Assembly (NCBI GenBank): GCA_009760855.2
Contig: WPIO01000055.1
Coordinates: forward strand, 2,023,501 to 2,087,500
Source of the DNA: Cristatella mucedo
Taxonomy: Eukaryota; Bryozoa; Phylactolaemata; Cristatellidae
Length of the DNA: 64,000 nt
Direction of reading: 5' to 3'
Notes under the pieces: model-generated
The model's database searches: none
Seen by the model: the letters and a program-made list of their open reading frames with translations, nothing else
What the model was told of the DNA's origin: nothing
Translations under genes and position numbers: made by a program
In this document: positions 1 through 64,000 of the stretch, piece after piece
How the letters are laid out: each line of letters starts with the position of its first letter
Position numbering within the stretch: the stretch's first letter is position 1

Positions 1-620
1 CTCCCTTGGCTGGTCGGCCATTGTTGACTGTGATCTGCGGGAGAAAGCTCGGAGTGCTACGGTAGGCTGGGTCGCGGAGTAGGAATAGGGCAGGAACCTG
101 CCGGAGAGACGACGGCGTGCCTGGGCTGCTGCAGCCGCTGCCCGTGTCTTTCGGATGGAGGCGCCCCTCGGGGTGACAGCGACCAGTGACATGCTGACAG
201 TGACAGCGACCTCGCCGGGCCTGGTACAGGTTGGGTGCTGGCCTCGGGCTGCTCACCGGGTCCGACACTCACTCGCGATTTCGTGCATCGTGCAGCCTTG
301 GCTCTGCCTCGACTGTATTTTGCCTCAGCTGTGCCTTCTTCGTCTTTTTTCTGCATGCGCCCTGCTGCTGTCTGCTCAGTGCCTGCATCTTTTGATTGGT
401 CGGCGTTCTTTTCGTGCATCGGTATTATTAATACTTCTATATTAATTATCGGTATTATTAATTAATTAATTGTAGTATTTGTTATTCTATTATTAATTAT
501 CGGTATTATTAATACTCAAGGATTCATCCCCGTGCCGTCCCTGTGCTAGCGCAGCTTCTGTGCCTGCATTGGCTCGCAAGCACCGTGCATGCTAACTGCA
601 TGCCTTTGCTGAATTCGTAG
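1..620. other. Intron sequence upstream of the first WRN exon seen
   Basis: No exon with the RecQ zinc-binding Cys pattern could be recognised here. Short AT-rich direct repeats (GGTATTATTAAT type) lie at about 421-515. Confidence 0.5.
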
Positions 621-717
621 ACTGCTGTCTGCCGCGAACGGCACTCCTCTAGAGAGCAGCAGCAGCAGCAGCGTGGACCTGGGTCCCGAAGCAAAGCTTT
701 TGCTCACCGCAGTCAAG
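621..717 (+). CDS. WRN: WRN copy 1, exon 1 of window: start of RQC domain
   Basis: Incoming phase 2, outgoing phase 0. The donor is AAG|gtaagc. The frame is closed by a TGA at 610, so the exon must begin after that; the AG at 619-620 is preferred because copy 2 opens with the same LLS-type residues after its own acceptor. A Ser run (AGC codons) precedes VDLGPEAKLLLTAVK, which matches the first RQC helix of WRN. Confidence 0.75.
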
Positions 718-1878
718 GTAAGCTTTTAGATGCAAAGGGCAGGCAGCACATCGCATACTTGCTGCCGAGAATCGGCTATTGTGCAAGAGCTCACGCCCTG
801 CGCAAGCCTGCGAGTGAAGTGCTCGAGCGCGTCTGAGCAAGCGCTGGCTGGTTTTAGCCTGGCCTTGCTTTTTTTGTTAATATTCTATACAGTGGGATCT
901 CAGGTTACAGACAGTTTGGGTCACGAACAATGCGGATTGGCAAAAGAATTACCAGGGTTACGAATCTGGTTCGGGGCTCAGAATCGAGCCCAGTCCTTTG
1001 TGGGGATATTTATCGTGCTTTAGAAAGAGATTCGGTTCTCTCGTGGGGCTATACAATCGTATCATTATGGTTATTATTACTACTACTAGTATTGTTAATG
1101 GGCTTGTAGGAGCTTTAAAAGTGTGTTCGGCATAATAAAGCCTTTGAATGTCTGCTCTCCCGTGTTTCTAAAAACAGCGCCGACAAAAGAAAGACAAAAG
1201 AATGCATTCTCATTGAATGAGCTCTAAAATAAATCTTGCAGGTGCTAGCAAGGTACCAATAAAGCACAAGGGTCGTAGGAGGGTAGGTTAAAACCTCTGC
1301 AATGAGGAAAGAAACCCAAATGCTCTTCTGCCGTAAGGGGGGAATCATTTTAAATATTGGTTAGTGCTTTTCTTTAATCTTGTTTAATGCCGGAATAATT
1401 TATTGCCTTGCTCCTGGAAGAATTAAATTTTTGTATAGTACCCTATGGGAATCACGATCTGGGTTAGGACTAGCCTGGGTTACGAACCTAGTCCCAAAAA
1501 AAAAAACAGATTAGTTCACAGTGAGGGATCCTATTGTATTATTATTTTGTCAGTATCGTTTTTATCAGCACAACTCGGTTTTTGTTTACAGTCGGCTGAC
1601 TCGTGACCTGCGATAGGTTTTCGACCAGCTGGTCAAATATGTTGCAATGATTGAGCTTAACACCTAGTATTACACCGTCCCGATGCCCATTTGCTCTGTC
1701 TGAAACAGTGCTCGACTTTCTTACAGGGTCAGCTCATTTTTTTCAAAGGTAGCTTGTAGCTGTTGTAGGAACTGTTGCCGGTGGCTCACTCCCCCAAGCG
1801 GCCGTCGAGGCGGCTTGGCTGATCGGTCGATGGTAGGACATGTCGGCGTTGGTATCATTCGATTGTGTACCTTGCCCC

Positions 1879-1952
<74 letters not shown>

Positions 1953-4871
1953 GTCTCTCGTGTTTGCAGTTGCAGTGCAATTGTTTATGCTTTCGAATGC
2001 AATTGCCCAATGCGGTCTTGGTAATTGCAATGTGCCTGCTGTCATTGGGATATTCCTGGTGGCTTGTTGGTTCCTGCAGTGCAGTGTCTGCGTCGGCTCT
2101 TTGATTGGCATTTGCTCTTATGCTTGGCCGGTCTGTTGTGCTTGGGTTGTTAAGTCTGTGCTCGTGCTTTGTGGTGCACGGTGGCTTTTGCCGTTGCCTT
2201 AGTAGAGAGCTGTTTTTTTCAGACGCTCGGGCAGCGCTTCGGAATCACAGCACCGGTTCTGTTTCTGCGCGGCTCACGGAGTGCAAACTTTACAGCAAAA
2301 GTTCGCAATGCAGAAAAGAAACCCGGCTTTGGCTCAGGTCGCCATCGCTCCGAATCTTTCTGGAAGGCACTTGGTAAGGGACCTTTGGGGTGCTCGGTAA
2401 GGGACCTTTGGGCATGCCATCGCGCACAATGTCTGTGTTGTGCCCCCCCCCTGCCATGCCTTCGTTTGCTTTCGTCATCGGAGTCCTTGCTCAGCTCATG
2501 AAGCCATTTGAACACAGTCACGCAGAATAATATAGGAAAAATACTGTCGAGTCTTTCGTGTAGCAACCAAAGGGAACCGAATCTCTATCCTTTTACATGC
2601 TTTATATGCATGCTTTAGACCGGCATGCAAAAGCATTTAACTAAGATGTAAGATTAGTTAGCCAAAGCGATCGAGGCAACCCTAGTCACACTTGCACCAC
2701 GTACTTCCTTGTCTGCGTGCTAGCCCTGTTGGCCTGTGCAGCTGTGCCGAGTCCCTGCTCAAAACGGTCTGCTGTAGCTACGTCAATTCGTGCGTTCGGC
2801 ATAAAACGCGCCTAGCCGGCCCCTGCGTCTCCCAGCCTGCATGTTCTTAGCCTCTCTCACCTGTCGTTGACCCCAGTGGTTGGACACTTTCGAGGCGCTG
2901 TCACAAACTGAGGTACTCGATTGATTGTACTTGGTTTTTTGTTGTTTTTCTCTCAACTTTCCAGCTTACTCTGCTCTACAACTCGACTTAACGCAAGTCT
3001 GTTTGCCTCGGTCCGGCAGCATCTGCCCGTAGCCCCGAAAGCCGATACAGGGCGTTGGTGCAGGGATTTGCGAATTCGCGCGGTCCGGACCGACTGGCGC
3101 GTCTCTTTTTTTCATTGCCTATCGGTTCTGAGCCACGCCACTTTGGCCGACAGTCAGAAAGAACTGTCGGCTATGAAGTCGAGGCCCGCTTGGCTGCCCT
3201 GCCCCGTCCCCTTCGAGGGATCTGGCACGTGTGCACTAACGAGCGGCGTCCTCCTGCGAAGCCTTCTTCCGTTTGACGCCACTCGGTCAGACTGCACCAC
3301 GTGCTCCTAGGGCTCCGCCGTTCGACTCGAGACTGCCGGTTCGCCGCCTCGATCGCTGTCGTTTGCCAAAAGCGCAGCAGCTGCAGAGGCTGGGGTGACG
3401 TCTGAGCCTGTGCCCCCCCCCCCCCACCCTTGCCTCGGTTCGAATCGCCCACCTCCACCTGACGTCGCCAGCGCCCAGCTGATCTCCATCGCGAATTGCC
3501 GCGCGCCTCAGCTCACGGTGACGGAGCGGCGGCAGCAGTGTCCAATCGAACGGTTTTGCAGCACGGCAGCTCGTGTCCGACAAGTACCTGAAGGAGCAGT
3601 TCGTGACGTTCGGCTCCGTGATCGAGCTCACGGGTGCCGGCGAGAAGTACTGCTCCGAAGCGAGCAGCAGCAGCGGCGCCGCCGCTGCGCCACCGCTGCT
3701 GCTCGCGCCAAACGCCGAGCTGCTCGCCGAGCTGCGGCTCGTCGACGGCATCGCCAAGCTGAAGCCCGCCGCCTGTGGCGGCGCTGCAGCGGGGGCACAG
3801 AGGCATCTACTCGGCGAAGACGGCGTGCCGCTGCCGTCTGGCGGCGGCAGCGGCACGCTCTCCCAGCGGTACGTGGCCGGCCGAGCGAGCGTTGGGCGAT
3901 CGATAGATACCAGACTCTCTTTTTGTTTCAGCCTCTCCTTCGCCAGTCCTCACCGAGAGGAGACCTCCTCCCCCCCCCCCTTCGCCCATCAACCGTAACT
4001 CGTGTCGCGCCTGTGCGCCGAAGTTGGCGGTTCGTTGTCGTCTTTTTCGCCAGCGGCACGACCGTGGCCTTGGCTGGCTGAGGTCTGGAAGGACTTGTGT
4101 GGGGTGAAATCTGTCGTAAAAGTCCGTGGCCGTCGCCGCTGGCTGCCTCGCACTGCTGGCAGCCGGGGCTGCTGCCTGGCCACCTGACCGCTGACGCCTG
4201 CTCGCAGCTTTTCGAGGCGTCCGTCCGTCTGCTCATTGGTCGCCGCCGTCACTCGGGTTTCGCTTGCAGGATATTGCCGTGCGTCCAGCGGACGACGTAC
4301 GTGGCTGCTGCTAGCGACATCCTGTCGGGTAGAGATGTGGTCGAGGAGGCCCGGGAGCGAAAGCTCGAGGTAGGCGCGGCTATGCGCCTTCGGCATGCAA
4401 GCAGCCGTTGGCTGCAGCTGCTGCGTGTGTGCACGGCCCACTTATAGTCGAAACAGCCGCACGAACTTGTCTCGAGTGCAAGCTAGCATCGAACCAGTCA
4501 TGGCTGTGCCTGTGTGACAGTTTGGAGTCGAGACCAGCCGCGTTGTGCACCGGCATTAGCTGGTACATCCGGTTTCTTATTTGGCACCGAGAGATATCTT
4601 GGGAGTTGGGAGGTCGGAAAGTTTCTTGTTTAGTGGCAAATGGAAGCAACAGGTATTCACGGACACGTACACAGTATCTGCTGCCTCCCACCCAAAAGGA
4701 AATGCTACTCGCTGCCGAGATAGTGTAATGCTGGTGCTGGAATACGGTGCAAGGAGGAAGCGGAACTCTTGCAGTCCTGCAAACTGGTCTCCCAGTTCAA
4801 TGCGTCTCTATCAAGGCGTCTACCATGTTGTCTTTTCAGTGCATTGGGTCACGAGCCTCGGCCACTGACTG

Positions 4872-4930
<59 letters not shown>

Positions 4931-7900
4931 GTCTGTCTGTCTGTCGCTGGAGCCACATCCGCGAAGCATGTCTGGGAATTGGACGGCTCGTGGTGGTGAG
5001 GCATTTGCCTTCAGCTTGCCCGTGCAGTGCTCACCTTGCCAAGGTTCCCACAGTTCCCACAGTTCCCCTCTCTTTCCCTTCTTCTTGCCGTCGTTTGGCT
5101 GTTTTTTATCTTTACTGGTCCGTCGGGTGTTGACCTGCTTCCGTTGGCACATTGTTTTGCACAAGCAATCAGGCGGTAGGGCGTGCGTACGAGCTGGCTT
5201 GCTTCGCTTCGCGGCGGCCGTGAGCTATTTCTGCCCGCTGTGCGCACCAGTGCACTCTGCTTGTGCCAGTTGTTTCCCTCGGCCGAGTAACTAGTGTGCG
5301 CGCATGTAACGCTCCGTGGCAGGCGGCCCTGTATCAGAAGCTTTTCGAATACCGAGACAGAATCGCCAGCGAGACAGAATACCAGTACTCGACCCATATG
5401 ATTGCTACCAACAAGAACCTGCTGGACCTGGTGCGCATCAGGTAACAGGAATTCCGGAGCCGGAAATTTGCTGCTGCCTGTTGGCCCGCCCTCTGACGTC
5501 GGGGGGGGGGATGAAAACACTGAGCTCAGTATCTGCAGCAAATTGTCGTTGACAGCTTCTCGTTCTTTTTCCATTCGCAGCCGCTCATCGTGTTGTGCAT
5601 CGCTATGTCTCTACCGAGCACCTCGGTCAAGTGGGCCACTGTCACGTGCCAGCCCGGCGCCAGTGGGTGGCATGTTGTTCTGTGTTAGCGCGAGTGCGCC
5701 CTGCGCGCGCTTTCCTTTTTAGGCCAACCACGCTGGACAGTCTGCTCAAGGTGGACGACTTGCCCAAAGCCAAGGCCGAGAAGCTGGGCGTCAACCTGCT
5801 GCAGATCATCAAGGCCTTCTGCCTGCAGAATAAGCTGAAATCCGACGTGTTCGTCCAGGACTCGGCGACGAGCACCTTGAAGGTGAACAGCACTTAACCT
5901 TTAACCTTAGCTTGTCGTTGTAGTTGCTCTCCTCCGGACGCTCTATCCGAAATATGCAGAAATATAGAGCAGACGCCAAGCTCAAGTTGTGCTGTGCCAC
6001 AACCGGTCTCGCTAACGCCCCCCAGTCCATCTGGCAAGCGAACTCTTGTCAGATGAGGGAGGCGGGTAGCCTCTAGATGAGGAGCAGGGCTTGCATAATA
6101 TCCACTCTCTGCACTCTTCTCAGCTTCATGCATGGCTCTAGGTGCATCTATGTGCTCTCTGCATCTATTTACTCTGCGCACCGAGGTGCACTCAGCATGC
6201 CACTGCTTCCGGTATTTGATACGGCAGCCTTGTAACCTAGCAACCTTAACCTAGATAACCTAGCACCCAGAGATGCCGGGCTCTCCACTCATTCGTCTAT
6301 TTATGTCGATAGATGCTCCAGTGTGTGTCCTTAATTTCCTCGATGATGAGCAGTTTCTGTTTTTTTGCACAACAGCTCTATTTTCCTAGTTTTTCTATTG
6401 CCGAAGTCACAAATACTCGAGTTGATTCAGATTCCATTTAGCTATACAAACAGTTCTGTATTTGCATCTTTGGTAGACCTTTATGATAACAATGATATTA
6501 ATAATAATGATAAATTTGTATATCGCCCTCAGAGAATTCAATCTCTTTCTAGGCACTTTAGATTTGCTGCAAAGGAAGCACGATCGAATGGTTGTTGGTG
6601 GCATGCTCAATGACAACAAGCATAGCATGGTTAGAGGTGACATGCATGGGGCCAGCATGCAAGCATGGTTAGTTACAGCACGCACTTGTGTCAGCACGCA
6701 TTAGTCAGTGTGCGTTTATAAGCTTGAGTAAGTGTTTGAATAGGTTGGCCAGAGCAAGAGAATGGTGGAGATGGAGAACAGCCGTGGAGGGAGCCGTAAG
6801 CAAAGGTCAAGTCTCGTCGAGTCTTTTAGAGAGGGGCCATAAGCGGACCGTTTAGGTACTCGGTGACTGATCAGCCCAGCTAGACGAGACTTGACCTCGT
6901 GCGGTGCAAATCGAGTTCTTTCTGACTGGTTTCTAGCCATGTTTGAACCGTGTCATGTGAATCGAGAGTTCTCAGTCGTAAAGTACGATCTGGTAATCGG
7001 TGGTATCAAATGTTCGTCGACAAGTCCGAAGGGTGGGCCGAGGTAATCCTGCCATCTTTATAACTACCTGTGTGTTCGTTGTGCTGTATGGGTGGTTCAG
7101 TTGGACGGTGGACCTCAATCTTGACAGAAAATTCCCTGATGAGTTATAGTATATCCCACACAAGTTATATAGCAACAAAGTCTGTATCAAAGAGGATTGA
7201 CGATAAGGAGAAACCGTACCGAGCAGGGAACCTACTTGCCAAAATATCGGGGCCTAGTTCTTTTTAGCTTGTATGAAGTGATAGCCTATTGGATGGCTTT
7301 GAAATGACACACCTTTCGACAATGGAGGCATTGAAACCCGAGCTTTGATCTGCTGCTTGTTTGTTGCCAAGATCAGGTGAGGGGAGTGATTGGAATTGAA
7401 TGTGGAGGCTTTGAATGGCTCCCTTGGTGTCATAAATTATCGTAGCTACTCCATCTGAGGAAGGCGAGACAAATTTTGCTCGCAGTGCATTTTGTAGGAC
7501 CTGACGTCGGACCAACGGGCCTGTCTGCATACCCTGCCCGACACCGTGCAGACGACCTATGTCATGCTGCAGTGCGAAGGCCAGAGCCTGGTAAGCACAA
7601 GCCAGATGCCGGCTGGCCAAATGCCAAGCTCAATCGCGTGCTTTGCTGCCCATCGGCGACCAAAACTTGTATAGGCCTGAATTCGAGAGGCGCTGCTGAT
7701 CGCTTGCCTGCATGTCTCTTTCAAGGAGTCGGTGGCTGCATGCCGAGGCTTTAGAGTGTCGACCATTGTCGGCCACATGGCTGATGCCATTAGGATTGGC
7801 CTGCCGGCCGATCTAGTGAAGTTGGGCGTCACGGACAGCATGCGGCGCTGCATCACGGAGGGCATCCGTTCGCCTCCCGTCAACTCAGGTAGGACGTCAC

Positions 7901-9501
7901 TCGAGGAGATTGTGGACGAGGCACCGATCAGCACCGCTCTTGTCCACCGTTCTTGTGCCGGCTCATTTTTCTTCACATGAGACAGTAGTGCCACAGCCTC
8001 CTATGCTATGCCAATCCTCTCTCGTCGTCGCCTCGCCATCTTCCTCCTGTTCTTTGTGCTCCACCTCGTCCACCTCGATATGCTTGGGTGACCTGTGGGC
8101 CTAAAACTAATCTATATGACCCTGGATACTTTTTTTCTAACCAGGTCGCTTGGCAAAGGTGTAAGCTAAGGGCTATCGTAGCCCTTAGCTTATATATTTA
8201 TAGTTATATAACCTAGGAGCTCTTTCATTCTGTGCAAGCTCAACTTATCCGTGGATGGTTGGGCTGCTGTCATTGCTGCATGCAGCCTGCGTGCTTTTGT
8301 CCTTGTCTTGCTGTTCATGTTTGCTAATGGTACAGATAGTATAATTTAATAGCAAAAATATAGAACTGAATTGCTCACTGCAAAGTTCGATTGCGGTGGT
8401 TTACCGTTGTTGCCTTCAATCATTCTCGTAACAGACGTATCCAGACTGTCGGCAATTAAAGCTGCATTGCCTGACTACACCTACGAGCAGATTAAGGTGG
8501 TCGTCGCCATATTGGAGCACGAATATGGGTTGGTGCCGTCTTCAGGAACTGGCCGCCTAGTGGCTCCTGAAACAAGCGAGAATCAGTCTGGATTGGCAGT
8601 GACTGTACCATCTGTGGCATCTCAGCCGGTGTCAGTTTCCAGCCAAAGCAGTAGCAGCATGGCCACAACCGTGGCTCGGACCAGCGGTGCCGTGCTGTCA
8701 CAGCAGCAGCACACAACCCACACTTTGCCTTCTCCCACTGCTTCTAACGATGTTGGTTTTCTTGCTGGTGGGGCCACCAATGCGATCTTGTCGCAGCCTG
8801 CCAAAGGAACGGTTTCTCGTGTACCTGCCCAGCTGACAGCCAACGCTGGTGGCTCTTTGGCATCCGGGCTGCAGCCGTCCGGCCGTGTCACCACCAGGAG
8901 AGCAGTAGAGAGCAGGATGCTAGCAACGCCTCACACTCCGACTGTGGCCTCGAAATCTGCTGGTACATCTGGCTTGGCAATGTCGGCAGCAGCTGGTCGG
9001 GCACAACCTGGCACCTCCGTGCTAGCCGATGCCACAATAGCCACTCAGTGGACCATTGACGGCTCGGTCACTGGCCCACGTACTGTGTCCGGTAGTTGGA
9101 CGACGCCGGCAAATCAGCACGATCCAAGCTCTGGCCTGCTTACTGGCAGCCGGCAGCTCGACCGGCCAGGCCAGACAGCTGCAGCCTCAGCGTGCTCTGC
9201 TCGTGTGGGTAGCAGCAGTCAGCAGAATGACATTGGGCCTGCACAGTGTAGAAGCGGAAGCATGGCAGATCTGAGGGAGAGCACTCAGCTAGGGCAGCTG
9301 TCGCACAGGCTCGGTCGCCCTCTCAAAGAAGAGCCGGTGCTTGCCGCACAGCCGCCCAGGCCAAGCCAAAGTACTGAGCTGCCCAAACCTGATTCGAATG
9401 CAGCAAAGCGACTGCTGCCTACGTGGTTTAACAGTGGCAACCCAAGGTCGGAGCCGCAGCAGTCTCAAGTTAAAAAGAAAAAGGGTGTCTTTTTGCCTTA
9501 A
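621..9501 (+). CDS. WRN: WRN (Werner syndrome RecQ helicase) ortholog, C-terminal half, nine exons, 5' part outside window
   Basis: Joined exons 621-717, 2223-2373, 3562-3868, 4270-4369, 5323-5441, 5723-5882, 7498-7590, 7726-7888 and 8435-9501 give one open frame of about 751 residues from a split codon. All junctions are GT/AG and phases agree. Seen: RQC winged helix (about residues 13-115, with VDLGPEAKLLLTAVK, RFGITAPVLFLRG and ESFWKALARQL); HRDC domain (about 220-300, with ATNKNLLDLVRIRPTTLDSL); WRN C-terminal helix-turn-helix (about 312-430, with STIVGHMADAIRIGLPADL and PPVNSDVSRLSAIK); a Ser/Thr/Gln-rich tail; and a final AKRLLPTWFNSG plus KKKKG motif. Known of the family: WRN is a nuclear 3'-5' helicase, usually with an exonuclease, acting on forks, G-quadruplexes and telomeres; RQC binds duplex ends and HRDC tunes substrate choice. 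The exonuclease and helicase domains must be upstream. The domain order and the terminal motif separate it from BLM and RECQ1. A diverged copy of all nine exons follows at 26033-50636. Confidence 0.88.
718..2222. other. Intron between WRN exons 1 and 2
   Basis: No coding signal fits the WRN frame. It contains the CT microsatellite at 1877-1950; the rest shows nothing recognisable. Confidence 0.7.
1877..1950 (+). repeat. (CT)n microsatellite
   Basis: An almost uninterrupted CT dinucleotide tract in a WRN intron. Ser-Leu open frames over it are an artefact of the repeat. Confidence 0.95.
2223..2373 (+). CDS. WRN: WRN copy 1, exon 2: RQC winged-helix core
   Basis: Acceptor tgtttttttcag|ACG, donor CTTG|gtaagg, phase 0 in and 1 out, 151 nt. 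It encodes GQRFGITAPVLFLRG, then a basic loop and GRHRSESFWKALG. The FLRGS motif holds the Arg and Ser that contact the DNA backbone in human WRN (R987 and S989 by my recollection of the numbering). The Arg equivalent to R993 is Asn here. The donor sequence is repeated 23 nt downstream. Confidence 0.85.
2374..3561. other. Intron between WRN exons 2 and 3
   Basis: It begins with a duplicated splice-donor segment (2373-2389 and 2396-2412). No transposon or other gene was recognised; the 3' half is GC-rich. Confidence 0.7.
3562..3868 (+). CDS. WRN: WRN copy 1, exon 3: end of RQC with beta-wing, then linker
   Basis: Acceptor cggttttgcag|CA completes the split codon GCA. It reads RQLVSDKYLKEQFVTFGSVI and ELTGAGEKY, matching the WRN RQLITEGF...ALTKKG segment including the beta-wing. 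The wing is two residues shorter than in human WRN and keeps a Phe. The remainder is a GC-rich Ser/Ala/Gly linker. Donor CAGCG|gtacgt, outgoing phase 2. Confidence 0.85.
4270..4369 (+). CDS. WRN: WRN copy 1, exon 4: RQC-HRDC linker
   Basis: Acceptor cgcttgcag|G, donor CTCGAG|gtaggc. Phase 2 in and 0 out fits exons 3 and 5. It encodes about 33 residues ending EEARERKLE, probably the helix leading into HRDC. The assignment rests on phase and splice sites, since linkers are poorly conserved. Confidence 0.7.
4868..4945 (+). repeat. (TGTC)n microsatellite
   Basis: Tandem TGTC tetranucleotides, about nineteen units with one TG slip, in the intron between WRN exons 4 and 5. Confidence 0.95.
5323..5441 (+). 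CDS. WRN: WRN copy 1, exon 5: first half of HRDC domain
   Basis: Acceptor ctccgtggcag|GCG, donor ATCAG|gtaaca. It reads AALYQKLFEYRDRIA and, near the end, ATNKNLLDLVRI, the first helices of the WRN HRDC domain (human ATNKILVDMAKM). The split Arg codon at the 3' end precedes the PTT motif, at the same intron position as in copy 2. Confidence 0.88.
5723..5882 (+). CDS. WRN: WRN copy 1, exon 6: second half of HRDC domain
   Basis: Acceptor tttcctttttag|G, donor TTGAAG|gtgaac, 160 nt. It reads PTTLDSLLKVDDLPKAKAEK, then LLQIIKAFCLQNKLKSDVF, clear counterparts of human PTTVENVKRIDGVSEGKA and VIKHFCQTNSVQTDLF. Copy 2 has an exon of exactly the same length. Confidence 0.9.
5883..7497. other. Intron between WRN exons 6 and 7
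   Basis: It carries one LINE family 2 fragment (6479-6715). The remainder shows no recognised feature. Confidence 0.65.
6479..6715 (-). mobile_element. LINE family 2, 3'-UTR fragment
   Basis: Antisense copy of the family 2 3' end: an ATAATAATGATA tail, then CGCCCTCAGAGAA, TTTCTAGGCACTTT and the CATGCATG-rich 3' UTR. It lies in the same WRN intron as described above. Confidence 0.8.
7498..7590 (+). CDS. WRN: WRN copy 1, exon 7: start of C-terminal HTH domain
   Basis: Acceptor cattttgtag|GAC, donor AGCCTG|gtaagc, 31 whole codons. LPDTVQTTYVMLQCEGQSL corresponds to human AITYSLFQEKKMPLKSIA, the first helix of the helix-turn-helix unit at the WRN C-terminus. Copy 2 has [14 protein letters not shown] in the same exon position. 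Confidence 0.8.
7726..7888 (+). CDS. WRN: WRN copy 1, exon 8: HTH domain
   Basis: Acceptor gtctctttcaag|GAG, donor AACTCAG|gtagga, phase 0 in and 1 out. It encodes STIVGHMADAIRIGLPADL, then a helix and IRSPPVNS. Human WRN has [20 protein letters not shown] and IRNPPVNS, a nearly unique signature that fixes the gene as WRN rather than another RecQ. Confidence 0.9.
8162..8192. repeat. Perfect 14-bp inverted repeat, 3-nt loop
   Basis: The arms 8162-8175 and 8179-8192 are exact reverse complements (TAAGCTAAGGGCTA) around TCG. It lies in the intron before the terminal WRN exon, about 240 nt upstream of the acceptor. Confidence 0.95.
8435..9501 (+). CDS. WRN: WRN copy 1, terminal exon: end of HTH, Ser/Thr-rich tail, basic C-terminal motif
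   Basis: Acceptor ttctcgtaacag|AC, ending at a TAA at 9499-9501. It opens with DVSRLSAIKAALPDYTYEQI (human DMSKISLIRMLVPEN) and EHEYG. About 280 residues of low-complexity Ser/Thr/Gln/Ala sequence follow, then AKRLLPTWFNSG and KKKKGVFLP. Human WRN ends with the matching KRRLPVWFAKG and a basic GGLFS end that serves as its nuclear localisation region. The long tail in one exon is probably disordered. Confidence 0.88.
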
Positions 9502-9894
9502 TTCGTTGCTTAACGGGTTTTTTTTTAGCTTCTTATTGTAGTAGAGGATGTGCTTGCTGTCTGCAGCTGCCTACTTGCCACTAAAAAATAGTGTGAACTT
9601 GCTCATTTGCAGCTCTAGTCTGCTGTCGATGTCCTTGTTTGCACATATTTGATAGCTTCGAGCCATTGAAGAAAAAAAGACCAAATCGACGAGGATCGAT
9701 CGGTGCTTGTTGTTGTGTACATCTCTCCTAGCTCCTTCTCTTGCATGCATCTTTGGGCTGATGCCACAGATGAGTTGCCTTAGAAAACGCAGGGAGATCT
9801 TCCGGGGATCATGGCGTCTGTATTTCATGTGAACCGCTCGGAAGCTCGACTCCATGCGAATTTGCTTCAGTCACGGCGTGATTTCACGCATTCA

Positions 9895-9936
<42 letters not shown>

Positions 9937-10554
9937 GATTCACCTGCTATGATGGCTGTGATGACTGTGCTTTCTGCAGGAACTTGACTTTCGTTGGCCT
10001 ACTTGTCTGTCTCACCAAAAGTGGCAGAGCCGTGGCCATGTCTTGGTTCAAGTAGGCTATAATGAAAACCAAGATTCTTAATTCCTTATCCGATTGCCAT
10101 AAAAAAAAAAAACATTTAAGATGTGGCAGCAGCGTTTTTAAGTACCTGGCCATTGACTTGTAGCTCTTCTGGAGGTGTTTTGACTCTCATAACTGGGGGC
10201 TACAACAGGAATGTGCTAAGCCAATAGATGCATAGTTTTGCATTCTTATAACCGTATTTGAATCGCCTTGCTATTTCGCCGACTCATGCTTACGCTTTAT
10301 TGAGCAAACGATTTACCTCTTTTCAGAACATCTGATTGTTGCACGGTAATATTAGTCCCTGAAAGTAACACAAAAGTTGGGCGTGTGGGTAAGGAGACAG
10401 AAGAACCTTTTAACTCCCATTCGCGAGCTCACATACTTCGTGAATGTGAGTGAGCATAGATCTCTGGGCGATCTCTGTTAAGTAGCATGTCGAAGCAAGC
10501 AGTTCATATGTCAACTGTACAGTTTGCCAAATAGCACTGAAAGCATTACCCTAA
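9502..10554. other. WRN 3' UTR and downstream flank
   Basis: This follows the WRN stop codon. It contains a CTG run at 9896-9934. No convincing polyadenylation signal lies close to the stop; the nearest AATAAA I see is at 11041. No other gene was recognised. Confidence 0.5.
9896..9934 (+). repeat. (CTG)n trinucleotide repeat
   Basis: Thirteen CTG units about 400 nt after the WRN stop, flanked on both sides by a copy of ATTCACCTGCT, so possibly inside the 3' UTR. Confidence 0.95.
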
Positions 10555-10750
10555 TTGTGCGTATGCGTGCTGCCACTAACCGTATTTGCATGCTGACCCT
10601 GTGCCTGTAACCTCTAACAGGCTTCTAGGCTTGTCATAGAGCATGCTACCACTCCATCATGCTACCTTTGCAGCAAATGTAAAGTGCCTAGAAAGAGATG
10701 AGTTCTCGGAGGGCCGCTATAACAAATGAATTGCTATTATTATTATTACC
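10555..10750 (+). mobile_element. LINE family 2, 3' end
   Basis: Sense 3' UTR (CTGCCACTAACC, CATGCTGACCCTGTG, GCAGCAAATGTAAAGTGCC) followed by the AGAAAGAGAT stem and an ATTATTATTATTA tail. Confidence 0.85.
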
Positions 10751-11324
10751 ACCTGCCCATGGGCGTCTGGAAGGGAGGGGGACAGTAGGCCTACTTGGAC
10801 CGACGTGTAAGGTCATATTAGACGCCGATTAAATCTTGTTATGAAATGATTGGCTGAAACTTGCAGGGCCTAGGTCATTGGCTTTATCCTGGTCCCAATC
10901 CCAAGCTGCTCTTTCTCTGTCTTGTGGTGCTATGCATATCATTATTGTTACAGTAAAAATTCACTGGATACCGCAAGCATTGCCCCGACCTATTTCCTTA
11001 ATTCCTACCTGAACTGCTTCGCCAGCTCTGGCCTCAGGATAATAAACTAATATCTTATAATTTATGTATAATTGTAATACTAACTTCTTTCACTTGAAGA
11101 CTTGGATACAGAGGCTTTTGCCCTGGACTATGAAAGGGAACTGTTGTCTTCAGTACTAGCACAGCATTAAAATTTCTCTGGCTTTTGGCACTGGCTCTTA
11201 CTTTTTCGAGGTCCTGAGCTGCTTCTTGTTTGCTACCTACTCGACTGTCCTGACCCTGCTTCGCCATCGTCTTAGTTTCTTGGGATGAAGCCCTTTGGCT
11301 ACAGTCAAATCGATTCATGAGCAG

Positions 11325-11506
11325 GATGTGTGAATTTGCATGCTAACCCTATGCATGTCAACTCAAATCATGTTATGCTTGTTGACATAGAGCATACCTA
11401 CTACTAGTCATTTGATCGAGCTTCCTTTGCAGCAAATGTAAAGTGATAGAAAGAGATTAAGTTATCTGAGGGTTCCATACAAATGTATTATTATTATTAC
11501 TAACGG
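11325..11506 (+). mobile_element. LINE family 2, 3' end
   Basis: CATGCTAACCCTATGCATGTC through GCAGCAAATGTAAAGTG and AGAAAGAGATTAAGTT, ending in ATTATTATTATTA. Confidence 0.8.
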
Positions 11507-11629
11507 CTGACGTCCATGTGGTTTTGTCCTTCATCTGGCGATCGAACCGCACTGTACCATCCTTGTGACGACCTTTGTGTACTGATATGTTTTCTGACGG
11601 AGCTACGGCTGCGAGTCATATCTCTAACC

Positions 11630-11752
11630 ATATTATGCATGCTGACTGCATGTTACTACTAAGCATTTAATTGTGCTTACTTTTCAACGTACACAGTGCC
11701 CAGAGAGAGAGGGTCCCGTGCAAATGTATAATCATTATTTTTATTACTGTTT
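11630..11752 (+). mobile_element. LINE family 2, degenerate 3' end
   Basis: A weaker match than its neighbours: GCATGCTGACTGCATG, then CAGTGCCCAGAGAGAG, then an AT-rich tail. It is the third consecutive sense-oriented 3' end in about 1.2 kb. Confidence 0.6.
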
Positions 11753-12142
11753 AATCTCCGGTCAGGCATTCGGCTTACATGAGTGCTCTCGCGTTCCCGA
11801 TGCGGTGTATGTAAAGTGAAAGTTTGAGCTGGTCGCGAAACCCATTACACATACTTGCCAACGTAGCCACAATCGTAGACCAGTGTCCACCAACGAGTGC
11901 ACGATTAATTTTCAAATCTCCAAAGCTGATCAAAATCAAACGGCACTCTCAATTGCTAGAGAATCGCTGCAAGTCCAGCATGCCCTCTAGCAGATGGAAA
12001 GCAGCAAGACAGTGGAAGATACGCTGTTACGCTACGAGTACCCTCGTGCAAAAGCACTGCCTATCCCGGTGCACGATTGTTTCTTGGTATTTTAAAGGCG
12101 ATAATGACAGCCTCATCCGGTGTTGCCAGGATAGGTCCTTAA
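11753..12142. other. Interval without recognised gene
   Basis: A 121-codon open frame (11824-12189) resembles no family I know and runs into the adjacent LINE. I do not call it a gene. Confidence 0.5.
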
Positions 12143-12630
12143 TGATAATAATAATAATGCACTTGATAAAGCGCCCTCAGAGAACTTAATCTCTTTCTAG
12201 GCATTTTTACATTTGCTGCAAAGTAAAATGCAATTGAATGGTAAGTAAAATCATGCCTGAAAAACAAACAAAATGAATAATATGGTCAGGGGTGACATGC
12301 ACAGGGTCAGCATGCAAATGTGGTTAGTGGCAGCATGCACAGTGTCAGCACGCATAAGCACATGAAGGACGAATCACAGGGACCCGCTAAATGCTGTCCT
12401 AAATAGGTATGTTTTTAGGTTCCTTTTAAATGTGGTCAGGTCAGGGGATGTTCTGACGCAGGTCGGGAGGAAGTTCCAGGCTTTGGGAGCATACGAACTA
12501 AACGCACGGTCTCCAAAGGATTTGAGGTTTGTAAGGGGTATTTGTAGACTGCTAGGATTCCGAAAAGCGGGTGGTACGATGCTTGGCCTGGTGGGGGAGT
12601 AGATCTGGGAGATAGGCTGGAGCCAAAGAA
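12143..12630 (-). mobile_element. LINE family 2, 3' end with end of RT C-terminal domain
   Basis: The antisense translation gives [16 protein letters not shown] and [14 protein letters not shown], the conserved end of CR1/L2 ORF2. The 3' UTR and an (ATT)n tail follow on the low-coordinate side. 5'-truncated. Confidence 0.88.
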
Positions 12631-13104
12631 TGATTCCATTGATGGCATTATTTGCTAGATTCATGAGCGAAGAAACGCGACGCAAAAGCAGAAGATATGC
12701 TCGCAAGAATAGGTATACTCACAAGAATAGACCAAATAGGCTAAGAGTCCCGCACCTCCGGCCAGAGCCAGCAAGCTTATGCAGCTCGTCTTCATCCTCA
12801 GCTCCTCGACCAGTCCGCTGAACGCCGGCGTCCGCATTCTGACACGTGACGTGCAAGCGGTGCCATCCTTAGCCGCAGCAGAAGGCCGACTCCTGCCCGA
12901 ACGCCAGTCAATCTCCGGTCTCGAATCGAATGCTAGCGCATGCAATGGGGCAATTAGTGGCTTCTTGTCTGCAGTGCTCACCTACCAGCACCCGCCCGCT
13001 TGGCCCTGTAGTGATAGTAACGATAATACAAACAATAGGTCGTTTGTATGTAGCCAGAGGAGAACTCAGCGTAATGCATCTTATTCTGTAACTTCGTGAG
13101 CTCG
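12631..13104. other. Interval without recognised gene
   Basis: Overlapping open frames on both strands at 12661-13099, none with a recognisable motif. Confidence 0.45.
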
Positions 13105-13345
13105 CAAGAACTAAATGGGTCCTGTTCTGGAGAGCCAACAGACTTCATATCAAACGACAAAGAAACGCGAGGAACATACACGTTGAATCGGAAGTGCAGT
13201 CAAGGAAGTGAATTGAGTGAAAGTAATGGCTCAGGACGGCTGGAAAAGATCTGCCGCAGTCAGCAGCATGAGAGGATGTCATTGCGTAAGAATTGTGGAG
13301 CTGAGCTCAGGCCATCAGTAAACTTGACTTAACAGGCTCGTCGTA
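13105..13345 (-). mobile_element. LINE family 1, degenerate 3' end
   Basis: Antisense: AGCCAACAGACTTCAT, then ATTGCGTAAGAATTGTGGA, the hallmarks of the family 1 ORF2 end, with many substitutions and small indels. Confidence 0.7.
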
Positions 13346-15076
13346 CAACGGTAACGTTCAGTCATTGCTTAAACGTAGGACGTTGCAACGAGTGACCACA
13401 TCCAAATGATCCTTGCCAGTATAGTTCCCGGGTCGTCGTTCAAAACTGGCAGACAACATACGGCCCAAATAATTGATCATACTACACTCCGTATGGTGGC
13501 ATCACTTGACAAGCAGAATACGATGCCTGCACGAGTGACACTATGGCTGAGTGACTGCTTGGCTGGGCTATATTCGCCCGGCGTTGGAAGTCGAAGGACG
13601 AGCATGATTTAGCGCAATTTCCTCCGGATGCCATTTGTTAATGTCCCCTGCAGTACACGATCGCTGAGCGGTCGAGTCGTCCACCGCCGCTGCACGCTAC
13701 CACTGTACTGCTCCCTACCACTGCACCGCGGCTGGCGAAAACGATTTTACCATCAACATTTCGCCAGGAAACGCGAACTCTTTTCAAACTCTTCCGTCTT
13801 CTTTAAGACGTTCACGGCATGAAAACCGGGGGCTCGGGGGTTAGATAATTCATGCTTGATAAACAGCTACGTGCAACCTGGCCTGAGCAGTTTGCTGCTA
13901 GCAGCCTGTGCTCTGGTGTCTAGGTAGGCTTGCTGCTGCTAGTTACGGTTTCGATGAGGGGCCCCGTCAGGACGCCACCGCAGGCCACAGCGACTACCAG
14001 CATACCATCGGTCGTTCGATTGTGCTAGTTTGGTTAGGGTTCGCGGTAGAGCTTTCGAGGGACTGCTTAATGGCGCATTACCACTACATTTCTTTAAGCA
14101 GAAATCCTTCTCAGCCGTTAGGAGTAGAGCGCAGCTGAAGCCGTGGGGTTAACAAACCCGGCCTGTCTGCCGGACGTCGATTGTCGCGTATATCAGAGGA
14201 TAGGAGAGGCAGCTCAGGTGCCGCGACCGCTACGTAACGCAAAGAAAGCTGTTTTTACTCAGTGGCTCCTCAGCAGCAGCACCTCGGACAGCAGCTACTC
14301 GGACGTCCCCTCCAAATAAACTGTCCCGTCCAGGCCCAGTCCGAGGCCGCGCTTGTTTCGGTTATGTCTCAGCAGCCGCCCTATAGCTCAATCCGGCGCT
14401 GCTACTGGCTTTCGTCAAGCTGCTTAGCTTTCCAAAGAGCTCAGTGCTGACTGCTTGCTTAGCCCCTACGGAAATGTCTCATAGTTTCGGTTATGTCTCA
14501 GCAGCCGCCCTATACGAGGAGGAGGGAGAGGCTTTCCGAATTATGTCGCATTAGCCCTCCCTACAAGGGTGGGGGTGGCTAAAAGGGGCAATGGGCAAGG
14601 CTACAGCTCTGCTAGGGTGCGTTAGACGGCTCGGTTGGACGTCCAGCTTGAAACCTCCGCGGTTAAATTGTATTGCTCCAGCTTGCAACGGGCAATTCAC
14701 AATTGCCTGCTGCAGGACTGTAAGTCGCGACCGGATCGCTAAATTCGCGTACCTTGCCCCTAGGCGAAGGCCCATAAGTCGCTACATAAATGAAGCTGCT
14801 TAATCAGCCGACCTTTACTTTATCCGAGTCAGCTGTAGCTAAAGATCATTGCTGGGATCTAGCTAGCTTGTTTGCATAGCTTAGTCAGTAAGACAAATAC
14901 TTCTGCATAGCCTGCACAGGGCAGATGGCTTGTCTAACTAATTCAAAATGTATGCGTGGTTTCATAGTTTTAAGCGACGGTCTGGCGTCCGTTTAGGGCT
15001 GAGCTTAATTCGCTATCAGCCTTTATTCTCCCCCCACCCACCATTCGATCGTCGAAAACGCGAGCACCTCACGATA
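13346..15076. other. Interval without recognised gene
   Basis: Nothing recognisable except a direct repeat of 31 bp at 14355-14385 and 14484-14514. Confidence 0.5.
14355..14514. repeat. 31-bp direct repeat, period 129
   Basis: The segments at 14355-14385 and 14484-14514 are identical (beginning GTTTCGGTTATGTCTCAGC). The spacer between them is not obviously repeated. Confidence 0.9.
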
Positions 15077-16070
15077 ACTTAATAATAATAATAATAATAA
15101 TAATACACTTGGTAAAGTGCCCTCAGAGAACTCAATCTCTTTCTAGGCACTTTACATTTGCTGCAAAAGAAACACGATCGAATGGTGAGTGGTATCATGC
15201 TTGACGAGCAACATGAATAGCATGGTTAGGGGTGACATGCACAGGGTCAGCATGCAAGTGTAGTCAGTGGCAGCATTCAGCGAGCGTAAACACATAAAGG
15301 ACAAATCACAGGGACCCACTAAATGCTGTCATAAATAGGTGAGTTTGTAAGTTCTTTATAAATGTAGTCAAGCAAGAGGATGTCGTGATGCAAATCGGGA
15401 GTGAGTTCCGGGCTTTGGGAGCATACGAACTAAATGCACGGTCCCAAAAGGATTTGAGGTTTGCATGAGGTATAGGTAAACAGTTGGGTTGGTCCCGCGG
15501 TTAAGGTGCTCGCCCCGACTAAGTGAAAGCCTAGATTATGCTTGGCAATCACATCGGCAAGAGGGAGAGTATAAACCGTGAAAAGAACCGTACCAAGCAC
15601 GGAGCCCTGAGGTACCCCATATTTCAGAGGTACCTCGGATGATCTTTGTCCGTTCACATCAATACTCTGGAGTTTTCCACTGTGATAGGACCTGAACCAT
15701 TGCAGAGCAGTGCCAGTGATGCCCAGGCGAGATGAGAGGCGCTCAAGAAGGACTTGGTGATCAACGGTATAAAAAGCTGCCGAAAGATCGAGCAAAACAA
15801 GCAGAGATGCTTTACCCATGTCTGCATTCCTAAATAGGTTGTTGTACACCCGAAGTAATGCTGACTCTGTGGAGTGATTAGCTCTAAAGCCAGACTGGAA
15901 CTTACTAGCATGGTTTGAAGTATCAAAAATGAGTTTAGCTGGTTCAGCATGAGTTCAACATAATCTCTATCCAGGTTTTGTATAGCTCGCAAGAAGCTGC
16001 TGAAATGGCGATGCAAGAGAATCAACAACCCAGAGTTAGTGACATGCATGGAACAATCATGCAAAACCAA
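15077..16070 (-). mobile_element. LINE family 2, internally rearranged copy
   Basis: From high to low coordinates, on the minus strand: part of the RT domain ([40 protein letters not shown]), stopping before the YADD motif, then the 3' UTR and an (ATT)n tail. The C-terminal domain between them is missing. At the junction (15483-15520) sits a SINE-B head fragment. Confidence 0.85.
15483..15520 (+). mobile_element. SINE-B tRNA-head fragment
   Basis: TTGGTCCCGCGGTTAAGGTG and GCTCGCCCCGA match the A-box end of SINE-B (see 41545-41720). It lies exactly at the deletion junction of the surrounding LINE. Confidence 0.65.
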
Positions 16071-16234
16071 GCAGGTATCATATTAGACCAGCATGCTAAA
16101 GCTAAAATGAAGACTACCCAGGGCCACTCACTTATGGCCTCCGGTTAGTTACCTCCGGCTACTAACATGCACCGAATAATTCGCAGGTATGCACAGCACA
16201 CCGGAACCAACAATTCAAACAAGTTTACTTAGGC

Positions 16235-16585
16235 AAAGAGAAAGCTGACTGGATCGGACGCATCTTTAGCTGTGACTTGATAGATGCATGGTCGTTGGTG
16301 GTATTGACCATAGTTGAAAGCAAGTTCCAGGCTCCTGAAAGGCTCGATCACCAAAAGCTGTAAACTTAGTGTGAGGGTAAATGACCGATGCTTACGAGCC
16401 GATGGAGCGGAAACACGCAAAGTGAACAAAGAGAAACGAGGCTGATGCAAGTGAAGTGAGGTGTAAGCCAAACTGAGGATGTCTTGAAATCAATTTACTG
16501 CTTGATAGAAGCCAGTGAAGCTCATACAGAAGTGGTGTGAGGTGGCTGCTATGCCGTTGACGACAGACCAGACTGGCCTCAGTTA
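16235..16585 (-). mobile_element. L2-type LINE C-terminal domain, diverged family
   Basis: Antisense reading gives CRQRHSSHLTPLLYELHWL, the L2-type motif after the RT, but with no close match to families 1 or 2. A related piece occurs at 52500-52880. Confidence 0.6.
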
Positions 16586-16611
16586 AAAAGATATATAATT
16601 CATTTGTACTG

Positions 16612-17098
16612 CCCTCTAAGAGAAGGTTTTGTCGCTCACTTTGAGGTCACTTCATTTCTTGGCTCCAGCCTCTCTCTCTCAGATCTACTCCCCCACCAGG
16701 TTAAGCATCGTACCACCCGCTTTTCGGAATCCAACGGTCTACCAATACCTCGTACAAACCTCAAATCTTTTGGAGACCGTGCATTTAGTTCGTATGCTCC
16801 CAAAGCCTGGAACCCACTCCCGACTTGCGTCAGAACATCCCCTGACTTGACCACATTTAAAAAGAACTTAAAAACACACCTATATAGGACAGCAATTAGT
16901 GGGTCCTAAACTAATCACATTTGCATGCTGACCCTGTGCATGTCATCCCTAACCATGTTATTCATGTTGTTTATCAAGTATGATATTACTCACCATTCAA
17001 TCGTGTTTCCCTTTGCAGCAAATGTAAAGTGCATACAAAGAGATTGAGTTCTCTGAGGGCACTTTATCAAGTGTATTATTGCTATTATTATTATTATT
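16612..17098 (+). mobile_element. LINE family 2, 3' end with RT C-terminal domain
   Basis: It reads [20 protein letters not shown] (one substitution), then [16 protein letters not shown] and a stop, then the 3' UTR and a TATTATTATTATT tail. A SINE-B fragment follows directly. Confidence 0.88.
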
Positions 17099-17150
17099 CA
17101 GGTGCTTCACATATGCCACGGGGCCCCCGAGCCCACGACTGCATCAGTTT
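17099..17150 (-). mobile_element. SINE-B fragment
   Basis: CAGGTGCTTCACATATGCC and CGAGCCCACGACTGC correspond to the B-box and body of SINE-B; truncated on both sides. Confidence 0.6.
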
Positions 17151-17689
17151 CTGATGATCAAGCTCATGTCAAGAGTCCTAAATAAAGGAAACAACAATAC
17201 TCAGGCTAGTGCTCAGAAGGTAGCTCGTCGGCCGACAGCTTTATGCTAGGGCATGCATTAGCACAAGCATGATCAAACGTAGGGCATTAAGAAGTTCCAC
17301 TAGGGTTTTAGAGCTTATCACTCCACAAGAGTCAGCAGATTGTAGAATGTGCAAGTGCCGAAGACCTCGGGAATGGAGCCCTAGGTAGAGAGTCTCTCTG
17401 CTTGTTTTACCGGATCTCTCAGAAGCGTTTGGTATCTCAGTGGGATACTTCAGAGCACGGATATCAGCAGGCACCGGTCATCAGGGAAATTTTAAAGATG
17501 GGGCACCATAAATATTTGTGCTTGGGCCACGTCGGTTCACAATCTATATGCTTCCTCTTGTCGATGTAGTCAGCTAGCACAATACAGGATTTCATTTTTA
17601 TGCAGATGAAACACAGCAATGCCTGTGCTGTGATCTCTTCCTGCCTTTCAGTGCTCTCATAACACCTGGCTGCATGTATATTGCTGACA

Positions 17690-18025
17690 TTCATAGTTGA
17701 ATGGAAGCAAACTTACACACTACGACTGTGGAACTCGCTTCCAAAATTCTTACGCAACGACAACTACTCTCCTGCTGCCGACTATGGCTCATCCTTTTCA
17801 GTGGTCCTGAGCTGCTACTTCCATGCTACTTACTACCTCAACTGCTCTCCTGACTCTGCTATGCTTCCCTCTTTCTCATTGTTACGTGAGACGAAGTCTG
17901 CTGGCTAACGCATGCGTACCGAAAGCCGCTTAGGCTGTGAGTGCGCTATAGACTCTCCTGCGTAACCACCACATAGTCTTTATGACTTTGTGGTTACAGA
18001 CGGAGATACATTACATTACTAGTCA
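17690..18025 (+). mobile_element. LINE family 1, 3' end
   Basis: It reads LRLWNSLPKFLRND and [20 protein letters not shown], then CGTAACCACCACATAGTC and the ATTACATTAC tail. Only the end of ORF2 is present. Confidence 0.85.
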
Positions 18026-21000
18026 TGGGCAAGCCTAGTAATATTCAGAAATAGGAAAGCTTAGCATGAAAATGGGCTGGCAAGCATATTTCCGGTGGCG
18101 TCAGCAGGCAATCGGCATGATTAAACAGGTGTCGACAAAGTGTGCTGCCAACGGGACCAATGGCGAAACACAGCCACTACCCACTAATCTTGTTAGGCCG
18201 CTATGCTCATACGACTGTGCCGAGGAGCCGGTGACTCCTTCGTGCTAGTTAATTTCTCTCATTCGTCTGGTCAGAACATGGACGCAAACGCAGCGCTCGT
18301 AACGGCGATAGTCTCAGCCGACGCGCGACGAATCGAGCCGGCGAGCTACTTGAAGGTGCTTCACCAATGCACGCAGATATGCCAACTGCAGCAGGAAATC
18401 GGCAGCGACAAACAGCGCTCATATCTTAACCTATCAAGTCCATATCCACAATGTAGACAAGTCTAGTTGACAGCATCGGGCAGCTACAGACGTCCAACAG
18501 CGGCCACCGACGTATGCCGACGGCTGTCGGTGGCCTAGAGCCAAATTCAGCTCCGATGCTAATGCCGAGGTTGGAGTCCTGACTGCCCGCCTATCTCCGG
18601 GGCCAGCCTTTTATACGGCCTCACGAATGAACTATCGCATCGTCGAATAATCGCGAATACTTATTATACGCCATAATCCGACTGGTTTAGCTGGTGCCGC
18701 CGTGTTTTCAGCTGGAAAGGAGGCAGCACGAGAGTACATGTCACAACTGCCTGCCTGCCTATCTCATGGTGCCAGATTTTATACGGCCTCGGTCATTAGA
18801 GTATCGGATAATTACGTATTCGCGAATAATTATTATCAGCCATAATCTGGGACGGGGGAGGGTGTTCAGCTGGCGCTACAATTCCAAACGGAAGGCACAC
18901 ACTGGCTAGCCCGGCCAATCCGCCCCCGGGGACCCGGCGGCGACAGACACTGATTCCGGTCGCCTACCTCAGCCGGTATGGCTTATTGAGCGTCAAGAAA
19001 TAGCAACACAACTAATTAAACACAATTAATTTAAGCTCACGCGAGGGAGGACAGTGCTCTGATGGAATTGCACACTACCGACCCGTTATAGACCGACAGG
19101 AATTTCTGCTGCGGAGCACGACGGCCTTGAACTTTGTCTGCCGCGAGCAACCGCTCTGCGTTTTAGTTAGTACGATAGGTAGCTAAATCGCTAGCAACGA
19201 ACATTCCATAATATTATCCTTAATAATATACTATCTTATTAATATACATCTTATTAATTTGGGGGACATGAAAAATCTGGATAAAGATCAGTACAACTAT
19301 TACAGCCCAACGAATGGCTGGGAGTGGCGGCGCACTCCTGTAATCCTGCTACTGGGAGGCCGGAGTTGTCGGATGGCTTACGCTCGGGAGCACTCCCTGA
19401 CGTTGTCCTATGTCGATCGGGTGTCCGCACTAAGCTCGGCGCCAATATGGCCCCTCTGGGGGAGCCCGGAGGCGACCAGGTTGTCTAACGAGGAACGTAC
19501 CGGCCGAGGGCGGAAACGCAGCAGGCAAAAGTTCCCACGTGGAGCAGTAGTGGGATCGCGCCCGTGAATAGGCGGCGTCGAGGAGCCCGAGTTGTTGAGA
19601 TGGACGCAACTCTTTTTTTTTCTCCATTTACTGAATCTAGGTGTGTGACAAGATCTGGAAATGTCGTAAGGAACACAGCGAATATGACCTTTAAGCAGTT
19701 AGGACGTTACATTTAGGAAGATGCCGTCGGTACTAAACGACAGCTCGGAGAACGCGGTATCTATACAAACAATCTAGTTTTACCTAGGTTACATATGGGC
19801 AAGCAATGGAAAGATGATTATAGCAAGCGATGCTAGACGATAGCTCGGAGAACACGATATCTATGCATTCCGATTTTAGTTGTAAGAGTCCCGAGCAGCT
19901 TGGCAGACGGGCCAGTGTACATACAGCTGGTACAGCCAAATGATGGCGATCAATAGAACAGAGTGCTCGGGACGGACGGCTCGAGCGTGCTGTGGCAACA
20001 CGTACGTGTTTTACCAGCAAGTGACATTTGCCCGCGAAGTTAATGCGCTCATTACGTTGAAGTGAATGAGAATCAACTGCAGCCTTGTGGGTAGGGCTGC
20101 TCCTATACGTAAGTAAAATGCACTCCAACAGCTCGAGCTTCGCAGTGCCCCACCCCGAATGGCACAGCAAAGAATAGCGAGCGCATCGCGAAGAAATTCA
20201 CGCGCGGAGCAGCTCAGCTGCCCCAGAAGTGCACTTTTGCAAGTAAATAGCGGCCAAGTTCTTTAGCCGGCGGGCGGGGCGTTCGTGGAATGGTGGCGCT
20301 TGCGCGTCGTAGGTTTGCGGTTCCGCTCGTAATTGTTTAGCAGCGGAGCGAGGCTGCGAACGGGTGCATGGGCTGGCTGCCGTAGCGGTTTTAGCCGCTA
20401 TGTCAACTATCCGTAGCAATGCTACAGCCTGAACGATCCAAGTGCATGCCAGCGTTCGTTCCATGACATTTAACTGCCCGTTCTACGATTGCCTGACGGC
20501 AGGCTGGCACTCAGGCGAGCGCGCTTCAGGCGAGCCGAAGCTTTGAAATGCCGGTGTCCGTCTAGTGGCGTGACATGGGCTGCGCTGCGTGCACTGCCTA
20601 CGTCCACGCGCTCAAGGATGTAATGTAATGTATGGATGCTGACGCTGTGCCTAAGCTCACTATCCACACGTGCTTACTAAGAGATTAGATTATCCCAAAA
20701 CACTCTGAAAACTGTCTTATTACTGTTAAAACTACTATTACTGAAGCGACAATGTCTAAACCGACGAACTCGCTAATCATTCCACCGACTCGCGTCCAAC
20801 GTTCAATCTCGAGGCCGCGGTAAATGCTTTACTTCCGTTTCCGCCGCCTACCGGATTCGGCTCATGCAGGATTTTCGTGCCTGCTATCTCGGCGATTGCT
20901 AGCCGGCCGTGGCTGAATTGCTGGTTTTGCGACGGCCTGCTGACAGCGCCGCGTGGCCCGCCGCGCCGCGCGGCCTGCTGAAGTAGCGGAGCTTGACGAA

Positions 21001-21073
21001 CGACAGGCACTGTAGCACGCCGCCGCCGCTTTCGCGACCTCTTAGGCGTCGCTTCCGCCGTAGAAGCCGTAGA
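18026..21073. other. Interval without recognised gene
   Basis: It holds a diverged tandem duplication at 18580-18870 and several short open frames without known motifs. No RecQ helicase motif was seen on either strand. Confidence 0.45.
18580..18870. repeat. Diverged tandem duplication, period about 170 bp
   Basis: Two units share CTGCCxGCCTATCTC, TTTTATACGGCCTC, CGCGAATA, TTATTAT, CCATAATC and TTCAGCTGG in the same order, with many differences between. The family is unidentified. Confidence 0.65.
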
Positions 21074-21250
21074 TAATAATAATGACGATACATTTGTGCT
21101 ATTGCGCCCCCGGGGAACTCAAATCACTTTCTAGGCACTTTATATTTACTGCCAAGGAAGCGTGATCGAATGGTTAGCGATAGAGCGCTCAATGACTACG
21201 CAGCGCAAATAGCATGGTATAGGGTGACATGCGCAGGGTCTGCGAGCAGA
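21074..21250 (-). mobile_element. LINE family 2, 3'-UTR fragment
   Basis: ATAATAATAATGA tail, then TTTCTAGGCACTTTATATT and TAGGGTGACATGCGCAGG, antisense. Degenerate. Confidence 0.75.
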
Positions 21251-21414
21251 TGCGGCTCCGAGCAGTCGGCTATCGGTTAGACGTGCGGCCGGTGCTGATT
21301 GGTTGGCCTGCCGGTGCTGGTGCTCTTCCTCTTCCTGCTGCTTCCCGGTTGCCGTTTGCAAACGTGCCCCGAAGTACCGAGAGAACATCGCGCAGACCAC
21401 TGCGAAAACTGTTC

Positions 21415-21724
<310 letters not shown>

Positions 21725-21794
21725 AGTTTGCAAAGTGGCGAGGGAGCTCTCGAGAGCTGTTTCGGGAGCAAGCGGTGAATGCCGACCTAGATCG

Positions 21795-21900
21795 GACTTA
21801 CGCTGACCCACAAGGCCTGCCTGCCACGGCCTGGCTCCTTCATCCATAGCTGAACTGCTGCTCCAGTTTCAGCCTCATCGTGCCTCAGGTCATTCTTCAT
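21795..21900 (+). mobile_element. LINE family 1, internal fragment
   Basis: TACGCTGACCCACAAGGC and GAACTGCTGCTCCAGTTTCAG match the [19 protein letters not shown] segment of family 1 ORF2. Confidence 0.75.
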
Positions 21901-23124
21901 GCTTTCGGTGCTTGATGCCGTCCATGTCACTCACATCGTGGGTAATGATTCTCTTGCAGGAGGCTGTAAGATGCTTGGTTAGTCATGGAAGGCTCTCTCA
22001 CAGTGTCATACAAACGATCTGTTATTATTATTGTTGCTATTGCTATAGTCGTCATTATGCCTCCGATCTGCCATTTTTTTAGTCCCCCTCCTCTCCTTGC
22101 TAGGTCGTCCCCTCTGCACGTTGCTGGCCTGAGCGATCTGCCGTAGCTCGGGGTGTGCATCTGATTTGCCCACAGAAGGCCCCCCTTGCAGAGAGTGCAT
22201 GTGGGCTCAAGCTTGCTCAAACTTGCCCGCCTGCACGCACGCATGACCAGTTGTAATTTTAATATTTAAAAATGGCGGTTAGTTGCTATTTGTGATTGCG
22301 CGATAGTTTATTGCCGAGGAAGTATACAAGTATGGCACCCTGAGATAGGCGGGCAGTGAGGATTCGAGACTCGGTGCATTGGCATTGGAGCACTGATTGA
22401 AGCTCTGGGTCACACAGCCTTTAATGTACGTCGTGGATGCTGTTGAACGTCTGTAACCATCCGATGCTGTTAAATAGACTTGTGTGCATTATGGATACCG
22501 ACTCGATATGCTAAGGTAGACGACCGAAACGATACCGAGCACTTGCGTAGCGGCGCACACACGCAAACAGCTCAGCTACCACGGGTGGCACAGCCAGCAG
22601 GCTGAAGACTGGGCGCTCGTCGTAGCTAGCTGCCCGGGGTTCTGCCACTGTCGGCATATCTGCGTGCATTGGTGCAGCGCCCACAAGCAGCTAGCCGTGC
22701 TCCAAGGTTCAGGCGTCTCCAGTATTTGTGTCGCGAGTCGGTTATAACTAGCTCCGTTGCGAGAGCTGCATTTGTGGCTTAGTTGCGACCGGACGTGGAA
22801 GCTGCACATGGAGCGTTTGTGTAACACAGTTGTTGTCTCTCTGTAGCAGTTATGGCCGTCTGCGGTCTGTATCGCTGTGCCGTGCGCACGAAGGGGTTTA
22901 ATCGTACGAGTTCTGCTGCCTTGACCTCTGATGAAATGTGGCTCACTGCTTTCATCTCGTCCTCTCGTTTCTGCACGCACGTGACCGCCTTCGCATCTTT
23001 GAATCAGAGCCGTGCAGGTGAGTGAGGGCCGTTGTGTTGCATAGCACACACACGCGGCAAGTGATGCCTAAGTTGAGGCATCGCTCTCATCGCTTGCGTC
23101 GCTTACGCATCGTTGCTTGTTGCG
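21901..23124. other. Interval without recognised gene
   Basis: No transposon or exon recognised. Minus-strand open frames at 22576-23049 have no known motifs. Confidence 0.45.
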
Positions 23125-23215
23125 TGAATGAATGATGTCTGCTGGCTAGCGTGTGAGCATCAAAAGTCACGCGGGCTGTGAACGGGCTCTAAGTCATGGT
23201 GGCTTTGTGGAGATA
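23125..23215 (+). mobile_element. LINE family 1, degenerate 3' tip
   Basis: TGTCTGCTGGCTAGCGTG to GTCATGGTGGCTTTGTGGAG, corresponding to the end of ORF2 and the 3' UTR. Confidence 0.55.
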
Positions 23216-23289
23216 TAGATATAGATAAAGATATTTCTCTACTTTGACCTTGAGGCTGACCTTAGACTAGTAGCTAAGCAGAGGGAACA

Positions 23290-23640
23290 TGCTCTAGCTA
23301 CCAAAGAGGGTTGAATCTCTTTCTAGAGGCTTTATGTGTACACTTGCTGGAAAGGAAGTGCATCAATGGGTTAGTGATGGCTTGCACAAAATTGAGCATG
23401 CATAAGCACACTTAAGGATAATTCACACGGACCCAGCCACTGCAGTGATTAGCTGGTGGGCTTAAACATTTTTATAGATGTCTTTAAGTCGTGGGGGAAG
23501 GAAGTTGTGACATCCGTCGATGGTGAGTTTCAGGTTCAGGGAGCATAGGAACGGAAGGCATGGTCATTAAGGATTTCGAAGTTGATTAGAGGCACAGCTA
23601 AACGGTTTGAATCCGAAGTGTAGCTGGTACGTTGCGAGGC
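23290..23640 (-). mobile_element. LINE family 2, degenerate 3' end
   Basis: Antisense GAATCTCTTTCTAGAGGC, then GGATAATTCACACGGACCC and GTTTCAGGTTCAGGGAGC; many changes from the other copies, so an old insertion. Confidence 0.65.
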
Positions 23641-25437
23641 CTGAGTAGGAAGTATTTTTTTCAGATCGGCCGGAATAAGTGAATGAAGGGGGGGTCTTAA
23701 AGTGAGTTGTCAGAATCTTGAAGTCGATCTCTCATTTGATGGGGAACATTTACCTGTGTCGTATCTATCTAAGCTCTACTGGCTGTCTATCTTGTTAGTG
23801 CTCAGACCTCTATCTTGCTTTTTATCATTAAGATCACTTTTTGTCAGCAGTTTCTAACGATGACTTATCCCCCCTGCTTTTGACTGAGCTCTCGGAAGAC
23901 CAATAAAAAAAACCTAAAAACACCAATGTGCACGGCTTCAGCAGACCTTTGAAGAGTGATTTTAAAATGACACCGACTGAAGCAATTGCAGTGGCAATGT
24001 AGCAGCAGTTGCAGGAGTATTTCTCGGGCGTGACAAGGAACACAAGGCTTTAGTAAATGCTGCTGTGTAGTCCAGCTCTGCATATCTGACATTTTAACAG
24101 TCATCCGGTTGCCCATGACAAGTACCTCTCACTTTGGCATGGAGCCATATGTCCCAGGGAATTCTTTGGCTGTTTCCTGCTGAATGCAAGCATACTAGCA
24201 GATCAGTTTTAACATCCAAAGGCATTATCACCGATGCTACGTTGTGCAAAGTTGCAGGTCCACAGTTGAAGTGGTGCTTTCAGCACGTTCAACTTCTTGA
24301 CAATAATGCTCCTTGGGATGGCCAATCACCTGCCAATTGCTCATTCGATGCATCATTGCCAATTGCAACTTCTCCATGTCTGTCATACCAGTCGTCGAAG
24401 CCGCAGCATATGCACGAGTGACTCTTTCTCAGCCACTTTGTTCGATTTTCTACCGAGGCACTTCCGGAGGCTGCATTGGGTTGGGTAGGAGTTGGTGCAG
24501 ATGCTGCGATGCCCTCCTGCTTCTAGCATCTGTCTGCATCTACGTTTTTGTGTTCCAATACGTAAAATTTGAAATTTAAGCACAGAATCATTCCTGGCAT
24601 TGGTCAGTGTGATATCCAATGAAGCTACCCCTACAGATCCCGACCGATGCTCATTCAAGGCTCGTTTTTTATTGCATTGTTGATCTTTTGCTGCAGTTCC
24701 TCCATCGGCAGTGGTCTGTCGTTTAAACCACAAGCGCATGGGCATTTTTCGTTATGCTGCTCGAACCTTCGGGGCTGCTCTGTTTGGTTGCCGTGGCTGC
24801 CACACCACGGTTTGGCCTCAGGCACACCATCGACAAGCTGCAGCAGGTAAGGCGATTGTGTGACGGAAGTGCTAGGGAAGTTGGGTGGCATTGAACAAGA
24901 GTGGCAAGAAGTGTAGATGTTTTCTTTCAGGCACATCTGTGACCACGAGTGGGCAGATGTTTCCAACATCGATTTCACCAGTGCATGCAGATGTTGTTGA
25001 TGCCTCAGTGCACCAGCTCGTCTCTTCTGTTCTCGTCTGTGCCTCTAGTGAAGCTTGCTTGTTTGATGTAGGAGGTACTATAGTGCATGTACAGATATGT
25101 GCTTACTTGCCTGTGCTTCCCCTCCTCACGATCGAAGCACAGTTACTCACTGCCGTGTCTGCTCGTAGTGCAGAGCAGCTGACTCTTTTTGGAAGACGGG
25201 AGGGGGCACGATGCTTATGCTGTATGTGCAGCAGCAGCACAGGGCCTTCCCATAGAATGGAAACCTTGACGTCGGTCGAGTGATGGGTTTACAGCTTTGA
25301 GCATCCACCGATTCACACTGGAAAATGTGTCAAAGTGACGAGGGCGTGACAGGAGCAGCAGCGGAGAGATTATGCCGATGTCGGCATGTGGCCTTGGTGC
25401 CCCCCACACTCCGCCTGCAGCGTGCATCCATATTTTA
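23641..25437. other. Unresolved interval with coding-like stretches on both strands
   Basis: Minus strand 24655-24978 encodes LVDGVPEAKPWCGSHGNQTE, then NEKCPCACGLNDRPLPMEEL, a Cys-rich protein-like segment. On the plus strand, 24698-24847 and 24932-25280 form two open segments joined by a good donor (GCAGCAG|gtaagg) and acceptor (ttttctttcag). The two readings exclude each other; neither matches a family I can name. This lies between the two WRN modules, so plus-strand exons here could belong to copy 2. Confidence 0.3.
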
Positions 25438-25785
25438 TGATAATAATAATAATATATTTGATAAAGTGCCCTCAGTTAACTCAATCTCTTTCTAGGCGCT
25501 TTATCTTTGCTGCAAAGGAAGCATGATCGAATGGTTGGTGGTAGAATGCTCAGTAAACAACAAGAATAATATGGTTAAGGGTGACATGCACAGGGTCCGC
25601 CTGCAAGTGTGCTTAGTGGCAGCATGCACAGTGTCAGCATGCATAAGCACATAGAAGTCGAATCACAAGGACCCCCTGAATACTGTGATGAATAGGTGCA
25701 TTTTTAATTTCTTTTTAAATGTGGTCAAGTCAAAAGATGTGAAGCAAGTCGGGAGTGAATTCCAGCCTTCGGGAGCATATTTTAG
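25438..25785 (-). mobile_element. LINE family 2, 3' end
   Basis: An (AAT)n tail, then TTTCTAGGCGCTTTATC, GGTGACATGCACAGGGTC and AGCAAGTCGGGAGTGAATTC, antisense. It ends about 250 nt before the first exon of WRN copy 2. Confidence 0.85.
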
Positions 25786-26032
25786 CGTGGATGAGCAGCG
25801 TGCATGTTTTAGGTCACCGTCGGCGGCTGAAAACTCGCTTGCATGTCACCTGTGGCGCGCACTTGCCGAAGCTCGATCATTCGGGGTCAAAGCCCACTGC
25901 GCCATAGGGTTTTATGTTGGCGTCAGCAGCATTGGTTCGAGCAGTCACAACTGTTGATATTGTGCATGGAAGTTTACTAAGAAGCAGCCGTACCTTTGCA
26001 GGATCTGGTCGGTGCACTATCGTATTTGACAG

Positions 26033-26192
26033 ACTGCTTTCAACAGCAGGCAAAGAGTCGTCCGCCTTGCCGCCATCGTCTGTCACTCCTTCGTTGCCTG
26101 CTGCCCAGCTTCCTGCACCCCGAAGGAATGCCGAGGAATCGCCGATGATGGATCTGGGTGGCGAAGTGCGAGATTTGCTGACGGCTGTGATG
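26033..26192 (+). CDS. WRN-like copy 2, exon 1: start of RQC
   Basis: Acceptor cgtatttgacag|A and donor GTGATG|gtaatt, phase 2 in and 0 out. It starts LLSTAGK where copy 1 starts LLSAANG, then a Pro/Ser/Ala-rich stretch, then [16 protein letters not shown] (copy 1 VDLGPEAKLLLTAVK). A frame stop at 25905-25907 limits the exon; the AG at 26000-26001 is a less likely alternative acceptor. Confidence 0.72.
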
Positions 26193-29100
26193 GTAATTTG
26201 CTTAGCTGCTCACTTCATCTGACCCGTGAAAGATAAGCTACTGTTCGTTCGTCCTTGACCTTGACTCCATGACCGTACAAGAGATGTTGCATGCATGCCG
26301 TAGCTGCTCGTCGGTTTGTTGTGCCGCCTCTACCGATCCCTGACTGAGTAGTGGAACGTTTATGAACGAAGCCCGTACTGTTTATAATGTCTGGCTAGCC
26401 GACCGCGAAATAGTGCAAGCTCTCGGGCGCAGGGCACGAGTGTGGCTGGCTGTATAGTGTGGCACCAAAGTTTGCCGGTGTGGTACCGAGGTCGAGCCAA
26501 CAGTGGCATGACCGTTAATCCTGTGGCCTACAGGCTAGAGAAAAAACTCAGCTGCTTTTATGCATCCACAGGCTGATCCCAAATCTGCCATATCATAAGA
26601 TGCTCCTTAGGTGTAAACCTGATGTCTCTTTATTGAATTGAGTGATACATGTAGGTTCGTGCACACCCTTCGTGTCAGCCAGGCAGGTGAATGTATCTCC
26701 GTCACTAACTCCACAAAGTCATAAAGACCATGTGGGTGTTACGCAGGAGAGTTTTGTATAGCCCACTCACAGCCTAGGCGGCTTTCGGTTCGCATTCGGT
26801 AGCCAACAGACTTCGTCTCACGCAACAAAGAGAAAGTGGGAAGCATAGCAGAGTTAGGAGAGCAGTTGAGGTAGTGAGTATCATGGAAGTAGCAGTTCAG
26901 GACCGCTGAAAAAGATGTGCCGTAGTCGGCAGTTGGAGAGTAGATGTCGTTTCGTAAGAATTGTGGAAGCGAGTTCCACAGTCTAGGAATGGATAGACTG
27001 CCTCTCATTGTTGGTGTGTTGAATGGCTGGTGGGTAGGGCACGTTTTCGTAGTATCTAGATTGTGACACAGCTTGCTCCTGCGTCTGTCGAAGCAAGTTT
27101 TTCTTTACAACAATTAAGCCCTGCCACCCGTGCATGCCGTGCCGATGAGTTTTCTTACGCATGAAAGCCCGTGTGACTAGCAGCCAACTCGTCCTCTAGC
27201 TCTAGTCATCCGTGCTCCCAAACTACAACTGCTGCTTGGTGGATGAATCTCTTGGTGACTGGTCCATAGTGTTAGTCCTAGACTGTGGAACTCACTTCCA
27301 CAGTTCTTACGCAACGACCACTAAAAATAAAAAAATAAAATCTTAGGTGATTAAACAGCCTCTTTTTGTATAGCGACAGAAGAGCCTTTACGGCTATCAC
27401 CACCGCTTGCAGTGGCGATAAAGAATCGCCCACCGCAGGAATCGAACCCACGACCTCGGGCCGAGGTCGTGAAAAGCAACCGCCTAATCCCAGTGAGCCA
27501 TTGCGGCTCACCGTGAGTAGTGTGATTAACGCGTTGGATCAAACCAAAGTTCTCCAGAAAGTTGAGAAATGAGCTGATCTGGCTTCCGCATAATAATTAT
27601 ATTTGTATTGTTATTATTATTTATTGTTATGTGATGCAATGATTTTAATATTTCTTGTTGCGATTCAGTATAATTGGGGTCTTGCAAATACAGATTAGAG
27701 TTGTTTATTATAATTATAATAAATAATTTAATAAATAAAAGCCTCATTTACATAGCATTCTTAGAGAACTTGATCTCAATCCAGGTGCTTTACATGTGCC
27801 GAAGGGCTTTCCTCCCTGCGCTAAAGAGCAGCCTCGGGCGACTCCTAGCGTGGTGTACACCTTTACTTGATTACTCCGTAATACCTTCGGGTATTCCGCT
27901 GCTATCTTCGCTGTGACTTTTTATGAGCTGTCCTTGGATATGCTACACAAAACAGGACCTGCTTAGCATAAGATGCGATGTCGCCATTAGTCGATACCTA
28001 CCGGCGGGCCTTCTCCGGCGGGTCAGTGAGAACCTTCCTGCATCCTGCGTTCGCCCTATCAACAGCTCGGCTATCAAACCTACGACTCGTAAGTTTAAAG
28101 CGCTAAATAGTACTTGTTGCAGTAGTAGCCCACCCGACGTAGCCCAGCAAGTTGTGAAACGTCGTCCGACGGCCGTTACCAAGGTCCAATTCAAATTCGA
28201 AGAGCCAGCATCCGTCGGGCTAGACGCAAACGGTAGAGAATACGAGCCACTTCATCGCCGTCGCCCAGTTGTTGGACAGCCTTTTAAATTCCGCCTACTA
28301 AATATCCGCTCGCTAAAAACCAAGGGGTTACTTACCCGCAATTAGGTGGTCCAGGAGAAGCTAAATGCATTTCTGCTTACCGAAACTTGGATGACGCCTT
28401 ATTCCAGTAGCTGTATTCCTGAGACCACTCCACCCGGGTTCTCATTCTATCAGTCCATTCGTTCTGACAAGGTTGGTGGCGGGGTTGCAATTGTTGTTCG
28501 CGAATCGTTTGGCTATAAGATGTGCAGTTTCTCGCATGGGCCATCGTTTGAATCGGTTGCTATCAGGTCTTCATCAAAGACAATGCCTCTCACTGTTGTG
28601 ATATACCGGCCTCCCTTCTGGCTGTCTGTCTTAACTTGTTTATAGAGGAGTTTTCAGAGTTCCTCGCTAAAATATTTGTGTGTGACAGGCCGTTACTAAT
28701 TGTAGGAGACTTCAATATTCACTTTAAATACCCTAGCAACAGCCAGGTCCGCTCATTTCTTGACTGTCTGGAGAATCTTGGTTTGGCCCAACACGTTAAT
28801 CATAGCTCCCACGTTGGTGGCCACATTCTAGATCTCGTGATCACTAAGGATGTCCTCCCCACTGACCTTGTGGTGTGCCCACTGACCCTCTCAGATCATT
28901 GTTCGGTCTCGTTTACTGTTCCTGCTTCCTCGTACGTACAGGGCAATGTCGAATTCTTCAAACGACGTAACTTACAAAGCATTGACGTGGACAAGTTTTT
29001 GAAATCTGTTTGTGATGCAGGCCTTCTTGATCTGCATTCAGACTCGACCGACAGCCTCGATACCCTCACTGATGCGATGAACATGATACTCAGGAGTGCT

Positions 29101-32100
29101 CTTGACAAGCATGCCCCCGTTTGCTCTATCCGTGTTCAAAGTCGTCGAGATTGCTTTCAATTTACAAAAAAACTCCTTAAGATGCGCCGTGTTAAGCGCA
29201 GGCTGGAACGTCGCTTCAAGAAATCCGGGTCTGAGGCAGACCTAGTCAATTTTAAAGACTTCCTTCGAGTTTACACCCGAAAGCTTAAAAAAGCCAGGGC
29301 TTATTTTTTCATTAGAAAGCTGAATATCTGCCAGTCGGACACTAAACAGATTTACAAGACAGTAAATCATTTACTGGCCAATGCTGTGAGGTCTGACTCC
29401 CCAGATATTAAGGGCTCAGCCGAAAAGTTTTCAGCCTTCTTTAATGAAAAAAATGTGCACATTTGTGCCTCCATTAAGCCCCCTCCGACCAAAGCAATCG
29501 CCGTTCCTCAACCTGTGATCTTTCTTAAAAGGTTCTTCGATGTTTCTGCCTGTGATGTGGCTACCTTAATAAGGTCTAGCAAAAAGAGCTCGTCTCCTGA
29601 AGACCCTATACCTTCATCTCCGTGGTCTTCACTGGCAGTCGAACTTAGCCCTGCCATAACCCAGATTTGTAATGCTTCTTTGGGAAAAGGGGTCGTCCCC
29701 AAGTCCTTCAAATCGGCAATCGTTAGACCTATTCTTAAAAAGCCTGGATTAGACACAGAGGTCCTAGCAAACTATCGTCCAGTTTCCCTTCTTCCGTTCT
29801 TATCAAAGATTCTTGAAAAAATTGTTGCTAAGCAGCTAGTTGAACGTATTGAAAATAATGGAATGTCAGAAACATTTCAATCAGGGTTCAAGAGGCAGCA
29901 CTCCACTGAAACTGCTCTCCTCCGTGTTAACAATGACATTCTACGTGGCAACGACGATGGGAATGTCACTGCCCTGCTAGATCTGTCTGCTGCCTTCGAC
30001 ACCATTGATAACGAAGTTCTGCTTGAACGATTGAGAACAACGATCGGTCTGGCAGACGAAACACTGGCGTGGTTTAAATCATACTTGTCTGATCGTGTTC
30101 AATCAGTGTGGGGTCAGGTCTCAGACACGAGAAGGGTCACCTGTGGAGTCCCTCAAGGGTCTGTACTCGGTCCCTTGCTGTTCTCTATTTATACACAACC
30201 TCTGGGAAAAGTGATTAATGCCCATGGAATAGGATATCACTTCTATGCTGACGATACTCAGTTGTATTTGTCATTTAAACCGTCGGAATCTGCTGCAGCA
30301 ACTGAGAAACTGAATGCATGCCATGCCGATATTCGATCCTAGATGTCGGAAAACTTCCTGAAATTGAATGACGATAAAACCGAACTGCTGCTCATAGGAC
30401 ACCCTAAGCGTGTGGCTGGATGAAAAGGCTTTGCTCTTCTAATAGGTGATGCTATTGTGCGACCTTCACCACATGCTCGTAATCTAGGTGTCGTGTTCGA
30501 CAGCTGCCTCAATTTCAAAAGCTTCATTCAGAAGACTGCCTCTACAGCTAGCCATCACATCCGATCCCTATCCAAGATTAGAAGCTGTCTCCCACAGTGG
30601 CTTGCAAAAAATTTAACTAGCTCTTTAATTCTGTCTCGGCTTGATTATTGTAATTCCCTTTTGGCTGGGCTGCGAAAGAAAGCTATTATGCCACTACAGC
30701 TGACTATGAATATGGCTGCAAGGCTGGTCTTCAAGTCCCAGCGGTTTGTGCACGTGTGTCCTCTGCTGAAAGAGCTAGAGGATGGTTGCCGGTTGAGCAA
30801 AGGATACAGAGCAAAGTTCTTATGCTGACCCACAAGGCACGCCACGGCTTGGCTCCTTCGTACCTAGCTGAACTGCTGCATCAGTTTCAGCCTGTTCGCG
30901 CCCTCAGGTCCTGTGTGGACAATACATTAGCTGTCCCATTTCTCCGCTTAAAGACAGTTGGCGATAGAAGCTTTAGCTCTGCAGGTCCTAGACTGTGGAA
31001 CTCGCTTCCACAATTCTTACGCAACGACTCTCCAACTGCCGACTATGGCACATCTTTTTCAGCGGTCCTGAACTGCTACTTCTATGCCACTCACTACCTC
31101 AACTGCTCTCCTGACTCTGCTATGCTTCCCACTTTCTCTTTGTTGCGTGAGACGAAGTCTGTTGGCTACCGAATGCGTACCGAAAGCCGCTTAGGCTGTG
31201 AGTGTGCTATACAAAACTCTCCTGCGTAACACCCACCTGGTCTTTATGATTTTGTGGAGTTACTGACGGAGTTACATTACATTACATTAGGGCTGGAACC
31301 TGTGGCTCTGGTTGTTTAAGGCAGGGCACCAGTGGACCAAACCAGGGTGGCATAATTACAGTGCTTCCGTAGATTATATGTAGTTATCAAATAGTTTTAT
31401 ATTATATAATATTTGTATTATAGTTTATTATATAGTTCATGCCTCGAAGCAGTGCATCGTCAGCACTGCCCTCCGAGTTCAGCTTGCTGGCGATGTTGAG
31501 AGTGGTGCAGTTACCGGCTGCAGCGTGCCTTTCTCGAGAGCATAGCTGTGACAGCAATAAGCCGACCGTCTGACGTTTAAGAACCGTTGAAGCTGGCACG
31601 TGGCTCTATTGAGTGGTATTTTGGGTCGGGAGCAGTCAGAAGCCTCTACCGATAGTTGACTGGTTGCTTATGAGCCACGTGGCTTGGATGCTTCGAGACC
31701 ACGTGCTTGCATTCTTCAGGTCATGCATGAGAGGTTCGGTCGACATACGGTGGCACAATTTCTACGAGGTGTCAGTACGCCGAGTCTGGCCAGCAAGATT
31801 GGGAAGTGCGTGTCTCTGCCCGAGTTTGGCTGTGGCAGCTACCGCTCGGAAGCCTTCTGGGTCGCTCTGGGTAAGCAGCATTTGGCCTTGACTTTGTCAT
31901 CTCGTCTCTCCCCTGAGACGCTGCCTGCTGCTCTACAATAATGCCGGTCGCGTCCTTGATTCTTTCAGGAGTTTAGGGTTGTTACCTTAGAGCCAGATTG
32001 CAATTCTGCGTTTAGTCATGCAGTCAGTTTGAGAAGAATGCCAAGCCATTTACCATTACACCGGCACAATAGTATACTTTAGTTTACTGTCGTCTGTTTG

Positions 32101-35100
32101 CAGTTTTTAGTTGCCTCGTAAGCCGTGTCTCATTTGGCTGTGATTGTGGCCAGCCCGATATTACTTTATAGTAAAATAAAAGAAAATAAGGTTTGCTGAT
32201 GTAACTTAGTAATAGTAATGATACAGCGTATATATATGGATACAGCGGATATATTGCTGTGGTTTTTTGCTCTCTTCTTCTTTTTTTAATGGCCACAATT
32301 CAGCAGACGTCGCTATATTTTTTGTAAGTGTGTTGTAAGCTTCGGAAGCATTAGAACTGCTTTTGCATTTGGCATCTCCTTGCATTCGATCGACACATCT
32401 TAGCTTCAACGTTTTGCTTTCTAAGCAAAGTTGTGTTGGGATTTTGACACCACCTCCGGGTTGTTCACAGCTCTGCTGCAGCCAAAGGCTGTATGCACAC
32501 ATGGTCGGCTTGACTAGCGTTCCAAGATCCGGCTACTCGTTACTCCTCATGTTCTTTAATAGCAAGGATAATAATGATACATTTTTATAGAACCCTTCAG
32601 AGAACTGAATCTCTCTCTAGCCACTTTACAGGTGCTGCATATAAAGCATTACCAAATGTTTGGTGGTAATATCCGCAAGCAGCAGGTATAATGTGCAAGC
32701 ACGTACATGCACACGAAGGGCGAATCACGAAGACCCACAAAATCACGAAGACCCACCAAATTCTGTAATAAAAAGGTGCATTTTAAACTTCTTTTTAATT
32801 ATCATCATGTCAGGGGACATTGTGACATGCGTCGGTAGTGAGTTCCAGGCTGTGGGAGCATAGGAACTAAAGGCAGGGTCTCCAACGGTTTTGAGGTTCA
32901 TACGAGGTATGGCTAAACGATTCGAATCAGAACAGCTGGTCGTACGATTCTTGGCCTGGTGGGGGGAGTACTTATAGGTAGGCTGGAGCCAGAGAATGAA
33001 GGGACCTAAAAGTAAGGGACAGAATAGTGAAGTCAATGTGCTGCTTGATTGCGAGCCAGTGCAGGTCGGTGAGAAGTGATGTAATGTGGCAACTGCTACG
33101 AACTCACGACAGATGAGCCTAGCTGCAGAGTTTGGCACCAGTTGAAAGGCTCCTAATTGCATGCACTGGTAGACCAGCAAGCAATGAGTTTCTTTGAGGG
33201 CAATCTTTGAGCTGCCTGATTGTTGAAGTAATGCTGGTAGTGTACATAGTGGGAGCCTGCCTTGTAATGTTGTGCTGAACATGTTCAAGTCGTCAAACGT
33301 CTTCAGCATCACGTGACTGCCTTTTCTTTTTGCAGCCGACCAGCTGATTGCTGATGGCTTCCTGAAGCAGCGATACTACGGCCATATGCCTTGCCTACAG
33401 CTGACCAATGCGGGCCTCAAGTGGCTGAGCACAAACATAGAAGGAACGTTACCGAAAACTATGATGCTTCTACCAAAAGCAGCCTTGATGCATGCACTGG
33501 CTATCAGCAAGACCGATCCTTTGCCATCAATTAGCAGCAATGTGGCTGCTCTCCCGGATGCGCCTGCAACTGATGTTCCGATTTTGCCACGGTAATTTCC
33601 ATGATCGTCAGTGCTGTTTTGCATTTGTGCTCAGCCAGTACCACTAGGCAGCGATGATGGCAAGTATTGTTTACGAGTCAAGGCGTTTTGCTTAATCGAC
33701 GGCAGGCTACTTGGTTTATTGTTGCTCTGCTCTCAAAGAAAAGTTGTGGCACTAGAAAGAAGGGATCTATCGTCATTTGCGTTTGAACTCGCTACCCGAT
33801 AGCAGATACGGAAGCTGCCAGGCTGGGTTATTTGACACTCGGCAGGCTTGATGTCGACTCTTTCCAGCTTTCCATATTCTCGATGGTGTGAGGTACTAGT
33901 TCGATCTGACCAGTGTGCTGGAGAGTTTCGGATTTTGCTAGCTGCTGGATGACCTCGTGGCTCATTGGGCCTATCATCTGTGCTCGGTTCTACATGGCAT
34001 CTGTTTGGTTCCAGTCACCGTTGCGCTCAGCTGGGAATTGCATGCATCTGGTTGCATAGAGCTGGGGCTGACTCTAGTCTGCAGAGCATCGATGCTGCAG
34101 CGGCATGTTGTTGCAGACACACAGCTTCTAGCAGCCCGACCAGCATGCCGTCCTCAGCAGGCAGAACAGGAACGATCATGTCAAACGGTGCGAGCAGTGA
34201 CAAAGAGGTGAGAGAAAGATTCGGCAATCTTATTTTTTCGTTATTTTTGCACTCACTTCCCTAGAGTGCTGCCAGATGGTGACTCGAGAAAATCGCAGGA
34301 CATTGCTTGCGGTGTTAAAGTGCAAGGTTCTGGACCTGCCTCGAACTAGTTGCCTCATGATTGGTACCGACACCAGGCTCTTGCAGTGCTGGCCAAGCTT
34401 TGGGTAACTCAGCCCTTGCAGGAAGATGCTACTGGTGCAGTACGACTGCAAGCGATCATGCAGCGGTGGCCACGTACTGCCACAAGAGAAGCTTCTAGGA
34501 AGCAAGCCATCAGGGTCAGGCTGCTAAGCCGTGATGTAGCTACCCGTGCCAGGCGATCTCCTGTCTGAATCTCGATTTGTCTTGGCTGGGAAGTAGTGCA
34601 GTATCAGACTGCGCCGATGTGACATCATTTGGAATTATTGCAGTGACACAGATGCTCGATACTTGCGGATTGGTATAGCATCACAGGAGTTACGTAGCTG
34701 CATTAATGCTTCAGCAGAGCAATACAAACCTGTTCAAATATGCACGAGGCATAAGCAAGCAGCTTTTTTGCTTCGGATTTTGCAGTTGATAGGCTGTGCC
34801 GGTTGTGAGCCCATTAACACAAATGATGTGAAATGAGGCTGCACTAGAGCTACCTAGCAAGGGTGCGACTGCATTATTGAAATGCCGGAACCATCACACT
34901 TGGTCAAATTATTAGTGTTAGAAATTCTTAGCAGTTTTAGAATTGTAAGCATCATGAACCATGAAACATGTCATAATCTGTTATTTACAAAGTATCAAAT
35001 GCCTTAGTGATGGTTAGTCAATGGTACTTTGGGCTTCGAGTTGTTGCATGCCGAGTTTTACGCTGTGGCTGGTGCTGTCCACGTGCGCCTCTCTATGGCT

Positions 35101-38100
35101 TTAGAGTATACTTAGCTCTGTTTAGCATTTAGCAATGTTTGCGGCTTCAACTTTTTTTTTTATTGAGGTTGTAGGGCGGTTCTGCTCTGCTGCCGTGCAC
35201 TTCTACCTTCGGTGTATGTACCTCTATGTATTGGGGCTGTGCTTACTACTCTGTTGCTGTGCTTCGAGGTGCTAGCTCTACCAATTATAGGGCATGCATC
35301 TGTGATAGTTAGCGTCATTACTTGCCTTGTATTCATGACTTGTGAAGGTGAAGGACTCGAAGCTCAGTGCCCGTTGTGACGCATTCCTAACGCTAATGCC
35401 GGCGATGATAGGTAGTACTGAGGCATTTGTTCATGCACCAGTGCTTATGTTGAAGGGGAATTGCGAGTTATGCCCCCACCCCTATAGGAAGGAGTATTAC
35501 AAGAGTAATGTCCCTTAAAACACTTTTATTGATATTTCTTAAATACTAATTGACCGATAGGCATGCAAATTTGCACAAACAACAAGGGCAGCACTATCTA
35601 TTTTTTTATATAACCATAGTGTCACCATGACCTTCTGATGACCTGTAAAAGTCAAGGTCAAAAATTTGCTTTGGTATATCCCATCGGTTTTATTCAGACA
35701 GATTCATTACAATGCACTGTAGAAATATGTTAAACCTCTCAAAAAGATGCAGACCACTTTTTTACCCTGGGATAATTCTAAAAAGTAAATAAAAAAAATT
35801 CTGACGTTTAAAAAATCACATTATAATAATAATGCACTTGATAAAGCGCCCTCAGAGAACTTAATCTCTCTCTAGGCGCTTTACATTTGCTGCAAAGGGA
35901 AATGCAATTGAATGGTGAGTAATATCATGCTTGATAAATAAACAAAATGAATAACATGGTTAGGGGTGACATGCACAGGGTCAGCATGCAAATGTGGTTA
36001 GTGGCAGCATTCACAGTGTCAGCATGCATAAGCACATGAAGGACGAATCACAGGGACCCACTAAATGCTGTCCTAAATAGGTGTGTTTTCAAGTTCTTTT
36101 TAAATGTGGTCAGGTCCAGGGATGTTCTGATGCAGGTCGGGAGGGAGTTCCAGGCTTTGGGAGCATACGAACTAAAGGCACGGTCTCCAAAGGATTTGAG
36201 GTTTGTACGGGGTATTTGTAGACGGTTGGATTCCGAAAAGCGGGGGTGGTACGATGCTTGGCCTGATGGGGGAGTAGATCTGAGAGATAAGCTGGAGCCA
36301 AAGAGTGAAATGACCTAAAAGTGAGCGACAAAACCTTGAAGTCAATTCGTTGCTTGACTGGTAGCCAGTGCAGGTCGGCGAGAAGTGGAGCAATGTGGCA
36401 ACTGCGACACTCACGACAGACAAGCCTGCTCACGACAGACAAGCCTAGCCGCGGAATTTTGCACCAGCTGCAATCGCCTGATCGCACATGCTGGTAGGCC
36501 AGTAAGCACACTAGGTAAGATGGTTGCTTTCACGATCTCGTTCCCGAGGTCGTGGGTTTGATTCCTGCGGTGGGCGACCCTTTATCGCCACTGCCAGCTG
36601 TGGTGATAGCCGTAAAGGCTCTTCTGTCGCTATACAAAAAGAGGCTGTTTAATCAGCTAGGATTTATTTATTTTATTTTTAAGCAGTGAGTTGCAGAAGT
36701 CGAGACGGGATGTCACGAATGCATGGGCCAACTTGGACGTGGTATCCTTATCTAAACAAGCCCGAGTTTTTGCAATGTTATGAAGTTGAAAATAGGCAGA
36801 TTTGACTGTGGAGCTGATATGGTCGTCTAACGAGAGGTCGCTTTGGAGTATGACACCTAGATTTCGAGCTGATTCAACTGGAGATATGCTGGCAGAGCCA
36901 ACTTTGAGCGCCAGCCTTTCCAGATTGGTCATCTATGTTTTACATTAATCAGGAAAGGGTCGATCATGCGACTGTGTTATACATTAATCAGGAAAGGGTC
37001 GATCATGTGACTTTGAAGGACAGTGGCAGAATGCTCACTTGACATACCACCAACTTGATAAATCCATGGGTGAAGCAAGTCGACTAGAGTATATATTCCA
37101 AATTTCAAGTCGATATGGCCATAGATGACCAATCTGTAGCATCTCAAAGGCTCAAAGCCTAATTGTTCAGGAAACACCAGCTGGCAGAACATACCTTGGT
37201 GTCAAAAAGCCCATAACCGTCATAGCATATTGCCAATACTGTCAATATATTTCTGGAGGAGCTCAGAGTTGAAGCTGTCATCATGGATGATGAACTTGAG
37301 GTTTGCCATCCCTCTGCCAGCATTCATCATTGCAGCCTTTAGAACATAAACCAGAGGTTTAGGCAATTGCAAAGACAACCAACGACCAGGAGACAGTCGA
37401 CGATCAAATTAGGTACCAAGCTGGCATGTATTAGCTGTCCAAGCTGCAGGATGAACAGACACATGCCTTGAAAAAGGCATTTCCCTGTCTAATAAAGACA
37501 GTCTCTCGGCTCTGAATAAGACAGTACAGTAGGTGGCAGACAGGCACGTGATCAGCATAATTCGCTATTTCTTCCAAGCTATACAATTAATTCCCGCAAA
37601 GCTTTTTTAATTTTTTTAGGACTAACTGGGGCTTTTTAAGGGTGGGCGTGCCACCCTTAAAAGTAAGGGTACACACGGCGTTTTGCGAGCCCATTTTTTG
37701 CATCTTCTCCTGAATTTAGTCAATCGTCAAAAATTAAGATTGCATTTGTAACATATATTCCTACTAAAAGGAAAGAAGAAAAATAATATTTCGACCCATT
37801 TTTTTTATTTCCCCCTTGAGTGGTCGTTGAGTTTCCTGCCTTGGCACATTGTCAGTCCGCTTTATCTGCCATTGGCATGTGGTCACAGTAGTGCAGCCAA
37901 GCAGCTAGCATAGCTGCAAGTAGTGTTGCTCATGCCTGGATCGAATTGCTGCTGCTACGTGGTTGCTTATCTGTTAACACTCGTGAACTGCTGCTCATAG
38001 GACACCCTAAGCGTGTGGCTGGATTAAAAGGCTTTGCTCTTCAAATAGGTGAAGCTATTGTGCGATCATCACCGGTGCTCGAAATTTTGGTGTCGTTTTC

Positions 38101-41100
38101 GACAGCTGCCTAAATTTTATAAGCATTCGGAAGACTGCTTCTACAGCTAGCCATCACATCCGATCCCTCTCTAAGACTAGGAGCTGTCTTAAACAGTGGC
38201 TTGAAAAACAATTTAACTAGCTCCTCAGTTCTGTCTCAGCTTGATTATTGTAATTCTCTTTTGGCTGGGCTACCCAAAAAGCAACCAGGCCACTGCAAAT
38301 GGCTGTGAATATGGCTTCAAGGCAGCTAGTTTTCAAGTCCCATAGGTTTGACCATGTGACTTATCTGCTAAAAGAGCTGGGATGGCTGCCGGTTGATCAA
38401 CGGATACAGAGCAAAGTTCTTACGCTGTCCCACAAGGCCCGCCACGGCTTGGCTCCTCCATACCTAGCTGAACTGCTGAACCAGTTTCAGCCTCTTCATG
38501 CCCTAAGGTCCTGTATGGACAATAAATTAGCTGTTCCATTCCTCTGCTTAAAGCCGTTGGCAACAGAAGCTTTAGCTATGCAGGTCCTAGACTGTGGAAC
38601 TTGCTTCCACATTTCTTAGGCAACAACAACTCTCCTGCTGCCGACTATGGCTCATCCTTTTCAGCAGTCCTGAGCTGCTACTTTAATGCTACTCACTACC
38701 TCAACTGCTCTCCTGACTCTGCTATGCTTCCCACTTTCTCTTTTTTGCATGAGATGAAGTCTGTTGGCTACCGAATGCGTACCGAAAGCCGCTTAGGCTG
38801 TGAGTGCCCTATACAAAACTCCGTCCTAACACCCACATAGTCTGTATGGCTTTGTGGAGTTACAGACGGAGATACATTGCATTCACTTCAACTTTCGCCG
38901 TGCACCGTGCACGGAGTAAGAAGGCACTGATCAGCGTCAACTACTTGTCACTTTTGTTGTTGAGTTTCAGCGGATAACCTTTCGGAGTTCGGAACTCGAG
39001 GCTTCGGTTCCTGTTGCTCCCATCTCCCGGTGTACGATCAGACGATATTTGCTCCATCCAAGGTGCTTTGTGGATCCGCCCGATGCACCTGTGTCTTATC
39101 TATTTGTTTCTACGTGCCGTTTGTCGTATCTTGCTTCTCAAGCGATAATGTACTAATGAATGCTTGTTGACTAATCTACATTAGAACAGAAGAATAGCAA
39201 TTTCTTTTTTCTTTTACGTGACTTTCTTTTATTAAGATTAGCAAGATGGTACTCGGAGTCTTGGCTGCTTATTGCAAAAAGAGAATAAAAGATCGCGTAC
39301 CAGACGTCAGAGACATGCAGGCACTTGCAAAGCACAGGTATGGGGAGCTCCATTCTTGCGCATGCAAACCTGCTCCAAGAGCTGTTTACCCCGACGTTAT
39401 GTGCTGCACATAAGGTCGGCCGAGTTTAGGCATTCTGTGCATTCTGGCTCGTGGCATTCCTGCATGCATTTATGTCAGTATGCAGCCCTTATATCGCATG
39501 CAAGCTCAGTCTCTCCAGACATCTCGCAGGTACTCTATTGATTTAATACTGTTGGCAGAGGCTTTTATTACCAGCTAGTCACATGAGGTGGACTTCTGCA
39601 GTTTTCTCTCGATAATACCTTCTGTCGGATGCTGCTTATCCAGAGCTCCAAACGAGGGTTTGCAGTTTGACTATATTTTGCAGACACCACTATTAATTCC
39701 GGCCCACTGCCACCCACTTCGATATATGCGTATGTATGTATGCTAAAATTCGGGATTGTTTAGATAAGAATACCACATCTAAGTTGGTCCATGCATTCGT
39801 GACATCCCGTCTCGACTTCTGCAACTCACTGCTCGCTGGCCTACCGGCATGTGCGATCAGGCGATTGCAGCTGGTGCAAAACTCAGCAGCTAGGCTTGTC
39901 TGTCGTGAGCGTCGCAGTTGCCACATTGCTCCACTTCTCGCCGACCTGCACTGGCTACCAGTCAAGCAACGGATTGACTTCAAGGTTTTGTCGCTCACTT
40001 TGAGGTCACTTCATTCTATGGCTCCAGCCTATCTCTCAGATCTACTCCCCCACCAGGCCAAGCATCGTACCACCCGCTTTTCGGAATCCAACAGTCTACA
40101 AATACCCCGTACAAACCTCAAATCCTTTGGAGACCGTGTATTTAGTTCGTATGCTCCCAAAGCCTGGAACTCTCTCCCGACCTGCGCCAGAACATCCCCG
40201 GACCTGACCACATTTAAAAAGAACTTAAAAACACACCTATTTAGGACAGCATTTAGTGGGTCCCTGTGATTCGTCCTTCGTGTGCTTATGCGTGCTGAAT
40301 AACCACATTTGCATGCATCCCCTGTGCATGTCACCCCTAACCATGTTATTCATTTTGTTTGTTTATCAAGCATGATTTTACTCACCATTCAATTGCATTT
40401 CCCTTTGCAGCAAATGTAAAGCGCCTAGAGAGATTAAGTTCTCTGTGGGCGTTTTATCAAGTGCATTATTATTATTATTATTTTGCTGTTCGAAGGACTA
40501 GCGATTGTGTATTACATTGCACAGTGTGTGGCGATTATCCACAAAATTTCGCGGCCTTGTACCCTAGTATCTGAACATTCGTGTGAAAATCAACTGCCCA
40601 TATTTCATGGCAAGTGAGTGGGGCTGGCAAGCTATCTAGATGAACTTATGGTGGATCGTGGTTAATCTTGGTTAATCGTGGGATTTATATTTTGAGATTG
40701 TGTTCAACTGCGATGGAGCAGTCACACTTCCTACTTTCTTTAATAATAATAATAATAATAATAATAATTCACTTGATAAAGCGCCCTCAGAGAACTTAAT
40801 CTCTCTTTAGGCGCTTTACATTTGCTGTAAAGTGAAATGCAATTGAATGGTAAGTAAAATCATGCTTGAAAAACAAACAGTATGAATAACATGGTTGAGG
40901 GTGACATGCACTGGTCAGCATGCAAATGTGGTTCTTTCTGTCGATGCAGTGCCTGGTGCTCCTGCTTAAGTGCATATCTTCGATTCAAAGTGTGCATGCA
41001 TCTTGCAGGCCCACTTCTCAAGAGAACCTGCGAAGAATCGGCAGCCTTTCGGCAGCCAAGATCGAGTTCTTAGGAGACAGTGTCCTGAAGCTCATGCAAG

Positions 41101-44100
41101 AGTTGTGCTCTGATAGGGGTCTTCAGTCGGACGTATTTGGCGACGACGGTACGTCGTCAGTCCCTCAGGTAGGAGACACAATGTTTCCTCCCGTGGATTT
41201 CCTTCCCTTGAATACCGGGCAGATAAGCACTGCAACTTGACGATGCTCCTGAGACCCTTGGGGCATGGTGCTGGCACTGTGTATTCAACATGGCACTTGG
41301 TGTTTAATTAAAACTAATCCAGAACGTTACAGTACCTAATGCAATGAGCTTTTGCAAAGACAGCAGCTTTCTTTTCAAACGAGGCTATAGGCCTAAGCAT
41401 GCTGCTAAGCGTATTCAATATTTTCTCGCTACACTAGTGCATTTAATATAGGCTCATTGGATAAAGGAATGACTTAGTCAGTCTCCAGACCCGAATAACA
41501 TTTTAGTGTCTCAGAGGTGAAGTGGATAATAATGATAACATAATTTATTCGTGTATAGTATATAGCGCTATATAGCGTATATAGCGCCCCAAGAGAACTT
41601 AATCTCTATTCAGGCGCTTCACATATGCCTCTGGGCTCGAGCCCACGACCTCAGCCAGACCTTGGTCGGGTGGGGGGGGGTGAGCACCTTAACCGCTGGA
41701 CCAAACCAGCTCTCCGGATAGCAGCAGAGACGGATTTTCATTTGGCTGACAAGACCTGCAAATTTTTTATGTAGGGGACAACGACCCACAAGACGTTCGT
41801 GTGGGCGTGGCTAGATTTGCAATTATTTAAAAATAATTGCACACTAAGTCATAGTGTTTATTTCGCATACCTCGGCAGTTGTTCATCGAGTGGAATTAAG
41901 ACATAATTTCGTCCAGGTTGCAGCCCTGCTGTCGGAGGGGGACGCAAGTGTCCCCTGCCTGGTTCCCCCTGGTTCGGCCACTGGATAGAGGGCTTAGAGC
42001 TTAAGTGGGTCGCAGGACGTGTAAAGGCTAGCTTTTCCCAAGTTTTCAGGACGTTTCGAGAACTATAAGGTCAAATGTTTGCGAATTGTTATTTTGCTCT
42101 CTTCTCGGGCAGCCGAGACAGGTTATTGGGAATTGTGCTGCATAGCTTCATTTTAGCACTAGAAATAAATATACATGTACTGAAATTTTGCTTAAATTTT
42201 CCATAATCTTATTACATATATTGCGAATGAGCGCAGCAGGTTGCAGTAACACTTTTTTTAACCCAGAATTGGAACTTATTTTTGGATCCAGCCATCGTTT
42301 TAGGCAGCCTCTCTGATACTTTGGCCCTCGAATGTTTGTACACTTCAAATTTCTGTCGTCAGAAGGCAAATATCATTGACACCTTCTGTGGAGCAACGAC
42401 GTAGTACTGCATTTTCAGTTACCAAAAACTGGGAATTGGCTCTCATCGCCCCATTCAATTTATCTTCAGTCGTCGATGGTCAGGTGAACTCTCGCTCTAG
42501 CTCACTCCAAACGAGCCACTTTATTCTGGCCGGGCAGAAAGAAGTCTTCTTTTCTTTAGCATTTCGAGCAATCATACCTTATTCATCTGGTCGACGTCTG
42601 ATCGTTTATGCCAGATTTGGTGCTGTGTAATGGCAGTCGTCAAAGGCATGCCGGTTGGCGATTGTGTGAGGCTAGTCGGTTCTCTGTCGTTTTCATACTA
42701 CTGCTACACACTTGCATACTACTACCTACTACTCCATACTACTGTCATTTCCAAGTACCTCCAAAAACGGACAGTACAGTCATTTGGAAGGCACTGGGAA
42801 AAGGTGGACATCTGCCTTATGTAAAAGAATGTTAAGGGTCGAAGATGCTTTCTCGCGTTAATTTTTTGTTGTATACACTAGTTTTCTGAACGCACCGTCA
42901 TTAAAGGCATTATGTTAATTGGGCATATCTGTTCTTTGTCCGTTGGTCTAATTTTCACAGCATATTACCTGCTACTTAAAATAAGTCGCTGATATTGTTT
43001 GCGCTGGAATGTATATGTATGCATGCTCGTGTGCGTGTGCGTGCGCTGTCTCGAGCATGAGTGTATGCGTATGTGTGTGTTTGTGTGATTGCGCACGTGT
43101 ACATGAGCAGATATATCTAGTTATCTTAAACAAGATTCTGCACAGCATAGTTGAAACATCGATTGGTGAGGCTGTATGCCAAAATCTACTAACCCAGCAA
43201 ATGAGTATGATGGCATATGATAAATGCATGGCTGTGCGTGCAATAACTGTAACTGAGAGCAGATGTTTTTGTATACTGCTGTTCAAGGAGTGGGTGGGAT
43301 GAAGAGGTGTGGAAGAAGGAGGACTTAGCCTGACGTCTATTTCTTTCTAGTTTCCAGCCGTCTCAGCAGAACTTTGACTCCTTTTGTAGTTTCACTCCGA
43401 CAGGGATACCACATCCAAGCTGGCCCATACATTTGTGACAGCCCGTCTTGACTTCTGAAACTCACTGCTTGCAGGTTTTTCGGCCTCGTCAATAAGGTGC
43501 TTACAGTTAGTGCAAAAAGTCGGTAGCCAGGCTTGGCTGTCTTGAGCTTCGTAGTTTTCTAATTATACCTATTGTCACCAACCTGAACTGGCCTCCCCCA
43601 TCAAGCAGTGTATTGACTTCAAGGTTGTTGTCACTCACTTTTAGGTCCCTTCTTACAGGCTCTTGCTGCAGCCTGCTTATTCGAACTGCTTCCCTATCAG
43701 CATAGACATCGTACCCTACCCGTTTTTCTGGCTCAAGCTTTAGCTGTGCTTCCAACTAACCTCACATCCTTTGGAGACTGCGTGTACTGCTTGTATGCCC
43801 AGTAGGCCCAAGTCTGTGGGCTACCGATTTTGAGCTTTGGCAGAACTCATAGATATCGACCTGCAGTCTCGTCAAGTGATACTAAAGTCTGCACCCATGT
43901 TGCCATATTTGGTAGTCTTATCGATATTTAGATATCGATAGTAGCCTTTTGCAATACCCTTGGAGCAGTCTTTCGAATTGATTGTCTTGATTTCACCCGA
44001 AAACAAGCTACCGATGGTGGCAGTAGTCTGTCGCCTACCAGGTACCAAATCTTCCTTTATCTCAGATTTCTCCGATCTCATTTCGATTCTGCATGCAAGA

Positions 44101-47100
44101 AATCGATTCTTCCTCGTTATGCATGATTTCAAAATTCACTGTGATATTTTTTCTGACCCCTTCAGCACTGAATTTTGTGCATTGACTGACTCATTGTCTC
44201 TTGTGGCTCATGTGCATGGCCCTACTCACATCAAGGGTCACACACTCGACACATTTTCTCATACAACTGTACTTTGTCATCACCAATTATTACCAAATCC
44301 TGTTTATCTGACCACATTCAGATCTCATCCAGTCTACAATGTGTGCCCTCTTCCTCCTCTAAAATCACCTATAAATCGCAAAGCCTCAAGACCCTTGACA
44401 TCGATGCCGTCCGTGCTCAGTCCCCCTTCCGTTCTGTCATCATTGGTAGATAGCTACAACACGACACTAGCTGACATGCTCGACAACTTTGCACCTCTGG
44501 CTAAGCGCACTGTCCACCCCCGACCAGATGGCCTATGGTTTAAAACAGACATTAAACTAGCTAGGTCTACTAAGCGCAAGCTTGAAAAAGCATACACAAG
44601 ATCAGGACTAACTGTCTGTCGGCAGGCATACGAGGACTACTGTACGTCATGCCAATCGATCATAGCAAAGGCCAAGTCTAGCTTCTATTAAAACATTGTT
44701 GGCTAAGTCTAGCTTCTATTAAAACATTGTTGAATCACAGGTGCACAATCCAAAAATGCTGATGTCGACGATATATAAAAATTAAAAAATATAATTCATT
44801 TGAATAGCGCCCCAAGAGAACTAAATCTCTATTCAGGCACTTCACATATGCCTCAACCGATGGACCAACCTAGCTCGGCAATCAACCATCTCCTCAACTG
44901 CTCCCAGGTTAGCTCCTTACCTTATGATCCCTGTGATGATCTAGCTGATCGCTTCTCTAGCTTCTTGGTCTAGAAGATTGACAAGATCAGGGAGTCTATC
45001 CCTGCGATGGCAGCATCCCCCCTTGAATGTTGTCCCTCGATTCCTGGCTGCACCTCAATGTCTACATTCAAGCAGGTCACTAGTGATCTCGTCCTGAAGC
45101 TCATATCCCAATCGAAGAAGACAACAAGTCCTCTGGACCCTATTTCCACTGTCCTGCTCCTACGTTGCATTGATCTGCTGCTGCCATGCAAACGAACGGC
45201 ATCAATATGTCATTAGCCTCAGGTCATGTCCCAGCACCTTTCAAAAAAGCTGTAGTCAGGCCACTACTCAAGCCAACGACACTAGAAGACCAAGAGAACT
45301 TGAGCAACTATTTATTTATTTATTTAGCATATTATTAATAATTAAGTAATTACCGCCCAGTCTTCCTTCTACGATTCCTATCAAAGACGCTGGAACGGGT
45401 CGTGGTAGACCAGCTGAACACGTGTTGAAACTTCAAACCTTGCTAGTAAGTTCCAGTCTGGCTTTAGAGCTAATCACTCCACAGAGTCAGCATTGCTTCG
45501 GGTGTATAATGACCTACTTAGGAATGCAGACATGGTTAGAGTATCTCTGCTTATTTTGCTCGATCTTTCGGCAGCTTTTTATACCATTGATCACCAAGTC
45601 CTTCTTGAGCCCCTCACATCTCACCTGGGCATCGCTGGCACTTCTCTGCAATGGTTCAGGTCCTATCACAGTGGAAAACTCCAGAGTATTGATGTGAACG
45701 GACAAAGATCATCCGAGGTACCTCTGAAATATGGGGTACCTCAGGGCTCCGTGCTTGGTACGGTTCTTTTGACGGTTTATACTCTCCCTCTTACCGGTAC
45801 GATTGCCGGGCACAATCTAGGCTTTCACTTCTATGCGGATGATACTCAGTTGTACCTTTGCTTTGATCCCTCCCAGCCTTCGAGCACCTCGAATTCTCCC
45901 AACTCACGTGCTGCATGTATTGATGACATCCGCACATGGATGGCAGCAAATTTTCTTAAATTGAATGATGATAAAACTACCTTACTAGTTATGGAAAAAC
46001 CAAGTGTGATTCAGAATGTGGAAAGGCTGATGCTAAAAATTGCCTCTGCCAGTATAACTCCTGTTGAATCAGCTCGAAATCTAGGTATCATGTTCCAAAG
46101 TGACCTCTCGCTAGACGACCAAATCTGCTCCTCAATAAAGTCGGTCAACCTTCAGATACATAAAATTGCTTAAATTCGGGCTTGTTTAGATAGAGATGCA
46201 ACATCTAAGTTGTTCCATGCATTTTTGACATCCCGTCTCGACTTCTGCAACTCACTGCTTGCTGGCCTTCCGGCATGTGCAATCAGGCGCTTACAGCTGG
46301 TGCAAAACTCTGCAGCTAGGCTCGTCTGTCGTGAGCGGCGCAGTTGCCACGTCACACCCCTTCTCGCAGACCTGCACTGGCTACCAGTCAAGCAACGGAT
46401 TGACTTCAAGGTTTTGCCGCTCACTTTTAGGTCTCTTTATTCTTTGGCTCCAGCCTATCTCTCAGATCTACTCCCCCACCAGGCCAACCACCGTACCACC
46501 CGCTTTTCGGAATCCAGCAGTCTACCAATACCTCGTACAAACCTCAAATCCTTTGGAGACCGTGCATTTGGTTCGTATGCTTCCAAAGCCTGGAACTCAC
46601 TCTCGACTTGCGTCAAGATATCCCTTGGCTTTACCACATTTAAAAAGAATTTTAAAACGTGCCTATTTAGGACAGCATTTAGTGGGTCCCTGCGATTCGT
46701 CCTTCATGTTCTTATGCGTGCTGACACTGTGCATGCTGCCACTAACCACACTTGCATGCTGAACCTGTGCATGTCACCCCTAACCATGCTATTCATGTTG
46801 TTCGTCAAGCATGATACCACTAACCATTCAATCGTGTTTCTTTTGCAGCAAATGTAATGTGCCTAGAAAGAGATTGATTTCTCTGAGGGCACTTTGTCAA
46901 GTGGAATATTATTATTATTATTATTATTATAGTTATCTGGCTTCCGTTCTTGGCAACGCGAATACTTTGATGACTCCCCTTTGTTGTGTGTTAGTGTGAG
47001 TGAGTGTGCAGTCCATTACTAGACTGCAGCCGGAGAGAGTGGGGCTGTTGAGCCAATTATACATTTGCCTGTTCATTTGGGGAGTCATGTTTTTAACAAT

Positions 47101-47293
47101 TCAATTATGTCATGTTCGGACTCCGAGGTCGGACACACCTTTTGTATCTTATGCTGCTTTGGCAGGCTCGAATTGCGCCCTTGTTGCTTCGTGGTATGCC
47201 ATCTATTGTCAAGGTCGATTCAAACCGGCACACCCAGTGTCCCTTCAGTTCGTTGTGGACGCGTGTGTATTGCTGAGTCTCCCAGTTCTGGCT

Positions 47294-47330
<37 letters not shown>

Positions 47331-49147
47331 CATTAGGCAGGCCGTTGTATGGTATAGATCGACGGAAATGTGACAGTTGCTCTTCCGATTAAAGTTGAAA
47401 GTCAAACTAGTCAACGGGATAGCCCTTTGCAATGCCTGACGATCTGCATTTGACGACCAGACTCCTTGTGCATTTTAGTGCTTAGCGGTTGGCAATGTAA
47501 AGTGAAGCATCGTATCATCGTGCAGTTTTGAGCTCTGCTTTTTTGCCAGATCCGATGGTCGGCTCCATAGCTCCGTTGCTGACTCGTGCAGCGCTACGAT
47601 TGCAGCAGCTGGGAGTGGATCCGTCACTACACGTGGCATTCAATGCCTTACCCAAAACCGTCCAGACCTCGTACAATTTGGTGAAAAGCAAAGCAGCTGG
47701 CGTGGTAAGTCTATGCTTTGATTAGCTCCGGCTCGGATGATCCTGCAACTATATGCTGAGCCGCGATGCGCCAGCTGTCCTCGATACCCATCGGTCCTGC
47801 AGTTTGTGCATCCGCTTTATTGCCAAGCATTGCCTAGCTGAAAAGTTTGTAGAATAAAACGATGGTAAGAGGAGAGAGGCAGAAGAGGGGAGAGGAAGTG
47901 TACCTTTTTTACACGATTGCAGGAATTTGCAGCCACGCAAAGGGGACTTCAGCCCATGACAATTACGAAGCACGTGCTAAAGGCGATGGCATCCGGTCTT
48001 CCCGTGGATCATCGAGACTTTTTAATCAGCGATGACATGCTTCGCCGAGCCGAGCAAGTCTTGCGTTCACTGCCACCGACGGCAGCAGCCAGTGAGCAGT
48101 TGTTGCATGCAATGTGTTATCGACATCGTTAGGGACGATAGAACGTGAAGTCGTGACAGAAAACGTGGCATCTGCCGTCTTTATTTGCCAATTAAGCACA
48201 GATTTTTCAGACGTGAACATGCATACTTTGCCGAAGGTGTCATGGAAGTGGCCGGTTCCTCGTGGCAGGCATGCACGTCTGCCTGCCATTTTATTCATCC
48301 TTGCATCTGTCGTTGGTGATGACCATGTCCGTAATGTGGCACACTCGAAGGTTGCTAGAGTTGCTCAGTCGCTGGCAGCGCTCACAGCTAAAGCTTTACC
48401 TGCCGGCACAGGTATATTCGCACGTGCTCGCCTGTGGCTGTATTCAAATAGGGTAATGTTTTGTATCCCAGTCTAGAACTATGCGCAAATCCGCAAGGAC
48501 TATGTTTGTGTTACACAGTGGTGGCTCACTAGGTAAGGTGGTTGTTTTTCACGACATCGGTCCTGAGGTCGTGGGTTCGAAGCTTTTGGTGGGCGATCCT
48601 TTATTGCAGCTTCAAGCAGTGGTGATGGCCTTTAAGGCTCTTTTGTCGCTATATAGAAGAGTTTTCTACATTGCACTCAAATCCCAAGTGACTTTCGGTA
48701 CATATGTGGTAGCTTGCAGACTTAATCTCACATAGCATAGATACAATGAGAAGCATAGCTGAGTCAGGAGGGCAGTTGGAGAAGGGAGTAGCATGGACGT
48801 AGCAGCGCAGGACGTCTGGAAAGGGCAAGCCATAGTCGGCAGCAGGAGTGTAGATGCCGTTGTCTAAGTAAGAGTAGTGGAAGTGAGTTCTACACTGTAG
48901 CACCTTCAGAGCAAAAGCTGTCACCAACGGTGTTAAAGCGGAGGAATGGACCAGCTAATTTATTATCCATAAAGGACCTGCGGGCATGAGGAGGCTGAAA
49001 CTGGTGCAGCAAGGGTTGCCAAGCTGTGGCGGGCCTTGTTTGTCAGTATAACAATTTCGCTCCGTGTTTGTTGATTACCCAGAAGCCATCTAAGCTCCTT
49101 CATCAAAGGAGACACATGGCTAGCTTCTGTTATTGTCTTACCTTGCA

Positions 49148-49225
<78 letters not shown>

Positions 49226-50636
49226 AACACACACACACACACATACACACACCTACCTACCTAAAGCAACGATGAACAATCCGAATGATCCAAGATTGCT
49301 GCCTTGCAGCCCGTGTTTTAGTTTGTAGCTGGCAGGTGTTATGCTGGCAGCCGGCTCTGTTGAGCTTAGGACGAGAACAGGCTGCAGTGCTGCATGCGGT
49401 GATGCCTTCGCGGTCTTCGTATGCACTCACGAGATCCATTTGAGCTGTGCTGTAAGGAGGCCATCTTCACAGCGAGTATTTCTGCTCCTGGGGCACGTTC
49501 TGATCGTCGGCTGCTCAATCAGAGTAGCTCATTGAGGTTCAGCTATGTCTGCTGCTAAACTCACTGAGCGTGTAAATGGTTTTGATCTGTTGACTTTTGA
49601 TGCAATGAGGACGTGAGCATCGTGCATGTTGGCGGCTTTAAATCGCAAGGCTCACATCATTTTTTGTGCACACCGGCGCTACCGTATCTTGTGCACGGCT
49701 CTGGTAGTCCTGTCGTGCTAGTTCGGCACCCGGTTCGGCCAAGCTCTCGCTAATGACTTCCAAAGTGCTACATGTGCATGCTCTACTTCTTGTTCACATT
49801 CTTCATCGATGTATTCTGCAAATGCATCAAGCATTCGTCTGTGGTATTCGTACTAGTACATTCACACATTACACTGTGATCAGTGTCTGCATCTAAGAAC
49901 GTAATGTCAGTCCTTTTTTGTCTTTGTAAGACGCTTTTTTTGCAGCGACTACTTTTACATGGTTCAGTCATGCTTCCTTTGCAGCATGTGTAAAATGCCT
50001 AGAACGAGATTTAGTTCTCTGAGAGTGCTATACAAATTATTATTACTAGTATTATTCTGTTTGTTCGTGCCTATCGGTTGGGTACGTGCTTGTATGGGCT
50101 TATGGTGTATGCTTAATGATGCACTCGCTCGGATGCTCAGATGTCTACTTTGCTGTTAAACGGTTGGATGACTCAGTGCTGCTAACTTCTTACTAGATCA
50201 TTCGCAGTAACACGGTCAGAGTTGATTCATTAATTCGTTGATGAACCGAGCGATCGTCTAATTTTATCTCCCAGGCTAATGTTTTGCAGTTTGGCACCAG
50301 CCGAGGCAGCTATGCCTAGTAAACAGCTATACAGCTGTAGTATCGCTGCAGTGAGCTGAGAACCCCAACTCTTGTGCTGCAGACTCTTGTGCTGTAGCAG
50401 CTTGTTCTTGTCCAGCTGCTTTAATGCTTCCCATCTGCCTTTTTCTTTTTATTACAGACTCGTCCAAATGGCGAGGCATGACAGAAGCCCTGCCCGGCTT
50501 CAAGCCTTATCAGATTATTGCTGCATTGTCCTTGCTGAGGCGCAGTGGCGCCGGCATCACTGTGCCTCAGCAAGGAGGCAGTGATGCGTCCGTCAGAGCG
50601 TTGTACTTTTATGGTCCAGATGGTCCTACCCATTGA
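26033..50636 (+). CDS. WRN-like paralogous module (copy 2): RQC, HRDC and HTH domains, nine exons, no helicase core found
   Basis: Joined exons 26033-26192, 31720-31870, 33336-33591, 34117-34207, 39237-39337, 41009-41168, 47609-47704, 47923-48091 and 50458-50636 give one open frame of about 453 residues. Exon order and all phases equal those of copy 1, and exons 2 and 6 have identical lengths (151 and 160 nt). Seen: [16 protein letters not shown] and [14 protein letters not shown] (RQC start), [15 protein letters not shown] and [12 protein letters not shown] (RQC end), [17 protein letters not shown] (HRDC), [19 protein letters not shown] (HTH) and a short tail ending DGPTH. The basic terminal motif of copy 1 is absent. 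The WRN DNA-contact Ser and second Arg of the RQC, and the wing-tip Phe, are replaced. Intact frames and splice sites in a diverged sequence suggest selection. It could be a separate gene or an alternative C-terminal module of copy 1. Confidence 0.78.
26193..26689. other. Intron 1 of copy 2, 5' part
   Basis: No feature recognised before the LINE fragment that begins at 26690. Confidence 0.5.
26690..27015 (-). mobile_element. LINE family 1, 3' end
   Basis: Antisense copy of the last part of ORF2 ([40 protein letters not shown]) and 3' UTR, close in sequence to the copies at 31 kb and 53.8 kb. Confidence 0.88.
27260..27315 (+). mobile_element. LINE family 1, short fragment
   Basis: GTCCTAGACTGTGGAACTC and TTCTTACGCAACGACCA match the [12 protein letters not shown] codons; cut off by the SINE-A insertion that follows. 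Confidence 0.65.
27330..27510 (-). mobile_element. SINE-A, tRNA-derived
   Basis: On the minus strand: a tRNA-like head with A-box-like TGGCTCACTGG and B-box GGTTCGATTCC, then a body GCCGTAAAGGCTCTTCTGTC and a TTTAATC/A-rich end. Other copies at 36509 and 48520. A genuine tRNA gene is unlikely because no cloverleaf closes. Confidence 0.8.
27511..27595 (-). mobile_element. LINE family 1, endonuclease-domain fragment
   Basis: GTGATTAACGCGTTGGATC, CCAAAGTTCTCCAGA and GAAATGAGCTGATCTGGCT match the family 1 copy at 57070-57135. Confidence 0.75.
27735..27810 (-). mobile_element. SINE-B 3' part
   Basis: CATTTACATAGCATTCTTAG, GAACTTGATCTCAATCCAG and GTGCTTTACATGTGCC, the LINE-like tail region of SINE-B; the tRNA head is missing. 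Confidence 0.6.
27925..31290 (+). mobile_element. LINE family 1 (CR1/L2-type), longest copy, defective
   Basis: Domains in order: AP-endonuclease ([45 protein letters not shown]), reverse transcriptase ([69 protein letters not shown]), the L2-type C-terminal domain ([21 protein letters not shown]) and an ATTACATTACATT tail. Broken by a stop at 28343-28345, a frameshift near 28610-28650, stops near 30340 and 30421 and a frameshift in the C-terminal domain. It sits in intron 1 of WRN copy 2, in sense orientation. Not mobile in its present form. Confidence 0.93.
28636..30342 (+). pseudogene. LINE family 1 ORF2 segment: endonuclease end plus reverse transcriptase
   Basis: An open stretch of 568 codons. 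It keeps the endonuclease GDFNIH and SDH motifs and the RT active-site FYADD. In the antisense copy at 55.4-57.5 kb the frame continues upstream and downstream, which shows that the stop at 30340-30342 and the upstream frame change are mutations of this copy. Confidence 0.9.
31291..31719. other. Intron 1 of copy 2, 3' part
   Basis: An AT-rich stretch (31380-31440) and nothing else recognisable before the exon 2 acceptor. Confidence 0.5.
31720..31870 (+). CDS. WRN-like copy 2, exon 2: RQC winged-helix core
   Basis: Acceptor gcattcttcag|GTC, donor GCTCTGG|gtaagc, 151 nt as in copy 1. It reads [17 protein letters not shown] and [16 protein letters not shown] is kept, but the following Ser is Val and the later Arg position is Ser, so two human DNA contacts are lost. 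Confidence 0.85.
31871..32564. other. Intron 2 of copy 2, 5' part
   Basis: No recognised feature. Confidence 0.5.
32565..33260 (-). mobile_element. LINE family 2, 3' end with C-terminal domain
   Basis: Antisense [20 protein letters not shown] and a degenerate [13 protein letters not shown]-type segment, 3' UTR on the low-coordinate side. An older and more diverged copy than that at 35.8 kb. It ends about 75 nt before exon 3. Confidence 0.8.
33336..33591 (+). CDS. WRN-like copy 2, exon 3: end of RQC with beta-wing, linker
   Basis: Acceptor cttttctttttgcag|CC, donor CCACG|gtaatt. [20 protein letters not shown] and [13 protein letters not shown] align with human RQLITEGF...KFMKICALTKKGRNWL almost without gaps. 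The wing-tip Phe-Met pair of human WRN is His-Met here. A linker of about 50 residues follows. Confidence 0.87.
33592..34116. other. Intron 3 of copy 2
   Basis: No recognised feature; 525 nt without transposon sequence. Confidence 0.5.
34117..34207 (+). CDS. WRN-like copy 2, exon 4: linker (tentative)
   Basis: Acceptor gttgttgcag|A and donor AAAGAG|gtgaga give phase 2 in and 0 out, as exon 4 of copy 1 does. It encodes about 30 Ser/Thr-rich residues ending GASSDKE, without clear similarity to copy 1. Chosen by phase and splice sites only. Confidence 0.5.
34208..35821. other. Intron 4 of copy 2, 5' part
   Basis: No gene, LINE or SINE recognised. The segment at 35480-35820 is AT-rich with oligo-A runs. 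Confidence 0.5.
35822..36508 (-). mobile_element. LINE family 2, 3' part, split by a SINE
   Basis: (ATT)n tail, 3' UTR and the C-terminal domain ([25 protein letters not shown]-type end) antisense. A 23-bp stretch around 36410-36440 (CACGACAGACAAGCCT) is tandemly duplicated. The element continues at 36680 beyond the SINE-A insertion. Confidence 0.88.
36509..36679 (+). mobile_element. SINE-A inserted into LINE family 2
   Basis: It carries the B-box GGTTTGATTCC, GCCGTAAAGGCTCTTCTGTC and an AT-rich end. Flanked by a TAAGCA target-site duplication (36503-36508 and 36680-36685); the LINE reads continuously when the insertion is skipped. Confidence 0.88.
36680..36935 (-). mobile_element. LINE family 2, RT C-terminal segment (continuation)
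   Basis: Antisense [20 protein letters not shown] and [20 protein letters not shown]-type codons, the part of ORF2 that follows the RT. It is the same insertion as 35822-36508. Confidence 0.88.
36941..37013. repeat. Tandem duplication, period 39
   Basis: TACATTAATCAGGAAAGGGT plus CGATCATG occurs at 36941 and again at 36980, with one G/T difference just after. Confidence 0.9.
37632..37663. repeat. Inverted repeat, 13-bp arms, 5-nt loop
   Basis: CTTTTTAAGGGTGG, then GCGTG, then CCACCCTTAAAAG; one unpaired T. Possibly a terminal hairpin of an unidentified element. Confidence 0.85.
37980..38886 (+). mobile_element. LINE family 1, C-terminal domain and 3' end
   Basis: [19 protein letters not shown] onward, through [20 protein letters not shown] to the [11 protein letters not shown] end and a TACATTGCATT tail. 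Several frameshifts; 5'-truncated just before the end of the RT domain. Confidence 0.88.
38887..39236. other. Intron 4 of copy 2, 3' end
   Basis: No recognised feature apart from the pyrimidine tract before exon 5. Confidence 0.5.
39237..39337 (+). CDS. WRN-like copy 2, exon 5: first half of HRDC
   Basis: Pyrimidine-rich acceptor ending cttttattaag|ATT, donor CACAG|gtatgg, phase 0 in and 2 out. It encodes [12 protein letters not shown] and [15 protein letters not shown] aligns with human VDMAKMR at the same split Arg codon. Six residues shorter than in copy 1. An alternative acceptor AG at 39244-39245 would also keep the frame. Confidence 0.68.
39735..40490 (+). mobile_element. LINE family 2, C-terminal domain and 3' end
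   Basis: An open frame of 177 codons (39736-40269) reads [40 protein letters not shown] and [14 protein letters not shown] before its stop. 3' UTR and TTATTATTATTATT tail follow. One of the least damaged C-terminal domains of the family; in intron 5 of copy 2. Confidence 0.9.
40741..40935 (-). mobile_element. LINE family 2, 3'-UTR fragment
   Basis: A clean (AAT)n tail of about ten units, GCGCCCTCAGAGAACTTAAT, TTTAGGCGCTTTACATT and the 3' UTR, antisense, ending about 75 nt before exon 6 of copy 2. Confidence 0.85.
41009..41168 (+). CDS. WRN-like copy 2, exon 6: second half of HRDC
   Basis: Acceptor gcatcttgcag|G, donor CCTCAG|gtagga, 160 nt as in copy 1. It reads [20 protein letters not shown], then [19 protein letters not shown], matching human PTTVENVKRIDGVSEGKA and HFCQTNSVQTDLF. 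A LINE fragment ends about 75 nt upstream of the acceptor. Confidence 0.88.
41545..41720 (-). mobile_element. SINE-B, tRNA-derived with LINE family 2 tail
   Basis: On the minus strand: A-box TGGTCCAGCGG, B-box-like GGGCTCGAGCC, then GTGAAGCGCCTGAATAGAG, ATTAAGTTCTCTTGGGGCG and an AT-rich end. The tail matches the family 2 LINE 3' end (GCGCCTAGAAAGAGATTAAG, TTCTCTGAGGGCGC). The clearest copy together with 56478-56628. Confidence 0.85.
41721..43384. other. Intron 6 of copy 2, interval without recognised gene
   Basis: It contains an alternating TG/CG stretch at 43010-43090. A short frame reading WKALGKG at about 42780 is discussed among the rejected items. Confidence 0.5.
43385..43830 (+). mobile_element. 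LINE family 2, degenerate C-terminal domain
   Basis: Recognisable as DNA: ACCACATCCAAGCTGG, CGTCTTGACTTCTGAAACTC, TGTATTGACTTCAAGG and ACATCCTTTGGAGAC; numerous stops. An old copy directly upstream of a better one. Confidence 0.75.
44772..44870 (-). mobile_element. SINE-B, internally deleted, inside LINE family 2
   Basis: ATTCATTTGAATAGCGCCCC, CTCTATTCAGGCACTTCAC, then directly ACCGATGGACCAACCTAGCT; the region with the B-box is deleted. Confidence 0.75.
45493..46173 (+). pseudogene. LINE family 2 reverse transcriptase segment
   Basis: 226 codons open, with the RT palm motifs and FYADD intact, followed by [19 protein letters not shown]. The stop at 46171-46173 replaces the Lys codon seen in the copy at 51.3 kb (IAKIRA). 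It cannot express a complete ORF2. Confidence 0.88.
46921..47608. other. Intron 6 of copy 2, 3' part
   Basis: It contains an (AAT)n microsatellite (47297-47330). No other feature recognised. Confidence 0.5.
47297..47330 (+). repeat. (AAT)n microsatellite
   Basis: About eleven AAT units, without recognisable LINE sequence on either side, unlike the other AAT tracts in this window. Confidence 0.9.
47609..47704 (+). CDS. WRN-like copy 2, exon 7: start of HTH
   Basis: Acceptor gattgcagcag|CTG, with an alternative CAG acceptor 3 nt upstream (47606); donor GGCGTG|gtaagt. It reads [19 protein letters not shown], against LPDTVQTTYVMLQCEGQSL in copy 1. The tandem NAGNAG-type acceptor would add or drop one Gln. 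Confidence 0.8.
47923..48091 (+). CDS. WRN-like copy 2, exon 8: HTH domain
   Basis: Acceptor acacgattgcag|GAA, donor GCAGCCA|gtgagc, phase 0 in and 1 out. [20 protein letters not shown] matches human LPLMTIGMHLSQAVKAG. The PPVNS motif is replaced by LPPTAAA. Reading through the donor meets a stop at 48130-48132, so splicing is required. Confidence 0.85.
48092..48519. other. Intron 8 of copy 2, 5' part
   Basis: A 120-codon open frame (48114-48476) overlaps the end of exon 8 in another phase. No family was recognised and it is not called a gene. Confidence 0.45.
48520..48680 (+). mobile_element. SINE-A, tRNA-derived
   Basis: A-box TGGCTCACTAGG, B-box GGTTCGAAGC (one change), GGTGATGGCCTTTAAGGCTC and TTTTGTCGCTATAT. 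More diverged than the copies at 27.3 and 36.5 kb. Confidence 0.75.
48681..49112 (-). mobile_element. LINE family 1, degenerate C-terminal domain
   Basis: Antisense [20 protein letters not shown], then AAGTGAGTTCTACACTGTAG and GGACCTGCGGGCATGAGGAG. Frame broken repeatedly. Confidence 0.75.
49149..49250 (+). repeat. (TA)n then (CA)n microsatellite
   Basis: About 75 bp of AT dinucleotides with two CAT interruptions, followed by a short ACACAC stretch. It lies in the last intron of WRN copy 2. Confidence 0.95.
49251..49959. other. Intron 8 of copy 2, interval without recognised feature
   Basis: Nothing recognised. Confidence 0.5.
49960..50055 (+). mobile_element. LINE family 2, 3' tip
   Basis: CTTTGCAGCATGTGTAAAATG, GAACGAGATTTAGTTCTCTG and an ATTATTATTACTA tail. 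Confidence 0.7.
50458..50636 (+). CDS. WRN-like copy 2, terminal exon: end of HTH and short tail
   Basis: Acceptor tttttattacag|AC, TGA at 50634-50636. [20 protein letters not shown] and [10 protein letters not shown] align with copy 1 VSRLSAIKAALPDYTYEQI and VAILEHEYG. The tail stops about 25 residues later and lacks the KRLLPTWF and poly-Lys motifs, unless a further exon exists downstream. Confidence 0.8.
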
Positions 50637-51290
50637 GTACTGGCCTGCCTATATAGCAGGTAGCAGCACAGGAAGCAAATCTCTGGTCTCACTTGGAGGC
50701 CACTGTGGCTCTGGAAGGACGGCCGAGTGGTCTAGGTCATACAATGAGAGGTCACCGAGAGGTCAACAATGAGAGGCCACCGGTGGCCTGAGCTTGCACC
50801 GATGCTTGTCTAGCCAGCGGATTCTGTGTACCTGCAATGTGCTGCAATGCTGACTGCTGAATATCGCTTATGCTGCACTCGTGGGCATGTCAGTATGTCG
50901 TGTGCCGCACGTCCAGTAAGCTGTCATCCACGGCTGGACTGCATCCTTTACGAACTTGACGATAGAAACCATCATGAGAGCCATTTTGCCTTTGCCCATA
51001 TCTTCTGTCTCTGTGAGTCTCCTTACATCATGTGCAGTTTTGGTACGGCGTGTAATTAAATGCAGTTTATTTTTCGACAATAACTATTCAATCAGCGGAT
51101 ATTGACTTTTATACCGATCTGTCACAGCTGTCAGCCTGAGTAATTGCTCTGGATGCAACCTCTAACAGCTGCAGGCAATCGGTAACAGCTGAGCAACCCC
51201 TTAACCCCTGCACCTAAGCTGTCCAATATTAGGGTCCTGCAGACATTCCGATTTGTACACCAAAGTTTTTGTTTGCGTCAGACTGAACTT
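50637..51290. other. Downstream flank of copy 2
   Basis: A short internal repeat of AATGAGAGGTCACCG/AATGAGAGGCCACCG at 50743-50786. AATTAAA near 51054-51060 is a possible but weak polyadenylation signal. No gene recognised. Confidence 0.45.
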
Positions 51291-51294
51291 CTCA

Positions 51295-52445
51295 CAGGAA
51301 CCCTATGGACAAAGATCATCTGAAGTACCTCTGAAATATGGAGTACCTCAGGGCTCCGTGCTAGGTCCGGTTCTTTTCACGGTTTATACTCTGCCTCTTG
51401 CTGATGTGATTGCCAAGCACAATCTAGGCTTTCACTTCTATGCGGATGACACTCAGTTGTACCTTTGCTTTGATCCCTCCCAGCCTTCGAGCACCTCAAA
51501 TTCTCTAAACTCACTAGCTGCATGCATTGATGAAATCCGTACATGGATGGCAGCAAATTTTCTTAAATTGAATTATGATAAAACTACCTTGCTAGTTATG
51601 GGCAAACCCAGTGTGATCCAGAGATTGGAAAGGCTGACTCTCAAAATTGGCTCTGCCAGCATATCTCCAGTTGAATCAGCTCGAAATCTAGGTGTCATAT
51701 TCCAAAGCGACCTCTCGTTAGACGACCATATCAGCTCCACAGTCAAATCCGCCTATTTTCAGCTTCATAACATTGCTAAAATTCGGGCTTGTTTAGATAA
51801 AGATACCACGTCCAAGTTGGTCCATGCATTCGTGACATCCCGTCTCGACTTCTGCAACTCACTGCTTACTGGCCTACCAGCATGTGCGATCAGGCGATTG
51901 CAGCTGGTGCAAAACTCTGCAGCTAGGCTTGTCTGTCGTGAGCGTCGCAGTTGCCACATTACCCCACTTCTAGCCGACCTGCACTGGCTACCAGTCAAGC
52001 AACGGATTGACTTCAAGGTTTTGTCGCTCACTTTTAGGTCCCTTCATTCTATGGCTCTAGCCTATCTGTCAGATATACTACCCCACCAGGCCAAGCATCG
52101 TACCACCCTCTTTTCGGAATCCAACAGTCTAGAAATACCTCGTACAAACTTTAAATTCTTTGGAGACCGTGCATTTAGTTCATATGCTCCCAAAGCCTGG
52201 AACTCCCTCCCGACCTGCGTCAGAACATCCCCTGACCTGACCACATTTAAAAGGAACTTAAAAACACCTATTTAGGACAGCATTTAGTGGGTCCCTGTGA
52301 TTCGTCCTTGATGTGCTTATGTGTGCTGATACTGCATGCTGCCACTAACCACATTTGGATGCTGACCCTGTGCATGTCACCCTAACCATATTATTCATTT
52401 CGTTTGTTTTTCAAGCATGATTTTACTTACCATTCAATATTATTA
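51295..52445 (+). mobile_element. LINE family 2, 5'-truncated, best preserved reading frame
   Basis: A single open frame of 340 codons (51253-52275) covers the RT from [20 protein letters not shown] through [32 protein letters not shown] and [20 protein letters not shown] to LKTP, where a small deletion shifts the frame before the usual FRTAFSGSL end. 3' UTR and ATTATTATTATT follow. Truncated just before the RT motif PQGS, so immobile, but probably a young insertion. Confidence 0.92.
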
Positions 52446-52499
52446 TTATTAACCCTAAAATGGTAGAGAAACGACTCTGGCGTGTGTACGGATCCTGTT

Positions 52500-52880
52500 A
52501 TCATATAAAGCAATAGCTGGGCCATCGTCGAATGATGAAAAGCCGGGGACTCGTAAATGATATTAGTAAGCTGAGACTGACAGACACCAGAAGTGAGTGT
52601 TCCAGAGTGTTTATGCATACGATGAGGGCCAGATCATCAAAGGTTTCAATTAAGTGCAAAGAACTTACGAGACGATCGGAAGCAGAGGAGCCGACAGTTC
52701 GAGAGCACGTCAACGGAGGTGGAGGTGCTCGGTTTGGCAGGGCGGGTTCGAGGACGAGTGAACCGACCTTATGGCCGGTTTGAGGGGGTCCCGGTCAAAC
52801 TCAAGAAAGAAGTTGAATGATGTAGCTACTGATTAGCCGATGACGACAGACCAGACGAGCTGCTCAGTCCGCTCAAGTTG
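52500..52880 (-). mobile_element. L2-type LINE remnant, diverged family
   Basis: It shares GATGACGACAGACCAGACGA with the related GTTGACGACAGACCAGACTG at 16556-16575, and the flanks are alike. Only weak coding similarity remains. Confidence 0.45.
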
Positions 52881-52984
52881 CCGACGATTAAGGTACTAGC
52901 AGTGAGTCCTGAATTCGCGGCATCTCGGTATTCTAGATGAGATGGAGTGACATATGAAAGCCGAGACTGCGTTTGGCGACGGTA

Positions 52985-53425
52985 ATAACAGTAGTAATAT
53001 GACATTTGCATAGCACCCTAACAGACTTGCATCTCTTGGCACTTTATTGTAACTGCGACTGAAGCTGTAACTGAAAAAGTCATTACGGATAGCTATAGCA
53101 TGCACAGAGCCACCCCGTACAAGCACACAAAGGACACTTTGCAAGAACCTAGCAAATCAAATGTAAGGAACAGGTGCACTTTCAGCTTTTTTAAATGTTC
53201 TCAAGTCTGAGTATTTCGTGACGTCAGTCGTATATGAGTTTAAGGCTCTAGAAGTGTATATATAAATATATATAATTCATTTGTATAGCATGCGAACTTA
53301 GGGCGCGATATCCAGATTTCGAGGCTAGCTGAACGGTTTGAGTCAGAAGAGTGGGTGCACGATGCCAAACCTGTTTAGAGCTCGGTTCCGTTTGATAGGT
53401 TGGGGCTAGAGAATGAAGGTAAAAT
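52985..53425 (-). mobile_element. LINE family 2, degenerate 3' end with SINE-B scrap
   Basis: CTTGGCACTTTATTGTAAC, TTTTAAATGTTCTCAAGTC and GAACGGTTTGAGTCAGAAG, antisense, interrupted at 53260-53292 by TATAATTCATTTGTATAGCA, the end of a SINE-B. Confidence 0.65.
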
Positions 53426-53439
53426 AAAAGGGACCCTTT

Positions 53440-53642
53440 TAGCTCTCCCTCTACTCCTGTCTCTCCCCTCCTGTCTCTCTACTCCTGTCTCTCTACTCCT
53501 GTCTCTCTACTCCTGTCTCTCTACTCCTCCTGTCTCTCCCCTCCTGTCTCTCTACTCCTGTCTCTCTACTCCTCCTGTCTCTACTCCTCCTGTCTCTCTA
53601 CTCCTGTCTCTCTACTCCTCCTGTCTCTCTGCTCTCGTCTCC
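53440..53642 (+). repeat. Minisatellite, unit CTCCTGTCTCTCTA and variants
   Basis: About fifteen imperfect units of 12-15 bp (CTCCTGTCTCTCTA), with some doubled CTC. It abuts the 3' end of a LINE family 1 fragment. Confidence 0.92.
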
Positions 53643-53820
53643 GTCTGTAACTCCATAAAGACCGTGTGGGCGTTACGCAGGAGAGTTTTGTGTAGCGCAC
53701 TCACAGCCTAAGCGGCTTTCGGTTCGCATTCGGTAGCCAACAGACTTCATCTCACGCAGCAAATGTAATGTAATGCATGTCCGTCAGTAACTCCACAAAG
53801 TCATAAAGACCACGTGGGCG

Positions 53821-54816
53821 TTACGCAGGAGAGTTTTGTATAGCACACTCACAGCCTAAGCGGCTTTCGGTACGCATTCGGTAGCCAACAGACTTCGTCT
53901 CACGCAACAAAGAGAAAGTGGGAAGCATAGCAGAGTCAGGAGAGCAGTTGAGGTAGTGAGTGGCATAGAAGTAGCAGTTCAGGACCGCTGAAAAAGATGT
54001 GCCATAGTCGGCAGTTGGAGAGTAGATATCGTTGCGTAAGAATTGTGGAAGCGAGTTCCACAGTCTAGGACCTGCAGAGCTAAAGCTTCTGTCGCCAACT
54101 GTCTTTAAGCGGAGGAATGGGACAGCTAATTTATTGTCCACACAGGACCTGAGGGCGCGAACAGGCTGAAACTGGTGCAGCAGTTCAGCTAGGTATGAAG
54201 GAGCCAAGCCGTGGCGGGCCTTGTGGGTCAGCGTAAAAACTTTGCTCTGTATCCTTTGCTCAACCGGCAACCATCCTAGCTCTTTCAGCAAAGGTGACAC
54301 GTGCTCAAACCGCTGGGACTTGAAGACCAGCCTTGCAGCCACATTCATAGTCCGCTGTAGTGGCATTATAGCTTTCTTTGGTAGCCCAGCCAAAAGGGAA
54401 CTACAATAATCAAGCCGAGACAGAACTAAAGAGCTAGTTAAATTTTTTGCAAGCCACTGTGGGAGACAGCTTCTAATCTTGGATAGGGATCGGATGTGAT
54501 GGCTAGCTGTAGAGGCAGTCTTCTGAATGAAGCTTTTGAAATTGAGGCAGCTGTCGAACACGACACCTAGATTACGAGCACGCAAAGAGAAAGTGGGAAG
54601 CATAGCAGAGTCAGGAGAGCAGTTGAGGTAGTGAGTAGCATGGAAGTAGCAGCTCAGAACCACTGAAAAGGATGAGCCATAGTCGGCAGTAGTAGAGTAG
54701 TTGTCGTTGTGTAAGAATTGTGTATGCGAGTTCCACAGTCTAGGACCTGCAGAGCTAAAGCTTCTGTCGCCAACGGTCTTTAAGAGGAGGAATGGGACAG
54801 CTAACTTATTGTCCAC
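53821..54816 (-). pseudogene. Fused double C-terminal domain of LINE family 1
   Basis: One open frame of 331 codons runs from one C-terminal end ([20 protein letters not shown] to [10 protein letters not shown]) straight into [20 protein letters not shown] and a second full C-terminal domain ending [10 protein letters not shown]. The junction at about 54583 is in frame. Confidence 0.88.
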
Positions 54817-56477
54817 ACAGGACCTGAACAGGCTGAAACTGATGCAGCAGTTCAGCTAGGTACGAAGGAGCCAAGCCGTGGTGGGCCTTGTGGGTCAGTG
54901 TAAGAACCTTGCTCTGAATCCGTTGGTCAACCGGCATCCATCCTAGCTCTTTCAGCAAAGGAGACACGTGCTCAAACTTCTGGGACTTGAAGATTAGCCT
55001 TGCAGCCATATTCATAGTCAGCTGCAGTGGCCTAATCGCTTTTTTTGGTAGCCAAGCCAATAGGGAATTACAATAATCAAGCCGAGACAGAACTAAGGAA
55101 CTACTTAAATTTTTGCAAGCCACTGTGGAAGACAGCTCCTAATCTTGGATAGGGATCGGACGTGATGGCTAGCTGCACAAGCAGTCTTCTGAATGAAGCT
55201 TTTTTGAAATTTAGGCAGCTGTCGAAAACGACAAGTAAATTTTGAGCACGTGGTGATGGTCGCACAACATTATTAGAAGAGCAAAGCCTTTTAATCCAGC
55301 AACATGCTTAGGATGTCCTATAAGCAGTAGTTCGGTTTTTTATCGTCATTGAATTTCAGGAAGTTTTCTGACATCCAGGATCGAATGTCGGCAAGGCAAG
55401 CATTCAATTTTCAGTTGCTGCAGCATATTCCAATGGTTTGAATGACAAATACAACTGAGTATCGTCAGCATAGAAGTGATATCCTATTCCATGGGCCTTA
55501 ATCACTTTTCCCAGAGGTTGTGTATAAATGGAGAACAGCAAGGGACCGAGTACAGACCCTTGAGGGACTCCACAGGTGACCCTTTTCGTGTGTGAGACCT
55601 GACACGACACGGATTGAACACGACCAGACAAGTACGATTTAAACCACGCCTGTGCTTCGTCTGCCAGACCGATCGTTGGTCTCAATCGTTCAAGCAAAAC
55701 ATCCTGATCAATGGTGTCGAAGGCAGCAGACAGATCTAGTAGAGCTAGGGCAGTGACATTCCCGTCGTCGTTGCCACGTAGAATGTCATTGTTAACACGG
55801 AGGAGAGCAGTTTCAGTGGAGTGCTGCCTCTTGAATCCTGATTGAAATGTTTCTGACATTTCATTCTTTTCAATATATTCAACCAGCTGCTCAGCAACAA
55901 TTTTTCAAGAATCTTTGACAAGAAAAGAAGAAGGGAAACAGGGCGATAGTTTGCAAGAGCCTCTGTGTCTAATCCAGGCTTTTTAAGTATGGGTCTAACG
56001 ATTGCCGATTTGAAGGACTTGGGGACGACCCCTTTTCCCAAAGAAGCATTAAAAATCTTGGTTATGGCAGGGCTAAGTTCGACTGCCAGTGAAGACCACA
56101 GAGATGAAGGTATAGGGTCTTCAGGAGACGAGCTCTTTTTGCTAGACCTTATTAAGGTAGCCACATCGCATGCAGAAACTTTGGAGAACCTTGCATGGAA
56201 GGTCACAGGTTGTGGAACCTCGATTGCTTTAGTCGGAGGGGGCTTCATAGAGGCACGAATGTGCACAACTTTTTCATTAAAGAAGGCTGAAAACTTTTCG
56301 GCTGAGTCCTTAATATCTGGGGAGTCAGACCTCTCAGCATTGGCCAGTAAATGGTTTACTGTCTTGTAAATCTGTTTAGGGTCCGACTGGCACGAATTCA
56401 GCTTTCGGATGAAAAAATAAGCCCTGGCTTTTTTAAACTTTTGGGTGTAAGCTCGAGTGAAGTCTTTGAAATTGACT

Positions 56478-56628
56478 AAATATAATTTATATATAATTCA
56501 TTTATATAGCGCCCTAAGAGAACTTAATCTCTATTCACGCGCTTCACATATGCCTCGGGGTTCGAGCCCACGACCTCGGTGAGACCTTGGTCGGGGCGAG
56601 CACCTTAACCGCTAGACCAAACCAGCTC
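56478..56628 (-). mobile_element. SINE-B inserted into LINE family 1, with target-site duplication
   Basis: Minus strand: A-box TGGTCTAGCGG, B-box-like GGGCTCGAACC, then GTGAAGCGCGTGAATAGAG, ATTAAGTTCTCTTAGGGCGC and an AT-rich end. GACTA is duplicated at 56473-56477 and 56629-56633; the LINE copy at 27.9-31.3 kb shows the uninterrupted target (GACTAGGTCTG). Confidence 0.92.
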
Positions 56629-57595
56629 GACTAGATCTGCATCAGACCCCGATTTCTTGAAACGACGTTCAAGCCTGCGCTTAACCCGGCGCATCTTTAG
56701 GAGTTTTTTTGGAAATTGAAAGGAATCTCCACGACTTTGAACACGGATCGAAAGAACGGGAGCAAGCTTGTCAAGAGCACTCCTGAGTGTCATGTTCATT
56801 GCATCAGTGACAGTATCGAGGCTGCCGGTCAAGTCTGAATGTAGGTCAAGAAGACCTGCATCGCAAACAGAGTTCAAAAACTTATCTGTCAATGCTTTGT
56901 AAATTACGTCGTTTGACAAGTTCGACATTATCCTGTACGTACAAAGGAGCAGGAACAGTAAACGAGACCGAACAATGATCTGAGAGGGTCAGTGGGCACA
57001 CCATAAGGTAAGTGGGGAGGACATCCTTAATGATCACGAGATCTAGAATATGGCCACCTACGCGCGTGGTATGATTAACGTGTTGGACCAAGCCAAAGTT
57101 CTCCAGACAGTCAAGAAATGAGCGGACCTGGCTATTGCTAGGGTTGTCAACGTGAATATTGAAGTCTCCTACAATCAGCAACGGCCGGTCACACACAAAT
57201 ATTTTAGCGAGGAACTCTGAAAACTCCTCTATAAACAAGTTTTGACAACCAGAAGGACGCCGGTATATCACAACAGTGAGAGGCATTGTCTTCGATGAAG
57301 ACCTAATTGCAACCGATTCAAACGATGGCCCATGCGAGAAACTGCAAATCTTATAGCCAAACGATTCGCGAACAACAATTGCAACCCCGCCACCAACCTT
57401 GTCAGGACGCATGGACTGATAGAATGAGAACCCGGGTGGAGTGGTCTCGGAAGTACAGCCACTGGAACAAGGCGTCATCCAAGTTTCGGTAAACAGAAAT
57501 GCATCTAGCTTCTCCTGAACCGCCTGATCGCGGATAAGTAACCCCTTGGTTTTTAGCGAGCGGTCCTCTCATTAAGTTCGCAATGCCGAAAGACC

Positions 57596-57843
57596 TGTGA
57601 GTAGTGAGTAGTAGAGTAGTGAGTAGTAGAGTAGTGAGTAGTAGAGTAGTGAGTAGTAGAGTAGTGAGTAGTAGAGTAGTGAGTAGTAGAGTAGTGAGTA
57701 GTAGAGTAGTGAGTAGTAGAGTAGTGAGTTGTAGAGTAGTAGAGTAGTGAGTAGTAGAGTAGTGAGTTGTAGAGTAGTGAGTAGTAGAGTAGTGAGTAGT
57801 AGAGTAGTGAGTTGTAGAGTAGTGAGTTGTAGAGTAGTGAGTT
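57596..57843 (+). repeat. 15-bp minisatellite (GTAGTAGAGTAGTGA)n
   Basis: About sixteen units with A/T variants (GTTGTAGAGTAGTGA). On the minus strand one frame reads repeated NSLLY/YSLLY, continuing the LINE motif FFNSLLY on one side and LLTGL on the other. Confidence 0.95.
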
Positions 57844-58184
57844 GAAAAAATCGAGAAGGAAAGTCACACACGCATGGTGGACCAACTTGGTGGCGGTGTC
57901 CCTGACTAGGAAGGCCGGAATTTGTCTGACGTTACGCACCTGCAAGTGGATAGAATTTACTTTAGGAGTCGATGTGCTCCTCTAGCGATAACTCTCTATA
58001 GGTCAAGAAACCTAGATTTCGCGAAGATGCTACACAGGATGCTTTGTCTGAGCCAAATTATATTTAGGAATTGGTTTTTCAATCGCTGAGTAACATTGGG
58101 TTTCCTCATAGCCAGTGAGTTGGTTTCATTTCCCTCAATTTGAGAAATGTTTTCAAAGTGAAGCTTTCTGATTTAATAGCCTCA

Positions 58185-58310
58185 TACTTATGAGGGTGAT
58201 AAAGTAGTCTTAACGGCTATCACTATCACTTGCAGTAGGATCGTTCACTGCAAGACTCAAATCCACGACGTGAAGGGCAGGCACCTTATTCCTTCAGCTG
58301 AGATCCGAGT
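58185..58310 (-). mobile_element. SINE-A, degenerate
   Basis: Antisense AGTCTTAACGGCTATCACTA, CACTTGCAGTAGGATCGTTC and AAATCCACGACGTGAAGGG resemble the body and B-box part of SINE-A. Confidence 0.55.
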
Positions 58311-58700
58311 ACGCATATCAGCATTACATTCTGCAAGGGAGTTGAGAGAGTTCGACATGCCGGAAGTCGGTGAAAGATCAAATCATAGGCTGTGTCATCT
58401 AATATAAATTAATGACAGCATAGATTGTGCTTAGCGATCGCATCGGCATCGGAGGGTGGGTGCACAGTGTGAAAAGAACGTTCCCAAAGCATTGATCCCT
58501 AGCGGTAGCACGTGGCACTTGGGAAGCTTCTTGAACGACTGTTACTCTTCTTGACGTCAATGCTCTGAGGCCTTGCAATGAGATAGGACGTAGACCATTC
58601 CTGCGCAGTGCCCAGGCCAGTTGACAGGTATTAAATAAGGACAGGCGATCACTAGTATCGAAAGCTTTTGAAAGAGCCAGCAAAAAAGTAGAGAGACTAC

Positions 58701-59749
58701 CTACTCGTACGAGGATCCGACACGGAGCTCGGTCGATTATCTAGACAGCCATTGGGAGCGAAGACCGGAAGTATAGCTTCGAAGAAACAGACGCCGGCGA
58801 ACTCGTTTCGTTGCAGAGCGATGCGGACGATTTTGAAGAGCATATATACACATCTTGGGGTCACATGTATACACATCTTGGGGTCATCTATACATATCTT
58901 GGGGTGACAGGGTCACAGAGTCGCGGAGCTAAAGGGTCACAGGGTCGCCGAGTTACAAGTCTCGGAGCTGTGCTTTCAGTTTTCGACGTTCTTGGCCGAG
59001 TTCGGAGTGAAAGCACGAGCCGAAGCTATCCGTAGCTATCGTAGCTATCGTGTCGCCCGCGGCCGATAGTCCGTGAACAGCGGCGGTCGATTTAGGCACG
59101 CCTGTCAACCCGAACCGCTCTGTCATGAGCGCTTTTTCAAATAATTCAATGCAATCAAGAAGCAGTTCCCGAAAGGTCAAGGGTGGTCAGGCGTCTAGCT
59201 TCGCTTCGCTCGCAAGCACATTTCGAATCGCTACGCCGACTAGGCGTGCAGCCGAAGAGGGGCGATCGTCGGAATGGTCAGCGAAGCGAAAAGCGAAAGG
59301 TCAAGGGCGAAGAACTGCCCTCCCCTCGGTAAAGGGTCCGCCGCGGTCCGACGCGACGGGTGGAGCTGAGCGTGCGTCGGCGGAGCAGCACGAGGGTGAG
59401 AGAGAGATAGAGAGAGAGAGAGAGATCGGCTCGGAGTTGCCGCGAAGAAGTTAGCGCGCTGCAAAAGAGCCGCGGGCGAAAGAGCCTGCCGCTCGCGAGG
59501 CCGAGACTCTCGCGGATTCACTCGCCAATGGGAGCGTTACCACGTGGCCCGGCCACGTGATGCACAGACTCCCCCGACCGCGGAGGCGAGCGCTCCGAGC
59601 GTAGCCGCATGCACCTTCTGGCATGGCGTCGTCCGCTTCGAGAGCGAAGCGGAAGCGAAGCAGCCGCTAATTTTCATCGCCTTGGCAAGAGAGGACGGCT
59701 CACTGAGGCGCGCTTGGCTTTGCCGGCTGCACGCGCGGGCGAAGGCGCC
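58701..59749. other. Interval without recognised gene
   Basis: Short direct repeats of ACACATCTTGGGGTCA (58849-58905) and GGGTCACAGAGTCGCGGAGC-like units (58910-58950). A small GAGA stretch at 59398-59425. Open frames are low-complexity. Confidence 0.45.
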
Positions 59750-59889
59750 GCCTACGCCGCCGCCTTCGCCGCCGCCTTCGCCGCCACCTTCGCCGCCACC
59801 TTCGCCGCCGCCTTCGCCGCCGCCTTCGCCGCCGCCTTCGCCGCCGCCTTCGCCGCCGCCTTCGCCGCCGCCTTCGCCGCCGCCTTCGT
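59750..59889 (+). repeat. 9-bp minisatellite (GCCGCCTTC)n
   Basis: About fifteen units with occasional GCCACCTTC. It gives long open frames in several phases on both strands (poly Pro-Ser, Ala-Phe, Gly-Glu, Arg, Lys-Ala), which are not evidence of a gene. Confidence 0.95.
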
Positions 59890-61180
59890 CTTTTCGAAGA
59901 CAACGCGTCGGTGCTTCGACGCGAGCTTCGTCTGCAGCTCGTCCTGCGCCAGATTTCGCCTCGGCCAAGCCACCTCCGCGCCTCTGCCAATAAGCTCGTC
60001 GCGCCCCGACGGCCGGCTTCTGGCAGCTTCCCTCACTCGTTGGCCGCGCCTTCCGACGGCGACGCTGCTGCCGTACCCTATTACTGGTCCCCGGGAGCCG
60101 GGCCCCAACTTTGCTAGCATCCTTTATGGTAACTTCCTGACTCTGCGCCACTCAAATCTGGGCTGCTCTGCGTAATTGCTATTCTTGCCAACGCCAGACC
60201 GCGAATTCCGGAAGCGAGCTCGATTGGAAGCGGGGCGCCGATCTACCTTGTCGCGAGACCTGGCGTTTGCTTGTCGAACTGTAAGCGCAGCGCCGTGCCA
60301 GGACGTGGCTAAGCGCCGTTGCCTCGCGGCTAGCACTGCTCGCTACGAGAAACTGTCGCTCGTTTTTCAAAACGCCAGGATAGTGGGCGCTACGAAATTC
60401 GCTCAGTAGTGAATGCAGGCAGCGCCGCCAGCAAGAAGTCATGCGGCCTTTTCCAGATGTCGCCGACGTCGTGCATAAAATGCAGACAAGTTGAGCTGCT
60501 CACCTTGCGACTTACTGTATGCACACGTTCGTGTCGAACGCATTGCGACTTCGATTGGTTGGCTCCGAGGACGTGACTTCATACTGGACTCAAAGATTGA
60601 GACCGGCAGCCGCCGCATACAAAAAGGTCAAGGCTGATTTAGCAGCCTCATTTAGAAAGCGGCAGAAGAGCCTTCGCGGTTATGGCGACCGCGCGACCGG
60701 CGACCAGCGGTGAAGAGAGAGCATTTTACCCCTGTAAGGGGGGCTAAGACTTAGGGGCAAATAAGCCTAGGTAGCTTAGGTCAGCTTGATGCGTAACTTC
60801 GAGACAACTTTTACCCGAGTTTCGCCCGAGCAACCCGCTCAGATTTTCAGTCAGAAATTCGCGATGCCGTTTCAATTGCGTTACCTTCGTGACCTTCACA
60901 TTTATCGTTGCTACCTCACAAACTCATTTCGCGGTGCAGCTCACAGCGAGCGATCTCTTGGGAGCTAATCGCTGCGGAGCGTTTACTTACGCTAATGAAT
61001 GGGGGGGGGTATGCAGCTCACAGATGTTGTCGGATGAAAAGGCCGCGAATTAGGTCGCGTGCTAGAATTCGATCGCCCGTCGGCTTCTCTATTTCGCGGG
61101 GCGCTTAGCACGCCGTTAAACGAAATTAAGAGTTCACGCATAATGGCGCTCGAGACTGCCGTCAGCTTGAGCTCAGCGAG
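59890..61180. other. GC-rich interval without recognised gene
   Basis: CpG-containing, with short open frames on both strands but no motif. It could include a promoter or first exon of a gene beyond the window; the sequence does not show which. Confidence 0.35.
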
Positions 61181-61183
61181 GGA

Positions 61184-61304
<121 letters not shown>

Positions 61305-61599
61305 GGAGCACTTCGGTGTGGGCTCTCCTGCTCTCGCAGAGCTGCTGCGGAGCGCAGCGGTCGACTTGGCTCAATCTCGGGCGACTTTTCCAGTCTAACG
61401 TCAAGCACCTTGCGATAGTCAAGAGTCATTCCGTGGTTATTGCTGACCTCGAGTGCTGCACCGAAATCTACCGAAATAGCGAGCATCGGTAGTCTCAGAT
61501 GAATATGAAATCTAGCCGCGGCGCGAGTCCGAGCATCCAAGGACGCAGACGCCTGGGAAACTCCCTCGAGATGTTGGTCTCGCTGCAGAGGAGGAGATT

Positions 61600-62156
61600 T
61601 CAACAATCATGAAGGAAAGCACAGACTATCACCGACGAGAAAATACATCAAGGTTTCCCCGGCTCACAGATGTTGATGCCAACTTTGGTTTCTTATTGGA
61701 AGTTGAGCAGCTTTTGTAGACACTTGACCGCAGAGCAAACGCAGCCGGCAGTGTTTAGATCTTGAAGGCATCTATTGTTCAGACGTAGATGAAACAGAGC
61801 TGTAAAACCAAACATGTAACTGCAAAATGCATCTTGCCACACGTCACGACTCTGCACTAAAGACACCACCGGAACTCATGTTTTTCATTGTCATTTATGG
61901 AGGAGACATGTTTCCTAATTTGAGAGCTGCCTTGCAAGTTCTCACTATAGCTGTATCAGTTGCCGGTCATGAACGTTCCTTTTGCAAGGTGAAGATAATT
62001 CTGTCTTATCTGAGAGTATCGTCGGGGAGAGATCGACTCGCTGATTTGGCCTCGTTAAGCACAGAGAAAGAAACACTGGAAAATATTGACTTTCAAACTG
62101 TAATAGAGCAGCTGACCACGTTCAAGGCCAGAAAATATTCCCTAAGCTAAAACTAT
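61600..62156 (+). pseudogene. hAT transposase remnant (C-terminal dimerisation domain)
   Basis: ATG-started frame 61827-62150 reads FPNLRAALQVLTIAVSVAGH, then ERSFCKVKIILSYLR, RDRLADLASLS and IDFQTVIEQLTTFKARK. This is the hAT-family dimerisation region (usual form: LYPNLxxALRILLTIPVTVASAERSFSKLK..YLRS). The upstream catalytic part is reduced to short pieces (DVDANFGFLLEVEQLL, then a stop at 61718-61720). It encodes only about the last 110 residues. Known of the family: hAT elements are cut-and-paste DNA transposons and have been domesticated often; nothing here shows domestication. Confidence 0.75.
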
Positions 62157-63460
62157 GATAGCTATCTTGTACCTCTACTACAGTTAATACTCGACTCGAT
62201 ATGCCTGCAAGCGTGTTTTTTGCATCTCTTTTGCGGCGGAGCTATTTTGCAGCAATTTTTGACACGGGGAGGTGGCGCCATTTGTTGCTTTGTTCCCGGG
62301 CGCTGAAAGGTCTCATTACGCCTCTGCGGAGGGTCAAGCCTGCCCTGGGACGTCCTAAGCGCTACGTCGTTCGAGCAAACGAGCAGCCGCTCAAGCGAAT
62401 TTCCGATGCCGTCCGCAGAGCATTCTCGCGAGGCGCGAAGATCCAGGCGGCCGCTCCGACCAGCACAGCCCGCTGCCGATAGCCGCCAGCCTCGAGCTCG
62501 TGGCGGACGGAGATTTCCGCTCTCGGAGCTCCGGATGCTCCGAGGCGCCTCCGCCTCCTGCTCGCGGCTCGCCATTTTTATCGCTGCGAGCTGAGCGGCG
62601 GCCTGCGCCCGAGCGGCGGCCGAATGAGTGGCGGCGGCGCCGGCGGCGGCGGCCGGCGCCGTCTCTTGCGAGCGATGCGTTAGTTAGATAGCTGGCTGCT
62701 CTGCCTTCCCGTCGACCCAGTAGTCGCCGAAATGCCAGTCGCCGAAAGTATAGGCCGACTGGTTCCGACGCCGACTAATCGGCTTTTACAGCAGGCTGGA
62801 GCCTCAGGTGTGCCGGCCAATCTGGACCGCCTCAGCGGCGGCGGCGGCAGAGGGCATCGATAAGCACTAATGCGACTGCACTGGTCCGAGACGGCGGAGC
62901 CGACCGGGGTGTGATCAGTGCCGGCGAGCGAAACGATAAAGCAGCCGGCACCGAGCACCGGCGGCGCTGCCCGAGGCCGTCGTAGCGTGCGTTACTGATT
63001 AAGTAACACTTGGTTTTCTTTATTAATCGAGGAGACGTCATTTTAATGTTTATATTGGAGCAATTCGTTTTATGCACTCTTTTATGACAGGGCAATTACT
63101 TTTATGCTTCCACCTCACTCCTAGTCGCCGGGCAGTGCACGCGGCTAACCGATGGGCATACGACCTGCTGCATTCTTACCAGTGGCGTCGAAGGCGTGGC
63201 CGACGCGGCGCAGCGGCGGCGGCAGCTGCCTCGGGCCACAAACTAGGCCTCACCCGGCGTTATGGCTCGCTGGCGGCGGCGGCGGCGGTGGCGGCGAAGC
63301 TTCGCGGATCCGGCGCTCTGACGCGGCTCTGCCAGCGGCGAGAGAGCCGCTTAATGCTCTGCAACGATTTGCAACGATGCGCCGACGCTTTGCAGCGAAC
63401 GCTTTGATATCGATTTGATCTTCCCAGGGCTCGCGGGCGTTGGGTCACGGGTGATTTTTG

Positions 63461-63462
<2 letters not shown>
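62157..63462. other. GC-rich interval without recognised gene
   Basis: Several short GGC/CGG runs (62630-62660, 62830-62850, 63270-63295). No exon with recognised homology. Confidence 0.4.
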
Positions 63463-63540
<78 letters not shown>

Positions 63541-63547
63541 CCCCTTC

Positions 63548-63642
<95 letters not shown>

Positions 63643-63748
63643 CCCCTTCTACCTCTCTCTCTCTCTCTCTCTACCCCCTTCTACCCTTCTCTCTCTCTCT
63701 CTCTACCCTCTTCTACCCCTCTCTATCTCTCTCTCTACCCCTCTCTCT

Positions 63749-63797
<49 letters not shown>

Positions 63798-63830
63798 TCT
63801 CTCTCTCCCCTCTATGTACCTCTATCTCTT
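63463..63830 (+). repeat. (CT)n compound microsatellite with ACCCCCTTCTAC interruptions
   Basis: About 370 bp of CT dinucleotides, split by regularly recurring TACCCCCTTCTAC blocks (63539, 63640, 63672, 63704). Ser-Leu open frames are artefacts. Confidence 0.95.
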
Positions 63831-64000
63831 CTCGTTCTCTCTCTTAGTCTGCATTCCTCTCACACGTCTGCCGGCACCGGACGGACGGAAAAGAGTCAGC
63901 AGTTGACATTGACTTCGACGTCAATTGCAACCTCTTATCCAAGCGGATAATAAGACGCTTTCCGAAGACCACTCCGGCAGTCTGAACACTCTGGCTGCGG
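63831..64000. other. Window end, nothing recognised
   Basis: No feature could be supported in the last 170 bases. Confidence 0.5.

Follow-up and report, generated by a model that had tools for sequence, protein, structure and literature searches.

A second, diverged series of WRN C-terminal exons downstream of the WRN 3′ end in Cristatella mucedo

The DNA analysed here is a single window of 64,000 nucleotides from the bryozoan Cristatella mucedo (assembly GCA_009760855.2, contig WPIO01000055.1, positions 2,023,501 to 2,087,500 of the forward strand), and all coordinates below are positions within that window. Using exon models built from the DNA, Pfam and a PDB match, we identified the last nine exons of a WRN gene at 621-9501 on the forward strand, hereafter copy 1. 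Exons 1 to 5 lie at 621-717, 2223-2373, 3562-3868, 4270-4369 and 5323-5441, and exons 6 to 9 at 5723-5882, 7498-7590, 7726-7888 and 8435-9501 (stop included). The first 460 residues of the encoded protein were searched; they correspond to human WRN residues 949-1369 in PDB entry 9hzg (E 2.3e-50) and contain the RQC (6.9e-17), HRDC (3.6e-11) and HTH_40 (1e-14) domains, all above the Pfam cut-off. The C-terminal end of copy 1 also resembles that of the human protein, as a human WRN tail compared with the window matches 9406-9477 (E 0.006). Judged by these similarities, copy 1 is a genuine WRN 3′ end, and its helicase exons presumably lie before the start of the window.

Downstream of this gene, on the same strand, we observe a second series of nine exons, copy 2. 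Exon 1 (26033-26192) encodes the start of the RQC winged helix and contains in-frame ATGs at 26145 and 26148, exon 2 (31720-31870) continues the RQC domain, and exon 3 (33336-33591) encodes the RQC beta-wing and a linker, with a His at the position of human Phe1037. Two exons are uncertain: exon 4 (34078-34207), a linker exon whose phase and donor fit and whose acceptor is weak, and exon 5 (39237-39337), which fits in phase and would encode the first half of HRDC. The second half of HRDC is encoded by exon 6 (41009-41168), which has an alternative donor after 41148. Exon 7 (47606-47704) has an alternative start at 47550, exon 8 (47923-48091) encodes the HTH_40 helix-turn-helix, and exon 9 (50458-50636) is a terminal exon that carries a stop and no WRN tail.

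A preliminary description of this DNA had proposed that the nine-exon series of the WRN gene is repeated here in the same order and phases, and the series could be rebuilt from the DNA on these terms. The intron phases 2,0,1,2,0,2,0,0,1 are common to the two copies (9 of 9 equal), with exons in the same order on the same strand; for exons 4, 5 and 7 of copy 2 this match is partly built in, because their sites were picked to fit the phases. The identical lengths reported for exon 2 (151 nt) and exon 6 (160 nt) are true of both copies. Likewise, copy 2 was said to be free of early stops and to have canonical splice sites, and we find GT-AG at all 16 introns of the two models and joined frames that are open up to the terminal stop in both copies, that of copy 2 measuring 1404 nt past its first base with the stop counted. 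The frame is kept when exons 4 and 5 of copy 2 are skipped together, and the alternative splice between exons 6 and 7 (41148 to 47550) is equally open. At the protein level the copies are clearly diverged, as had also been noted, with 27% identity over 479 columns by blastp (E 5e-41, a pairwise value). The same exon order and phases, with exons 4 and 5 uncertain, are what a paralogue of the local WRN gene would have. A retrocopy is ruled out by the eight introns of the copy 2 model.

The window also contains several repeated elements. LINE pieces with reverse transcriptase matches lie at 28552-30342, 45418-46170 and 51205-52275 on the forward strand and at about 15.3-15.9 kb on the reverse strand; one LINE ORF is 596 aa long, and related ORFs occur in both orientations across the window, including 53.8-57.6 kb on the reverse strand. 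The end of the window (58501-64000) is mostly GC- and CpG-rich, with (GCC)35 at 61199-61303, a 12-base array at 59746-59888 and a long CT tract, and no Pfam domain was found there in the five of six frames scanned. Between the copies themselves there are 11 nucleotide matches at E up to 0.01 and none of them falls in exons: nine come from one repeat of copy 1 intron 6, and the other two lie in copy 1 introns 1 and 2. The copy 2 region contains six stretches of at least 90 bases that match the intron 6 repeat (6479-6704), with identities of 72-81%. Since this repeat is common to both regions, both ends fit one genome. Its recurrence, together with a 64 kb sequence that contains no N, argues against an assembly misjoin of two unlinked loci, by which copy 2 would be real and its tandem layout would not, and we consider such a misjoin very improbable.

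The similarity of each copy 2 exon was compared with chance by taking as nulls open AG..GT segments from 24-56 kb that match it in phase and are of about its length, with the nulls of exon 9 running to a stop. Seven of the nine exons (1, 2, 3, 6, 7, 8 and 9) beat every null, in sets of 206 to 582 segments each: 483 of 483 for exon 1, 389 of 389 for exon 2, 360 of 360 for exon 3, 477 of 477 for exon 6, 582 of 582 for exon 7, 379 of 379 for exon 8 and, narrowly (36 against 34), 206 of 206 for exon 9. Exon 4 was not above chance, with 353 of 526 nulls equally good, and neither was exon 5 alone, with 100 of 517. Once joined to exon 6, exon 5 takes the first two places among 248 entries (its frame starting at 39246, then at 39237), by a margin of about 1 bit. 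Nothing clear was found as a better exon 5 at 33.6-41 kb, and the present exon 5 was absent from the top rows when pieces of human WRN, of copy 1 and of a consensus were used to search this interval.

A profile built from human WRN and copy 1, with copy 2 left out, was run on 2088 six-frame ORFs and recovered exon 6 (E 6e-8), exon 2 (E 1.6e-7), exon 8 (E 4.6e-5) and exon 3 (E 1.3e-4), the best ORF outside both copies on either strand having E 1.5. The ORFs of exon 7 (E 4.7) and exon 1 (E 9.2) were not significant with this profile, and those of exons 4, 5 and 9 were not among the best 24 listed. With a profile that included both copies we found no third copy in the window (best further ORF E 0.58). 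An assembly of chance open segments, picked to resemble a gene, could account for exons 4 and 5 on similarity alone. However, the seven other exons beat every null while standing in order and in phase, which makes chance an extremely improbable source of the series.

At the domain level, the best PDB match of copy 2 is again human WRN in 9hzg, at residues 953-1331 (E 7.7e-19). The RQC winged helix scores 49.6 bits against a Pfam cut-off of 23, and the C-terminal HTH_40, a domain also carried by the Bacillus protein YpbB, scores 28.9 bits against a cut-off of 27 (E 1.4e-6 on the joined protein). HRDC is matched at Pfam positions 32-67 of 68, with 22.4 bits vs a cut-off of 23.8. Of the complete RQC-HRDC-HTH module given in the preliminary description, the RQC and HTH_40 parts therefore stand above the Pfam cut-off and HRDC does not; because only its second half was found, and below the cut-off, “complete” is too strong a word. 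The similarity of exons 4 and 5 does not exceed chance, and no tail like that of copy 1 was found after copy 2, the best non-self match of the copy 1 tail in the window having E 0.45.

Two residues of the RQC domain deserve attention. In the 9hzg alignment, human Arg993 and Phe1037 are replaced in copy 2 by Ser and His, respectively. Copy 1 has Asn at 993 and Phe at 1037, so that the loss of Arg993 is not special to copy 2. The pI of the RQC domain is 7.8 in copy 2 vs 9.9 in copy 1. For human WRN, PMC3409678 describes no DNA binding by gel shift and much less unwinding for R993A and F1037A; when either mutant was combined with the wild type, unwinding was more than additive, which its authors read as hetero-oligomers. 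Judging from its residues, the copy 2 RQC would keep its fold and lose the strand-separating function.

Rates were compared between the copies for the seven better-supported exons, which align over 341 codons. The copies are identical at.50 of first,.56 of second and.35 of third codon positions, and protein identity is.32. Neutral simulations, with substitutions only and starting from copy 1, gave.58 at all three codon positions when run to the same protein identity; all of the 300 runs also produced 4 stops or more (mean 9.7), and the observed number is 0 in 341 codons. A dN/dS near 1, together with a lack of transcripts across the junctions, had been named in the preliminary description as a result contrary to a retained module. 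We obtained 0.13 by maximum likelihood (dN 0.90, dS 6.7) and 0.38 by NG86 (dN 0.75, dS 1.96), dS being saturated in both. Saturation of the third positions, with 31 of 42 four-fold sites differing between copies, limits any estimate of how fast copy 2 itself has changed. At the 119 columns where human WRN equals copy 1, copy 2 agrees in 56 (47%); the neutral expectation at these columns is 19% after one change per site, with about 17 stops, and 39% after half a change per site, with about 13 stops.

Scored against a splice-site consensus, the splice sites of copy 2 are about as strong as those of copy 1; the acceptors of exons 4 and 7 are weak, and by the same consensus the donors of all 8 introns fall in the top 0.3-5.3% of GT sites. 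No pseudogene marks (stops, frame breaks or lost splice sites) are present in the copy 2 model. The codon-position bias, the open frames and the splice sites argue for long constraint, which probably covered most of the history of copy 2; a recent loss of function is possible.

Copy 2 is also the faster branch, at 0.99 Kimura units vs 0.38 for copy 1; on 373 shared columns, with no outgroup, identity is.340 between the copies,.319 between human and copy 1, and.239 between human and copy 2. The longer branch would fit copy 2 being what is left of another full-length WRN gene, with the front exons gone and function newly lost; the WRN tail and the part of HRDC that were sought in copy 2 without success would fit such a relic as well. 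Set against this are the joined exons, which contain no stop or frame break, and the strength of the eight donors. Moreover, a copy 1 that evolves neutrally in simulation has already gained a mean of 3.3 stops at 0.1 changes per site, with 2 of 60 runs free of stops and indels uncounted. We therefore regard a recently dead relic as unlikely.

In the 16.5 kb between the copies, no Pfam domain was found in the three forward frames of 9502-26034, and the reverse strand of 9600-26034 gave only reverse transcriptase and a sub-threshold Swc3 match (17600-26032, reverse strand; 16.6 bits, cut-off 26.3). The place of the Swc3 match fits a 308-base AG-rich array with ACAG stretches (21416-21723), and the match probably reflects sequence composition. 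Helicase, zinc and exonuclease domains were accordingly not found between the copies by Pfam in six frames. Beyond copy 2, the helicase core (DEAD, Helicase_C) was not found by Pfam on the forward strand of 50998-64000, and tblastn of human WRN against the window gave no helicase-part match better than E 6.1. The idea that the interval between the copies contains a further full WRN gene, helicase included, was rejected, as no helicase was found by Pfam on either strand or by tblastn. The sensitivity of such scans is limited: a stop-masked Pfam scan of 1-5902, which contains copy 1 exons 1-6, gave RQC (2.4e-6) and HRDC (0.053) only. As the scan missed the weaker copy 1 exons, short or diverged exons between the copies could escape it.

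This intervening region contains a full-length metazoan 7SL (SRP) RNA gene (19317-19615, forward strand, 241.6 bits), with a T run after it; a bacterial-type promoter scan near the gene gave nothing useful. Around it, CpG is undepleted over 18001-21500, with an observed/expected ratio of 1.03-1.29 in 7 of 7 windows of 500 bases. Over 24-58.5 kb, CpG is mostly depleted, and 4 of 69 windows of this size are at 1.0 or more. Taken as a CpG-island promoter or as an unmethylated invertebrate intergenic stretch, the 18-21.5 kb block suggests that there is a boundary here and that copy 2 is a unit of its own. The copy 1 gene, however, contains a like block (3001-4500, GC 63-68%, CpG o/e 1.02-1.14) around its exons 3 and 4, so normal CpG is not in itself a sign of a gene boundary, and the block at 18-21.5 kb may simply be due to the 7SL gene. 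Under a narrow donor rule, 18-26 kb contains six open ATG..GT candidates for copy 2 first exons, none of them convincing. Translation from the ATG at 26145 or 26148, which sit at the start of the RQC fold, would give a protein of 430 or 429 residues and need no upstream exon. Because exon 1 has kept an incoming phase, an upstream exon is required unless translation starts at one of these two ATGs.

The upstream exons could potentially be those of WRN itself, with copy 2 serving as an alternative C-terminal cassette and the helicase exons being spliced to either copy 1 or copy 2. The two copies have the same starting phase and similar 5′ residues (LLSAANG in copy 1, LLSTAGK in copy 2), so that a donor suited to exon 1 of copy 1 could be joined in frame to that of copy 2 as well; in addition, the scans found no helicase domain in the sequence directly before copy 2, and the 37 exon 1 codons ahead of the first ATG are open. 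However, an equal phase is expected from any duplication too, and splicing to copy 2 must skip nine exons including a terminal one and cross 16.5 kb with a 7SL gene and a CpG-normal block. The fusion with copy 2 would also be a helicase without the strand-separating Phe. We consider alternative splicing of this kind rather unlikely.

The reading we favor, with chances that we place at about even, is that copy 2 is an old tandem partial duplicate of the WRN 3′ part that forms its own helicase-free gene and acts in trans. The 3′ part of WRN would have been duplicated in tandem, and copy 2 would then have diverged and been kept by selection without helicase, zinc and exonuclease parts. As its own transcription unit, it would have a predicted start at about 18-26 kb and a predicted helicase-free product of about 430-470 residues that combines the RQC fold with half or more of the HRDC fold and with HTH_40. 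This protein could bind the partners of the WRN C-terminus, or WRN itself, in trans, and would modulate or target the WRN helicase instead of unwinding DNA; modulation rather than unwinding is proposed because the copy 2 RQC is without the strand-separating Phe and the DNA-binding Arg. Its transcription as a gene of its own, its action in trans and its regulation of WRN are inferred, and its pairing with WRN or WRN partners, to tune or target the helicase, would follow by analogy with YpbB/RecS and with the hetero-oligomers proposed for human WRN.

Compared with the human WRN C-terminus, copy 2 has the same domain order of RQC, HRDC and helix-turn-helix region. It differs in the replacement of Phe1037 and Arg993, in an HRDC that is recognised over half its length and in a tail that was not found, as were the helicase, zinc and exonuclease parts between the copies. 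A functional parallel is bacterial: Bacillus YpbB is a separate protein with similarity to the last ~300 residues of long RecQs, and its gene is next to that of the RecS helicase; YpbB forms a stable complex with RecS and is targeted to forks (PMC3000357). Copy 2 would be similar in being a separate RecQ-type tail encoded beside a helicase. The two cases differ in that YpbB lies upstream in one operon with RecS, itself a small RecQ paralogue, and in that the WRN helicase gene here retains its own tail.

Partial RecQ duplicates are also found in an animal, as RECQ2-B to RECQ2-G of Daphnia (PMC2680839). These are the mirror image of copy 2, consisting of helicase domains only with no RQC or HRDC, and many of them are called likely pseudogenes in that paper. 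Drosophila WRNexo (PMC3636389) is likewise a single WRN module encoded alone, with the difference that it is the exonuclease module and not the C-terminal one. The preliminary description had known of no tandem WRN C-terminal module in animals. In agreement with this, the titles and abstract openings listed in searches of open-licence literature showed neither a tandem WRN C-terminal copy nor a helicase-free RQC-HRDC gene in an animal.

What the C-terminal module of WRN does independently of the motor is poorly defined, and the precise function of HRDC is called unclear in the review PMC4212688. It is possible, though we hold it to be rather unlikely, that the WRN locus of C. mucedo codes for two exchangeable C-terminal modules, one strand-separating (copy 1) and one not (copy 2), or for a dedicated regulator that joins in trans. 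As an alternative tail, copy 2 would amount to a tail swap made by nature in a RecQ helicase. If it is instead a separate gene as we propose, copy 2 would be an animal counterpart of the YpbB/RecS system, and such a natural, conserved copy, helicase-free and altered in the unwinding hairpin, would separate the binding or targeting role from unwinding in a living animal.
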